This document shows positions 1 to 64,000 of a stretch of 64,000 nt of DNA, in pieces. Source of the stretch: Axinella damicornis (taxonomy: Eukaryota; Porifera; Demospongiae; Axinellida; Axinellidae); assembly GCA_963931865.1 (NCBI GenBank), contig OZ007512.1:10859160-10923159 (forward strand), in the 5' to 3' direction. The number at the start of each line of letters is the position of its first letter. Positions within the stretch are counted from its first letter, which is position 1. Under the pieces are notes generated by a model, which worked only from the letters and a program-made list of their open reading frames with translations, did no database searches and was not told the DNA's origin. The translations under genes were made by a program, and so were the position numbers.

Positions 1-99
1 TCAGACAGGGCAGAAAAGGAAGGACACTGTTTGAGGGGAGGAGGGTAGTCTTCAAGACACACACGTGTCTTTCAGGCTAGGGAGGAGGGAGTGTGTGAG

Positions 100-1040
100 G
101 AGAGGAGGTACGTAGTGTGTGAAGGGAGGAGGGTGAGGAGGGAGAATGTGAGGGGCAGAGCATGTATGAGTGGAGGAGGGAGTGTGTGTGGGAGGAGGGA
201 GTGTGTGAGGAGGAGTGTGTGAGGGGAGGAGGCAGTGTGTGGGGGAGAGGGAGTGTGTGAGGGGAGGGAGTAAGTGAGGGGAGGAGGGAGGGGTGTGAGA
301 AGAGGAGGTAGTGTGTGGGGGGAGAGGGAGTGTGTGAGGGGAGGAGGGAGTGTGTGAGGGCAGAGAGTGTGTGGGGAGAGAGGGAGTGTGTGAGGGGAGG
401 AGGGAGTGTGTGAGGGCAGAGAGTGTGTGAGGGGAGAGGGAGTGTGTGAGGGGAGGAGGGAGTGTGTGAGGGCAGAGTGTGTGAGGGGAGAGGGAGTGTG
501 TGAGGGGAGGAGGGAGTGTGTGAGGTCAGAGAGTGTGTGGGGGGAGAGGGAGTGTGTGAGGGGAGGGAGTAAGTGAGGGGAGGAGGGAGGGGTGTGAGAA
601 GAGGAGGTAGTGTGTGGGGGGAGAGGAGTGTGTGAGGGGAGGAGGGAGTGTGTGAGGGCAGAGAGTGTGTGGGGAGAGAGGGAGTGTGTGAGGGGAGGAG
701 GGAGTGTGTGAGGGCAGAGAGTGTGTGAGGGGAGAGGGAGTGTGTGAGGGGAGGAGGGAGTGTGTGAGGGCAGAGAGTGTGTGAGGGGAGAGGGAGTGTG
801 TGAGGGGAGGAGGGAGTGTGTGAGGGCAGAGAGTGTGTGAGGGGAGAGGGAGTGTGTGAGGGGAGGAGGGAGTGTGTGAGGGGAGGAGGGAGTGTGTGAG
901 GGCAGAGAGTGTGTGGGGGGAGAGAGAGTGTGTGAAGGGAGGAGGGAGTGTGTGAGGGCAGATAGTGTGTGGGGGGAGAGGGAGTGTGTGAGGGGAGGAG
1001 GGAGTGTGAGGAGGCAATGTGTGAGGGGGAAGGAGGGATG
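100..1040. repeat. Purine-rich minisatellite (about 20-bp units)
   Basis: Tandem array of units such as gtgtgtgaggggaggaggga, alternating with a variant carrying gggcagaga. The + strand is almost only G, A and T, so the array has strong purine/pyrimidine asymmetry. Long open frames across it on the - strand (Ser/His/Thr/Leu/Pro only) come from the repeat and are not genes. It lies about 130 bases upstream of the first ankyrin exon of gene A, so it probably sits in an intron of that gene. Confidence 0.95.
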
Positions 1041-1171
1041 AAAAACTGTATAGAGGATATCTCAGAACAAATTTGGATTTCAGTACTCACTCGGAATGTG
1101 CAGATTGGCAGATTCTAGCCACTTCACTTCAGGCGATATTCATCATGATTGTGTTCCTCTTCTCTGTTCAG

Positions 1172-2951
1172 GAGGGGCTGACTGCACTGATGGTTGCGGT
1201 GACCAACTCCAACCTGGAGCTAGTTGGACTCCTCATATCCCACGGTGCTGACGTCAACTGTTCACGGGTACGTTGCAGGGGAAGAGTGGAGAGAGTCAGA
1301 CTAAGTCTTACGTACGTATCTTCACACTACATAAAATGTTTCCGGAACTCAACCGAATGTCGGGCCACAAACGTAGCTCTGCTATATAAACCTAAGCAAC
1401 CTCTGGAAGAGCTAGCCAAACTCCATGGGGGTGTATGTACGTATGTACAAACTCAAGCTTTCTTCACAAGAACTCTTCCACCTCTTTGAAGGTAATCTTC
1501 CAAAGAATCCTTCTGATTCTCTGAAGAATATTCCTTAAAATTTGCAGCAAAGCTGCCCGCAAATTTTCTTTCAGAAGAGCGTCCCGAATGACGGCAGCAT
1601 CGAAAGACATAAACCATACTGTTGCAAGAGGAAACTGCTTCCATAAGGTTCTTTATATGATCAGCTATTTTCAGCCTTCAGCCAAGCTCATCAACTCACT
1701 GTGAAAGAGATTTTAACCTGAGAAGCGATTAGTTGCTTCCTAGTAAAATATCGACGGTAAGTTTTGGTCCACCATGATGCGTTGATGGACCCTGCCCATG
1801 GGGAGTGGCCCCTTTGAATGTTAACCTCATGACATTGATGGAGGTGAAAAGTACGTATTCTCTCCTCATTAGATTTTGTGTCTGTATTGAAAATATTTTC
1901 AGGTAAGCAAGTTTGATCTTGCTGGAAGTGAAATGCCGATGGAAATGACACCGTTGGCTGACGCTTCTGCCCGTGGAAGGCTCGAGATCGTACAAGTACT
2001 GGTTGAGAACAAGGCTGAAGTGAATTCCGTTAGCGAGGTGAGCCTAGCAATGAAGGTACAAATGTACTCTTAGTTTGGTCTGAACTAACGTACGGCATGA
2101 CATCATTTGTGCAATGAGGGTATTCTGAAGCAATTCAGTTCATGCCTCCAGTCCTGTGCTGTAACGTATTTTGTGTCCCACGTCCATTTAAAGTCTCATG
2201 TCTGGAGTCCATATACTGTTTGAAGCGGCCTCCTGTCCAGAAATGCTGGTCCCATGACGACCACTGTTAACACACCATGAGCTGTAGCTATGTATTTCTT
2301 TGCTCTCTGTTTGCAGAGAGCCTTTCCTCCCATTGCGTTTGCTGTTCTCGGAGGACACACCAATGTGGTGGAGTACTTGCTCAAGCAGAATGACTTGGAT
2401 GCAAGCCTGAACGGGGTAAGCAAAATGTTTGTGTAATACGTACGTGCACGTGATGTGTCTACAATAATTATGTGCCCATCTCACCGAAATCCTTGCTGCA
2501 TAGCACTGCTGTGTGATGCATATCTATTGATATTTGGTAGCCATTTCCATAGCAACAGTTTCTTCCTTTCTTGTTATTGCAATGTGTGAAGGCACGAAGA
2601 CCTTATTGGTCAGTATAGGGTGACTATATATGACAGGCCATCAGTAAATCCCCTTCAATTTTTGTGGTGACTGTTTTTGTTTTGTTGAAGCAATGTAATG
2701 TATTCCTCTTCTTTTCCTCTTCAGCTTTCACAGCCCTTTGTGCTCGCCGTCAAATCTCAGAATCGTGAATGTGCTGACTTGCTCGTTGCTAGATACAGAG
2801 GCATTGTAAGTGTCCACAAGGTTGCATGAGAGGCTTGTTGGAACTTTCACTAGGGAATTGGTTTGTGTCTCCACAGGACCGACTGCTTGAAGATGCTACA
2901 CAGAACAGCATGCACGAGCTGGTGGAACACATTCAGCTGTACAGGCAAATG
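1172..2951 (+). CDS. Gene A ankyrin-repeat exons
   Basis: Five phase-0 exons. The exon at 1172-1267 is a clean ankyrin repeat (GLTALMVAV, then LLISHGADVN). 1903-2037 is a repeat with a 12-residue N-terminal extension (TPLADASARGRLEIVQVL). 2317-2415 reads PPIAFAVLGGHTNVVEYLL. 2725-2805 and 2877-2951 are shorter, degenerate helical repeats. The one-repeat-per-exon design is typical of ankyrin genes. Each exon has a counterpart of similar length in gene B (34909, 35073, 35269, 35428 and 35575). More repeats probably lie left of the window. Confidence 0.85.
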
Positions 2952-3217
2952 GTGAGGGATATTTGTTGGTCAGTCATTCCAATCTCATACTCGAAAGTTG
3001 CTGACAAACACTCACTGAGGAAGAGGCATAACTCTCGACGATAATCATAAAACGCCCAAGCTGGGGAGGAGCCTGGGAACGAGGCTATCCATACGTACAT
3101 AGTGAACACACTGTACTATTGTATTGTGCTAATGAGCCGCAGAGCCTGATGATCAATTAAGGCTTGTTGCCATATACCTGGCGGGACATAAACTTTATCT
3201 ATCTACCTATCTGTCTT

Positions 3218-3248
<31 letters not shown>

Positions 3249-6200
3249 TTCTATACCCATATCTCTTGTGGATGTGTACAGTGTACACATGTAAACACAT
3301 CGACTGTACTCCAGCCAGTCTATCACAATTTAAACAAGCAAGACCTGGCTGTTACTTACTTTTGAATCCTTGCCTCCATAATTCATGCCATAGGACTCCA
3401 ATGTACAGGCCGCTCCTGTTCAGCAGCAGGACAGTCCAACTCCTCCACCTCCGCAACAGCAACAGTTACCGCAGCAACAGTTACCGCAGCAACAGTTACC
3501 ACAGCAACAGTTACCGCAGCAACAGTTACCACAGCAACAGTTACCACAGGAACAGTTACCACAGCAACAGTTACCACAGCAACGGTTACCTCAGCAACGG
3601 CTACCACAGCAGTGGCTGCCTCAGCAGCAGCCACCGCAGGCTGCAACAATCCTTTCTCCTCAAGATGAGCCGCTGAATGACTTTTCCGATGAAGCTCTCA
3701 GTCAGTTTGAACAACCATTACAACAGTTGGGAATGCAAGGACAAACACAACCTCAACCACAAACTGTGCTATACAATTTTGAAGAAATGCCTACAGCTGG
3801 TGATGAAAGAACTAGCGTGCATGTCCCAATCCCATGGCAACAGACTCCAGCTGAATCCCAGACACAGCGACCCTCACTCAACCCAGCTTCCCAGGGGACG
3901 CCTCAACAAGCGGACTTTGTCCAGAAACCTCAACCGAAAGATCTGCCACAGCTCCCTCGTACTGAGAGCACCTCACTGCAAGCCGGTGTACAGCGTGGGC
4001 CACCCATGTCCCTGCGACAAGCTGCCGACGTCGCTCAGACGCAGATGGGTAATGGAGCTGTACCTGGAGGGGATGAAAACAATGGCCAAGAAGTAAGTAT
4101 GAAGCCTCTGATACCTAGGGACACACGATATGACTTTCTACAAAGGACGATTTTCAAGTTGCCAATTAATTCCTTTCCCTACACATGTAGTTCTAATACC
4201 TTCGAAACGACCCTCTCTCCTGAATTTATAGTTCCCACCAATAGTGTCCTCATTGTAGAGAGGTCCACTGTAATTGCTACGTATGGTGTTTCAATATTGT
4301 TAGGCCGTACCAAGACTAGGTTATTGGATCCTCTGTGCTTGCTGTTCGGAGCCACGTCCAATCATTCACTTGAGATTATGTACCAGGCTCTCACAGATTT
4401 TTCACTGCAAGTGACACAACATTGGGCAGGGCCTGGGAACACAGTGGGAATTAGAATTTGAACCAACTAGTTGTTTATTTTCATGAGCTTAGAGCTGTAG
4501 TGGACAGATATATTGTTGTATTTCTTTCAGGTGGACAAGAGCTTGTTTGAACCCCGACCAAGATCTCCACCCCCTGCAGAGTCTCCCAACCCTCAGCCCC
4601 ATCCTGCTCCTCTGCCAGTGGCGGTGAGTGGGTGGGTGGGTGAGTGAGTGAGTGAGTGGGTGGTGGGTGGGTGGGCTGGCTTAGTCAGGGCTAGTGTGGA
4701 GCCCCCCCACACCGCTTTGATCTGGAGAGTGTCAACCTACGAGTCAAGTGCTTAATGCTGAGATTTGAATTTTATATTTGGCTGCCTTCGGCTGCACAAT
4801 ATGCCCTTGGTATGCTTCAGATGCTACCATTCATATCCTATGTAGAAATATATATGTCTGTATGTACGTATAGTTGCTTGATACTACATATGGATTAGGT
4901 CACTGTTGTATAATAATATTATGCATACATTCGCTACCTACACATTAGCTCCAGGCACCAGACCTATCACAGCACAGTATGGTTGAGATACTCCACGAGT
5001 TTGCTCAGATCTGCATTTCAGCTGCTGTTAGACACAGAGGCGTAAGTTCATATGGTGATTATGGATATTTAGGTGACTTGTAGCCCTAATCGTGACCCAT
5101 CATAGGTGCAAGCTGCAGTAGAGCAGGCACTTCCGTGAAGTAGCATCATTCCCATCCCGTTCCGACCTCGATCTAGTCTTTGATCACACAAATATGGTGG
5201 GAGAAAGGCTGGAGATCTGGTCACACATGTACACCCATGGGAGGTGCATGGTGCCCAAACGTAATAATTCCCATTTTGCATGAACCCATCCCTAGCATCA
5301 TGAACAATGAACGGTACTGATTGGCCGCTTACGAATGCTCTGACCTTCAGCACTCGGACGGGCGTTACAATAAAGGGCTTTGAGATTCTTCATCAGGCAC
5401 CACCTACCATCTGTCTTCTGCCTGACATCACCACACATGACCACATCTCCCAGGCTTTCCCCCTCCGTATTTGTATACTGCAAGTGATCAAAATGGCCTG
5501 GGAACGATGCTGTCTGAGAACTACATGCGCATAATCAAGATTAATTTCTCTGTCCCATTTCCTCTCAATCCCGCAGCATGAGTGGCTGATTGACAAGGCA
5601 GCAAGAACAGACTACAGTCACCTTCTGCAGTTCTTTATGCAGTACTTTGAAAACTCAGCTGTAAGCGAGACCTGCTTCATCTATATATATATATGTATGT
5701 ATGTGCTCAGATATTTACCACCTCACTACAACTCTCATCACTGAGTAAGATTTTAAACTGTATGTGTTAATGGTGGGACGGGACTAGTGGCGTACATACC
5801 CTAGTACTTGCTTGACCTGGATCTCGGGTTAATGTGGGAAGCAGGGCTCTATGATGATCTTCGCCAGACGCACTATCGCACAAGGCTAGACTGTTGGTGT
5901 GTTGCAGTAAGGAGGTTTACGCCAGACTCATGTAGACACAGAGCTAGCACTCATGATACTGCTGATCAGAGAACTGTTGTTCTCTGAGCTAACGTGAATG
6001 TCACAAGTGCGGTGAGACTTCAGCACGGGTGTTGGACTCATGTGGACGCGTTACGTGAACTATTTGTTTACTACAGCACATCAGAGGTCAAAGTCCACTC
6101 CTCATGTCAGCCTGGGCAGAACCCTGCCATAGGTATGAGGCTACTGCTTCAGCTGCTACCTTTCCTCAGGGACCCAAACACGGCAGTTGTGCATCCTTGT

Positions 6201-9200
6201 GACCTATAAGTAGCCATCCAGATGTGCTGTGTACAAACATAATTATGTTATGAATTTGTTGCTTTTACATTTCGTAGGAGTTTGCTCGTGATGGTAATCT
6301 TGTTGCTGAGTTCATTGGTGGAGCCCCCTCCCCGCTCAACTTCCTGCTGTCAGGGTGTCATGTGACCAGGGTGAGTGGTTGAAATGATTAACTCCCTCCC
6401 CACTCAAAGTCCTGTTGTTGGGGTGTCAGGGTGAGTGGAGCCCCCTCTCCTCTCAACAACTTCTTATTGGTGTGAGTGGTTATGATAATTAACCCCCTCC
6501 CCACTCAACTTCCTGTTGTTGGGGTGTCATGTGACCATGGTGAGTGGTTATAATCTTCATTGGTAAGAGCCCCCTACCCACTCAATTTCTTGTTGTCCAG
6601 GTGTCATGTGACCAGGGTGAGTGGTTATCATATCATTGGTGGTGCTAATAGCAATAGCAATTTTTTTTTCGGCACAATCACAGCCAGCTGACGAAGGTGC
6701 TGTGTGCCCTAGTGTGTCTGCACGAGAGCTAGTGTTGTGCGATGTCACCTTATCTACAGGAGAGTATGGTCCCTACTGTAAGCTGGCGGCGCGATTCTTT
6801 AACTTACACGCAAGGAGCGATAGTGTCCATTTTGCTGTGGGCCTCGTGATGGGAGAGGTGGTAGTAGGCCACATCCCTCGAGAGTTGTCATGTAAGAGTT
6901 AGCTATCCAGGGTAGCTTTGGAGAGTGTGGGGTGCTAGCACTTCTGCACACTCTGTCATAGTGTCTTGCTAACTTGCGAAAACAAATTGACATGTCAGCA
7001 ATTTTGACACGTGTATCAAGCATGTAATTAGTGTGAGAAGAAAGTACGTATGTGCTTCTACATGTGTACATGTACTTGCCAATTTTGGCCAAAAATGACT
7101 GATGAAAATGGACCAATGAACCAAAATTGGTATTGGAAAGGAACGTTGCGCTAGGTATATGCCTGAGATATAAAGCTGGGAATTGCGCCATTGCGTTCAG
7201 CATAAAAGTAGCTTTCAAATGATGTCCTTAAAATGAATTTTAATTTTGGTCACATTTTTGTCAAAAATCGCACTCGACCAAAGGCTATAATCCATGGTTT
7301 TTCGTGATTTGGGTCAAAATTTAACCTACAGCAAAATGGACATCATTTGAAAGCTCTTTTCATGCTGATCACAATGGTGCGAATCCCAGCTTCATATCTC
7401 CTTCCTAGTCCAAGATACTTAGCATAGTACCTAGCTCAAACGTTTGACCAAATGCCATATTATATCCATTGTCATGAAAGACGTATTGAATGAGGTATGA
7501 AGCTTGGTATTGTGCCATTGAGATCCACATACACGTTGTATCGCATGATTTCATTGGCCAATCAGATCAGCAGTATTAAACAAACTGAAACCGTGGATTG
7601 GAGACTGCTGTAAAAAATGGATTTTTGTGTTGTTGTCAATATCAGCAGCCTGGTGTTTTCCAACCACTCCGGATGTGACGTCACCACCTATGTGTGGGAT
7701 AGTACTGAACTCTGATCTCATTAAAAGCACTTAGACTAAACAAGCTGTTATTGAGTTACTGGGTAAGTGAACCTGGTAAGTGAACCTGATAAGTGAACCT
7801 GAAAATCGGTTAGTAGGGATTGTCCCAGGGAATGTCCCACAGCTACATTGTAGTCTCCACCACAAATATTGGACAGTTGTACCTGCACATCCGCGTGGTT
7901 ACCACACGGCGTGGTTACCACACGGCGTGGTTACCACACGGCCGTGATCGCTGTTGTTCACTAACGCTTACATGCCAAAACTCACTATGCTGGCAAAGTT
8001 GTAAGTGCTGTTATAATTTCGTGTCTTCCCTTTCAGGTCGCCGTTGCTAGCGATCGACTGAGCGTGGTTGCCACGTGGCATGTGTGTTAATTGGGAATAA
8101 CTGCGATACTTAGCTTGCGCTACGGCTAGTCGCAGCCGGCATTGCAACGGCTACCAGGAGTGTGGTTGCCCCTCGAAGCACTTGCAGTAAATGAATGTGC
8201 TCCTTGAGGTACCACACTTGTTGCGCGTATGTGGACGGGGTGTGGACTACTTACACCACCCCACCCCACGTTGGGGATTAAACAGGGAAGGGATTACGCT
8301 TAACCCTCTCACCAGATCTTCTGATCTAGTTCCGACTTACGTAATATTGGCTCCATCCCTGGCTACATGCTTGCACCATACACCAAGACACAAACAAGGA
8401 GCGTGGGCTAAGAATTACAGTTTCAATTTTGTTTTCCACAGGCTGATTTTGAGAGTGTGTTGAATGACATTGGAAGGCCAGAGTTTCCTGATCAGCTGAT
8501 GATGGCACTGCACCAGGTCAGCATGAAAGAACACATGATGACATCATTCCACTGCTATGATGATGACATCATCATCATTCCACTGCTATGATGATGACAT
8601 CATCATCATTCCACTGCTATGACGACGACATCATCATGCACTCTTGAGAATACCCATGACCACTCTATTGCAACTTGAAAACCTCTGGGGCAAGTTTCTT
8701 GTAAAGTGCATGTTCACAACCTCTAAAGTCATGTTCACAACTTCAAACGTCACTTGCACGCATGAGAACCGGAAAGCTGCATCAAATTGTCGAGGCCTTA
8801 TAACTTCCTATGCATATATGACATGACACACACTACACATACCTTATAAGTTGCTTGCAACAGCTGCATAACTTTGCACTATGTGCAATCATATAATTGT
8901 GGATTTTACAGTTAGCTACTCAGCTAGTGACGAGGGCAACTATTGGTAAGGCCACTCTGTTTGAGCCAAGTTTAATGAATACCTATGCATATTTTCATAA
9001 TGGTGATTTCTTTGTCACAGTTCCCAGACAGTGGACATCTGCCCTGGACTGGTAAGTACACTATTATAACTCTGCAATTCAGAGTTGTATTCCTTGACCT
9101 TTGACCTTTCCAGTTTATTTCATGTCACTAGCAACCAAATGCAGCAGACTTGAAAGAAAAATTTAGAGCAGCCTACGTATGTAGCGTAATCCACCGCAAG

Positions 9201-12200
9201 TAACATAGACCCACTCATACTCAACACCTGTGGTACACGTCTTTAAAATTGTTGCTGAGATTCTGAAGGTTTTTCTGACATGTGTTTGTGGTGCAGCTAA
9301 ATACCAGAAGGCTTCTTCTGAGAATCAGAAGTTTTCTTCTGAAGTTCTGAAGATGCGGAAAGCTTCTTTTGAAGAGCACTGGCTTTGTAGGTACCTACAA
9401 GCTTCCGAAAAACAGTGCAGCGTTGCTTATGGATCTTCCTGAGGTTCTTTTAGGCCCCCTTGTTTTACTGCATTTCTGGAGGTGCATTTGTAATGGACAC
9501 CTGGATCAGCGACAGAAAGGTTTAAGGACGCATACCCTATTTAGATGATATCATTTCGTCCGATTTGTGGGTTTATTTCTCTTAAAAATTATACAGCGTG
9601 CATTAATACACACATTAAGATTGCAACTCATTCATATACTTGTTGCATAAATTATTCCTCACAGCCTCTGGTGTGATGCAACTCATTCATATACATAATC
9701 CTGTACCTCTCACAGCCTCAGGTGTGATGGATGCTCTCTTCAACCAGCACTTCTCAATTGGATCACGTTTTCCCGACCCTAGTGACCTCAGGTCGTCCAG
9801 CCCACCACCGCCCCAGCCAGTCCACCAGCACCAGAGGTCAACACTACCCTTCCCAGAAACTGGAGGTATAATATTATTCGTACGCACGTACATAGTGTAT
9901 GGGCCTTCCTTTGTGGTATATGTCTTTATAGTCCTGTTCCCAGACCGTTAATCCAGCCCAGCGCATGTATTGCTTCCAGTATAATGCGCGGTACTAAAAG
10001 CGATCTGTGCTGGGCCTGGGACTGAGACTAACGTCTCTATAAATGACACTGCACTTTGTAAACCACTTACGCTACTTCACTACATCTGTGCGGAGCAGCA
10101 GCTGAAGCAGACGCAATCGGGGAGCAGCAGCTCTGCACAGAGAGCTGTCCAGTGCCGGATTACTCACATAGGCGAACGAGGGGGAAGTACTTATAGTCTA
10201 AATAGTTGTCTCTTCTCATCTCTAACACAGGCCACAGACTTGGGCGTGGTGTGGACGAAAAGCCAACTGACCCAACCCCACACCCAGTTGTTTCTCAGCA
10301 GGCGCATGGTACCACTGGCTCTCAAACCTCAGGCTCTTCTCCACAAGCACCCATGAGCAACGTGATTGTTCAGGACACGCCTCTTGCTCTACCCACACCA
10401 GTTGATTTAAGCAGTTTAGGTAAGCTCAATAGAATTGGTATACATGATATTTATATTTGAGTGTTGACAATGCTAAAGGTAATCAAGGAAGCATTGATCA
10501 TATAGTAGGCATCTTTAAAATTGATGCCAATGTTCGGAACGCATTTCGACGTGCGCTTGTGGCAGAGCTTCACTGCAAGCTGGAGAGCTTCACTGCAAGC
10601 TGGAAGGCTTCTTCCAAATATGCAGAAGGCTTCTTCAGAAGAGCACTGGCTTTGTATGCACCTAAGTTTCAATAAAAAAAAAGGTGCAGCTTCGCCTGCA
10701 GAGCTGCATTAAGTCTTCCAGACATACATTTGTAATTGAAACCCGGACCAGCAACAGAAAGGTTTCCGATTTTTGGCATCAATTTTGAAGATGCGTACAT
10801 GTACCGTATGTATGTACATGTATGTATGTACGGTGTTGGGTTATTATAATAATTGACATCTGGGGAGGCCATGCACGTGACCATAACTGCATCAGCCCGT
10901 GCCAGCCTCTATTTTTGTCCATCCTGCACACCTGGAGTTTATCGTGCGTTTGCTTCATGATGATGTCATGATATCCACTTCCACCTAAGCTAACATCTTT
11001 GCAATGACATCAAGTTGTGATCCATGCTCACAAGCATGTTATTTTGTGTGCTGTTGCCAGAACACTCTGTTACTGTACGTGACTGTTTCTCCCTAAAGTG
11101 GATTGTACTGGTGACGAACTAAATGACCTGAGTGTCCTCGATGACCAAGAACCAGCACCAACTCACACATCATCCAGTGAGCATACATGCATGCAAACAT
11201 ACACTTGTACAAACATACACTCATACAACATTATGGTACGCGTCTTATAAAAATCATTGCATCCTAATGGTGTTGCTTTTCGTAACTATGTTCACTACTC
11301 ACTTATCCTTTGGTTCTCGATCCTTGCACACTTTAGGTACTAGTCTATCACTGCCATCCATACAACTCCCAGTGACATTGTCAGCACGGGTTGCCCAGGC
11401 AACCGGAGAGTGTGCCCACTCATCCCTCACCACTAAACCACAGCCATCAGATATCAATTCTGTGAAAACAGCAGCCATAGCTAAGCCATCAGTGAGCCCT
11501 ACTCTAGCAACAGGTGGACCCCGTGTATACACCAGGGCTGTTGCCTCAAACGGAAGAGCTGATTTGACAAATCCATCCCACAGTATGCCCACCTCACTAT
11601 CTCAAGAGAGGACTACAACTAGTCCACATCACATTCCTCCTTCCTCGGTGTCTCCCAGGCAGCCACCATCAACACGCCCATCATCGATGCAGCTGCCCTC
11701 CTCTCTTGGGGATGGTGGTCGGCCTCTATCCTCTCCAACTGGCGGTCGTACCACTGCACCCCACAGTCTTCCCAGTTCTCATCCGGCAGCCACTAAGGCA
11801 GCTGCTAGAGGTACAGTGGCTGTATCCCTGGCCAGCGGGATATAAGACCCATTATATCCCGTGGGAAAGGTCAGTGCTTGAGTGGAGCCGAGAAAGTGCC
11901 GAGGGCGAAGCCCGAGGCACTTCCGAGGCGGAACGAAAGCACTGGCCTTTCCCAAGGGATGTAACGGGTCTTACATCCCGCTGGCCAGGGATACAACTAA
12001 CTTATACTATGCTTAGGCTATTCTAAGGTGAGTACACTGTGTAGACATAGATACTGTGGTGTAGGCACTCACCGATCGGTGGCAGAGGCATCTGTGATAC
12101 TCGACTGAGGCGGCGGTAAAGGCACGAGTCCTTGGCTAGACTAACAAAAGCTAGCTCTTCGCCTTCTCGTGCACGCAATCGCTTACAGTATGTGTGCGCA

Positions 12201-13132
12201 GCAGCCGCAGGATATATGACACCCGTTATTGCCCGCAAGTACTGTAACCTGATTGGTTAGAATAGCCTAAGTATAGTATATATTTACCTCACTACGTATG
12301 CTGACTCTCAAAGTATGCCCACTGCCATTCAGATCTAAGGTTTGCTTAGGGAGAAGACAGTCTCTGCTTGCAGCCCCTCAGAGAGCCACTGCTATCACAT
12401 GCAGCCCCTCAGAGAGCCATTGCTATCACATGTAACAAGCTTCTTTTGACAAGCTCCAAGCTGGTGGAAAATATGAATACGTACATTGCATGTACCACAC
12501 TTTGATACTGATCTGTTGAAACAGCGCTTGCCCCGGTTCTATGTACTGGGTATTATCCGTCAAGCACAGTTTGGACAAACTGCTGTAATTGCTAATCCCC
12601 TTAGTGGATATTGCTAACTATCATTTTGTTCTTGATGCATATAGCTGTATTTATATATGGAACAGTAGCATGACTTCTTTGATACCTTTCTTGTACAGAA
12701 ACGCCGCTTCGAGTCTCAAGAAATGCTCAAAAGCTGCCTCCAACTGCCACACTCCCTGCTTCACATCCTGTCCTGGCCCAAACTCCTCCCACTAAACCCA
12801 CTTCCAAAGCAGCCTCCTCCCAGAGGCACGGAAAGGAACCACTGGCTAGACCCCCTCTGTCAATGCCAGGTAAGCTGATAGGTAGGAATGTGAGACTTCC
12901 ATAGTATAAGTGTATTCATAAGTACAAAGTGTAAGTATGTTGTTTACCTGTCAGTCAGTACACAGCACCCATTAGTACTTTCAGTTCCCATTGGTCAGTT
13001 AGCCACCCACACACTTGCACACAAACAACGCAAATTTAAAGTCATTCTCATAACACAGCACACTGCCACACAGTGCCACACACACGCACACACGCACGCA
13101 CACACACACACACGCACGCACACACACACACG

Positions 13133-13168
<36 letters not shown>

Positions 13169-14393
13169 TCACTACACACAAACACACACACACACAAATC
13201 ACTACACACACACACACACACACGTGCACACACATGCTCATATGTATGCACACACACCTCCAGAAACTGGAGTAAGCCCCACAGCAGCCAGACATGCAAC
13301 ACCTGGTGTTTCAACAGTAGAGCCACACACATCCCCAAAACCCGTACGGCCGTCAAGAATTCCAGTTCCAGTGAAACCTGTATCACCGTTACCGTCACGA
13401 AGTACCTCGACGGAAAACCTGACACCAGCAAAATCTGGCGGAAGTGGATCCAAGAAACTACCTCAAACCAGTCCACCTCGCGCTCGAATTGAAAAGAAGC
13501 ATGCCTCAGTCGCAAAGCATGTAGCTGAAGCTCAAGTGAAGGCTCTTCCAGATACTGGTGGGAGGGGACGAACAGTTGGATTTGATAAGACGCCAACCCT
13601 TCCCCTACAGGCGGTTACCTCTAAAGCTACTACCACAGGTCACAAATGGCATCCTAAAGGTAAAACTAATGCCTCTAACAGGCAAAAACATGTCAGCCTG
13701 ACTTCTTCTGAAACCGATTTGGAAGAAAGACTGATGCACTCACCCAATAGTCAGGAGACTTCTGGTATGATCACTGATGTCCATGAAAAGCAAAGGACTA
13801 TTGACACTTTGGAAGGTTTAGAATTCACCCATGAGCAAGTTCCAGAAGCAGAACTTTTCAAGCTAGTTTCTTCCCGTATCAGCAAATGGAAAATTCTCGG
13901 TCGATATTTGGGGCTGGATGATGGCACATTGGATGCCATATACACAGACAATCACTTCTCCATTGAAAGGTGTTACAAGATGTTAGTTGCCTGGAGAACG
14001 AAATTCAGAGCCAAAGCGACGTACCTTGAACTTGCAAAGGGGCTTAAGAATACCATGAGGGAAGATCTGCTGCCCGATCTAGTGCCATACATGGTCCAGA
14101 GTTCTGAAGATGGCGATTCTATTCAAGGCGAAAGAATACAAATTCCGATTGGTGAAAATCCTGACCTTCAGACTGTGAAGGACAAGTTTAGGTTGCAGAA
14201 AACTAGTGGAATGAACAGTGCCCGAATCACATTGCAATATCCTTCTCGACTAAGTTCACACAGTGAAACACTAAATTTTATACTGCCTTCTCTAGACGAG
14301 TCCAGTGTGAAGGTTATAGAGGTTCTGTGCGTTGCTGCTAACATAAGAGAAGATGCTAAAAACGTTCAGTTGTTTGTTCAGTACTTAGAATAA
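1172..14393 (+). CDS. Gene A: ankyrin / Q-rich / helical module / C-terminal Death domain protein (5' partial)
   Basis: Multi-exon gene entering from the left edge. Exons: 1172-1267, 1903-2037, 2317-2415, 2725-2805, 2877-2951, 3394-4092, 4531-4623, 4949-5041, 5577-5660, 6278-6370, 8442-8516, 9021-9051, 9716-9865, 10231-10419, 11099-11176, 11337-11810, 12699-12869, 13264-14393. Every junction has AG/GT and the phases agree. The sum is 3846 nt (1281 codons plus stop). The exons up to 8516 are phase 0 and all later introns are phase 1. Order: ankyrin repeats, Gln/Pro-rich exon, helical module shared with gene B, disordered Pro/Ser/Thr linkers, Death domain. AATAAA at 14392-14397 overlaps the stop codon. 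Expected role: a cytoplasmic scaffold or adaptor binding partners through ankyrin repeats and recruiting other death-fold proteins through its Death domain (inference from family). The start codon lies outside the window. Confidence 0.85.
3394..4092 (+). CDS. Gene A Gln/Pro-rich disordered exon
   Basis: A 233-codon exon starting after tag at 3391-3393 and ending at the donor gtaagt (4093). It opens with about a dozen imperfect QLPQQ units (3450-3640) and continues as a low-complexity Gln/Pro/Ser segment. The matching place in gene B holds only a tiny 11-codon exon (35720-35752), so this is a gene-A-specific repeat expansion. The frame stays open through the donor to a stop at 4461. Intron retention would therefore give a truncated isoform lacking everything downstream. 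Confidence 0.8.
3451..3640 (+). repeat. 15-bp coding tandem repeat (QLPQQ)
   Basis: Units of caacagttaccgcag and near variants, about a dozen in a row and in frame. Unit number is expected to vary between alleles. Confidence 0.9.
4531..9865 (+). CDS. Gene A helical module (unnamed, shared by three genes here)
   Basis: Exons 4531-4623 (Pro-rich lead), 4949-5041, 5577-5660, 6278-6370, 8442-8516, 9021-9051 and 9716-9865. Each main exon encodes 25-31 residues predicted to be mostly helical. Signature pieces are EILHEFAQICISAAVRHRG, QFFMQYFENSA, SPLNFLLSG, FPDQLMMALHQ and the short LPWT exon. The same series occurs in gene B (36241 to 40486) and partly in gene C on the - strand. I do not recognise a named domain. 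It could be a divergent extension of the ankyrin solenoid or a separate fold. The last exon (9716-9865) switches the gene to phase 1 and leads into the disordered linkers. Confidence 0.75.
6371..6640 (+). repeat. Degenerate tandem copies of exon end plus donor
   Basis: Directly after the exon 6278-6370, about four decayed copies of the last 60-odd exon bases plus the first intron bases follow, at roughly 6391, 6439, 6492 and 6568. Most keep the string gtgagtgg at their end, so five donor-like sites lie in a row. Confidence 0.8.
6700..6902 (+). pseudogene. Fragment resembling a transposon-associated HIRAN-like protein
   Basis: An open frame (6621-6902) ends with a segment containing HFAVGLVMGEVVVGHIPREL. 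The pattern 'AVxV..xxxVVGHxPRExS' is common in HIRAN-like segments of transposon-encoded proteins in sponges and cnidarians (family knowledge, from memory). No acceptor joins it to gene A and it lies inside an intron. Most likely a transposon remnant; it could be chance. Confidence 0.3.
7153..7425. repeat. Foldback inverted repeat in a gene A intron
   Basis: Arms at about 7153-7226 and 7345-7421 are diverged reverse complements. They share the agctttcaaatgatgtcc/ggacatcatttgaaagct core and the 'cccagctt.atatctc' segment. A third partial copy follows near 7490-7530. Old non-autonomous element; no coding capacity. Confidence 0.6.
7893..8177 (+). mobile_element. TA-target MITE family, copy 1 (5'-truncated)
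   Basis: The right end reads ctaccaggagtgtggttgcc followed by cctcgaa, as in the copies at 33929-34446 and 55837-56333. The left end is missing and replaced by three tandem copies of a 17-bp unit (gcgtggttaccacacg region, 7893-7943). Lies in the intron before exon 8442-8516. Confidence 0.75.
8534..8637. repeat. Tandem repeat, about 36 bp x 3
   Basis: Three copies of a unit containing atgatgacatcatcatcatt and ccactgctatg, just after the donor at 8516. Confidence 0.85.
9228..9545. mobile_element. Dispersed 'TTTAAAATTGATGC' MITE family, intron copy
   Basis: Begins with a form of gtctttaaaattgatgctga and contains runs of 'ccagaaggcttcttctgag' type units. Related copies, all intronic or intergenic and of varying completeness: about 1480-1650, 10508-10800, 26428-26832, 35995-36165, 37476-37818 and 41247-41460. 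In the fuller copies the two ends are inverted repeats (compare 37484-37510 with 37780-37812). No protein. Confidence 0.65.
9929..10030. mobile_element. Short TAGTC..GACTA terminal-inverted-repeat element
   Basis: About 102 bp starting tagtcctgttcccagacc and ending gggactgagacta. Flanked by an imperfect 9-bp duplication (atgtcttta / acgtctcta, 7 of 9). Its ends match those of the larger MULE-like elements at 38818 and 48818. Confidence 0.6.
10231..12869 (+). CDS. Gene A disordered Pro/Ser/Thr linker exons
   Basis: Exons 10231-10419, 11099-11176, 11337-11810 and 12699-12869. All begin and end in phase 1, so each can be skipped or moved without breaking frame. The composition is rich in Pro, Ser, Thr and Gln with no recognisable domain. 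They join the helical module to the Death domain and probably act as a flexible spacer with phosphorylation or SH3-type motifs (inference). Confidence 0.75.
11819..11995. repeat. Foldback element after exon 11337-11810
   Basis: Arms 'gtatccctggccagcgggat' (from about 11820) and its complement near 11975-11994, with a further inverted section around 'gggaaaggtcagtgctt' / 'aagcactggcctttccc'. It begins only 8-10 bases after the donor at 11811. Confidence 0.8.
12000..12285. mobile_element. MITE with about 21-bp inverted ends
   Basis: Ends actatgcttaggctattcta (about 12005) and tagaatagcctaagtatagt (about 12259) are inverted copies with one mismatch. The interior shows no protein. Sits in a gene A intron beside the foldback element. 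Confidence 0.7.
13073..13258. repeat. (CA)n microsatellite abutting a splice acceptor
   Basis: About 185 bp of CA-rich simple repeat ending three bases before the acceptor cag (13261-13263) of the Death-domain exon. There is almost no pyrimidine tract between them. Frames read across it are artefacts. Confidence 0.95.
13264..14393 (+). CDS. Gene A terminal exon with Death domain
   Basis: Single 1130-nt last exon entered in phase 1. The first about 190 codons are a basic, Ser/Thr/Pro-rich linker. A Death domain follows at roughly 13840-14080. Seen: ELFKLVSSRISKWKILGRYL, then LGLDDGTLDAI, a helix ending KMLVAW, and YLELAKGLKNTM. The pattern W(K)xLGRxLGL..xxldaI..(x)n..mLxxW is diagnostic of Death-fold proteins. 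A roughly 100-residue tail follows with no recognised domain. Stop at 14391-14393, with AATAAA directly overlapping. Likely role: homotypic Death-Death assembly (family knowledge). Gene B carries a kinase in the matching position. Confidence 0.85.
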
Positions 14394-14397
14394 TAAA
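14392..14397 (+). terminator. Poly(A) signal of gene A
   Basis: Canonical AATAAA starting in the stop codon. It implies an extremely short 3' UTR. Confidence 0.6.
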
Positions 14398-14760
14398 TTT
14401 TATGTTGTGCAATGTCCGTAATGCAATTTTATGTTGTGAAATTAACTTCCTTGTATGAATTCCCTGTAATGTTTGTTGTACAGAATAAGGAATGCAGACT
14501 GTGATTGATAGACCTACGTAAGTCACTGCTGTTCCTAGGATCTCTCTACTATAGTAGGTGCTGCTATGGTAACCAGATTTTAAACTCTGCATCAATCATA
14601 GACATTATAACAATAACGCATATAATTTAATGCTCGAATCCATGGACCTTTTTTATTACCCCCTTGTTCCACACTGGGCTCGCTGCAGCCTATAACAGTG
14701 GTTGTAGAGAAGTCCCTATACTGCAAGTACGTATTGCAATGAATTTTAGCGATCATCCTA
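14398..14760. other. Intergenic gap between genes A and B
   Basis: No convincing exon or repeat on either strand. Short open frames are not supported by splice sites or composition. Confidence 0.6.
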
Positions 14761-14764
14761 GCTG

Positions 14765-14793
14765 TGACGTCACGATATTGGCGCATATAAAAG
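14765..14793 (+). promoter_or_regulatory. CRE-like site plus TATA box, candidate gene B promoter
   Basis: A perfect TGACGTCA palindrome (14765-14772) lies 11 bases upstream of catataaaag (14784-14793). The TATA box is about 90 bases before the first ATG of gene B (14882), which leaves room for a start site near 14815-14825. CRE sites bind CREB/ATF bZIP factors in animals. Its place, in the gap between two head-to-tail paralogs, supports a promoter. Initiation itself is not visible in sequence. Confidence 0.5.
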
Positions 14794-14881
14794 TCAACAT
14801 GCATGCATCCAGTTAAACTAGTTCCAAGTGCCTTATCGTAGGCTTGCCCCGTACACGGTATGTTTCAGCGTCAAAGTGAAA

Positions 14882-14972
14882 ATGAGTTTGAAGGGAGGAA
14901 TGGTCGACCTCAGCTTGCTGGACGATCCAAAATGGGATCAGATGCGAATACGGGACGATCTGCTAGACGGCG
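14882..14972 (+). CDS. Candidate first exon of gene B
   Basis: ATG followed by 30 codons (starts MSLKGGMVDLSLLDD) and a strong donor gtgagt at 14973, phase 1. It lies downstream of the CRE/TATA pair and its phase fits the CARD exon at 20782. The 5.8-kb intron that follows is full of repeats, so another first exon cannot be excluded. Confidence 0.45.
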
Positions 14973-15085
14973 GTGAGTGAAGATTTGCGTTCTTTGTTGT
15001 GATATCGCACCGTACTGAATTGTACCTTTCAGCTACTTCTCTGTGTATATAGGTTAATTGTTGCTATTATCAATATGACGCCACC

Positions 15086-15116
<31 letters not shown>

Positions 15117-15320
15117 AATAATAATAATAAATCCACAAGCCGTCACGCAGCAGCGCAGAACGGGAGGGCAGGGCCGGCGGAAGCAATTTGGGTTTGGTAG
15201 GGCAAAATGGGACATGTCCACTGGCGAAGGTAGTGTGCAGAGGCGCGTAGTGCCGATGTGTCTATCGCGCGAAGCGCGAAAAAACTTGTTCACATTAGGC
15301 GACGGAAGCATAAAGTAGAT

Positions 15321-15351
<31 letters not shown>

Positions 15352-18300
15352 TGTCGAGGCGCGAAGCGCGTCCGCAGAGGCTGCGAAGTAGGTGATGAGT
15401 ATTATCCGCGCGAAGCGTGGAAATTTTTTTAGCCTACAATGATTTTGTAAGTCTCGGCACCGAAGTGCCGAGACACAGTGCTGGATGCGTAGGTACGTAC
15501 GTGGTACGTGGTACGTACGTACGTACGTCGCTTTTCGCAATGCGCCCGCGCAAGTGCAGCAACCTGCTCTACACTCATACTAGACGAATGCAGAACATTG
15601 TGGAGCGAGCCTGAGCGAGTACATGCAGGTGCTGAATGTGCATGGAGCAGTTGCATGTGGTGAAATGTGCATGAAGCAATTGCATGTGCTGAATGTGCAT
15701 GGAGCAGTTGCATGCGGTGAAATGTGCATGGAGCAGTTGCATGTGCTGAAATGTGCATGGAGCATGTGCTGAATGTGCATGGAGCAGTTGCATTTGGTGA
15801 AATGTGCATGGAGACACTAAAAATATACTCGAGCACTTCACAGTGCTGAAGAATGAAGCAGTCTGGCAGGTAGGTCCAGGAGCGGTCTCTGTCTCTGTTG
15901 TTGCAGCCACCGACGACGACTTCCTCGTTCTCTGCTGATGCCAGATCTGTGTCATGCACATGCCTGGTCACAGTAACACTAAGTGTTACTGTGTGCAGGC
16001 CAGTCAACTTCCCATCCCCTGCATGGCGATAGCTGAAGCAGTCTAACAGGGCAGGCACATCGCATCACACCGTGATGGTTTATAGCTCAGTATTCATGCT
16101 GCACACCATGATGATGTGCTCACACAGAACCTCCAAGGATATTGACGCTGACTTAAGCTGAAAATCTCATAGCTAACAGGTTTTGCAGTCATAAAGGGTT
16201 AAACAGCGGCCATGTCCTCTGCATGATTCCAGCTGATACCAAGTCGTGCCGAGACACATCAAGTCTTTTTAAAGACTCACTTGTTAGCTATCAGGAAGGG
16301 CTCTCGTAGCATCTTCATGCATTTCAACATCTATGTGCCCATGCAGATTCATGCAAGTCCAGTAGCAGCAGGAAGTGGAAAATTTGATGCCACAGGACCA
16401 GAGCTTTTCGTGCCATTTCCCCCTCCCATTGCATTGTGAGCACTTATCACGTGTGGCAGAGTTACGTCAGCATTAAATAGCAGTTAGCTACTAAGTTAGA
16501 GCCAAGCCTACATCGAACTAGCGTAGTGTAGTTGCCTCGACAGCGAAAATGTGGTAGGCAGGCAGTATATATGTTGATGGTAGTCCTGTGATCCAGTGCC
16601 CCTCTGTATGTGGAGTAAGCGGATGGCAGCATAGATGGCAGTCCTGTGAACCGGTGCCCCCTGTGCCCCCACCTCCAAAAATCCAGGGGGGCACGTGCCC
16701 CCCCCGGCTTCCGTCGCCTATGTTCACGGTCATTTTTCAGTTGCCTGGATGGGGTCTCGTAGCACCTTCGTGCTTTGGACTGCACTGCCACTGCTCTCTG
16801 GTTTACGTGCAATCTGTGACCGTCTCATACTCGACGTGGAAAGGGGATGTACGCTGTGCTGGTAGCCCACGCCTACTAATTCAAAATCGCACATGGTAGT
16901 CAGCACGTAACCATGCTGTTGTTCGCAAAGTTAACCATCGTATACATACTCAACAAGAGCCCGGTACAGGGCCATAGCCGCAAGCTCGGAAGTGGTCAGG
17001 TTGAACAGCAGTGTTGGCTTAGCGGCGGTGCAGCAAAACTTGAAGTGTCTGGACACATACCGCAGGGCCGTAGCCGCTGGTACGGTTGATCCGGTTTCAA
17101 CTGGACCACTTTTGAGGGAACATTTAAAAATTTTAATGGATTTCTGGCCTTCTGAGGTTTCTGATGCAATTCTCGGGTATAAGAATGTGGCAACCGGGCA
17201 CAGTGCTTGCTAGCTAGAGCATGGATATCTATGGCTACAGTGACACGTCGCATACAGACTCAGCTCTTCCTGTTCGTCGTACTGCAGGATCTAGGAACGG
17301 CCAGCTAGCTAGCTATTAAGCCACTGGCTCTGCGCGGAGCACAGCACAGGTTTGACTTACCAAAAGCTCACTTGGGAAACTCAAAGTTCTTGGGCTCATC
17401 AGGGAGACTAGGAAGTGACAGTTTCAAGCTATTCGCAGCCATCTTCGTATCGATCACCACGGTGTTCTGCCACATATGCGCAACGATTGTCATTGTCGCA
17501 AAATGTTCCCTCAAAAGTGGTCCGGTTGAAACCAGATCAACCGTACTGGCGGCTACGGCCCTGCGGTATGTGTCCAGACACTTCAAGTTTTGCTGCAATG
17601 CAACTGGACTCGTAAACAGACTTTCCTTCGAGCCTGGTCCCCAGTACGTAGCTATGTATCGACGGAGGAGGACGCTCAGTGCCGCCTGATGTTTATCAAG
17701 TACCATGGTTTGTCAAAACATTGGTCTGGCAGTTGCCGGGTCTGCCGGACCTGTTCCGCCGCCCCTGGAGGAAGCCGAGAGGTATACAAGCAAAAGACAA
17801 AACCGCATAGCGGTAGTGACAAATGGGATGGAAACAGGAAATCAGAAATGCCAGACTGCTGTTGTCAGGCAGGTTATGATCCGGATTTGGAAACGAAACG
17901 AAACGAAACCGGAAACCACGGCCTACAACGAACACATCGTTTCTCACAGCAATCAGTGGCCTATCTACGGTAGGGCCTAGCAGGGCACAGGCCCTGCCTG
18001 ACGGTCAAAATGCCCGCCCTGCCAGTAACTAGCAGCTAAGTAGTAGTAAAATGGCCAAGTCAGTCTTGAGACCCCAGCAGCATGGCTGAGTCACACTTCC
18101 CCGAACAGCGCTTGAGGGCGTAGAGACAATGTGACACACTGGCTAATTTGGCGGCAAGTTCCATCCCAAGCTTGCATGCAGAAATGATCTCAGTTGGTGT
18201 CAAATTCGGCAGCCCACCCCCCCCCCCCCCCCCCCCCCCCCCAGACCCAATGCACACGCTTACTTCTCTCTGCATCATCGATTCTCATACATCTGGAACT

Positions 18301-18636
18301 TGCAGTACAAAGCACGAAGGTGCCATGAGGGACCATCCTGATAGCTAACTGAAAAATGAAGGCAAAAAAACCCAGAAGTTTCCGCGCTTTGCGCGGACCG
18401 ATCAGCCCTACGTGCCTCTATTCACTATATACCTTTGGCAGCAATATTGTTCCTGTAGTGCCCTACCAATTCTACACTTCTGGCTACGCCACTGACATCA
18501 ACAGCAGGCTCTATCCAGACTACAGGCTCTATAGAAGTTGCTATTTACTCGCTGACTATGACTTGTTCACAGCCAGCACCCAGGCACATACTGAGACCAC
18601 GGCATGCACAACCATGGTATCCTCGACTCGAGACAC

Positions 18637-18690
<54 letters not shown>

Positions 18691-21600
18691 GCACACACAC
18701 ACGCACAGCACACACACACCACACACACACCACACACACACAGAACTCACACACACACAGCACTCACACCATGCAACACACACAACACGCAAACATACTC
18801 TGACTTGCGAGACCGGCAGTGACTATCACACAAAAGTACAATGCAGGGTACATGGCTACGAACTAACTTACAGGTTTACTAGAGGTGGTAGATGGTAGAT
18901 AGTACTTCGTTTGCGCCTGTGACGAAAAAGTTCTTTCTGGCTCTCTTCCGTTTCATGGTTGCCAACAACAATTCAAGATCGGAATCACAATGCAAACTTT
19001 GAAAGTGACATTTTGAGAAGCAGAATGCTCACGAGGAGCTTAGAAGGTCTGCGCATGTGTGCACAAGGGCATGGTTTTCGTTTCGTTTCGTTTTGTTTCC
19101 CGTTCCGGATTTTACAACCTGCCGCTGTTGTTGCACCTAGGCCTCAAGCTCCTTGCCACACTGTTTTCTGTAATGACAGTGTGTGTGTTTAAATCCATTG
19201 TCATTTGCAAAATTTGTTCTAATGACTTGGAATGTGCGAAAAATTAAAGGAAGCATGGCTACAACTTACATAGTGAAAAGCGTTAATCTTTTCCTTGAAA
19301 TACTGTGCAGTCGGAATCAGATACTGTTGCTTGATTTTAACAGCCCTTCATACATCCATTTTAGCTGAGGCATCTACTGAGCTTGCACTACGCAACATAA
19401 AGCATCTGCTGTAGTTGGAAGTTAACAGGATGTCAGACTTCTCTACACTGGAAGCTGACCATGCAGCACCGGAATTAGCCTTGTTCCCAGGTCTCCACAC
19501 CCACCTTTTGTTCAAGCCCACTAAACCTTTTTTCTGCAGTAGTCAGGACAATGGCCAGAAGAGAGTCATACCAAACATAATTATAGCTACACTAGTGTTG
19601 TACTTGGTAAATGAACTTTGGTATTTCAGGTATATAGTATCAAAATTACAGCAAGAAAGTGCACTCGGGCGTACTAAGACATGGGAAATCAATTTCACGT
19701 CACGCGGAGAATAAATTATAGTCTGCGGAAATATTCATTTAGTGTACGGAGAAAGATAATGGCGGCACGAAAAAACGAGCAGAGTATAGTCTACTAGTGT
19801 GTCTCTCTGGATGATAGTTGTAGCTTCGCTTTGTGCTAGTTGTACCTTTGGTGCTGCTCCTGTGTGGATTTCGAACGGCAGTATATGCTTGAACTTTACA
19901 CTGTGTCCTGCCGACTGTGTACATGGATAGTGTTGGACGAAAGGCGGAGGTGAAGAACGCTACACAAAGTTGTCGGATATGGCTTGGGGAGTTGAGTATG
20001 AATCGGCAATAGCAAAACTTGCTACATGGAAGTGAGTTCACTGTTGATACTCGTTTATGGGCGTGCTTTGTGTCGTAACGCTACTCGATGTTGATGACTT
20101 TCGGCGTCCAGCAGGAGTGTTGTAGGTGACTGCCGATTCATGTAGATGGTTCCGTGTGTAATACCATGAGCTGAACGTGTACAGAAAGTTTGGTCGCGGA
20201 CAAAAGTTGTCTTCACCTCCGCCTTTTGTGATTTATTCTTAATTATTGGACGATTGATGTGGGCCGCAATTACTAGCCACGCTCACATATGGGATTTCCA
20301 TGGTAACGTGCATATAGCTTGGGGTTTCTATTATATAGGTATCATCACACTCCATCTGATTCCTTGTAGTTTACAAAATATTGATGAAAGTGTACCTGTA
20401 TGTCTAGAACTCAAATTATGCCAGTCCCATGCCTTAGTTCGCTTGAGCAGTTCATTTAGTTGAAAGTGGTCTGGTCTCCGTATAGCATCTCTGGAACAGG
20501 TGATAGCAAGTTGAATACAGAATCTGTGACATCAGTGATGGCATTCATCACGTGAGAAATCCGTCGAGGCCTTCCCCTTGCTTTTGTACTGCAGGCAGCA
20601 AAAGCTGGTTGTAAGGGCCTGGGAACAATGCTGCACTTACCCCACAGTGCACGCTGCATGTGCATCACTTGAATATATCATCACTTGAATATATCATCAC
20701 TTGAATATATCATGTGCATCACTTGAATATATCTATCGCTGATGTTCTTTTGTTACATTCACACGTACATACACTTTGCAGTGAAAAATCTACCTGAGGA
20801 TCTTCACATGGCTGTTCTTCCGCAGTTGCTGTCTGATCTATACAGTCATATGTGTGCAGGGCAAAAATTTCTTCCATTCATTCACCAAAGGCTGTGTCTA
20901 AACCAGAATGAAGTTTGGTGGTTCACAGAATGGCAGGCACCACCAAAGGAGAAGGCACTTAAGCTATATAGCATGCTGCTGGGTAAAGGCAAGAATGTTG
21001 TCTATCACCTGTTCCTCGCTCTCCTTGATTCTTCATCCGTTCTGCCCAACCACTATGTCCTTGCCAACACCCTGAAGAAGAAGTGTGAGACATCATTTAA
21101 AAATTGTTGCTAGATATTACTCACCCTTGGGCTATGGGCTTGAAGATTACAGATTGCATAGCGGTTAATGCAGTTTCAGAACCCTATTGAGCAATTAAGG
21201 TGGCATGTTGGTTTTTCTCCAGCACTGGCAGTACAGTTACATGGACAATAGGGCTCACGGGGCCACAGTTACCAAATTGCCAGACGCAATGCCACTTTAG
21301 TTGGTTGGTTGTTTCTCCCCTCAGGCAAAAAAGTACTCGGAGTGGCAATTTGGTACTTGCAGGGATTCTAGCCTTTTATGCCGTCAAAACTGCCTCCATA
21401 TCCCCCCCTAGGCCCTCTCGCTACCTCAATTTCAGCTCTGCGCACGGGCGCTGCACCACAGGCGTCTTCTTGGTGAACGTGGGCGCCCACAGCCCACTCG
21501 CCGCTACCTGTACCTTTAAATGATTCGACCCAGCCAAGTGTTTTCTGACGTGATATACGCTCAGTGATGAGAGATCTGCCCCACGACTGCAGAGCTTCTT

Positions 21601-24600
21601 GGTAGGAGGACGCGCTTCTTCCACGGCCTCGGATCGTCAACGCGCTCGTAAACTTCACTGCACGTGTCCATTATTCGTGCACCTCCGTATATCTTATTTC
21701 GTGGATAGTATACCTCCGTATACTACGCACACGTCATTATGACGTCATGGTTGGTTGTTGGTTCACAGGTCAAGGCAAAAAGGGGGATTGCGTCGGCAAA
21801 AAAGTGAACGGTGGCCCCGTGATAGGGCTGCATTATTTTGGTTGGTTGAGTAGACAATCCTTAGCCTCATTCCCAGGCCTACCCTGTTCTGTCTGTTCTT
21901 TGGTTTGCGTTGACAATAATACACGGATGCGGAAGAGCGGCAAAGAATGGAGAAGGCCTGGTATCATTCATCAAGTGAGTGACGTCAGGTGGACGCAAGG
22001 TGGACGTATCACATGATGAATAATACCAGGCCTTCCCCGTTTTTCGCTGCGCCACTCTTCCACATTCGTCAACGCAAACCGAAGAACAGAAAAACGGGGT
22101 AGGCCTGGGAACAAGGCTAGACAATCAAATGCTGTCAATGGATAATCACATGGTCCCAGTCGTTAGGCCAGCGGTCCAAATAATTGGAATTTAAAGCAAG
22201 AACAGGAAGTGCCCGGGAAGCTTCATTCCAATGTGTAATTAGTATGCCGCTTACTTCCTGCCTTTTCCAACAGACAGCTCTCTCCAACCATGGCAGATTC
22301 AAGCCGGACTTGTGCCCGTTTTTATAGAATGGCACCTGTGCTTCACGAAAATCTACTTTTTCTCGGCAGCAGGTGAGGCTAGGCGTCGCAGGAGCGACTT
22401 CTGTCAACATCGTTGCGCGCGACTCGATCGACACCCCCACACATAAATCGGGTACATTTTGTTTTACCTGGACTGTCATTGACGACCTATATATCGTTGG
22501 ATAGCCCGAAAAAATCTCTACAAAATATGTGGAAAGTGGCGTTTTCCACCAGAAAGTTTTTACGCTACGCGAGATCAAAGTAAGCCCAAAACATTGCACA
22601 TTGCGCACGTTCACACGTCTTGTTGACAAAGAATGGAGACTGACACGAGCTCAGGATGCTGGAAGAAGGTAAAAAGTAGGTCATGGTATTACCCTAGCTG
22701 GGTAGCTTGGCTACATCTTGAGAGTTATGCTAGTGCCTGTTGTATCATACATATAAGCAGATTCCAGGCTATGGGCCCGGGCTGGGGGGATACATGCACA
22801 ACATGCATGGAGCCATTGCTGTTTAGCTACAGTCCTCTCATCCTGAAAGACTAGTTTAGGTATTTCAGATCTGGTTGAGGTGGAAATAGCACAGGGACAG
22901 GAGGATCTAGCTGGTGGAGAACAGTATGCATCGGAGTTGGTGGTCCCTCCCTTACCGAACAGTGTGCTCCATATGGTCCCCCTGGGACCAGCCGTGGTAC
23001 TGTTAGCAGTCCCCCTATACTGTAACTGATCCTGGTCCCTCAGTTGTTTACTAGCCCAGGTCACAACTGTTCACTAGAGGGTCAACTATTGCATCTGTTT
23101 ACGCTTGAGTCTAAACCAACTTCATCCCATTCAACACATATATACTAGAAGCATTGTTGGTGCATGATTGTGTTTACGGAGATCGCCATAGAAGCTGCTA
23201 TCTATCTGCTAAATAGCCGCCATGTTGGTGTCGTATTCTCGAATTGACGACGTCAGCGGTCTATACACCCGGCATCAGGTTCTCAGGGCAGTAGGACAAG
23301 ATGACGAGTGCAGACTTGTCATTTTGTAAATGGTTCTACTGCTTTTCTCCTTCAACACACCCTGAACAGTTTCCTCCACGTAACCTACAAGTGAATTAAA
23401 ATCAGTGAATGCATTGTTCCCAAGGGGGAAGCTGATGATGGCAATGAGTGATTGTTGGGAATGTTGCTCTGCACTTTCAGAAGAGTGCCCTCCATGATGT
23501 CCCACTGCAGCCACCCTGGGGTATGTGGTACGTCCCTGGGATGATGTGCATGTTCCCCTTAGCACCAGCTGGCCTAGCTATGCTATCACATGTGGCTGTT
23601 CCCCCTCGAAACTGGCTTGCACTGAATAATGCAGTGCTGGTTCTTAGAGGAAGTGGTTAGATACCCCAGTCTCTGACGAACCATCTTTCCACCACCTCGA
23701 TTAGGGTGGGGGACATCCTGTCCTCCTGACGGTCCTAGGACCGCACATCCGGGGGGGGGGGGGGGGGGGGGGGGGGATATCTGGACCTCCAATACCTTGC
23801 CAAAATGTCAGAACTTGAGATTACAAATTAGCTTGTGTACATGGGTGTAGATACAGGGCCATATATAGGAGTAGGTGCATTACAGCCGTCAAGCCAATCT
23901 ATTGCCTGGGTATGTCAGACCTACACACAGGTATGGAGAGAAGATGGGAGGGCTGGAAAGTAGCAAATTGCATGTTGTGCATGTACCCCAGCCCCTGAGC
24001 AGGCCTAGCCTGGAATCTGCTTATATGTATGATACAACAGGCACTAGCATAACTCTCAAGATGTAGCCAAGCTACCCAGCTAGGGTAATAGCGTACAGTC
24101 CCCAATTATGGCCAGTCCCCTATTATGGCCATGTACTAGTATTCGCGATTCCTGACTACTGGTAGATTCCCGTATTCTTGCACATGCGCAGTATAACTAA
24201 GGTAACGTAGGGCACAAAAAAAGTTGGTGTCAGCATTATTGCTCTCGGAGAAATATCACCCTGAATCGGTGATTGACTTTTCTCACCGCGCGATGTTCGG
24301 GCGACGGGCTCCTACTGAGTTGAGACAGGTGGCGTTGCTCCATTTTGTATTTCTAGGTATCCATGACTGTTTGTAGAGTATTTTTGTAAGTTCTGTCGTT
24401 GCCAAAAGAAACCGGAGAAAAAACTGGAAGTTTAATTGTCAACAACTTTGTTTATTTTACTATACTTGCTGTATTGAATTTGATAATGCTGTACAACAAT
24501 ATAATAAGCTCCTGTGGTGGCTCAGCATGTCCTAGGACCGTGAAATCTTCACCGTCTGTCAAGTAGGGGTGGGGGTCAATGCAGGGTTAAAGTTTTAAAG

Positions 24601-27600
24601 AATTAACCCCTTGGTTCCTGGTTAGCATGGGGTGGCCATAATAGGGGACAGTCCCCTATTATGGCCACCGTGAACGTCGAGTACTAGACCCCTCAGCTTC
24701 CTTCGCTCAGACCTAGATACGGAACGATGTTGCTACCTGTAGAAGGACAAAGGTTGGTTGCAAGTATATGTATGCAGACCCGTGGGTATAGTGAACGCAT
24801 GCGTACACAATAGAAGAAACTAGTGAAAACGTGGCCATAATTGGGGACTGTACGCTACCATTGGTGACCTACTTTTTACCTTCTTCCAGCATCCTGAGCT
24901 CGTGTCAGTCTCCATTCTTTGTCAACAAGACGTGTGAACGTGCGCAATGTGCAATGTTTTGGGCTTACTTTGATCTCGCGTAGCGTAAAAACTTTCTGGT
25001 GGAAAACGCCACTTTCCACATATTTTGTAGAGATTTTTTCGGGCTATCCAACGATATATAGGTCGTCAATGACAGTCCAGGCAGAACAAAATGTATCCCC
25101 GATTTATGTGCGGGGGTGTCGATCAAGTCGTGCACGACGATGTTGACAGAAGCCGCTCCTGCGACGCCTAGCCTCACCTGCTGCCGAGTAAAAGGAGATT
25201 TTCGTGAAGCACAGGTGCCATTCTATAAAAACGGGCGCAAGTCCGGCTTGAATCTGCCATGGTTGGAGAGAGCTGTCTGTTGGAAAAGGCAGGAAGTAAG
25301 CGGCATACTAATTACACATTGGAATGAAGCTTCCCGGGCACTTCCTGTTCTTGCTTTAAATTCCAATTATTTGGACCGCTGGCCTAACGACTGGTCCTAT
25401 AGTGCACACCTGGATTTCCATTGATTTATTAGTGTATTCATTGGTTGCAGTGCTGCAGTGCTGCAGGATTGATCCACATGAGCGAAGGAAGCAAGAGAAA
25501 GGTATTGAGAACACACACAGTAAAATTACTCTGCTAATGGTGTCCCCGTCACTGGACGGGGTGCTGGATTGTGGGATTGGAAAGTGTGTGACTGGAACGT
25601 GTGTGACTGTAATAGTACTTTGTTACCGTGACTCACGTGTTCTCTAGCTATGTTCTGAAGCTTCAGTTAGGTGCATTCCATGTTCTGAATGGTTGGCTTG
25701 CCAGATTGCTAGTTTTGTATTTTGAACTAAGGATGCCCTCTCTTTCAGACCCCGCCTACATTGTTGGCAAAGTGAAGCCTGTTAAACTCAAGTATGAGCA
25801 GGCAGAGCAACTGGTTGAATGTCTCAGTCTTGAAAATTGTGGAGTCAATTTGTCAAGTGCAGATGCCAGTGAAATTTGCTTTGAATGGCTTTCCAAGCGT
25901 TCACCCGGTAGCACCTGGTATGAAGTTGTAGAGGCACTTGTCACTGTGCAGGGTCTTGGATACTTGGTGTCGCATCTACTACCACCCAGTAAGTTATATT
26001 GACAGTTTGAGTAGCCATCAGCAGTAATTAACTCAGTATTGACAGCTAGATACATTGTATTATCATGGGCATAGCTAGCATTGAGGCATAGGAGGCATTT
26101 GCCTCCTCGCTTTTCTGAATAATGATGCTCATGTCCGGCGTCCTAGATCCTCGCACACGCCGCATACGATGTGCGTTCGATCTGATGACAGAGACAGGAG
26201 CTAGGCTGACCATGAGCCGGCATATACACCCTTAACGCAAATAGTGCTGCAAGTCTGGGACAGTCAGGACACCAGCATATTGCTGTAGCATTTCTAGAGC
26301 AACTGTTTGCGCGCACTGCAGAAGTAATGAAGTAAATAAGTAATATTTTTGCCACACACTGAGAACTCCATTCCTCCTCAGTCTCCAAATCCTTGCTACA
26401 CCCCTCATTATAGTTGCTACAGTATTTACCTTTAAATTGATGCTGAGATTTGGAAGCCTTCTGTCACCAGTCTGGGTTCCTGTCACAATCGCAGCTCCGG
26501 AAGACCTAAACTTGGCTATCTAAATTGGAAGATCCGCAAGTGAAGCTGCACCATTTTTCGGAAGTTGGAAACTTATACGTACGTACAAAGCCAGCGCTGT
26601 TTGGAAGAAGCCTTGTTTCTCGCAAGAAACCTTCCAGTTTTTGAAAGAAGTCTTCCAGTTTTGGGAAGATCCACAAGCAAAGCTGCACCTTTTTTCGGAA
26701 ATTGGGTACGTGCAAAGCCAGAGCTCTTTGGAAGAAACCGGTTTTGGAAGAAGCCTTCCAGTTTGTGGCAAAGCTGCACCCAAATGAATGTCGGAAAAGC
26801 GTTCCGAATCTTGGCATCAAGATGTGTACCGTACCTTGTGGCAATACAGTGATTATAGTTTAACCTCAAGCTCTGGATGAATGCACTTTCAGGCTCGTGC
26901 AATCCTCCAGAAGTGAGTGCTTTTCTGGCAGGACTTGATGAAGATTGGATTAAACTTGCGGAGTACATGGGCTATGACCAGGAAGTGATCAGCCACATAG
27001 ACAACGTTCATCCTCGATGCATTGATGATCAGCAGCAAAAGTTTCTACGCCTGTGGCGAATGCCTGACCTTGGAGTTCACAGGACTCCATCAATTCTGGA
27101 GAAAATCAAGAAAAGCGCCCGGCTTTGCGAAAGTTTCCAGAATATTCCGAGAGGCATACAAGGTTTGGTTGTGCTGTGACCAATGATGTCATGAGACTTT
27201 CATCTTCATTACATTAATGTAATATTACTTCCATCAATGCATGTCCTTTAGAGATAGGTTATGCGTGAGCAGAAAGGGCAGAACAGGGAGAGGTGGGTGG
27301 GAGGGTGCAAACAGCAGAGCTGTGTCTGAGCTCAGCTGTAGAAAGGCCTTAACTGGTTGGCACTGGGAGGGTCATTTCTGTCCTTTTTAGGATAAATGGA
27401 CTTAGAAACAAGCCGTCTCGCCTAGAGGGCCTCCATTTCCAGTGTTCAATGCCATTTTTCAGGTTGGCATTTCCCAAGAGCCTTGATTGAAAGTTCGTTG
27501 ATTGGTGGATGTGGTTAGAGTCACATGTCTGCTTACAATGGTTGAAATGACCTCTGGGAGCAGTTTCAAGCTGAGGAAACTGAACTTAGGGTAGTGTATT

Positions 27601-30600
27601 TCTGCGAATAGATGCCACAGCGTTCCTGGATCATTTGGTGTGGCAACTATTCGAGGGCAGCATTTATTCGAGGGTGGCATTTATTACTATGACCACGCTG
27701 CATACACAGCATCCCTAGCCTAGCTAGCTCCCCGTCAAAGTTTGTCAACAAGCTGGTGAGAAGTTATGGCTAAACTGTCTTCCACAACCGTTAGAACTAG
27801 GTTCAAATACTTGTACACATGTATCCAGTAAGACATCATACTTTGCACATGTGCTTAACCCATGTAAATGTAAATTGCTGCCCTCAAGTTTATTTGAGGG
27901 CAGTGTTTATTTCACTAGCTCAATTGCATGGCGTTTATTCAAGGGCGGCATCTATTCGCAGAAATAGGGTACATGTAAGGGCTTTATAGAGGCTGAAAAT
28001 GATCTCTGGAAATGGTTTGGAAGGGAAAGGATTAACTTACTCATTAATGTGTGTGTATGAAAATGCATATGTACGTACTCACTGTTAGTCTTATATGTTT
28101 GCTTTCGATCATCTTCAGGTAAAGTGGGTTCATTCTCTGACGACCTCTCCAAAATACCTCAGAATGGTGGAGCAGCCACCAAAGACGCTGGTTTCAAACA
28201 AAAACTTCAGAAGGTACCAGCATGGAATCTCGAAGATCCAACATCTGCCATTCAAGAAAAACTTGATCAGGAAGGGCAGTGCTTTGCTGATGATGCAATT
28301 CTACATTTGATTGTGCATCGATCTGGCCAAGTTCAGAAGAGGTACCGTATAATTGAACTCTTATATTCGAGGGGCTACCGCACTCCTGGTAGTGCAAGCT
28401 AGGTATTGCAACTCATTCCAATCAACACACACACCACGTGGCAAACCACGCTCAGTCGATCGCTAGCAATGGCATCCAAAGGGAAGACAAAAACTTATTA
28501 CAGCGCTCACAACTTCACCAGCACAGTGAGTTTCGGCATGTGAGTGTCAGTGAACGACAGCGATCACACCCGTGTGCGGTCAGAATCTTTGTGGGGCCTT
28601 CGCAAGAGCTGTACTGGCAATGAACTTCGAAGAGAGCAATCGAGCAATGGCAGCCGATGACACGACAAAAGCGCTTGTATCTCCACCGCCAAGGTAAGTT
28701 TCAGCACTATTATTATGTGGTTGTGTCACTGCATCATGGCGATCACGGCGATGCAGTTAGAATCTTTGTAGGCCATTCTGAAGCAGTCAAGCGTTTATTA
28801 ATTATTTATGCGGCACAATTTTACCCCTACCAGGAGTGTAACTAGCATGATACTTATAAATTTTTGTCAAGAATTGTAATCCGAAACTTGTACTGATTTC
28901 AGTTGGGAAGTCCCTGGACCAGAACCTCCTCCTCTCCTTTCAGAGGTACGTAGGTCACACTGTAATGTGTTAAGTGTGACCATTCTATACATTACTATAC
29001 ATTCTGCAGACAGCAAAACCAACATGTTCAAGTGAAGAGATTGCGTCAGGGTTAGTATGTAGGAATTGCTGTATTCAAGTGAGTTTACAGCATAACATAT
29101 ATTAGTGCCTCCCTTTGCGGCTGCTATAAAGGCAAATTTGTTATAATTATAAGGTACAGTAGACATCTGTAATGCAGTCACCTAGCTATCAATACATTTT
29201 AACGTGTGTATGTGTCTGTGCGTGACAGAAGTGGGATGTTCATGGGGCGGGACTAGACTAGTGGTGCGCGACCTCTGCTAAGAATGTTCGAGAATACCGG
29301 GCATGGCTGGAATCCAGCTGGGGCTACAAGCGGATGCATGCAATCAGGGAGCAGCAGTCAAAGCGGACGCAATCGGGGAGCAGCTGAAGCGGACGCAAGC
29401 GGCAAGCAGCAGCTGTAGCGGATGCAATTGCAGGGAGCATGCAGCAGCTGAAGTGGACGCAAACGGGGAGCAGCAGTTGAAGCACAAGCAGATGCAATCG
29501 GGGAGCAGCAGGTCTGCACAGAGAGCTGTCCGGCGCCAGATTAGTCACGGTAGGGGCGAACGAAGCGAGCAAAGCGAACGGAGCGAGTGAAGCTACTTGT
29601 ATTGCATCAACAAATTGTATTGCATTAACAAATTGTTGGTCAGAGTGCAGAGTATGATCACAGTATGGAGGTTTCACACCATTAGAAATTTGAATATTGG
29701 TGGCAAGGTAGTGAACCAGATATAGTTTTGCTTGCTGTACATATATCTATGCATGTAAAAAGAATTCACCTCCTATTCATTCCTGTATAGGAAGGATCCA
29801 CAATCTGAAGTTGCCAGTGTGGCTAGTACTCATAAAGTAAGGTTAAATATAAGGGTATCTTAATTTTGCAAGGCATTATTTATTGCCAATGCAGTTACTG
29901 CTGGAAACAGTAGGTCTGATATCTTGCAGTTGGTATACACTATATGTATGCAATTAGGAACAGCATGGACACACAATGATTTATGTCAGTGCAACTATGG
30001 GTTATAGCTCTCGGATCAGTGGCCCGTAGAGGAATATCCTCCCTCATATAGCAGGTGGAATTTCTTGGCCATGAGTTATGTATTGCTTGTAGTCTATCAA
30101 ACTGATACACTTTACATTAACAGATCAGTGGAGAAGCAAAGAATGCCAGCGCTGTCCAAACAGAGGATTACGTGAGTAGGAACACTACAATGTCATTTCA
30201 CCCTAACAATGCAATCAATCTCTCTTCTAGAGAGTTGAGACACAGCTTTTGGATTCACACACAGAAGAAGTAAGCGTTACAGTATACTTGGGAGAAATGC
30301 TATTTGCTTTACATTATTTTTCCTCCAATATCATAGGATGATGGCTCAGAATTGGTGGAAGCCTGTGCAAGTGGAGAGTGGGGAATGGCAGAAGCATTTA
30401 TCAAATCTGGCAGCAACCTAGAAGGCAGGAGTCAGGTACACAGTCACGGTTATGCATATGGAACAGATATTTATGATATGACGTTGAATTCATGCAGGAT
30501 GGAAAGACACCCTTTCTCTATGCCTGTACTAAGGGGAACATGAACATTGTGAAACTCCTAATAAGGAAGGAAGCAAAAGTTTCAGTCAGAGATCATGTGA

Positions 30601-33600
30601 GAAGATAACGGTTGTTTAGTCAACCAAGTCAGAGAAGCCATAATAATTACATCCCATTGTGCTATACTATATGTACTGCACAGTAACAATGTGCTAAAAC
30701 TTCACAAGTAGCCGTCTTGCCTTGTAGGCCCTCCATTTCCAGTGTTCATGGTCCGTTTTTTAGCTACGGCAGGTTGGCCACTTCTCGGGAGGCTTGATTG
30801 CAAGTTCGTTAGTTGGTGGGTGTGGTTAAGTAACGTATATGCTTAGTGTAGCTGAAATTACCTGTGTGAGCAGTTTCGAGCCCAGCAACGCCAGGGAACA
30901 AAAATTAGGGTATGTTTAAGTGTTCTATAGACTGAAAATTACCTAGAGAAAGAAATTTGGGCCCTAAAGAGTTTTAACCAATCTCTCATACAGCAAGGGC
31001 AATGTGCACTACACTTCAAGGAGGTGTTAAACAACCTAGATCTTCTGCAACTTCTCCTTGATTACTACCGATCTCAAGAAATTTCAGTGGATCTAGGAAC
31101 CAAGGTAAGGGCACAATCTGTCATGACGTTTCAACTCACTTAAAGGACTATACCCGTACCTGCGGCAATGGACAGGCACTTCATCATCAAAAGTTACCAT
31201 GTTTGTGCTGTCTGTTTACCAGTTTGAGTCCATTGAGGGACAACTTTATATATGCCAAGATTATTACCACCAAAACAGCTACGTTCAAGTGGTCCCAGAA
31301 CAAACTCCAATGGGGGAGTGAACAGCGCAAATTAAGAGGACAACTTTGATGATGGTCCCCGTCCAGTCCCGCACCTATAGCTACTTTTTTGTGTGACTAT
31401 ATTTTCATGATGTAATCTTCTTGATAGGCTGACCAGCACACCCCATTAGTAAAGGCTTGCTTGATTGGGGATGCGGCCCACAATGCAGCTCAGACCCTAC
31501 TTGGTTATGGAGCTGACCCTAATGGATATGTAAGCTGACATAGAAGTGACTCATAATATTGAACATAGGGAGGGGGGGTTCAATGTTCAGTGGTGTCCAA
31601 TGGAAGCACCATTGTGATCAGCAATAAACTTGCTCTCTGATGGCTCAGTTTTCAGAAAATATGGTGAATGGGTGGTTCATGCTGACATTGTTTTTGGAAT
31701 TCAAGTGATTTCCTCAAATTATAGGCAAGGTGCAGACCACTGATAATTGCCACTGGAGGAGGCCATGCAAGAATGGTTGAGCTGCTTCTTGCCTATTCTG
31801 CTGACGTCAATATGAAAGACACTGTGAGTCTGTTGTCTCATACTTTGTGTGCAGAGTCCTGAGTTGAACGTAGACTTGTCAATGAACTGCAAGTACAATG
31901 TTATTGTGGCAACATCTCCTACCGTAACCATGGCAAAAGCATTGAATATCCTTAGCTAATGAGATTGTCAGAAATGATGGGGCAGAAAATAAAGATATAT
32001 TGTACAAGCTTCATAGTAACTTCAGGTAAATAGGTATTCTACATAGCTGGAGCCTTGGGGTCATCCTTGAGTGCTGAAGGCTCAGCAATGATCACCAACG
32101 CTTCGCAGAATGCATTAACATGTTTGTAACAGGCCATTTTGCTCTCTACACAGACCGGAACTACACCCCTCATTCAAGCAATCACATGCAACTATGTGCA
32201 AATTGCAGGAACCATTCTCGGATACAATGCCGATGTCAACAAAGCAGACAACGTAAGTAATTAATTGACTTCATTATAGCTATGGATACTAGTTTGCAGT
32301 GCATTACGGGTTTCAGTGCACGAGGGAAACATAACTGACGGTCAAAGGCGAGATAATGCATGAGCTGAAGGCGAGTGCATTATCCACCCGAGACCGTTAA
32401 CAATATTGCCCAAGTGCACTAACTAAGCCCCATAATGCAAAAAACTGGTATCTAATTAGTGTTACTCACTTACCCGAAACAGCCGTTGGTCTAAAAAAGG
32501 TGTGTAGATAATGCACACTAAAGTGTGCCTTATGTGATCTAAGTTCAGTCATGTGATCGACTCTAGGCCTCTGATTCGTTGAGGGTCACATGAGTAGAAC
32601 TAAACTAACAAGTAATAAAAAACATTAAAAATGTAGCAGGATGTAGGGATACCAGAACGGCAAAAAGTAAGGAAACAAGAGGGATGATCGAACATAACAG
32701 TGAAGTATACAATCACCCCTACAGAGATCTTCTTCCATATATACATGATTGTACAATGAAAAAAGATATGTAGGGGTGATTGTATACTTCACTGTTATGT
32801 TCGATCATCCCTCTTGTTTCCTTACTTTTTGCCGTTCTGGTATCCCTACATCCTGCTACATTTTTAATGTTTTTTATTACTTGTTTATGTCATTTTTTTT
32901 TGGCAGCAGGCGCATGTTTGAGCTGAAGTTTGTTGCAGAAGTCAGTGACCTCACAGGCACCTGGGCAGTAGGTGTCCTTGCCTTGGTATATGGACAATAT
33001 TACTCAGGTATTACACTTCCAGCATTGACTGAAGAATCAGGCCCGGGCATCTCAAGTCAATTGTTCCCTAGATGGATGACAAAGCCACTGAGTTCTCCCT
33101 GTCTGAAGACCATGGCATAGGCAGTTTATAGTAGGGACATTCATATGGGTGTTGAGAGTTGAGATAGGCATTCACCCTGCTCACAGAATACAGTATAGGT
33201 AGCAATAAAAGCTTAGCTAAATCATGCGTACAGGGACTAACCTCAGTCTTATAAAGAGTGCCTCGTTTGACAACACATCGGTCAACGCATCTTCCCCACT
33301 GTTTCTAATTCAGCGATCTTGAGAAATAATTACGTATCGTTGCTAAGTGATCGTTTAAGCGCGCATGCGTACAAACGTGAAAATGGCGTGACAAACGAAG
33401 CCATAGTTATTGAGTGGGCAGCTGCAGCCGCCTGGTGAAGACTTGGAGGTAGCGAAAAAGCGATGGGACGTTGCACTGCTCGGTTGAAAATGGTGCTGTT
33501 TCGTGCGAAAACCATCGTGACAGATTGAGGCAACGTTGAGCTAAGTTGTCTGAAGAAGAAGAAGAAGAAGAAAGAAAGAAAGAAAGAAAAACAATTTGCC

Positions 33601-36600
33601 CATTTTGCGAGTACCTGGTGAGGTACTTTCACGACGGTTTTTCACGACGCGAGGAGTCTCGTTGGTCATGAAAACACTCGAAGATGAACGGTATGTGGTT
33701 ATAAAGGCTTATAAGTGTACCGTTTCTGAGATTTGAAGAGATTTTTTTGTATTGGCATGTATTGCGTGTACGTCGTATCCCTACATATAGACTCTACCGA
33801 GTCTATGATAGTGTCCAACCTAGAGAGTTTGAATAGTAGACTGTGTTTACACTCCTGGTATAGAGAAAATTGTGCCGCGTAATGTTACATTCCTGGTATA
33901 GAGAAAATTGTGCCGCGTAATGTAATTACACTCCTGGTAGGGGAAAAATTGTGCCGCGTAATGTAATCTAATCTAAACTAATCTAAACTAAATAATTAAT
34001 GTTTGACTACTTGCGAATGGCCTGCAAAGATTCTGACTACACCGTCGTGATCGCTATCATGCACTGTCCTCACCGTATAATTTTGGTGCTGAAACTCACC
34101 TTGGTGCTGGAGATACAAGTGCTTTTGTCTCGCCGTGGCCGCCATTGCTCGAGCCCTCTCTCCGACTTCCGGTGGCAGTAACGTTCTTAGGAAAGGCACG
34201 CGAAGATTCTGACCACATGGCGGCGATCGCTGTCGTTCACTGATGCTTACATGCCAAAACTCACCGTGCTGGCTAAGTTGTGAGTGCTGTAATAATGTCC
34301 TGTCTTCCTTTTGGCCGCCATTGCTCGCGAACGTGGTTGCCACGTGGCATGTGCGTTAATTGGAACGAATTGCAATAATTAGCTTGCGCTACGGCGAGGC
34401 AACCGCGGGGTTTCAACGTCTACCAGGAGTGTGGTCGCCCCTCGAAATAATGTGATTTTATACATTCTTTGGGTACAGTAACTTGCTAGCCACGTTCCCA
34501 GCCACGTTACCAGCCCCCAGCCCAGCTTTCATTGCTTGCGGTACGGAAGGGAGGGCCTGGTAGGTTTCCTCACGTGAGCATGACGCAATCCACCAGTGGC
34601 AAAATTGCCAGAATGAAGAAGCTACATTTTGCGCGTTGTTCAACCCCATCTACAAGTTCAATGCTTGGTGTGTATGACAGTTACCCCCCACTAGTTAGAT
34701 GTGCATGGTATGTTACCTCGTACCTTTGCTCTTCATGCTGTTCTGAGCCCAAATACACCTGTGTTACCATCCTTCTACCCTTGACGTTACTCACATAGTA
34801 AAATTTGCCAGGCGCTCTCCCGCTTAACCGTACAGCAAGCAACGGGCCTGGGAACGAGGCTAGTTACTTGTTATTCATAACTTATATAATTTTCACCATA
34901 TTCATTAGTGCGGTACCACAGCACTTGCTGCAGCAGTTTCAATAAACTCTTATTCAATGGTGGAACAACTTGTGCAGCGTGGAGCACACATCAACATTTC
35001 CAGGGTAAACACATCAGATTTACATACGTACTGTGATCAGAAATAACCTTGTTCACTACTTCTGTTTCTCAGTACATATCCAGTGAGCTGACAACAGGTT
35101 CAATGGAGGAGACTCCATTAGCTGCAGCCTGTGCTCGTGGATTCAAGCGTATTGCCGAATTCCTCATACAATGTGGGGCCAACGTCAACTACAAATGTTC
35201 CGTAAGTATTGCTATCAAACTGCATAAAACCAGCTGAATTCATTAGTGTTATATTTAATCTTGAACAGGGCACAGTCCCCCCCATTGGGTTTGCCATCAT
35301 CTGCAGACAAATGCACATTGTCCGATTCCTCGTGAAAGTCAATGAACTTGACAGGACCCTGGATGGGGTAAGTTCTGTATGACTTGATTGTACGTACTTA
35401 CTTTACGCATAATCTTACATGCCGTAGCTGCAAGAACCCATCATCATCGCTGTACGAGTCTCCAACATGGATGCTCTGAAAATCATACTGAATGAAATCG
35501 GAGGAGTTGTAAGCAATTGCAAATGATTAAGCATCATCCGTAGCAGTTGTTTACAATTTGTCCCTTGTACTCAGGAAAAAGCTCTTCACATGGCAAGGCA
35601 CAACCAGATGGACCTACTTGCAGAGCACCTTGAAGTTTGTATGCCTCAGGTAATGTTAATGCCCTTTGTATTCCATAGGGAGTTATATAATGTAGCAGTT
35701 GTGATTTTCTTGCCTGTAGATTGGTGGAGAGGTGGGGATCACAGAACGAGAGGTAAGGAGATCTATATCTGATGGGTACAATTGTCTAATGAACTTCTAT
35801 TGCGGTAAAGAGATTAAGGAAATATCACAAGATGAGTAAAGTCATACTTAAATCAATCCATGGAAAATCGGTGCAGATTTGGAATTACCTTGGTGTACAA
35901 GCCACTGGGATGGCTGTATGTGTTATGTATGCTACATGTACACATGATGCTGAAACTACCTTCCATTGCTGGTGTGGGTTTCCATTACCAGCACATCTAC
36001 CTAAACACAGCTCCGGAAGACCGAAACAGAGCTCCGAAAGGTCCATCAGTAAAGCTGCACCATAAACTCAGAAGAATCCTTCCAGTTTTCTGAAGAAGCC
36101 TTCCAGTTTGCGGCAAGCTGCACCGCAAATGCATCTTGTAAAGCGCTCCGAATCTTGGCATTAATTTTATTAATTTTATTTAATTTTATTAATTTTATTT
36201 TATTTGATCAACAGTCATGTTAGCTTGGTTGTTGTTACAGCTGCCCATTGCTGTTGAATGTGAAGCTCCCCCCGCCCAATTGTCTGGTCATCAGGCTGTT
36301 GTGGAAGAGATCCTGCAAACATTTTGCCAGATTTGTCTGCACGCTGTGACAGTTGAAAGAGATGTAAGTCTGCTTGTACCATAGTGCGTGGGCGTTTGAA
36401 AGGCACCGCCGCAGTGGACAAATCCCATGTTCACTAAGTGGTGCCTTTGAAGCCAGGGTACATCCATGTACCCTAGGGTACATGGGGGCTCCATGGCAAC
36501 TGTGGTTTTCTTCACAAAACTGTCAAACTAATTATCAAAACATTCAGTTGGAGCCAGGTGGGCTGTTTTTAAGCACAAAAGGACAATTCCCTCACCTTGT

Positions 36601-39600
36601 TCGGCCATGCTTTCAAAATTATCTATCTAGCTTAGCTAGCTAGGTAGAGCTGTGTGTGGCATATGCATGTTCTGTAATTTGGGAAATTTGTTGCTACTTC
36701 GTAGGCCTAAGACAGCTATGAAAATTAAACTCACAAAAGTTTTCGCAACAATAATTTATGATCCGAAAATAACGTGCACAGTGTGGCCACACGTACACAT
36801 AGCCGTTGACTGCAGTCCTATGTGTGCACAAGAATAACCTGCAGCAACCTGCTCCTCACTCTAATATATTCATAGCCTTGAAATTGCACCTCAAAAGTGA
36901 TTATGGGTTTTTGCTTGGCTACGCATGAATCTACTTACCAGGACTGTGAATACATAACTCAGGACTATGTGAGTATATGCCACCACGTATGTAACTAAGC
37001 CTCCAGCACTGTGTCTTGGCACTTTAGTGCCGAGACAAAGAGAATGTCACCTCCCACTAGCTGCAGACTGGTGTACTACCTTTGTTCTTCCTGCTGTCCA
37101 GGGTTCCAAGGTAATGAAAATGAAGCCATGACCGTGCCTGGGGACTAGGCTAGAAAGCATGATCACCATGGTAGCCTACTGCTAGCTTCTGGATTTGTAG
37201 GCACTAATGTGGTTTACTTTGTAATCACCTTAAGTGTGGTTTTGGTATTATGGTTTTTGCTTGTTTTCTGCGTTGTACATGAATTTGGTTAGTGTTTAGC
37301 CAGATCAGAGTTGTGAGAATCGGCCTGACATAACAGACTAATTGTACATGCCTCAAATTGCATATTCCCTATCTTGCAGTGCAATGCTTTGGCTGAAATT
37401 GCACAAGCTTTGGATGAAAATGATGTGAAGAGATTCTTTGAAGAGTATCCGAACTTGATGCACGTGAGTATATATGGTGCGTGTCTTTAAAATTGATGCT
37501 GAGGTTCGGAACACTTTTCCAATATGGGTCTGTGGCACAGCTTCGCCGCAAACCAGAAGGCTTCTTCCAAAAACCGGAAGGCTTCTTCTGAGAATCGGAA
37601 GGTTTTTTCCAGAGACACAGATGAATTCTTCCAAAGAGCACTGGTTTGTACGTACCTAAGTCTCCGTGAAACAGTGCAGCTTCACTTACGGATCTTCCAG
37701 AGCTTTGTTTTGATCTTCCGTAGCTGCGTTTAGGTCTTCGGAGATGCATTTGTAACAGAAACCCGGACCTGTGACGAAAAGATTTATGAATCTCAGCATC
37801 AACTTTAAGATGTGTACCGTAGCTAAGCTACCTGACGCAAAAAGTCTGTCTCCTCGGGCGTACTAAGGAATGGGAAATCAATTTCACGTCACGCGGAGAA
37901 TAAATTATAGTCTGCGGAAATATTCATTTAGTGTACGGAGAAAGATAATGGCGGCGCGAAAAAAACGAGCAGAGTATAGTCTACTAGTGTGTCTCTCAAG
38001 ATGATAGTTGTAGCTTCGCTTTGTGCTAGTTGTAGCCTATACCTTTGGTAGTTGCTTGTGTGACTACGTGGTGCTGCTCCTGTGTGGATTTCGAACGGCT
38101 GTATGTGCTTGAACTTTACACTGTGTCCTGCCGACTGTGTACATGGAAAGTGTTGGACGAAAGGCGGAGGCGAAGAACGCTACACAAAGTTGTCGGATAT
38201 GGCTTGGGGGGTTGAGTATGAATCGGCAATAGCAAAACTTGCTACATGGAAGTGAGTTCACCGTTGATACTCGTTTATGGGCGTACTTTGTGTCGTAACG
38301 CTACTCGATGTTGATGGCTTTCGGCGTCCAGCAGGAGTGTTGTTGGTGACTGCCGATTCATGTAGATGGTTCCGTGTGTAGTACCATGAGCTGAACGTGT
38401 ACAGAAAGTTTGGTCGCGGACAAAAGTTGTCTTCACCTCCGCCTTTTGTGATTTATTCTTAATTATTAGACTATTGATGTAGGCCGCAATTACTAGCCAC
38501 GCCCACATATGGGGTTTCCATGGTAACGTGCATATAGCTTGGGGTTTCTATTATACAGGTATCATCATACTCCATCTGATTCCTTGTAGTTTACAAAATA
38601 ATGATGAAAGTGTACCTGTATGTCTAGAACTCAAATTATGCCATTCCCGTACCTTAGTTCGCCTGAGTCAAGTTTATTTATCATTATTGCAGAAAGCAAA
38701 TGTGCTGAAAACAAGATTCTTGAATGGAAATCCGTCTCCTGCCACATTCCTTATCAGAAACGGACTTCTGGACATGGTACGTGTATGATTCAATCTCATC
38801 TGTGTCTTCTAAGAGTATAGTCCCGGCCCCAGACCCAACCAACCCCAGTGCGGATCGCTTCCAGTATCACACGTGGGGAGGGAGGTCTGGTGAACTTGCT
38901 ACATAAAAATTAGTCATCCGCGGAATTTCAGAGGGCTGAATCTGATTGGTTGATTAGCTAGTAATGACGTTTGGAATGTTCATGCCACGCGCGCCGTGCG
39001 CTAATTCCTGCTAGTTAAGCTAGCTAGCTGCTCAACAAAGTTGTCGAGACCGCGATTACAGCTGTATTTCGCCAACTGGGGTTGACGGTCACTAGCTACG
39101 GTGAAGTCGGAACAGCTCGAAGTCGTGAGAGAGCTGGTGAAAGGTCAAACTGGTGAATTTTGTATCGATTCCGACGGGCAGGATGGAATGTCGCTCTGCT
39201 GTAGTGGATGCCTGCCTCCTTCAGTGTCAGGGAGAGCTGATTGTCATTGTAATGAACCCTCTGAAGGTGTTCATGTTACCAGGAGCACCGCTTCGTGGCG
39301 CTCATGGCCTCCTGATGTAGACCATGGACTCTTTGTGCTACCTGGAGTTGGCGTTAGTGCCGAAAATCGGGGCGGAGTCATCAGCAGAAGGGTAGAGAAC
39401 AGGGGCATTCTTAGCCCGGAGGCAGTAGCAAGTGGAGAGAGAGCACCAGGAATGCCTGGATGCTGTCTTTGTGGATGAGGCACACTGCATTGAGAAATGG
39501 CGAGTTCTCCACCCTTCTACCTAAGCTTCATCTTTGACACTAGCGTGATGGTATCTTGCTGCAACTTGGCATAGGCCCTAGCTTAGAAGCTGTAGTCGTA

Positions 39601-42600
39601 CTCCGGTAAGACAACTAACTGTTCAATACACATTGCTAGCTCCACTGTGCACTTTTGAGTATTCTTGAGTTGTAATCTTGCACCAGCCATTTACTATTCA
39701 GAATGACTGCAGCATGCTACATCCCATAATGTTCTTATGTAGCAAGTTTACCAGACCCTCCCTCCCTGCGCGGAACTGGAGCGATCCGCGCTGGGGTTAG
39801 TTTGGGTCTGGGGCCGAGACTACTAAGAGTACTGACAAATGATGTGAGTTTTGTCACAACTTTAGGTTCAGTTTCAGATCCATGCTATAGAGGTGTGTGG
39901 CAACACTGTGACCGGTTTCTTGGACAAGCTAGTTTGGGCATTTCATGAGGTATGTATCAATGGCTTCAGCTACACTGTATCCATTTACTCTTGTGTTGTC
40001 TTTCACAGATTCGCGGAGGAGAAACACTTCCTTGGGATGGTAAGTTGAATAGATATGTTCTTGTATAGTATACAGTAAAGTTTTAGTGTCTGGTCAAAGA
40101 GGAGGGTTGACTTACGTACAGGGATTTGCTAAAATATCTACACCCAAAGTACTATCTACTAGTCTGCTGATCACTAGCTTACATAGACTCTGTGGGGATA
40201 GGAGACAAGAGTATTTACTGTGCAATTCAGCTAGCCAAATCAGCTCAACTGGAGTTGCATTAGTCCTGCTGCTATATAGAAGTCAGGATATGTAATGGAC
40301 AGACATTAAATGTGGGTGTACATAGACATGGCCAAATTAGGTTTTAGGGCAACAATATCAGCTGTATACTTACGTATACTGCATTTTGTCCTCTTTCAGT
40401 TCCAAATGTTCTGCAGAGACTGTTCAGTGGTGGATTTCAGCTCAATGTTAGCATTGGTGTCATCGGGTCTGATTTCAAAGTTGACTGTAAGCCATTATGT
40501 GACATTCTTGTGTAGAAATTGAAGATTATTCCAGCATTAATGCCTAGAATGCATACAGTACTGTAAAATGTCAAAAGCTCCATTGCACGATGCCCATAAA
40601 CAGGGGCCAAATCCAAGCTGCAAGAGAGATCCTATGTATAAAACAGAAGCAAGACATGCAGGTCAACAGAACGTACATTGTATGCACTGGAACACTAGAT
40701 TACAACAACATTGATCAATTTGTTGTGCTGACAGTATTACAATGCTCACTGCACTGTCTTCCCTCGACTTTTTTCCTTTGGACCTAGCTATTTCTGAGAT
40801 CGATCTTGCTGCTACGGTTTGTCACATTTTTGTATAAATCGCAATCAATATTATTTTATATCAGTAACTGCATCCTTTGATTTCTGTATGGGGTTTTCAC
40901 ATAATTTACTCATGCACTTTGATTATTCCAACAGCTTGCCCACCACTGACATACAATACATCTCGTTACCCTTCTTCACACAGACCCCAGCAAGGTTTGT
41001 TTGATTTGCCTGTAGCAATTCTAACATCATTACTTGAATGTGTCCATGCCAACAGGAGCAACACCCATGTCACAGCCTTCACACAGTGGAACTCATCCAC
41101 ACTCGTCTGCAGTCAGTTGCTCAACAAAGACAGAACCAAAACATGATGGTTAGTTTTGAGGAAGAGTCTATCAGACCAAGAGCATACAACATTATAATCT
41201 TATGCTGGCCCGAACTGACTCAAAGTTTTGCAGGTATGTAATCTACGGTGCGTGTCTTTAAAACAAAACTGTTACAAATGCATCTCTGGAAGGCCTAAAG
41301 GCAGCTCCGGAAGATCCGTAATCAAAGTGGAGCTGCACCATATTTCAGAAACTTAGGTATGTACAAAGCCAGTCCTCTTTGGAAGAACCCTTCTGCATCT
41401 TCGAAAGAAATCTTCTGGTTCTAGCAAGAAGCCATGCAAGATGGGAAGTTGAAGCTTCTGTCTGTGTGTGATGATGAAAAGAGGTTATGAAAGCCAAACA
41501 TTGTTAGCTGCTAATGGGAAGAGGTTAACTCTGGCATTACATTTTATGGTGAGATGATCAATCACATCATTCTTAAGCCTGTCTACCAACTGGGCCGAAT
41601 CTATAAAGCTGGCGGTGTAAAGGAATGGCTGCCAATATCGAATCTGGTTGCAGGAACGATGAAGATTGCTTGTAAACTTTGTCTCTTTCCCTTCCATAAT
41701 AATCATCTGCACATCAACTGAATTTTATGTTGCTTGAGCCAAACAGAAGATTGTACCTATAAATTCACATGCTGGTACGTAATATATGCTCTTTGTTTGT
41801 GCAACTGCTCTTGTTTTGAAATGAATAGTGCACTAAAGTTACTCATACGGTAATTGACTTCACTCAGTTTGATTTCTGTCCAGAGACCACAGCATTGCTG
41901 AACGGAGTGCCTCTTGGCTCATTCCATTCATCTCCCAGATCAAGAGAAAACAGTTAAGTATAAATTATACTGTCTTTCAAAATAGTTCTAAGTCATTCCT
42001 TGAATTATTTCTTCTGCAGTAGTTCCACAGCAGATGTTACAGGGCACGAAATCCCATTCATCTACTACTGCAGAGGGCTCACATCTTGCTCCACAACAAG
42101 GTAAACCAAGTGCATTCGACTGTGACTGGTATTGTCTGATACTCAATGTGGCTGAGTGTGTATTACTATTTTTGCTTTACAGCCACTTCCACAGCCACAC
42201 CCACAGCCACCTCCGCAGCCACACCCACAGCTACACCCACACCCACAGCCACCTCCACAGCCACACCCACAGTTACACCCACACCCACAACCACCCCCAC
42301 AGAGGCGGATACACATGACCTTCCTTCTGATGTTGAAACGGATGGCCCACTAAATCAGCATCAGACTCGCAGTGAACCACAAGAAGGCAAGCCTAATGGG
42401 ACGGAATCACGCAGACAGACTGAAAGAGGTATTTATATCAATCTATTGATGTGTTCCCCAGGTCTCACAGAAAGTAACAGGAGTAGCTTGGCAGAGAAAT
42501 GGGTGAACTCAGGACCTACAGGTAGTTGCTACAGTCTCTCAGAAAGACATTATTGTCCTGATTCCAGTAACCAGTGATTGTGTTGCTGTTGTAGACATCC

Positions 42601-45380
42601 AGCGAACCAGACCAAGCAGAACACCTATCCCATACTACCACCAAGGGAATGGACATGGATGCCAAATTGATGCGTCAATGGAGTATGTAACAGAAGGGGG
42701 AGTTCTCAATGACCCACGGCATTGTCAAGCTTCCACTGAGAGGTGTGTACATGCATGCACGGATATGAATGACTTTCACGGATAGAATATCAACACCTAC
42801 TTCATGCAGTTACACAGAGACAGCACACCACAGACAGAGGGAGCAGCACAATGTTGATGGTGAAGCTACTGACATGGTTACAAAAGACCCATCTGCACTT
42901 ATAATACGGGTATAAAATTATGTGTAGTGCTTAGGGAAGAATGGTGGGTAGCCCATGCAATGTTTAGACATTCCTTTTTGCTTACTTTCAGACTACAAGC
43001 ACCACTCCAGAAAACTTGGCCTACGAAGCAGCGCCACTAAGACTTCCAAGAAGTTTTCCAGTAGGTATCCACGGTAGCATAACAAAATGACTTTATTTCA
43101 AAATTTGTCTCAGCGGTTTTGCTTAGTATCAACCTCAGTGAAAATGCACTGGTCATGATAATACACTTACGTACAAGGCAGTTAGCTATATATAAACCAT
43201 GCCCACTGGTACGACAATGCACTCAACTGTACACAGGCGTTTTCAGGATATGCGTGAGTCAGGAGGTGCCTCCCACAGAGGCTGTAAAGTAGATGAGAAT
43301 TTATTGTTTTCTGCCATCATCTCATGATTCATGGCTCTCGTGACAACTTTGTGCTTTGCACTATACTGTCACCATCTGCTTTCTGCTTCCGTGCCCCTTA
43401 GTTAGATCATAACACTACCTACTTGCTTGCTGTGTCATTGACAGCTTGTAGTCTGCTCCGGACTCTCTTGATTGTGATCTTGTTGCCTTCTTGGCCGGCC
43501 GGCCCCGCTTTCTCGAGCAGCTTGTCATCATTGATCTCTCTGTTCAGGACTCTCTTGTTGCCTGTTTAACGGTCCCATTTCTCAGGCAGAGCTTGCACTC
43601 TGCATTCAAAACCTTCCAGTTGCCTTCCTAATAGTCTGGCTGGCTTGCTTGAGCAGCTTGTGGGCACTGGGCCATCTTATGTCCTACATGCAGAGGACAT
43701 CATGGTGATGTGCCTGTTAGACTGCTTCAGCTATTGCCAGACTGGTAACACTCAACTCAACCAGTGATGGCACAGGTCTAAGTGTAATTTTAGTGTATGT
43801 GTCTGATTGTCATATTACAATTTCTGTCGCCTCAGTCATGTGCATGCAAATACTCCATGTTCTGCATTGCACTCACGCTCGCCCAACAATATGATGCATT
43901 CTCCTAGTGATACATGATTTGCTGGTTTTAAAGTACTCAAGTGTAGCTCTTTAGGGCCTAAGTTTATTCTCAAGGTGTTTTTCAGTCTTGACAACACTTA
44001 AATTCATTCCCTGGCGTTGCTTGGCTCAAAACTGCTTCCACAGGTAATTTAAGGTAGCATTATACCTTTACCGTTAGGGTACCTTTAACCGTCGGGGCCC
44101 CGACGGTTAAAGGTACCCTAACGGTAAAGGTATAATGCTACCTTAAGCCATCCTAAGCAGATGCGTGACTAATCACACCCACAAATTTCCCCTGTCCTAC
44201 CCCTCCTGCTCACACAGAACCTAAGTCCCAAGGACATTACTGGGTGTGACATCACGAAGCTGAAAGTTTCATCAGTGGTGGAGTTTTTTTTTTGGGGGGG
44301 GGGGGGGGGGGGCTAGTAAAAGTAACTTGCGTCTATGGATTTGTTCCGATCATCAATTTTAGTCTCCAGCGCTAGACAAGTCACCTTGAACTTCAAACTC
44401 AGGTCAGATGTGTGTCATGAATGCATTCACAGGACCGGTAGTGGGTGTAGCAACACAAAACTTTTTGGGCACACTTCGCGCGCTAGTGGCTGAACCCCCC
44501 TTTCTAAATTTCTAAATCTGCCACTGTTCATAATGCACTATGGGCCCTAAAGGACTTTAAGGCCTAGCTTCACCGTGAATGGATACAGATGTGGTCAAAG
44601 CAGACCCATCTATACTCGCGAAAGAGCCCTGGGGTATAATAAAACTAGTACAGGGAGGAATGGTAGCCCATGCAATGTTCAGAAGATAAACACTCTCTTT
44701 GCACAGGAGAATCTAGCTATAGCTAGATATGGGACTGAACGGTCATTGTCAAAGTTGCCCCATGCATGATCGACCGTCCACATGCTATTTGAGTCCCTTG
44801 TCCCACTCCCCTCTGGTGAAAATACAGCATAATGTAGTTTCACCTAGCCTCTCATTCATGCTGAGATTAAGATTACAACAATCACAAGTATTCACAGAGC
44901 CTCAATGTATGGTAATGGGACTAATAATTTGGTACTGCATGTTTAGGGCTTTCATTACTTGCAGGTACCTCCTATGACAGTCACAGATTCCAGATCTGGA
45001 TCTTCGCCTTCAACCATTTCTCCAACTTCTGCTCAGCAAAGCATTTCAACACAACAAGGTGCACAGCTACGTATGGTACACATGCATTGTACATGTAGTT
45101 ACTAGTTTCATTCCTAGGCTTCTAAGAGTGACACAAAAATATTGTGCATGTGCTTGAGGTTGAAATGGCTCATGATGTCTTTAGGTCACACTGGTGGTAG
45201 GAAGTTAGGTGGAAAACGTAGGGAAACAGCAGAAATCAGGAGTATGAAACCGTTGAATCCCACTCCAGATGATTCTCAGACAGGTATATGTATGTGTTGA
45301 CTCAGTTGAGAGATAGCAACTTCGAGCTATACATCATATTAAGCATGCATGTGTGTGTGTGTGTGTGTGTGTGCATGTGT

Positions 45381-45411
<31 letters not shown>

Positions 45412-48400
45412 CGTATGTGTGCGTGTGTGTGTGACGGAAGTGGGACATACGAGGGGCGGGATTAGACTAGTAGTGCATTACCTTCAGCTTTGTACTGGTG
45501 TGGCTAGCAGAAGTGGGGTTTGGCAGGCAAGACTGCATGGACTAGTGATGTGCACAACCTTCATACTGATGCCAGTGCTCACCAGAGACACTCGCACAAG
45601 GCTGTTGCTGCGTCAGAGTAAGGAGCTACACCAGACATATCTATTTCTGAAGAGATAACTGTCGTGCACCGTGTTGCGCTAACATGAGAGTAACAGAGTT
45701 TGTCAGACCAGCCAGACTGCTCATGTAGGCGACTGAGGGGGCAGTAGCTGAAGCAAGTGAAGCGATCGAAGCTACTTGTACTATTTACATATCTATCCAT
45801 ATTCTTGTTTATCACTTAATTCAAGGCCACCGTAACTCAGAGAGCAAACTGCTTCAATCAATAGAGTATGTTTGTATCCACACTTAACACCACCTACTGA
45901 GAGCAGGCCATTTTGCCGACAAGGAGATAAGGCCTGGTACATTTTCTGCGAGGTCCGGAGCTATAATAAATAAATAAACTCTTCTAGCATTCAGCAGAGG
46001 GTGGAGACTGCTTCAACGAAGGTTGTAGCAACAGCTCACTTCTATAGTAGTGAGGACATTGCTACTCTACCCTGCATCTGGAACAGCTACTGACCTAGAT
46101 ATTTGTTATTGGCAGTGATATTAATTACTATTCCACCTGAAAGACCTTTTCAAGCTAAAAGTAGAGGATTGCCGAAAAGCAAAGTTACAAGATTCGCTGA
46201 AATAAGATGTAACTGTCCTAATACTTTTAGATTTTACATCCAGTCAGTGGATACTGTAGCCTTCATTATACACAATGTATGTACATACAGCCATAGATAA
46301 TAGAATACTCACGTGAGTATTCTATTATCTATGATACAGCTAACAGATCTTATGGAAGCTCTTGACTCTATTTCATCAGGTACTTCCAGAGTAGAAAGAA
46401 GATCAGCTACCCAAGGTTCCTTACTGAGGCAAAGGTCTCCAGCTTCTACTGCAGCTTCTACTGCAACATCTTCAAGACGTGAGTAATAGGATTGCATGAT
46501 AACTATTAAGTTTATTAAGCATGTACATGTATCTGTTTTCTTTATATAGGACCTCACACTTTAAACAGGGATGGAAAAATTCGTGATGAAACCGACAGTC
46601 GTCCCAGAAAGTGTCGCAGGATGCTTCCTCAAATTCCTTCAACAGGAGCACACAGAGATCATGGCAGTAGTGAGTGTATCCCATGTGGCCAATTCCCATT
46701 TTGTCAATTCTCACTTGTCAACACCCATAGCATAGTTCAGTATTGCATGATATAAATCTGTATAGGGGGGTTGTATACTGCACTGTTTTATGCTATCATC
46801 CCAACCTTGTCGCCATGCTTTTTGCCGTTTGCTATACCTACATCTCTTTACATTTGAACGATATACATCTCTTTAAATTTGAACGACCTACATCTCTATA
46901 AATTTGAACGACCTACATCTCTTTACATTTCAACGACCAGCAGAAGTCTGTCTTCACACACAGCAGGCCTCAGTTGATAGTCTTCAGTTCAAAATTCAAA
47001 TGTGATTTGTGTGCATGCGTACAGGTGGGAAAACTGGTATCACACATGAAAAGCGATGGGTGGTTTCAAGCGCCTCATGAGACATGGTTGTGAAAAGCAG
47101 TGGGCTTGTGCCTGCTCAGTGTATATAATGTTGCTGTTTTGTGTGAAAACCGTCGTGAGAGAATCAATCATGCAATTTTGAACTAGTCCGTCTGAAGAAG
47201 AAAAAGAAGAAACCGATTTTGGTGGTTTGGCAACTTTGTTTCGATACTTTCGCGATGCTTTTTCACGACATTGGGAGTCTTCTTGGTCAAGAAAACACTT
47301 GAAGATGAATGGTACATTGTCATAAAGTTTGTTTGAGAGATGTTTGTATTAGCATACATTGCGTGTCTGCTGACTCTATGATACAGTGTGTAATCATTTA
47401 TCGTGTTTCCTCACCCTACGGCTGTACTTGGACGAGTTGACAGCAAGCGGCATGGCAATGGTAAATGCTAACAGTGGAACAGTTATCTGAGCCACTGAAA
47501 TGACCGATGACAACAGTGGTTTTGAGCTTCTTAGCGAGGATCTTCTATCGTACTTTGAGCACATGCCTGCCTTCAAGCCCAGCCTCTACTACCGATAATT
47601 TACCCAGTGTTCACCTCCATCCGGTTCCATTCCAGCCCCACCCCAGCAGCAATTGCAGCTTCAGGACAATGTAGTGGAGCACTTCATCGGCGAACAGTGA
47701 AATGACAACACAAATGGTTGTGTTTTTGTATGAGCTGACTGTGGTAGTGGCTTATTTATCATTGTTCCTAGTAGCAATATCCTTGATACCCCTTTCTTCA
47801 TGGGCGATAGGGACCCCAGTTGCTCTTGCTAGCATTTGCCATACATTTTCTGTGGGAATAGCCGCAGACTGTTGGAAACATGATAAATATAGGGAAATAT
47901 CACGAGTCTGTTGTCGTATTGCATGAGTGCCGCAGGCACGAGTGACAATACGGCAACAGACAAGTGATGTTTCCCAGTACACGGTAAATAATGTATTTAT
48001 CCTACAGCTATTACAGTTGCCAGCCCTGACGCGCCGGCGCTAGTACTCGTCGCTTTAGTAGTACTTGGCAATGCTCATTCTTGCTTGGACACAAACAAGA
48101 CACTGCCGTTTTAGGACTGTCTTTGAGCGACTTACTAGGCACAGAACTCCTTTGATGATGAACGTCGATTTCTCTGAGTCCGGTACCGGTACCTGGTTCA
48201 GTACTCTGGGTAGTTCCAGCACTATATTATATATTACTAGGGGCAAAAAATTTTCCCCAAAAATTCTAGGAGATTTAGTGATGGCCTGTCACATTCCATG
48301 CACCTCATGAAAAACCTAAGAAACAAGAGGAAATGCCATTAACCAGCCTCAGTCCCATCCCATTTATTAAAAAATGTAGAATTTAGGGATGGGATGGGAC

Positions 48401-51400
48401 TGAGGCTGGTTAATGGCATTTCCTCTTGTTTCTTAGGTTTTTCATGAGGTGCATGGAATGTGACAGGCCATCACTAAATCTCCTAGAATTTTTGGGGAAA
48501 ATTTTTTGCCCCTAGTTTGTGCACTTTTTTTGAGCGCATGAAATGCGTAGCTTATTAGTCATGGTATGTGCAACATCACCATAAAGGTACAGGCATTGGG
48601 TACAGGGATACTGGATGTAGCTATGCCCTGATGTCAGATTTTAAGGTGTTGTTACATGTACCTAATCACAATGTCAGCAAAGGAAAGCTATGACAGTCTC
48701 TCATGATGGCAGTGATGGATGTGGACCTTCTGCTGGGCATTGAGCAGGCTTTGTTGCTTCCATTAATAATATTGTTCTACGCACGTTGCTCATGTCATCA
48801 TGTCATCAGCTACAATAGTCTCGGAACCAGACCCTTCGCGCGGGGGAGGAGGAAAGGGTCTGGGCACCATCCTACATTCGAGTTGTCCTCACAGAATGTA
48901 ATTATGCGCGGTAATTAGCGATCAACTGCGATACCACGCGTACGATCATAGTCGACCTGCTCGTTGCTCTCCTCGACTTTTGTCAGACACTCGCGGGTAA
49001 CGCGGTACGGCACAGTGATTTGCCGTGTCTAGTCGCTGGCGACACTGAAAGTCTGGAGAAAAATCGTTTCCCTGACGTCATTCGCAATCAACGCTTCTGA
49101 TTTGTTAGGTCAACATTCCGACCTGGGGACAACTCGAATGTAAGATGGTGCCCAGACCCTTTCCTCCTCCCCCGCGCGAAGGGTCTGGTTCCGAGACTAC
49201 AGCTAGCTACAAGTCTGTGGTGGGCGTTCACCCTTCATCAGATCAGAGAGCTTGATGGCAGTCATAATTATAGGTCACGTACATGCAATGGCTCCATATA
49301 ATAGTTTAAAACTCCACAGTTCTGGTCAGTATTGGTACAAGTACAAGTCTTGTTCTGCACTGTAGCTACGTCATGAAAAAGAAAGCCACGCCCCCATATG
49401 GCACAGCCACGATAGATCTTGACAAGAACAGGTTGGTAGAAATTCCTCTCAGCGGTAGTGAGCCACCAGATGACGGATTGACAAGGATTCAGTAAGTGTC
49501 TCAAACACAGCTATCACAAGCAAAAAGAACACAACATGCACTAGCATGTGAAATGCGCATGCGCAATTGGCCGAACGCGTGACCTCTGGCTGCCTCAAAA
49601 TGGCGTCGTGCTACAATTTCGTCGAATGGCAGCTAACCAAAACTGCTGTTCTTGCCAGTTTGCAGACATACGGACGCAAAGACTCTACTGCGGAGAAAGC
49701 GGTGTTGTTCTGTGCTTAAATCAGTTCAAGGACTCCTTCCGTTGGTGAGCTATGCTTGACTATGAGAAAGAAGAAGAAGAAGAAGAAGAAGAAGAAGAAA
49801 GAAGATGACGAAATCGGAATTTTACAGCGACTTGTCTCTCGACTCCCGCGTACTCTCAGGTACGTTTAAGAGTGTTTTTGTGAACTGCTAGGCAGTGTCA
49901 TTCTGTCTGTATGCTTGGTTTGGGCCTTTGTAGCTTCTTTTGCCGTTTTCCTGCTAGTGCATCAGTATGGTAAATTCGAAAATTCCTTGGCCATCCCTAA
50001 ATAGAGAACGCTATCGCGTTCTCTGATACACTGTGTACACGTACCTGGTGACTCACACGTGCAAGCCACTATGTCTACGTATTGTTTACATGAAAACACA
50101 ACCCGTGTAAACTTCATACCCTCAGGAAGAGTGGAGTGTAATACGGCCCCATATTCCACTGTAGCTCTCCATACATTATCAACGGAGCAAGTCTACAGCT
50201 GTGGGATAATGTTATATATTTTCCTACTTTTAATTCTGATCTTTATGATTTGCAGGCCCACAACCCCAAAGATCAGGTCTACCAAGAACTCACAGTGCAC
50301 AAAACAAACCTGAACTAGCACCTCCCCGCCTTCCTAAATCAGCCCCAAGGGTGCCAGATGTTTCACCAGTGGTATCCACAGTTGCAACCCCTTCACCCCC
50401 TAAGAGCTCTTCACCACATGACGAAGTTCGTGCTACTCAGCAGAAAATGAAGCATCAGAACGCTCCAAACTCAGCTTCAATGTCACCACCTACCAGAGTA
50501 GCTACACAACAGGAAGAAGGTACATAAAATGGCGAATTCCTGTCCCAGGCCACTTCCTTACTTCCTTAGTTTTACTTACTCAAATGTACCAGGGTATTAT
50601 GGCATGGGCATGGCTCATGGTATACTTATTACAAGCAACAATCATTAGTAGGTCAGAATGAGCCTCAATCATATGCTAGCTCAAACTAATGTGGCTGGAC
50701 TGCAAAAATGAAAATGCAAACTTGAGCTCACTAGTGAACTGCAAATGTAGCTACGTGTTCATTCTGAAGAGGAAGTCTTCAATTTTATTTAGTGACCAAT
50801 TTTGGCCAAACCGCCAAAATTGGTTTTCTTCTTTCTTCAGACTGGCTACTTGTGTAACTTCCTCACAACAAAACAGCAACATTATTCACTGAGCAGTGTA
50901 CGACCCCACTGCTTTTCTTAACTCACGAGACAACTTGAAACCACCCACTTAAGAACTATGGCTTCATGTGTGACATCATCTTATTCACTTGTACACATGC
51001 GTACAAATCAATTTTGAACTCTGAACTGAAACTGTCAACTATGCACATTTCTGCTGCTCGTTCAGCTCAAGCATCCACCTGCTGCTAAAAAATGTGACAT
51101 AAACAACATTAGTGCTACTCACGTGACCCTCAATGAATCAGATGCCTCATAGTCAATCACATGACTGAACCATAATGTACAATTTAGTGTGTATTATCAG
51201 TGAGTAACACGTGCATTACGGGGTTAGTGCACTCAAAAGTTGTCACGTTCATATACACGTGCAGTGTATACAGAGATTTTTGTGACTGTCTCATGTCATT
51301 TGGGGTTTGCCGTAGCTAGTAAATCACTGCAAAGACATCACGGTGTATCACCAAGTTGCAAACACAAATCAACATGTCAGCAATTTTGACTCATGCATTT

Positions 51401-52621
51401 AGGCATTAATGCTAATTGATTAATATGTAAGGAATGGAAAGAAGTATGCGCTTATTAGCTGCATGTATGTGCTTATTAACCAGTCTCTACGGTATGGGAA
51501 AAGGTGTGGGTAAATTGGTTTTGGACTGTACCCCCAACTAATTTTCTCACATGACAAGCCTAGTTACTGTATTGCATGTATAAGTTCATTATACTACATC
51601 TTAAAAGGTAATGTTTTGTTCTTATATATCTGTAGATGATAATGATCCGAAATCATTCATCCTTAGAAAGCTCAAAGAAACTGGCACTGAGTTGGGTGTC
51701 GGGGCATTTGGATGTGTGGTTGAAGTGGAAGTTGAAGGCAAATTATTTGCAGCAAAACAATTTCACCCTACAATAAAGGGTGAGAAATTTTGCCAGAAAT
51801 GGACGCGAGAAAGTGTGCTTTTACAACACCTAAATCACCCGAACATTGTCCGTATTCGTGGGATTCACTTTCCCAAGGATGCACTGCCATCACTCGTAAT
51901 GGAACTTCTAGCCACGAGCCTTCATTGCCATCTTCTTAATGAACAAAACTCCAACCTACCCACGTGTGTCAAGACTACAGTTCTTTGTGATATAGCTAAA
52001 GGCTTGGCTTACCTCCATGGTCAGAAGCCAGTTGTAATTCATCGTGACCTAACAGCCAAGAACATTCTGCTTAACTCTGAAGGTGTCGCAAAGATCGCAG
52101 ATTTTGGGAATTCTCAAATCGTTGACATCAATCCAGACTCAGGGCGTGAAACCACCATGACTGGCTACCCTGGTACTAGGGTCTATATGGCTCCCGAAGC
52201 ACTTTGTACAAATGGTCGCTATAATGCCAGCCTAGACGTGTTCTCATTTGGTCATCTGGCTCTCTTTGTTGCAATACAAATCTTTCCTTTAGAGTTAGAA
52301 ACACCTACTTATTTAGACCATCAAAGAGATCTGCGGGCGCGCACTGAAATACAGAGGCGTGGAAAGTACGTTGACATCATGCACTCCAGTATTGGACAAG
52401 ACCATCATGGCCTTGTTCCTTTGATTAAACGCTGCCTAGACAATGAACCCAATGAGCGGCCATCTGCTAGTAGATTAGTATCTGAGTTGGAACAGATGCT
52501 GGGTGAAATGGGGGGACGCTCTAGAAGCACTATCAGCACAGACAACATCAACGATCAATCGCATGGAAAGCCACGACTTTACATGAAAATGGGGAGTTCA
52601 TCTTCACCTGACATTAATTGA
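14882..52621 (+). CDS. Gene B: CARD - Death - Death - ankyrin - helical module - kinase protein
   Basis: 43 candidate exons, all AG/GT with matching phases, 5580 nt (1859 codons plus stop): 14882-14972, 20782-21084, 25749-25988, 26893-27162, 28119-28341, 28903-28945, 29010-29050, 29791-29836, 30124-30171, 30231-30269, 30337-30435, 30498-30596, 30994-31104, 31428-31529, 31725-31823, 32154-32252, 34909-35004, 35073-35201, 35269-35367, 35428-35508, 35575-35649, 35720-35752, 36241-36363, 37380-37463, 38693-38776, 39866-39949, 40009-40039, 40400-40486, 40935-40994, 41056-41148, 41884-41952, 42020-42100, 42183-42428, 42462-42521, 42595-42742, 42810-42909, 42992-43060, 44965-45058, 45185-45283, 46347-46478, 46550-46669, 50256-50519, 51636-52621. 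The part from 25749 on is well supported. The first two exons are joined less surely: the donor at 21085 is weak and the CARD exon also has its own stop. Likely a signalling kinase recruited through death-fold contacts (inference). Confidence 0.7.
15078..15105. repeat. Homopolymer C run followed by A run
   Basis: About 27 C then about 12 A. Similar runs: G at 15321-15348, C at 18217-18242, G at 23752-23776, G at 44296-44312 and C at 57240-57259. Length may be unreliable in the assembly. Confidence 0.9.
15166..15420. mobile_element. hAT-like element remnant with GCGAAGCGC palindromes
   Basis: Starts with cagggccggcggaagc, a terminus type common in animal hAT-like MITEs (from memory). It contains three 'gcgaagcgc' palindromes (about 15265, 15360 and 15408). 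A possible opposite end, cccggcttccgtcgcc, is at about 16706-16721. Confidence 0.4.
15620..15815. repeat. Minisatellite, about 33-34-bp unit x 5-6
   Basis: Units of 'gtgcatggagcagttgcatg' plus 'tggtgaaat' or 'tgctgaat'. Reverse-strand frames with repeated CNCSMHIQHMQ patterns come from this repeat. Confidence 0.9.
17029..17605. repeat. Inverted repeat pair, about 95-bp arms
   Basis: 17029-17125 and 17510-17605 are reverse complements with a few differences. They share 'cagcaaaacttgaagtgtct' and 'gaccacttttgagggaacat'. Intronic element in gene B; open frames in the arms (LKCLDTYRRAVAA) are shared by both copies and match nothing I recognise. Confidence 0.75.
17845..19130. mobile_element. About 1.3-kb element with inverted ends containing (GAAAC)n
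   Basis: The ends 'gtcaggcaggttatgatccg' plus a gaaacgaaacgaaac run (17865-17920) and the inverse near 19065-19125 form diverged inverted repeats. The interior includes a poly-C run and a (CA)n block (about 18637-18790). No transposase seen. Confidence 0.5.
18637..18790. repeat. (CA)n microsatellite
   Basis: CA dinucleotide repeat with minor interruptions in the first long intron of gene B. Confidence 0.95.
19664..20447 (+). repeat. Long dispersed repeat, copy 1
   Basis: Nearly identical to 37853-38667, which carries an extra about 35-bp insertion. Both copies hold an ATG-led frame beginning atggcttgggg (about 19979 here), which runs 17 codons plus two bases into a perfect gtgagt donor. Each copy lies upstream of a gene B exon. 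Its nature is unknown; it could be a transposon body carrying its own first exon. Confidence 0.8.
20782..21113 (+). CDS. CARD-domain exon of gene B
   Basis: Entered in phase 1 from acceptor gcag. Encodes VKNLPEDLHMAVLPQLLSDL onward. The arrangement is CARD-like: a first helix pair (LPQLLSDL, FLPFIHQRL), an acidic/Trp segment, then EKALKLYSMLLGKGKNVVYH followed by LFLALL and a final LANTLKKK helix. This matches the CARD signature 'eKa..Ll.lL..kG...f..F..aL....LA..L'. The frame reaches a stop at 21113, which would make a small CARD-only protein of about 140 residues. A weaker donor (t|gtgaga, 21085) right after the domain is in phase 1 and fits the Death exon at 25749. CARD domains assemble by CARD-CARD contacts (family knowledge). 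Both outcomes may occur. Confidence 0.6.
21861..22115. mobile_element. MITE with about 50-bp inverted ends (CCTGGGAAC..GGCTA family)
   Basis: The ends tagcctcattcccaggccta and taggcctgggaacaaggcta, and the flanking 'tctttggtttgcgttgac' / 'gtcaacgcaaaccgaaga', are inverted copies. The terminus 'cctgggaacgaggctag' recurs across the window (about 3070, 5500, 20618, 34848, 37137), so many solo ends or decayed copies exist. Confidence 0.8.
22156..25394. mobile_element. Large composite element with about 650-bp inverted arms
   Basis: Left arm 22156-22810. The right arm is its reverse complement, at 23968-24092 plus 24863-25394, split by a later insertion (24096-24850). The shared outer end is ccagtcgttaggccagcggt. 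The 1.16-kb centre (22811-23967) shows no recognisable gene. It lies in the intron between the CARD exon and the first Death exon of gene B. It could be a foldback transposon or two copies of one element in opposite orientation. Confidence 0.75.
24096..24850. mobile_element. Nested pogo/mariner-like MITE pair inserted at TA
   Basis: The ends cagtccccaattatggcc and ggccataattggggactg are inverted and are bordered by TA on both sides (24094-24095, 24851-24852). A second junction, ggtggccataatagggga / tcccctattatggccacc, sits at 24631-24669, so two related elements appear joined. CAGT..ACTG ends with a TA target fit the Tc1/mariner/pogo group (family knowledge). No transposase frame. Confidence 0.75.
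25749..25988 (+). CDS. Gene B first Death-like exon
   Basis: An 80-residue exon, phase 1 at both ends. Seen: YEQAEQLVECLSLENCGVNL, then SSADASEICFEWLSKRSPG and TWYEVVEALVTVQGLGYLVSHLL. The 'W..r.p..TWxxLxxALxxvgL..La' ending is the usual Death-domain helix 5-6 pattern. Symmetric phases make it a movable exon. Role: homotypic assembly (family knowledge). Confidence 0.7.
26893..27162 (+). CDS. Gene B second Death-domain exon
   Basis: A 90-residue exon, phase 1 at both ends. Seen: DEDWIKLAEYMGYDQEVISH, then QQQKFLRLWRM and RTPSILEKIKK. The 'dW..LAeyMGY...vIshI' start and 'Q..fLrLW' are typical Death-domain features. If the donor is ignored the frame stops at 27179. Confidence 0.75.
27413..28035. 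mobile_element. Dispersed repeat interrupted by a MITE
   Basis: Outer repeat (about 27413-27596 plus 27967-28035) matches 30712-30950 and, in part and inverted, 43985-44045. Shared strings: 'ccctccatttccagtgttca' and 'gattg.aagttcgtt'. It was split by a MITE at 27597-27966 whose 20-bp ends tatttctgcgaatagatgcc and ggcatctattcgcagaaata are perfect inverted copies with TA at both outer edges. Confidence 0.8.
28119..30269 (+). CDS. Gene B linker exons between Death and ankyrin parts
   Basis: Exons 28119-28341, 28903-28945, 29010-29050, 29791-29836, 30124-30171 and 30231-30269. The first encodes 73 residues plus (LQKVPAWNLEDP, AIQEKLDQEGQCFADDAILH), partly helical and of no known family. The others are tiny (13-16 codons), acidic and Ser/Pro-rich. 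Phases run 1, 2, 0, 2, 0, 0 and agree throughout, which supports exons this small. If the donor at 28342 is not used, translation runs into a MITE and stops at 28402. Confidence 0.65.
28366..28838 (-). mobile_element. TA-target MITE family, copy 2
   Basis: A 473-bp inverted copy of the family seen at 33929 and 55837. Bordered by TA (28364-28365, 28839-28840). Starts ttcgaggggctaccgcactc and ends ccctaccaggagtg. It lies 24 bases after a gene B donor. Confidence 0.85.
29220..29605. repeat. Dispersed repeat with (AGCAGCTGAAGCGGACGCAA)-type minisatellite
   Basis: Related segments at about 10092-10200 and 45432-45790 (shared 'gtgac.gaagtgggac' start and 'gcacagagagctgtcc'). The interior holds about five 30-36-bp units with 'gcggacgcaatcggggagca'. 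Intronic, no product. Confidence 0.65.
30337..32252 (+). CDS. Gene B ankyrin exons, first block
   Basis: Six phase-0 exons: 30337-30435, 30498-30596, 30994-31104, 31428-31529, 31725-31823 and 32154-32252, mostly 33-34 codons, one repeat each. Clear signatures: GKTPFLYACTKGNMNIVKLL, HTPLVKACLIGDA..LLGYGADPN, RPLIIATGGGHARMVELLL, TTPLIQAITCNYVQIAGTIL. 30994-31104 is degenerate. Ankyrin repeats form protein-binding solenoids; the partner cannot be read from sequence. Confidence 0.9.
32290..33810 (+). mobile_element. Dispersed intronic element (about 1.5 kb) with a perfect hairpin
   Basis: Contains inverted arms 32607-32723 and 32769-32885 and a (GAA)n run near 33552-33590. Sections recur at 46765-47395 (same strand) and about 50760-51345 (reverse). 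Shared strings include 'gtgtgaaaaccgtcgtgaga'-type and 'cacgtgcattacgggg'-type segments. No intact protein; possibly a decayed non-autonomous element. Confidence 0.65.
32607..32885. repeat. 117-bp perfect inverted repeat, 45-bp spacer
   Basis: Arms 32607-32723 and 32769-32885 are exact reverse complements as far as I can trace. In a gene B intron transcript they would form a long double-stranded stem. Confidence 0.9.
33850..34446 (+). mobile_element. TA-target MITE family, copy 3, with triplicated left end
   Basis: The full element is 33929-34446 (cactcctggtagggg .. gcccctcgaa). Its 40-bp left end, including 'aaattgtgccgcgtaatgt', is present three times in tandem, starting at 33850, 33888 and 33929. 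Intron between ankyrin exons of gene B. Confidence 0.85.
34487..34862. mobile_element. MITE, CCTGGGAAC..GGCTAG family
   Basis: Inverted ends ctagccacgttcccagcc and gggcctgggaacgaggctag. The flanks gtaacttg and gttacttg look like an imperfect 8-bp target duplication, which would fit hAT-type insertion. No protein. Confidence 0.6.
34909..35752 (+). CDS. Gene B ankyrin exons, second block
   Basis: Phase-0 exons 34909-35004, 35073-35201, 35269-35367, 35428-35508, 35575-35649 and the 11-codon 35720-35752. Signatures: TTALAAAVS..MVEQLVQRGAHIN, ETPLAAACARGFKRIAEFLI then GANVNY, PPIGFAII..MHIVRFLV. The first five match the five ankyrin exons of gene A one for one (lengths 96/96, 129/135, 99/99, 81/81, 75/75). 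That is strong evidence for duplication of the whole block. Confidence 0.9.
36241..40486 (+). CDS. Gene B helical module
   Basis: Exons 36241-36363, 37380-37463, 38693-38776, 39866-39949, 40009-40039 and 40400-40486. They correspond to gene A exons 4949, 5577, 6278, 8442, 9021 and 9716. Lengths 84/84, 84/93, 84/75 and 31/31 nt are close to identical and phases are the same. Signatures: EEILQTFCQICLHAVTV, VKRFFEEYPNLM, NPSPATFLIRNGLLDM, FLDKLVWAFHE, the LPWD mini-exon and LQRLFSGGFQLN. No named domain recognised. Residue identity with gene A is low while exon architecture is conserved. Confidence 0.75.
37476..37818. mobile_element. Dispersed 'TTTAAAATTGATGC' MITE family, fuller copy
   Basis: Inverted ends: gtctttaaaattgatgctga at 37486 and 'tctcagcatcaactttaaga' near 37792. 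The interior has repeated ccggaaggcttcttc units. Starts about 20 bases after the donor of exon 37380-37463. Confidence 0.7.
37853..38667 (+). repeat. Long dispersed repeat, copy 2
   Basis: Near-identical partner of 19664-20447. It ends only 25 bases before the acceptor-AG of exon 38693-38776, so the branch point and pyrimidine tract of that exon lie at or within the repeat border. Confidence 0.8.
38818..39822 (+). mobile_element. MULE-like transposon with about 90-bp inverted ends and 9-bp target duplication
   Basis: Ends tagtcccggccccagaccc and gggtctggggccgagacta. The terminal ~90 bp on each side are diverged inverted copies. Flanked by the exact 9-bp direct repeat CTAAGAGTA (38809-38817, 39823-39831). 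Long inverted ends with a 9-bp duplication are the hallmark of Mutator-like elements (family knowledge). Located in the gene B intron between 38776 and 39866. It carries a helicase gene fragment rather than a transposase. Confidence 0.8.
39095..39525 (+). pseudogene. RecQ-type helicase fragment inside the MULE-like element
   Basis: Read in more than one frame: SEQLEVVRELVKGQ resembles the RecQ start 'L+..Q.e.i...l.G+D'. DGMSLCCSGCLPP sits where the Walker A 'TGxGKSLCYxxLP' would be, with the Lys region degraded. VFVDEAHCIEKWR (about 39463-39502) is a clear Walker B DEAH motif, reached after a frame change. Broken and not functional as read. It may be captured host sequence or part of an original transposon-encoded helicase. 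Confidence 0.6.
40935..46669 (+). CDS. Gene B disordered linker exons
   Basis: Exons 40935-40994, 41056-41148, 41884-41952, 42020-42100, 42183-42428, 42462-42521, 42595-42742, 42810-42909, 42992-43060, 44965-45058, 45185-45283, 46347-46478 and 46550-46669. Most are phase 1 at both ends and can be skipped in frame. 42595-42742 / 42810-42909 / 42992-43060 / 44965-45058 pass through phases 2, 0, 0 and 1. Composition is Ser/Thr/Pro/Gln and basic. 42183-42428 encodes a Thr/Pro/Ala repeat (TATPTATSAATPTA). For 46347 I chose the acceptor taacag; an alternative acceptor 8 bases earlier gives a stop. No domain recognised. Confidence 0.65.
44049..44146. repeat. 98-bp perfect palindrome, no spacer
   Basis: Centred between 44097 and 44098 (ggggcccc). 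Both arms are exact complements outward to ttaaggtagc / gctaccttaa. Intronic in gene B. Confidence 0.95.
45348..45432. repeat. (GT)n microsatellite
   Basis: GT dinucleotide repeat with a few GC and CAT interruptions. The frame reading Cys/Val repeats over it is not a gene. Confidence 0.95.
46292..46333. repeat. 42-bp perfect palindrome next to an acceptor
   Basis: Centre cacgtg (46310-46315). It ends 13 bases before the acceptor AG used for exon 46347-46478, where it could fold and hide the branch point or acceptor. Confidence 0.9.
48236..48516. repeat. 128-bp perfect inverted repeat, 25-bp spacer
   Basis: Arms 48236-48363 and 48389-48516 are exact reverse complements by direct reading. A decayed relative is at about 63330-63465. 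Lies in the 3.6-kb gene B intron 46670-50255. Confidence 0.9.
48818..49199. mobile_element. MULE-like MITE with about 73-bp near-perfect inverted ends
   Basis: Starts tagtctcggaaccagaccct and ends agggtctggttccgagacta. The flank cagctacaa on the left is matched by cagctagctacaa on the right, consistent with a 9-bp target duplication later altered by a GCTA duplication. Same terminal sequence type as 38818-39822. No gene. Confidence 0.75.
49765..50025. repeat. (GAA)n run and dispersed repeat
   Basis: An aagaagaag run (about 49768-49806), then a segment ending 'agagaacgctatcgcgttct'. This is related to 63465-63590, which ends 'agagaatgctaccgcatcct'. Intronic, non-coding. Confidence 0.6.
50256..50519 (+). 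CDS. Gene B Pro/Ser-rich exon before the kinase
   Basis: An 88-residue exon, phase 1 at both ends, acceptor tgcag and donor gtacat. Sequence such as LAPPRLPKSAPRVPD contains PxxP-type stretches that could bind SH3 domains (inference). Followed by a 1.1-kb intron containing a reversed copy of the 32290 repeat family. Confidence 0.75.
51636..52621 (+). CDS. Gene B terminal exon: tyrosine-kinase-like protein kinase
   Basis: Single last exon, phase 1 entry, 327 codons plus stop. All catalytic landmarks are intact. Gly loop GVGAFG (51695), ATP Lys in FAAK (51755), helix-C Glu in TRES (51809), catalytic loop HRDLTAKN (52040), DFG (52100), APE in YMAPEAL (52190), DVFSFG, and the late Arg in CLDNEPNERPSA. 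HRDLTAKN resembles tyrosine kinases, while the overall layout fits TKL/RIPK-type kinases; I cannot decide substrate specificity. It should transfer phosphate from ATP to protein. The tail after the domain is Ser-rich, about 45 residues. Gene A has a Death domain in this position. Confidence 0.95.
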
Positions 52622-53620
52622 TTGGAGTTCATGTATAGATCTGTGTTGAAATTGTTTACAATAATATATTATTGTACATTATTGCTCATGAATATACATT
52701 AGCAGTTATAACTCTTGTAATGACAATATCTTGTGGAGTTGAGTTCAGTGGGGTAATATGAGCACCATGAATTCGTATAGCTATAGGCGCTTTCCTTTCA
52801 AGATCTTTTTCTGTTGTCATCACTCCCATTAAGTTTGTTGAGTTCTATGGTGGTATGTACCTTGTTTTAATCAAATTGCTTCTGTGGTTCAAGGAATTCT
52901 ACTGGCCCTACAAAGATTTATTTACTTTTACTGACTAGCTATTCGTGGCAGCAATATACAAATGCAGATACGTGTACCTCAATTTATGTAAGGTTGTGCT
53001 TTCCAGGCTCCATGTGCTCCGGCTTATACAACAGCAATTGAACTGAATTCGAAGATAATTATATGCTCTGTTATGAGAGTGGTATAACAGCTGGTACAAC
53101 CAGTACTAGCACAACCTTATGCCAATTGTCATCTGACCTCTCTTCTCTTCTCTGCTGTTCAGAATAGTCCCCATTTTGATAGGATAGTCAGCGGTACTGA
53201 AGATGAACTACACGGCATATATCACATTTTAATTGAGTATAATTATATTAGGCTCCTGTGTCAGCCAATAATAATTATGTGGAACATTATTACCTCATAA
53301 GTATACAACTTGAAACTTAGTGTCCAGCAATGGGTATAGTTGACATGCAAACAGCATTCTTTATGTTTATATGTGAGGTACTTGATTCCATTGTCTGGTG
53401 CTGCAGCATGTGAGCAATTTCTTTTCTGTGATTGTATGCAACAAGACTACCATCAATCTCCATTAATGCAAGCCTTCCTTTGTAATTGAGCTCAAATAAT
53501 TGTGTACATACATAGCTAATGAGTAACATGGAGTATGGAGGTGCAATAATAGCCAACTTATCAGGAACTTATAACATAACATAGACATTTGCCCATTGCT
53601 GGAAATCGAGCACAAGAGCA
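52622..53620. other. 3' flank of gene B, no gene seen
   Basis: AT-rich. Variant poly(A) signals (aatata near 52664 and 52691) are the only candidates for the end of gene B. No exon, tRNA or clear repeat recognised. A 79-codon reverse frame at 53317-53556 has no supporting features. Confidence 0.5.
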
Positions 53621-53624
53621 GAGG

Positions 53625-53788
53625 TATATAAGTTTAGCCAGCGGACTAAACTACCAGTCTACTACTCTTCCCTGTAGCTAAACATGGCTAGCGTGGCCAC
53701 TCAAGTCACTGAAGTTACCGTGCCGCTTGAGCGACTAGCTTTATGTTGTGAAGTATCATTGCACTCTTGGCTCGGGAAAATACCCTAG
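53625..53788 (+). pseudogene. TATA box and short broken first exon
   Basis: TATATAAG (53625-53632) lies 52 bases before an ATG (53684) in good context (aacatggc). The frame MASVATQVTEVTVPLERLAL continues to a stop at 53788, inside an element that begins near ttgcactc (53758). Looks like a promoter and first exon cut by an insertion, or a first exon using the donor gaa|gtatca. Function unknown. Confidence 0.35.
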
Positions 53789-54164
53789 CCATATTACACT
53801 CCCTAGAGTGCAATAATATAATTATATGTGTCTATAGTATACTAGTTTATTTCTATTACTTTTGATTCATAAACTGTTACTGTAAATAATTATTATAATT
53901 ATAACTACATTATTACTATTCTAATCATATAGTGATAACAAGTTTCTATATAAAACGCCTATACCGCGAGAGTGCAATTATTTCTGTAATCTGCACTGCT
54001 TTCAGCCAATCAGCTGCTGATTACACTTTATTGCACTGGTACGAGTGCAAAAAAGTGTAATCACGAGCTGATTGGTTAATGCCGCAGCGGTTTCTACGTG
54101 GTTTCTAGGTTCGAACAGAAAAGTAAACAAACGATTATCTAGTGCATAAAGGTAGCTAAGCGTC

Positions 54165-54512
54165 ATGGCAGAGGGTAGCTACTGGTCAAATGAATTTTCC
54201 TGTCCCACTATTGCTGCGTTTCTTCATGAGAGCGTGTGCGAAAATACCGCTGGGGCGGCAGAACTCGTACTCGACGCGACTGACACCGGAACTCGTACTC
54301 CTGACACCGAACTCGTACTCGACGGTCGCGAACCATGGACAATTAATAGCAAGGCGATGCTGCCACACCCACTGCTCCGCCTACTAGCAATGCTTACCAG
54401 GTCCCAGCAGCGCCTAGAGTTGCCACGCGGCCTGAAGGATACCGACAACCAACAACTGGGGCCGTACCACGGCTTGAGACGGTGGCAAAAACAGCGTGGC
54501 ATCACAGTGTGA
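54165..54512 (+). CDS. Hypothetical 115-residue open frame
   Basis: Starts MAEGSYWSNEFSCPTIAAFL. Contains a duplicated ELVLD..TDT segment from a short DNA repeat. Follows an inverted-repeat region (about 53985-54090) and may be the N-terminus of a transposon-encoded protein. No domain recognised; weak evidence for being a gene. Confidence 0.3.
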   Translation: MAEGSYWSNEFSCPTIAAFLHESVCENTAGAAELVLDATDTGTRTPDTELVLDGREPWTINSKAMLPHPLLRLLAMLTRSQQRLELPRGLKDTDNQQLGPYHGLRRWQKQRGITV

Positions 54513-54708
54513 GGCAAGGGCTGGTGACAATCAATTCAAGCATGCAGTACGCTACTACACAGCTCCTGCCTACATAATAGGGACTGATACCGGACTGATA
54601 GCTGCATCCATGTCGTTGCATATACTTTGTGTGTACAGTTATTGCTGTATCAAGGATTCTTTGCTGTGCAACTGATTGATAACTCCGTTTCTATATGATT
54701 AATATGTG

Positions 54709-54842
54709 ATAGCATGATTTGGAGTGCAATTTTGGGAATTAATTGCACTCGTAAGGTCAGTAATTTCAATCGGCTTCGCCTCGTGAAATTACAAACCTTA
54801 CTCGTGCAATTAATTCCCAAATTGCACTCCAAATCATGCTAT
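54709..54842. repeat. Inverted-repeat MITE, about 134 bp
   Basis: Ends atagcatgatttggagtgca and tgcactccaaatcatgctat are exact inverted copies. The rest of the arms match with few changes. Small hairpin element. Confidence 0.9.
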
Positions 54843-55215
54843 TACATATACGAACCTCCTTGCTTTCTTTGTTATACTATTAACACTTATATAAGCAGTT
54901 ACAATAATGTTTATTACAATTCCAGCCTTCCTGTTTTCTTCAAGAGGGGAGTCCCTATTTTTCCTGGGAATATGAGCACAAATGGGGGCCCCATATTTCC
55001 TGGAAAATGAGGACCCGGGTTCCCATACTTCCAGGACTCCATGCAGGTCCCCATTTTCCCATGACACTGGAACTAGAGGAGTCGCTAGCAGTCGACATGT
55101 CCGCACGTGCGAAGTTGGGCACATATAGCTACGTATCGCAGTTGGCATGGAGAAACGGATGAACTCTCGCAGGTACTTGAGCCAAAACAGCAACAATTTG
55201 AAAGAACTTTGTTAT

Positions 55216-55404
55216 GTGATGTTTAAAGCTAGCTTTAAATATAGTTAACAAGCAAAGGGTGGCCACTCCCCTGGGGTCAAAGTCAGACCCTAATCTAGCT
55301 TGCAGATCAGCTAAGACGCATGCGCACAGCTGCTGGCTGAGTGCGCCACGTGTGTAATTCGGCAGCTGCGAAGCCTCCAATCTGTCTACTAAGCTCTCTG
55401 TCTC
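55216..55404 (+). repeat. Ngaro-like split repeat A1
   Basis: 189 bp, gtgatgtttaaagctagctt to ctctctgtctc. Matches A2 at 58827-59015. Confidence 0.9.
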
Positions 55405-55464
55405 TGCTCCTAGAAACTGTCCTTACTGTCTAGAAGCTAGATACTAAGATTTGTATTCCCCACC

Positions 55465-55767
55465 ATGCCACCGAGAAGAGGCAGAGGACGAGGACACCCA
55501 ACTCAGGGATCCCCGGAGGTCGTCGAGAGGGGCCACTCGGGCGGCAGCTCGACCATTTCCGGATTCCAGCTTCAGCCATGCAGGGGCCATTGCGGACGGG
55601 GCGCCCATCTGGCAACCGGCGGGAACCAGTCAGCAAACACCGCCCAGCAGAGCCAGGCTCTCGGACGCTCTCAACGCGCTGGTAAGGTGCGAGGTGACGT
55701 CTTCCTCGGGTGGTGCCCAGTACAGCATAGGGGCGCAACTCTGCCCTCGAATCTGGTGGGGGCCTGA
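55465..55767 (+). pseudogene. Ngaro-like N-terminal frame (gag-like position)
   Basis: ATG in context caccatgcc, 61 bases after A1. Begins MPPRRGRGRGHPTQG, an RG-rich basic start as in nucleic-acid-binding proteins, and runs about 100 codons to a stop. A second frame over the same stretch (SFSHAGAIADGAPIWQPAGT) looks equally protein-like, so a frame change is likely. Position fits a gag-like protein; no motif proves it. Confidence 0.4.
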
Positions 55768-55836
55768 GCACTGGCCACGATGGCTCCACCTCTTCATTCT
55801 TCAAGGTCCGTGTTTAATTACATTTGTTGTTGATTA

Positions 55837-56333
55837 CACTCCTGGTAGGGGAAGAATTGTGCCGCGTAAATAATCAAACCTCACAGCAGGTAGGAAAGGT
55901 CTACAGAGATTCTGACTGCACCGCCGTGATCGCCATCATGAGGTGACGCAGTCAGATGGTAATTGTGCTGAAGCTCACCTTGGTGGTGGAAATGCGGGTG
56001 CTTTTTTGTCGTGCCATCGTCCGCCGTTGCTCGATCGCTCTCTTCGACGTTGGATGCCAGTGCAGTCTTACGAAGGCCCCACAAGGATCGTGACCACACG
56101 GCCATGATCGCTGTCATTCGCTGGTGCTTGCGGGCTGGAGCTTACCGTGCGGGCGAGGTTGTGGGTGCTGTGGTGATTTCGTGTCTTCCCTTTGGTCGCC
56201 ATTGCTGGCGATCGACTGAGCGTGGTTGCCGCGTGGCATGTGCGTTGATTGGGGATAGCTGCGGTACTTGGCTTGCACTGCGGTGGGTCACAGGCGGCGT
56301 TGCGGCGGCTACCAGGAGTGTGGTTGCCCCTCG
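55837..56333 (+). mobile_element. TA-target MITE family, copy 4, inserted in the Ngaro-like element
   Basis: 497 bp, cactcctggtaggggaagaa to gtggttgcccctcg, with TA on both sides (55835-55836, 56334-56335). The host sequence around it is repeated without the MITE at 56620-56800, giving an empty-site comparison. Confidence 0.9.
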
Positions 56334-56337
56334 TAAT

Positions 56338-56800
56338 AAAACATAAAATAAAAAGTCTTGCATGGGGGCTAAGATATGACAATCTATGCACTGCTGGTGG
56401 GTCATGTCCTTGTTGTGGCACGGTGCAGGTGCACATTGGCCTTCCCAACTGAGTAGTGGAGAGGCCATCCACACGTATGTATTTCTCTCGCTTCCCCCTG
56501 GTATTTTTCCACCACTTCCTGGTTACACCTCACACTTGGCACCCAAACCAACACTTTGACCTTGGCCACTTATGTCTCTTGCCCCTGTGGTCTTCAACCT
56601 CTTCCTCTCAAAGTCCATGGTTAATTTACATTTGTTGTTGATAATAGAGCATAAAATAAACTCCTGCATGGGGACTAAGACACGACAAACTACATAATGC
56701 TAGGTGATGTCCTTGTTGTGGCGCGGCGTGGGTGCACATGGGCCTTCACGACTGAGTAGTGGATAGGCCATCCACACGCATGTATTTCTCTTGCTTACCA
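56338..56800 (+). repeat. Tandem duplication inside the Ngaro-like element
   Basis: 56338-56510 and 56640-56800 are diverged direct copies (shared 'catgtccttgttgtggc', 'gaggccatccacacg', 'gtatttctctcgctt'-type strings). Only the first copy contains the MITE. Confidence 0.75.
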
Positions 56801-57698
56801 GGCAGCATTGCCCAAGCAGTCTACCGGTCAGGTTGGCGCCAGTACATCGACTTCTGCAACAAGCTTGCCCAACCCCCACTCCCACTCTCAGAACACCCCT
56901 ATGCCAGCTTGCAGCAGTGACGTGTCAGGCGGTCACCTGGGGGACCATCAGGGTCTACTCTTTGCTTCCACCAGATTCGTGTTGGCCTGCCTGACCCCTC
57001 CTTGTCCTCCTTCCCCCGCCTTACCTACGTACTTAAGGGGATCCACAGAGTTATCCCCTGAGCACCAGCAGAGGCGCTTCCTCCCAATCACCATGCACAG
57101 GCTCCTGGCGCTCCAGGGAATCTGGTCCAAGCCTCCAGTAGTTTATGACAACGTCATGTCGTGGGCGACATGCTGCCTTGGCTTCTTCGGCTTCCTCCGG
57201 GCAGTGGAATTCACATGCACAGGACAGGGTGCCACGGACCCCCCCCCCCCCCCCCCCCCACACACACTATCTCCTAGCGACATTACGGTAGACTCTCGAG
57301 TCAATCCACGACTGATTACAGTTTACTTACGACGCAACGCATCCGTTCGGAGTGGGATGCCAAAATTTACCTTGGCCGCACTGATACATTCCCTTGTCCT
57401 GTAGCTGCTGTCCTCAGCTACCTTAGTCTATGCCCCCTTTTTCTCTCCTGGGCCGCTCTTCCTCTTTCAGGACGGCACACCGCTGATGAGAGCCACCATG
57501 GCGGGGCACTTGCGCACGGCCTGGGCACGGGCCGGAATTCACTCAAGTGGTTACTCAGGCCATAGCTTCCGGATTGGTGCTGCGACCGCAGCAGCACAGG
57601 CTGGCTACAGTGACTCCTTCATGGAAGTCGGCGGCTTTTGTCTCCTACATCTGTTCATCTCTAACAGACTTGGCTGCAATCGCACCAGCATTGGCTAA
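56790..57698 (+). pseudogene. Tyrosine recombinase of the Ngaro-like element, frameshifted
   Basis: Pieces in different frames. N-terminal SAM-like part SGWRQYIDFCNKLAQP (about 56827) runs into a stop, then VTWGTIRVY in another frame. The catalytic part has GFFGFLRAVEFT with the first catalytic Arg (57199-57201), YSGHSFRIGAAT with the His-x-x-Arg (His 57561, Arg 57570), and AFVSYI with the likely nucleophile Tyr (57646-57648), reached only after a one-base frame change and loss of the segment between. A C20 homopolymer (57240-57259) also lies in the coding region. Broken in several places, so inactive. Confidence 0.8.
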
Positions 57699-57825
57699 GT
57701 AACTGCAAGGATATTAAACACTCCCATGCACCCACTCAGCCACTATATACATAGCACACACATTGCTACTATATACATAGTTCGCAATGTTAGTATATTT
57801 GGGCGAGCGTGAACGAGCCCCACAC

Positions 57826-58001
57826 TAGTCGTAGTCTCGCGCGCGGCGCTATATGGCACTGTACAACGTATATGTATATCGATCTATCTCCCATACCGTA
57901 AATCCGGCGCGTGCAATATAACGTACGAAACAGTGCATTCATTTCCGGATGTCGTACCGTAAATCCCCGCCGTGCGCGAGAGTCTGGCGCCGAGACTATG
58001 G
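57826..58001. repeat. Inverted-end element TAGTCTCG..CGAGACTA
   Basis: Short element within the Ngaro-like body with ends tagtctcgcgcgcggcgc and ggcgccgagacta. The termini resemble the MULE-like elements, but no clear target duplication is seen. Confidence 0.5.
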
Positions 58002-58542
58002 CAGTATGGCGACAACAAAGACAGATCGATCGTGACCTACCTACCTCTCTACCTCCCTAGTGGCGACAGCATAGACGAACACCGCTGGTGGACCTACCTA
58101 TTCATTGACCTCAGAGCTGTAGGTGTCCTGCAGAGCACATGGTGTGCAGGACCAGTGTGCAGGCAGCATGCATAGCCAAAGATTTTGTGTTTAATACCTG
58201 CCATATCGCCACTAGACTTCTTCAGCTACCTTCACTCTGTGTTGTGCATATGCGGCAGAGTACTTGATATTCTGTGACCTGAGCTGTTCTCATGTAGTCA
58301 CATTCTGATGGCAGTCTAGTGTACGTACAACTGTTCCACATAGCTAATTTTCGCTCACGCTCGCCCCACAATGTCACACATTCCACTAGTTACTATAGCT
58401 CTCATTGTCATTATATTCATGATCTTCCCACAGCATCTCCGGATTGCAGGGTGTGTCCGTATTTAATTTAAGGGCTAAGGAGGAGGTGTAGGTTGGGGAG
58501 TTCTTTAGGGCTGCTTTGGAGAGTGCAGTTTGCTCTGCACTT

Positions 58543-58826
58543 GGGACTGTCACGGACAGGCACTCCCCAAAGCTTGTTGCTGTATGCTGGGCTGCTATAT
58601 GTTACAGCTATGGGCATATTATTCAGGCTGTATGTATGCGGGCTGTACAATGGCTGTACAATGGCTGTATTTATGTGTGTTGGGTTGTGGGTAGACCTGG
58701 GCAGGTCTCCACGCTGAGCCACGTGGGGGGAGTGGCCCCTGCGCTACTACCAATCCTTTATTCCACCCAAGCGGGAGGAAGCCCACTCTCGTAGCTCCTG
58801 TTGCTAGCCAACCTGCAGCTTGTTAA
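58543..58826 (+). repeat. Ngaro-like split repeat B1
   Basis: 284 bp. Near-identical to B2 (59293-59576); I saw one clear difference (58789 g versus a in B2). Ends exactly where A2 begins. Confidence 0.9.
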
Positions 58827-59015
58827 GTGATGTTTAAAGCTAGCTTTAAATATAGTTAACAAGCAAAGGGTGGCCACTCCCCTGGGGTCAAAGTCAGACC
58901 CTAATCTAGCTTGCAGATCAGCTAAGACGCATGCGCACAGCTGCTGGCTGAGTGCGCCACGTGTGTAATTCGGCAGCTGCGAAGCCTCCAATCTGTCTAC
59001 TAAGCTCTCTGTCTC
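58827..59015 (+). repeat. Ngaro-like split repeat A2
   Basis: 189 bp, copy of A1. Directly joined to B1 on its left; a 277-bp spacer with a tgtttgtctgtt repeat separates it from B2. Confidence 0.9.
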
Positions 59016-59292
59016 CCCTCCCGCCCACCCACATCAAAAACTTTCTTCAGGTAAGCCAGGTAAGTCCATAAGATCCCCATTTGTACTTTGATTTTGTGTT
59101 TGTCTGTTTTGTTTGTCTGTTGTGTTTGTCTGTTGTATTTGTGTGTCTTTTAGATGTCGGCTCATGTTTTACACCTCTTTGAGGTGTGACTGCGCAGGGG
59201 CATTGCACTCACTCCCTCCCTTGTTTCGTATGTCTTGTTGGGCGGGGATCTGTCCTTTAGTGGGCGTTCCCCCTTTCATGTCTTGTTGGGCG

Positions 59293-59576
59293 GGGACTGT
59301 CACGGACAGGCACTCCCCAAAGCTTGTTGCTGTATGCTGGGCTGCTATATGTTACAGCTATGGGCATATTATTCAGGCTGTATGTATGCGGGCTGTACAA
59401 TGGCTGTACAATGGCTGTATTTATGTGTGTTGGGTTGTGGGTAGACCTGGGCAGGTCTCCACGCTGAGCCACGTGGGGGGAGTGGCCCCTGCGCTACTAC
59501 CAATCCTTTATTCCACCCAAGCGGGAGGAAGCCCACTCTCATAGCTCCTGTTGCTAGCCAACCTGCAGCTTGTTAA
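59293..59576 (+). repeat. Ngaro-like split repeat B2
   Basis: 284 bp, gggactgtcacggacaggca to gcagcttgttaa. Right end of the element. Confidence 0.9.
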
Positions 59577-59758
59577 ACATGTAGCAACAACAATAGGTAT
59601 GCATGCCATGCATGGCTGCTGCCATGCCATGAGAGATGACAAATCTCCGGCCAACATACCTTTTTTTACCCAACACTACCGCTTACCCACTATAGTGCGC
59701 ATGCTCAACCAAACAATAGAGCCTATTTTCTGTCTAAATTCACATACATTCAAAATAC

Positions 59759-59857
59759 CTTGTGTATGTACTGGTTTAATCTAAATTTATTGTTGATGGC
59801 ATCATAAATGTCCTTGTGTGCATTCTCTTGTGAACCAGTGGCTACAACCGGTGAAAG
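59759..59857 (-). CDS. Isolated exon resembling the first exon of gene C
   Basis: Reverse-strand exon with acceptor ttttcag (59858 side) and donor gtattt, 33 codons, phase 0 (LSPVVATGSQENAHKDIYDA). Its acceptor and upstream intron (gaaaggaaaac .. cattgcatattgg) match the flank of exon 63729-63596, and the C-terminal residues KDIYDAIN / NDIDDTIN agree. Probably a remnant or start of a tandem duplicate of gene C, cut off by the Ngaro-like insertion. Confidence 0.4.
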
Positions 59858-60305
59858 CTGAAAACAAAAGAAGAGAAAGGAAAACGTGATACACTATCAG
59901 ACACAGACAGTTCAAGTCCTTATCCATTGCATATTGGCAAGTATTATTTACAAGTCACATGATAGGGATAATATAATTATACAGTTATATAAACCTGTGC
60001 ATGGTTGATGGTACTATAGGACCAACTGAGGCAGTTGGAAATTGACAAATTTTACGTGCATTAATTGCACACACCATACTCTACTTTTGACTCAATTTCT
60101 GGTATAGGTTCAAAGTTTACTCGAATGAGCGCCCACTCTTGTGCTATATGGCCTTGTGCCTTGTGTAACAGACAATGGTGAGATGTTCTATTGCATCTGA
60201 GGTAAGAAACTTTGCTTGCAGAAATCAGTGTCTAATGTGTGTTGGGTAGCCTGTGAAAATGAACGTACACGGCCCCAGGACATCCACGCGGGACCTCAGT
60301 GAGCG

Positions 60306-61046
60306 CTAGTCTTGTTCCCAGACCCTTGGAAAATTGAGAAAGGGTCTGGCTACACATATGGCAATGCGGTGTCTGCGAAGGCTGCACTACCCGTGCCAAT
60401 CAGGTTGCTGAATTCAGATATGTCACGTTCAATTGCGGATGTGCAAACTCATCGGTACCATCATGGCGTCAGTTTACAAGGCTGTCAAATTTTCCAGAGG
60501 GAGAATGATCATGTGGTATGGAACATTGATACTGAAGCAGAGAGGGGCAATAGAAGCTTTCATTTCTGTATTTGTGTGCTTACCAGTCGGCTACGGGAAA
60601 AGCTTTCGTTAATACCATTAGCTTCCAGTCGTAATTCGACTGTTCTGTACTGTGCAGCTCTCCGTTCACGGGGCAGTGCCTCACTAGTGCCTCACTGCCA
60701 CATGCCAAGTGTAGAATGGTTAGATACAGTGCCCACCATGTTCAAGCTAGACCTAGTAGCTACTGTACATGCAGCTACCATAATTGTAGCGGGAAATTTT
60801 TGCGAGCAACAAATCTTCGCAATCAGATGCCTACTCGGGAAAATTTCCGTGAACAATTTGCCACCTGGAGTAGCTAGCTATGTCGCTCTATCGCTACTTC
60901 CGTCCTGTACAAGTACTGCCATCCTGCAAGGGACCCTTATCGACCACCGCCATGCAGCCTCACAGTTGCAAAGAAGTGTGGGCCAGCAAGTAGCTGCATA
61001 TCGCGTGCATAGTACATCGTTGCACACAGAATTGAGAGGACCATAG
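60306..61046 (+). other. Open frame of 244 codons, unrecognised
   Basis: The frame 60312-61046 begins within tcttgttcccagacccttgg .. agaaagggtctgg, an inverted motif like the MULE-type ends in this window. No domain, no splice support, composition not clearly coding. Likely transposon sequence lying in or beside gene C. Confidence 0.25.
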
Positions 61047-61117
61047 TTATAGCAAGCAAGTTCCATTTGAGTTCATGTGCATGGGTTTCTGAAACATTCT
61101 GTCTTGATATTGCTGAC

Positions 61118-63729
61118 CTCATACAGTGCCATCATCAGCTGTTCAACAAACTGAGGCGTTCCAATGGCACCCAACACACTCTCAAAATCACCCTGTGTGT
61201 GAAAAATGTCGGAACAATGTAGGACATCCATTTTGTTACAATAACACATGATGTAAATCAAGCTAGCCAATTATTAAGGTCATACCACAAAATTAAGTCA
61301 TGTGGCGTACAAGGTGTAAAGCTACCATGGATATATTGCTGTAGGGACTTGCCCTGGGAATTTACACCACACAAATCATCCTGTGGATGCACGTTTGATG
61401 TGGTGCAATTGACGGTGAGCCATAAAGTCAGTTTTCCTTGACTACTATACCAAGAGAGGTCTTGACTTACAGATGATCTTTTGAAGTACTCCACAAAGAG
61501 TTCATGAAGATTACGAGCCACCTTGTTAATCCTCTCACGCTGCAGGATTGGGAGGAATAACACACACACAAAAATAAATCATGGGTGCACTTGAATTATC
61601 ACACCGGGGTTGTGCGTATACACTAAGAGTGTACTTTTCATGGCAGTCACCTATTATTTCATGCCGCAAAACAATATTTCTCTATCATCTGCTTCCCATG
61701 TGCACTAAAGCATAAATACTATAATCATGAGTCTAAAACAGCAAAATAATGGCTTGTAGTCGCTGTAGTGGGTGATTCTAATGTCGATTTCTGCTGCACT
61801 GATAGGCGTCCCACCAGTGACTTCGGCTCTAAGAAGACTGTGCTATACTGTTTTAAGTCTGATTGCCAAATTCAGCTCCTTGTCTGTGTATACATGCCAT
61901 TGGATAATTGTCTTTCCTCTGGCAACCTTGAATTTTTGCTGCACTGATAGACACCCTACCAGTGACTTGCTCCAAGCACATCTTATCACTCAAATAGACC
62001 CTACTAACTATATGTGGCCACGACCTGTACAACACACATCATCAGAAAATGAATAATACAGGAATGGTCACATCAGAGCTGCAACAATAATATTGACATA
62101 ATGACAGTGAAAACAACACATCCTACTTACAGCATCGATATAATGAAACCCTATCCATGGCAAGAGAATCATCACTTTTTGCTTTCTACGTGCATCAGTA
62201 ATCAACTTACAGTTCCACGTTTTCTGATAGCTGCTGACATGAAGATTTGAGCAAGTTGGTGAAGTATCTTATCTGCACTGAGTTGTGTATATCTGTACAC
62301 AGAAAAGCACATAAACAAATGCGGCATCACAGAAATTCAATGATTCAGACATATTTCTGCACTGGTTATCCTATGGTGCTGTTTTAGTTCAGTATTTGGA
62401 TATAATCAAATTAACACACTACTGTACAAAAATGATACAAAACAAAAATAATAATCTCGTACAGAGGATCGCTGTGGCAATCCAGCGTGGAAATGCCGCG
62501 GCGGTCCTTGGTACCATGCCCAACTGAACAGTTTCTTTTGTTGTATTATTATTATTTTTGTTTTGTATCATTTTTGGATATAATAATTATATCAGTTTAG
62601 TTTTAGGTAGAAGATGCAATTTCATTCTAATTCACTAAACAAATCCACTTTTAGTTTTAGCTAACCACCTTTTTGGTGATTTCAAATCATTTGTGGTCTT
62701 AATCACCAGAGTACGACAGTCCTCACACTATTTTGATAGCTCCGCATACATCTCGTGATTAAATATACGTGCATGTACCTCTTACTGCACTAGATGTAGT
62801 TTGCAGTCAGAGATTGCTCTGCCAAACATACATACGTAGTAGCTATCACTGATATACTCACTCACTCACCGCTGTTCGCTGAGGACTATGAGTGGCTGGG
62901 GGTAGAGATCTTGTTCACCAAACTTCATGCACCTGAAAGTAATCAACATTAGCAGCTCTCAAAATTGTACGTATATGGAGCTTTGGTGGACATTGCAGCT
63001 CTAAAGCTAAAAACTAGTGGTTTATTTAATTCAGAAGCTATGAAACGTCATAGAACTAACCTTCATGTTTTCAGTACTGAAGGTCCAGCCCTTTCTGTGA
63101 CCTTATTCAGTACAACATGCAAAACAGTACAACCCCACCCATCCTCTTATCAATACCTCATCAAACTTTCGGGGAACAAAAAAGTAGCAATGCATACAGC
63201 TAACTATCATGTACAGCTAACAATCATGAGGCAGCTGTGTAACAACCTTCTGGTGCAGACGATACTACCACCTAATTCTGGTCTAGTCCAATGACATGAA
63301 AGTATACAACACTACATACCCCAAGTACATAGCAAAACTGAATGTTCTCCTAAAAATTAAATAGGATTCAGTGATGGTCTTTCATATTCTACCTCTCAAA
63401 AAGCAAAGAATCAAGGGAAAATATTAAACAGAGTCAGTTCCATCCCATTTAGAATTTAATGATGCTAGGTAGCATCATTCTATCTGCATGCTGGATTTGG
63501 GGCTTTACCTAGCTTCTTTGCCCTTAACACGTTAATTCCAAATTTCCTTAGCCATTCTATATAGAGAATGCTACCGCATCCTCTAATAAGCTTACTTCAC
63601 TACTTCATCATTGATCGTATCATCAATGTCGTTCAGTACATTCTTTAGAATTGATGAAATGGGCTTCACAGCATCTGTAAACGTATAGAAGACTAAATTG
63701 TCACTGTTTATCGTCTCCATGTCAGTGAG
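61118..63729 (-). CDS. Gene C: inverted paralog of the helical module (partial)
   Basis: Reverse-strand exons: 63729-63596 (LTDMETINSDNLVFYTF.., phase 0 to 2), 62932-62870 (CMKFGEQDLYPQPLIVL, 2 to 2), 62292-62211 (ADKILHQLAQIFMSAAIRKR, 2 to 0), 61539-61471 (RERINKVARNLHELFVEYF, phase 0), a probable exon 61353-61286 (SLQQYIHGSFTPCTPHDLIL) and 61192-61118 (GDFESVLGAIGTPQFVEQLM, phase 0). The last four match gene A exons 4949, 5577, 6278 and 8442, and are closer to gene A than to gene B. The 61353 exon has only a phase-2 donor, which does not fit the next exon, so the gene may be damaged or spliced differently. The frame from 61539 also stays open without splicing to 61258. Both ends of the gene are uncertain. 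Confidence 0.6.
62426..62574. repeat. Small inverted-repeat element in a gene C intron
   Basis: The 29-bp arms (caaaaatgatacaaaacaaa at 62426 and the inverse ending 62574) enclose an 90-bp GC-richer core. It could be a MITE or a structured RNA; no promoter or known RNA signature seen. Confidence 0.6.
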
Positions 63730-64000
63730 CTGAAAAAGAAGGGAAAGGAGAACTTATTACATTGCATATTGATGAGTATTCCAAGTCACATGTGCATGAT
63801 ATCATCAGTAATGAAGAAATTTAGGCCAGCTAATACCATTCAATACTTCGAGTACTGACCTACAAGCAACAAGCTTATAAATCTGTTGCTATGGTAAGCA
63901 AAAGACGCACAAAACATTTCAGTGCTATAGTGGATGCATTTCGCTGTACATACATACATAGGTTCATTAGAGTACTGAAATCAACACAATAAACTCTGCA
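63730..64000. other. Right edge, upstream of the gene C exon
   Basis: Intron or 5' flank of gene C on the - strand. No further exon could be supported. Confidence 0.5.

Follow-up and report, generated by a model that had tools for sequence, protein, structure and literature searches.

Ankyrin-repeat paralogs of the sponge Axinella damicornis pair a conserved core with a putative terminal exon for either a Death domain or a kinase

Analysis of a 64,000-nucleotide stretch of the Axinella damicornis genome (C8:10859160-10923159), hereafter the window, revealed two related genes, A and B. Unless stated otherwise, features are given in window coordinates and lie on the forward strand. The core of gene A consists of 11 exons spanning 1172..9865 (1172-1267, 1903-2037, 2317-2415, 2725-2805, 2877-2951, 4949-5041, 5577-5660, 6278-6370, 8442-8516, 9021-9051, and 9716-9865). 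The core of gene B likewise consists of 11 exons, spanning 34909..40486 (34909-35004, 35073-35201, 35269-35367, 35428-35508, 35575-35649, 36241-36363, 37380-37463, 38693-38776, 39866-39949, 40009-40039, and 40400-40486). AG acceptors and GT donors were found at the borders of all 11 exons of A and all 11 exons of B. Exons 1 to 10 start in phase 0, and the 31-nt exon 10 shifts exon 11 to phase 1 in A and B alike. The original prediction was that these exons match in order, length, and phase. Order and phase were confirmed, but the lengths (A/B: 96/96, 135/129, 99/99, 81/81, 75/75, 93/123, 84/84, 93/84, 75/84, 31/31, and 150/87) are equal in just six of the 11 pairs, the other five differing by multiples of 3. 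Lack of significant similarity between the matched exons, an outcome that would count against this pairing, was assessed with 1000 shuffles: eight of the 11 pairs (exons 1 to 6, 8, and 9) gave p<=0.005, but exons 7, 10, and 11 did not reach significance (p=0.056, 0.057, and 0.085, respectively). An all-by-all comparison of the exons revealed diagonal peaks in rows 1 to 6, 8, and 9, and no clear diagonal peak in rows 7, 10, and 11.

The homology did not stop at the core boundaries that had been proposed. Upstream ankyrin exons a3, a4, and a5 of gene A paired with b2, b3, and b5 of gene B (z of 11.9, 7.4, and 14.8, respectively); b1 and b4 had no clear partner in A, and a6 resembled b1, b2, and b6 about equally. 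This result indicates that the shared part is longer than first stated, and in gene A it starts to the left of the window. The upstream ankyrin exons of gene B are in phase 0 (30337-30435, 30498-30596, 30994-31104, 31428-31529, 31725-31823, and 32154-32252). They are preceded by putative 5' exons at 28647-28693 (with an ATG), 28903-28945, and 29010-29078, the last two of which recur in the paralog B'. These 5' exons come from ab initio gene predictions, which served as a guide only.

The shared core exceeded the Pfam cut-off for Ank_2 (27.3 bits) in both genes, with 71.7 bits in A and 46.5 bits in B. The ankyrin signal was confined to about the first third of the core, and the remainder matched no Pfam family above its cut-off. 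A protein search with the B core returned 92 matches at E<=0.01. Coverage was 97% for two of them, P0003 and P0025, both rich in ankyrin repeats; P0003 additionally carries an NTPase domain. Comparison of A residues 110 to 345 with 5.8 billion proteins, by a search that reaches relatives sharing five-residue words, gave 987 candidates, none of them at E<=1. The 3' end of core exon 8 (PSPLNFLLSGCHVTR) is repeated in the following intron, with partial copies at 6394-6634 of the window and four occurrences at 4965-5210 of contig C96. Tandem Repeats Finder (TRF) reported a 77-bp repeat at 6493-6640, in the same intron. An Rfam scan of the window gave no match.

Searches of the 226-Mb genome with the core (best 134 of 191 and best 136 of 1032 candidates scored) yielded strong matches to the A and B cores on contig C96 and at about 10.69-11.035 Mb of C8; in other parts of the genome the matches were weaker and resemble general ankyrin matches. 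On one chromosome (C8), the family is clustered in tandem between about 10.685 and 11.095 Mb, and contig C96 holds further members. The A-B pair of the window recurs as D and B' at 11.00-11.04 Mb and as C96A and B'' on C96. Matching blocks between D and A extend over 14 kb to just beyond the Death exon, with shorter blocks further on, and the cores of A and D are 96% identical at the amino acid level (dN/dS, 0.22). Further members are E, F, and G, the last located at 11.085-11.095 Mb of C8. An unrooted tree of core exons 1 to 10 grouped B with B'' (support, 92) and both with B' (100), adjoining the pair of E and F (100); A, D, and C96A fell on the opposite side, with G between. E and F entered this tree without exons 1 and 7, G without exons 6, 8, and 10, and C96A without exons 1 to 3. 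The G core is more similar to A (40% identity) than to B (29%).

Death domains were found behind A, D, C96A, G, and B', whereas a kinase lies downstream in B, E, and F. For B'', contig C96 ends before the position of the kinase. The segmental copies of A, namely, D and C96A, carry the same Death exon as A. With a homologous core, conserved phases, and terminal exons that differ downstream, these genes make up one paralogous family. As modelled, the family proteins probably consist of N-terminal ankyrin repeats, the conserved core, low-complexity linkers, and one terminal effector exon, for a Death domain in some members and for a TKL-like kinase in others.

Pieces of an inverted copy lie on the reverse strand at 61118-62288. 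They comprise an exon 6-like piece (62214-62288), possibly an exon 7-like piece (61471-61539), and an exon 9-like piece (61118-61192), whereas the front exons of this copy are situated beyond the downstream end of the window. Among the inverted A-like copies downstream (61118-62288 and L010/L011), one seems to hold exon 6-like and exon 9-like pieces twice, and within the window it gave neither a Death nor a kinase match.

The terminal exon of gene A (13318..14393) encodes a Death domain at about 13875-14072, which was confirmed, as had been proposed, by a Pfam search (PF00531, 39.4 bits; cut-off, 22.6). Its top-scoring acceptor, 13318 (score, 4.2), is in phase 1, the exact site being uncertain. 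The dN/dS of this exon is 0.35 to 0.38 among A, D, and C96. Between the core and the Death exon, gene A contains candidate phase-1 linker exons at 10231-10419, 11337-11810, and 12699-12869 (span, 10231..12869), which are open and have AG/GT sites conserved in D and C96. For 11337-11810, the ratio of synonymous to replacement changes (12:7 against D and 11:9 against C96) counts for coding. The coding score of the same exon (-22.1) and the synonymous-to-replacement ratios of 12699-12869 (1:2 and 0:6) count against the A linkers. In the genome as a whole, at least 150 Death-domain matches exceeded the cut-off (best 150 of 980 candidates scored), and several of them sit in open frames of about 1000 codons. 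These matches suggest a very large death-fold repertoire in this genome.

The closest contrast in the family is that between B and B'. Their cores are 93% identical at the amino acid level (dN, 0.033; dS, 0.130; dN/dS, 0.25). Behind the core, gene B contains candidate phase-1 linker exons at 41056-41148, 42020-42100, and 42183-42428 (span, 41056..42428) that also stay open and in frame in B' and B''. They were chosen from a large number of candidates according to splice score and length, which makes each individual exon provisional. Few synonymous changes were found in 42020-42100 (none, with seven replacements, against B''; two, with six replacements, against B'), and an excess of replacement over synonymous changes in several linker candidates counts against the explanation preferred below. 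A 12-bp minisatellite at 42179-42302 lies inside a candidate linker exon; the exon bearing it is 39 bases shorter in B' and 117 bases shorter in B'', both multiples of 3.

In B', the linker candidates are followed by a Death domain (PF00531, 26.1 bits; cut-off, 22.6) whose best acceptor is in phase 1. In B, a truncated start of the same exon is present at 42595..42785. It retains the counterpart of the B' acceptor, again in phase 1, and its frame ends with a stop at 42785. At the nucleotide level, B and B' remain similar for about the first 50 bases of the Death exon (to 42644 in B), and the translated match extends to 42680. No Death domain was found in B between 42.8 and 51.6 kb, and neither a kinase nor a kinase remnant was found in the 40 kb examined at B', including 25 kb after the B' Death domain. 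This comparison indicates that part of the change in B is the loss of a Death domain. The A Death exon carries near its start an RPSRIP-like stretch similar to the B-group exon, and this short motif suggests that a Death exon, rather than a mere linker, may have been the older state in the B group.

B'' shares the truncated Death-exon start with B, ending likewise at a stop without a Death domain. An assembly error or dead copies could in principle produce such a difference between B and B' in a region that is repetitive and holds partial copies. This explanation is very improbable, since B'' lies on a separate contig and nevertheless shares with B both the truncated exon and matching blocks over the 3 kb beyond it, and since the core dN/dS among B, B', and B'' is 0.22 to 0.25. 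A part of the B' linker region is duplicated together with the Death end about 11 kb downstream (L041 2926-6405; C8:11044925-11048404), and no second B core was matched between the two Death copies. The dN/dS between these two copies is 0.68, which indicates weak constraint and counts against the preferred explanation.

The kinase exon behind B (51636..52621) is separated by 9 kb from the truncated Death exon and its stop. It matched PF00069 with 141.3 bits (cut-off, 31.7), which places it among the PF00069/PF07714 kinases, and it contains the glycine loop and the AAK, HRD, DFG, and APE motifs. Its best match in the Protein Data Bank is TNNI3K, and we take it to be a TKL-like kinase. The glycine loop is preceded by two possible acceptors, one in phase 1 at 51636 with a score of 3.0 and one in phase 2 at 51667 with a score of 3.6; because the phase-2 site scores higher, the phase of the B kinase is unsettled. 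The presence of this exon behind B is compatible with the original claim that B ends in a kinase, but we infer its splicing to B. The claim that linkers and effectors are in phase 1 throughout agrees with the linker candidates and with the best acceptors of the Death exons in A and B' and of the kinase exon in E. It is ambiguous for the kinases of B, where phase 1 is one of two candidates, and of F, where acceptors of similar score are in phases 1 and 0.

Ahead of the B kinase, an ATG in the same frame (51611) would permit a separate gene. Gene B may then be a shortened gene ending in the truncated Death exon, with the kinase at 51.6 kb unconnected to it, and the change in the window would be Death loss only. 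Together with that ATG, the stop at 42785, the 9-kb gap, the unsettled acceptor phase, and the lack of a recognized linker in between fit this reading; a search with the E and F linkers ahead of the B kinase gave no useful match. However, E and F keep core, linker candidates, and kinase in this order on one strand, and although the frames of F and B contain an ATG, no ATG precedes the glycine loop in the E kinase frame, for which a phase-1 acceptor (5.6) scores clearly best. Moreover, no Pfam family reached its cut-off in the gap among the ORFs scanned (10 of 36 of at least 58 amino acids), the best being DUF4335 with 20.7 of 27 bits. A separate kinase gene is unlikely, and judged from the sequence, gene B quite likely uses the downstream kinase.

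The cores of E and F are 45 to 47% identical to that of B, and their kinase ends indicate that kinase ends are older than B. The dN/dS between the E and F kinases is 0.46. In a kinase tree, B, E, F, and P0107 grouped together with a support of 0.75 inside a clade of 45 members (0.98) in which ankyrin-kinase proteins are frequent; E and F joined P0107 with a support of just 0.058, and TNNI3K was absent from this tree. The B kinase is about 41 to 42% identical to those of E and F and 44 to 49% identical to some other proteins, among them P0107 (49%). The latter values would fit two independent captures, one in B and one in E/F, from a more extensive family of kinases of this type. We regard this as doubtful, because the kinase identity (42%) is close to the core identity, as expected under joint inheritance, and because of the grouping of B, E, F, and P0107. 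Several named relatives of the kinase come from the sponges Dysidea avara, Halichondria panicea, Ephydatia muelleri, and Sycon ciliatum, and others from plants, oomycetes, and further groups. Kinases of the B type are also joined to ankyrin repeats plus a weak Death-like tail (P0145), to an AIG1-type GTPase (P0158), and to Kelch-type families (P0153, precomputed).

The tree ((B,B''),B'),(E,F), with a kinase in the related pair E/F and a truncated Death start in B and B'' that is homologous to the intact B' exon, also accommodates an ancestor of B, B', and B'' in which a Death exon and, downstream of it, a kinase exon served as alternative last exons; on this reading, B later lost Death and B' the kinase. 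No gene with both exons intact was found, the 25 kb after the B' Death domain held no kinase remnant, and E and F held no convincing Death remnant. Such a dual-exon ancestor is conceivable but on balance improbable. Its further implication, that one ancestral gene with one core gave two outputs by splicing and that its duplicates divided these by reciprocal exon loss, leaving B with the kinase and a Death remnant and B' with Death, is more tentative still.

At the level of gene sequence, these results demonstrate one core paired with two kinds of predicted terminal effector, also between B and B'. The original prediction described an exchange of effectors between A and B. Two effector types behind one core were indeed found, and B and B' add a case, but A and B are old paralogs rather than products of a recent exchange; a recent direct swap between them is excluded by cores that are only 34% identical. 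In B the exchange is in part the loss of Death, as the truncated start indicates, and kinase ends predate this gene. The explanation that we prefer, with a probability of roughly 60%, is a family with a shared ankyrin front and an exchangeable terminal exon, in which the ends change by exon gain or loss after duplication. According to this model, the ankyrin repeats and core would bind or sense the same class of partner, and the output would depend on the terminal exon, with a Death domain recruiting death-fold partners and a TKL-like kinase phosphorylating. Ends would be gained or lost as terminal exons after duplication; with linkers and effector exons in phase 1 throughout, the matching intron phase would spare the reading frame. 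In B, where the Death exon is truncated and no intact effector other than the kinase was found farther downstream, transcripts would splice to the kinase exon.

In TNNI3K, a C-terminal kinase of the TKL type follows ankyrin repeats, and B as modelled has the same arrangement. B differs from TNNI3K in its intervening core, a region that gave no match in the protein search with A residues 110 to 345, and in having a paralog, B', with a 93% identical core that ends in Death. In the single-ORF ankyrin-kinase proteins P0126, P0128, P0145, and P0146, which belong to the 45-member clade, the ankyrin repeats are N-terminal to the kinase in all four scanned. These proteins differ from B in that the kinase follows closely behind the ankyrin repeats, and the likeness was judged on ankyrin repeats and kinase alone. 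The tail of P0145 gave a sub-threshold Death match (17.4 bits; cut-off, 22.6), and that of P0146 gave no family match. ANKDD1A, ankyrins, and NFKB1 are ankyrin-Death proteins. As commonly described, they join both domains in a single protein, the arrangement modelled for A, D, and B', and we know of no kinase-ended sibling among them.

In lophotrochozoan RIG-I-like receptors, sibling paralogs whose other exons are highly similar are distinguished by a signalling domain, of the death-fold or another kind, and exon-intron mechanisms have been proposed for this domain grafting (PMC8998645). These receptors vary the N-terminal domain, whereas the sponge family varies the C-terminal exon, between Death and an enzyme, on another core. 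Polymorphic toxins and NLR-type effector shuffling similarly join a constant part to a variable end domain, but mechanism and setting differ. The ankyrin-kinase and ankyrin-Death layouts, as well as the grafting of signalling domains between sibling paralogs (PMC8998645), are already known. Among the papers listed by searches of open-licence PMC, no title or abstract opening pointed to this core or to a Death/kinase alternation. The suggestion that no such family has been described therefore holds at most for this exact layout, since 26 of 120 kinase relatives among the matches listed have ankyrin domains and domain grafting has been published (PMC8998645).

In B and B' (core dS, about 0.13), cores with few differences stand before different signalling ends, and the remnant of the lost end is still visible. 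With this remnant, the contrast between B and B' makes effector exchange in animal death-fold genes directly testable, instead of being deduced from distant domain shuffles. The two genes also lend themselves to a paired comparison of whether the choice of partner is determined by the front half alone.
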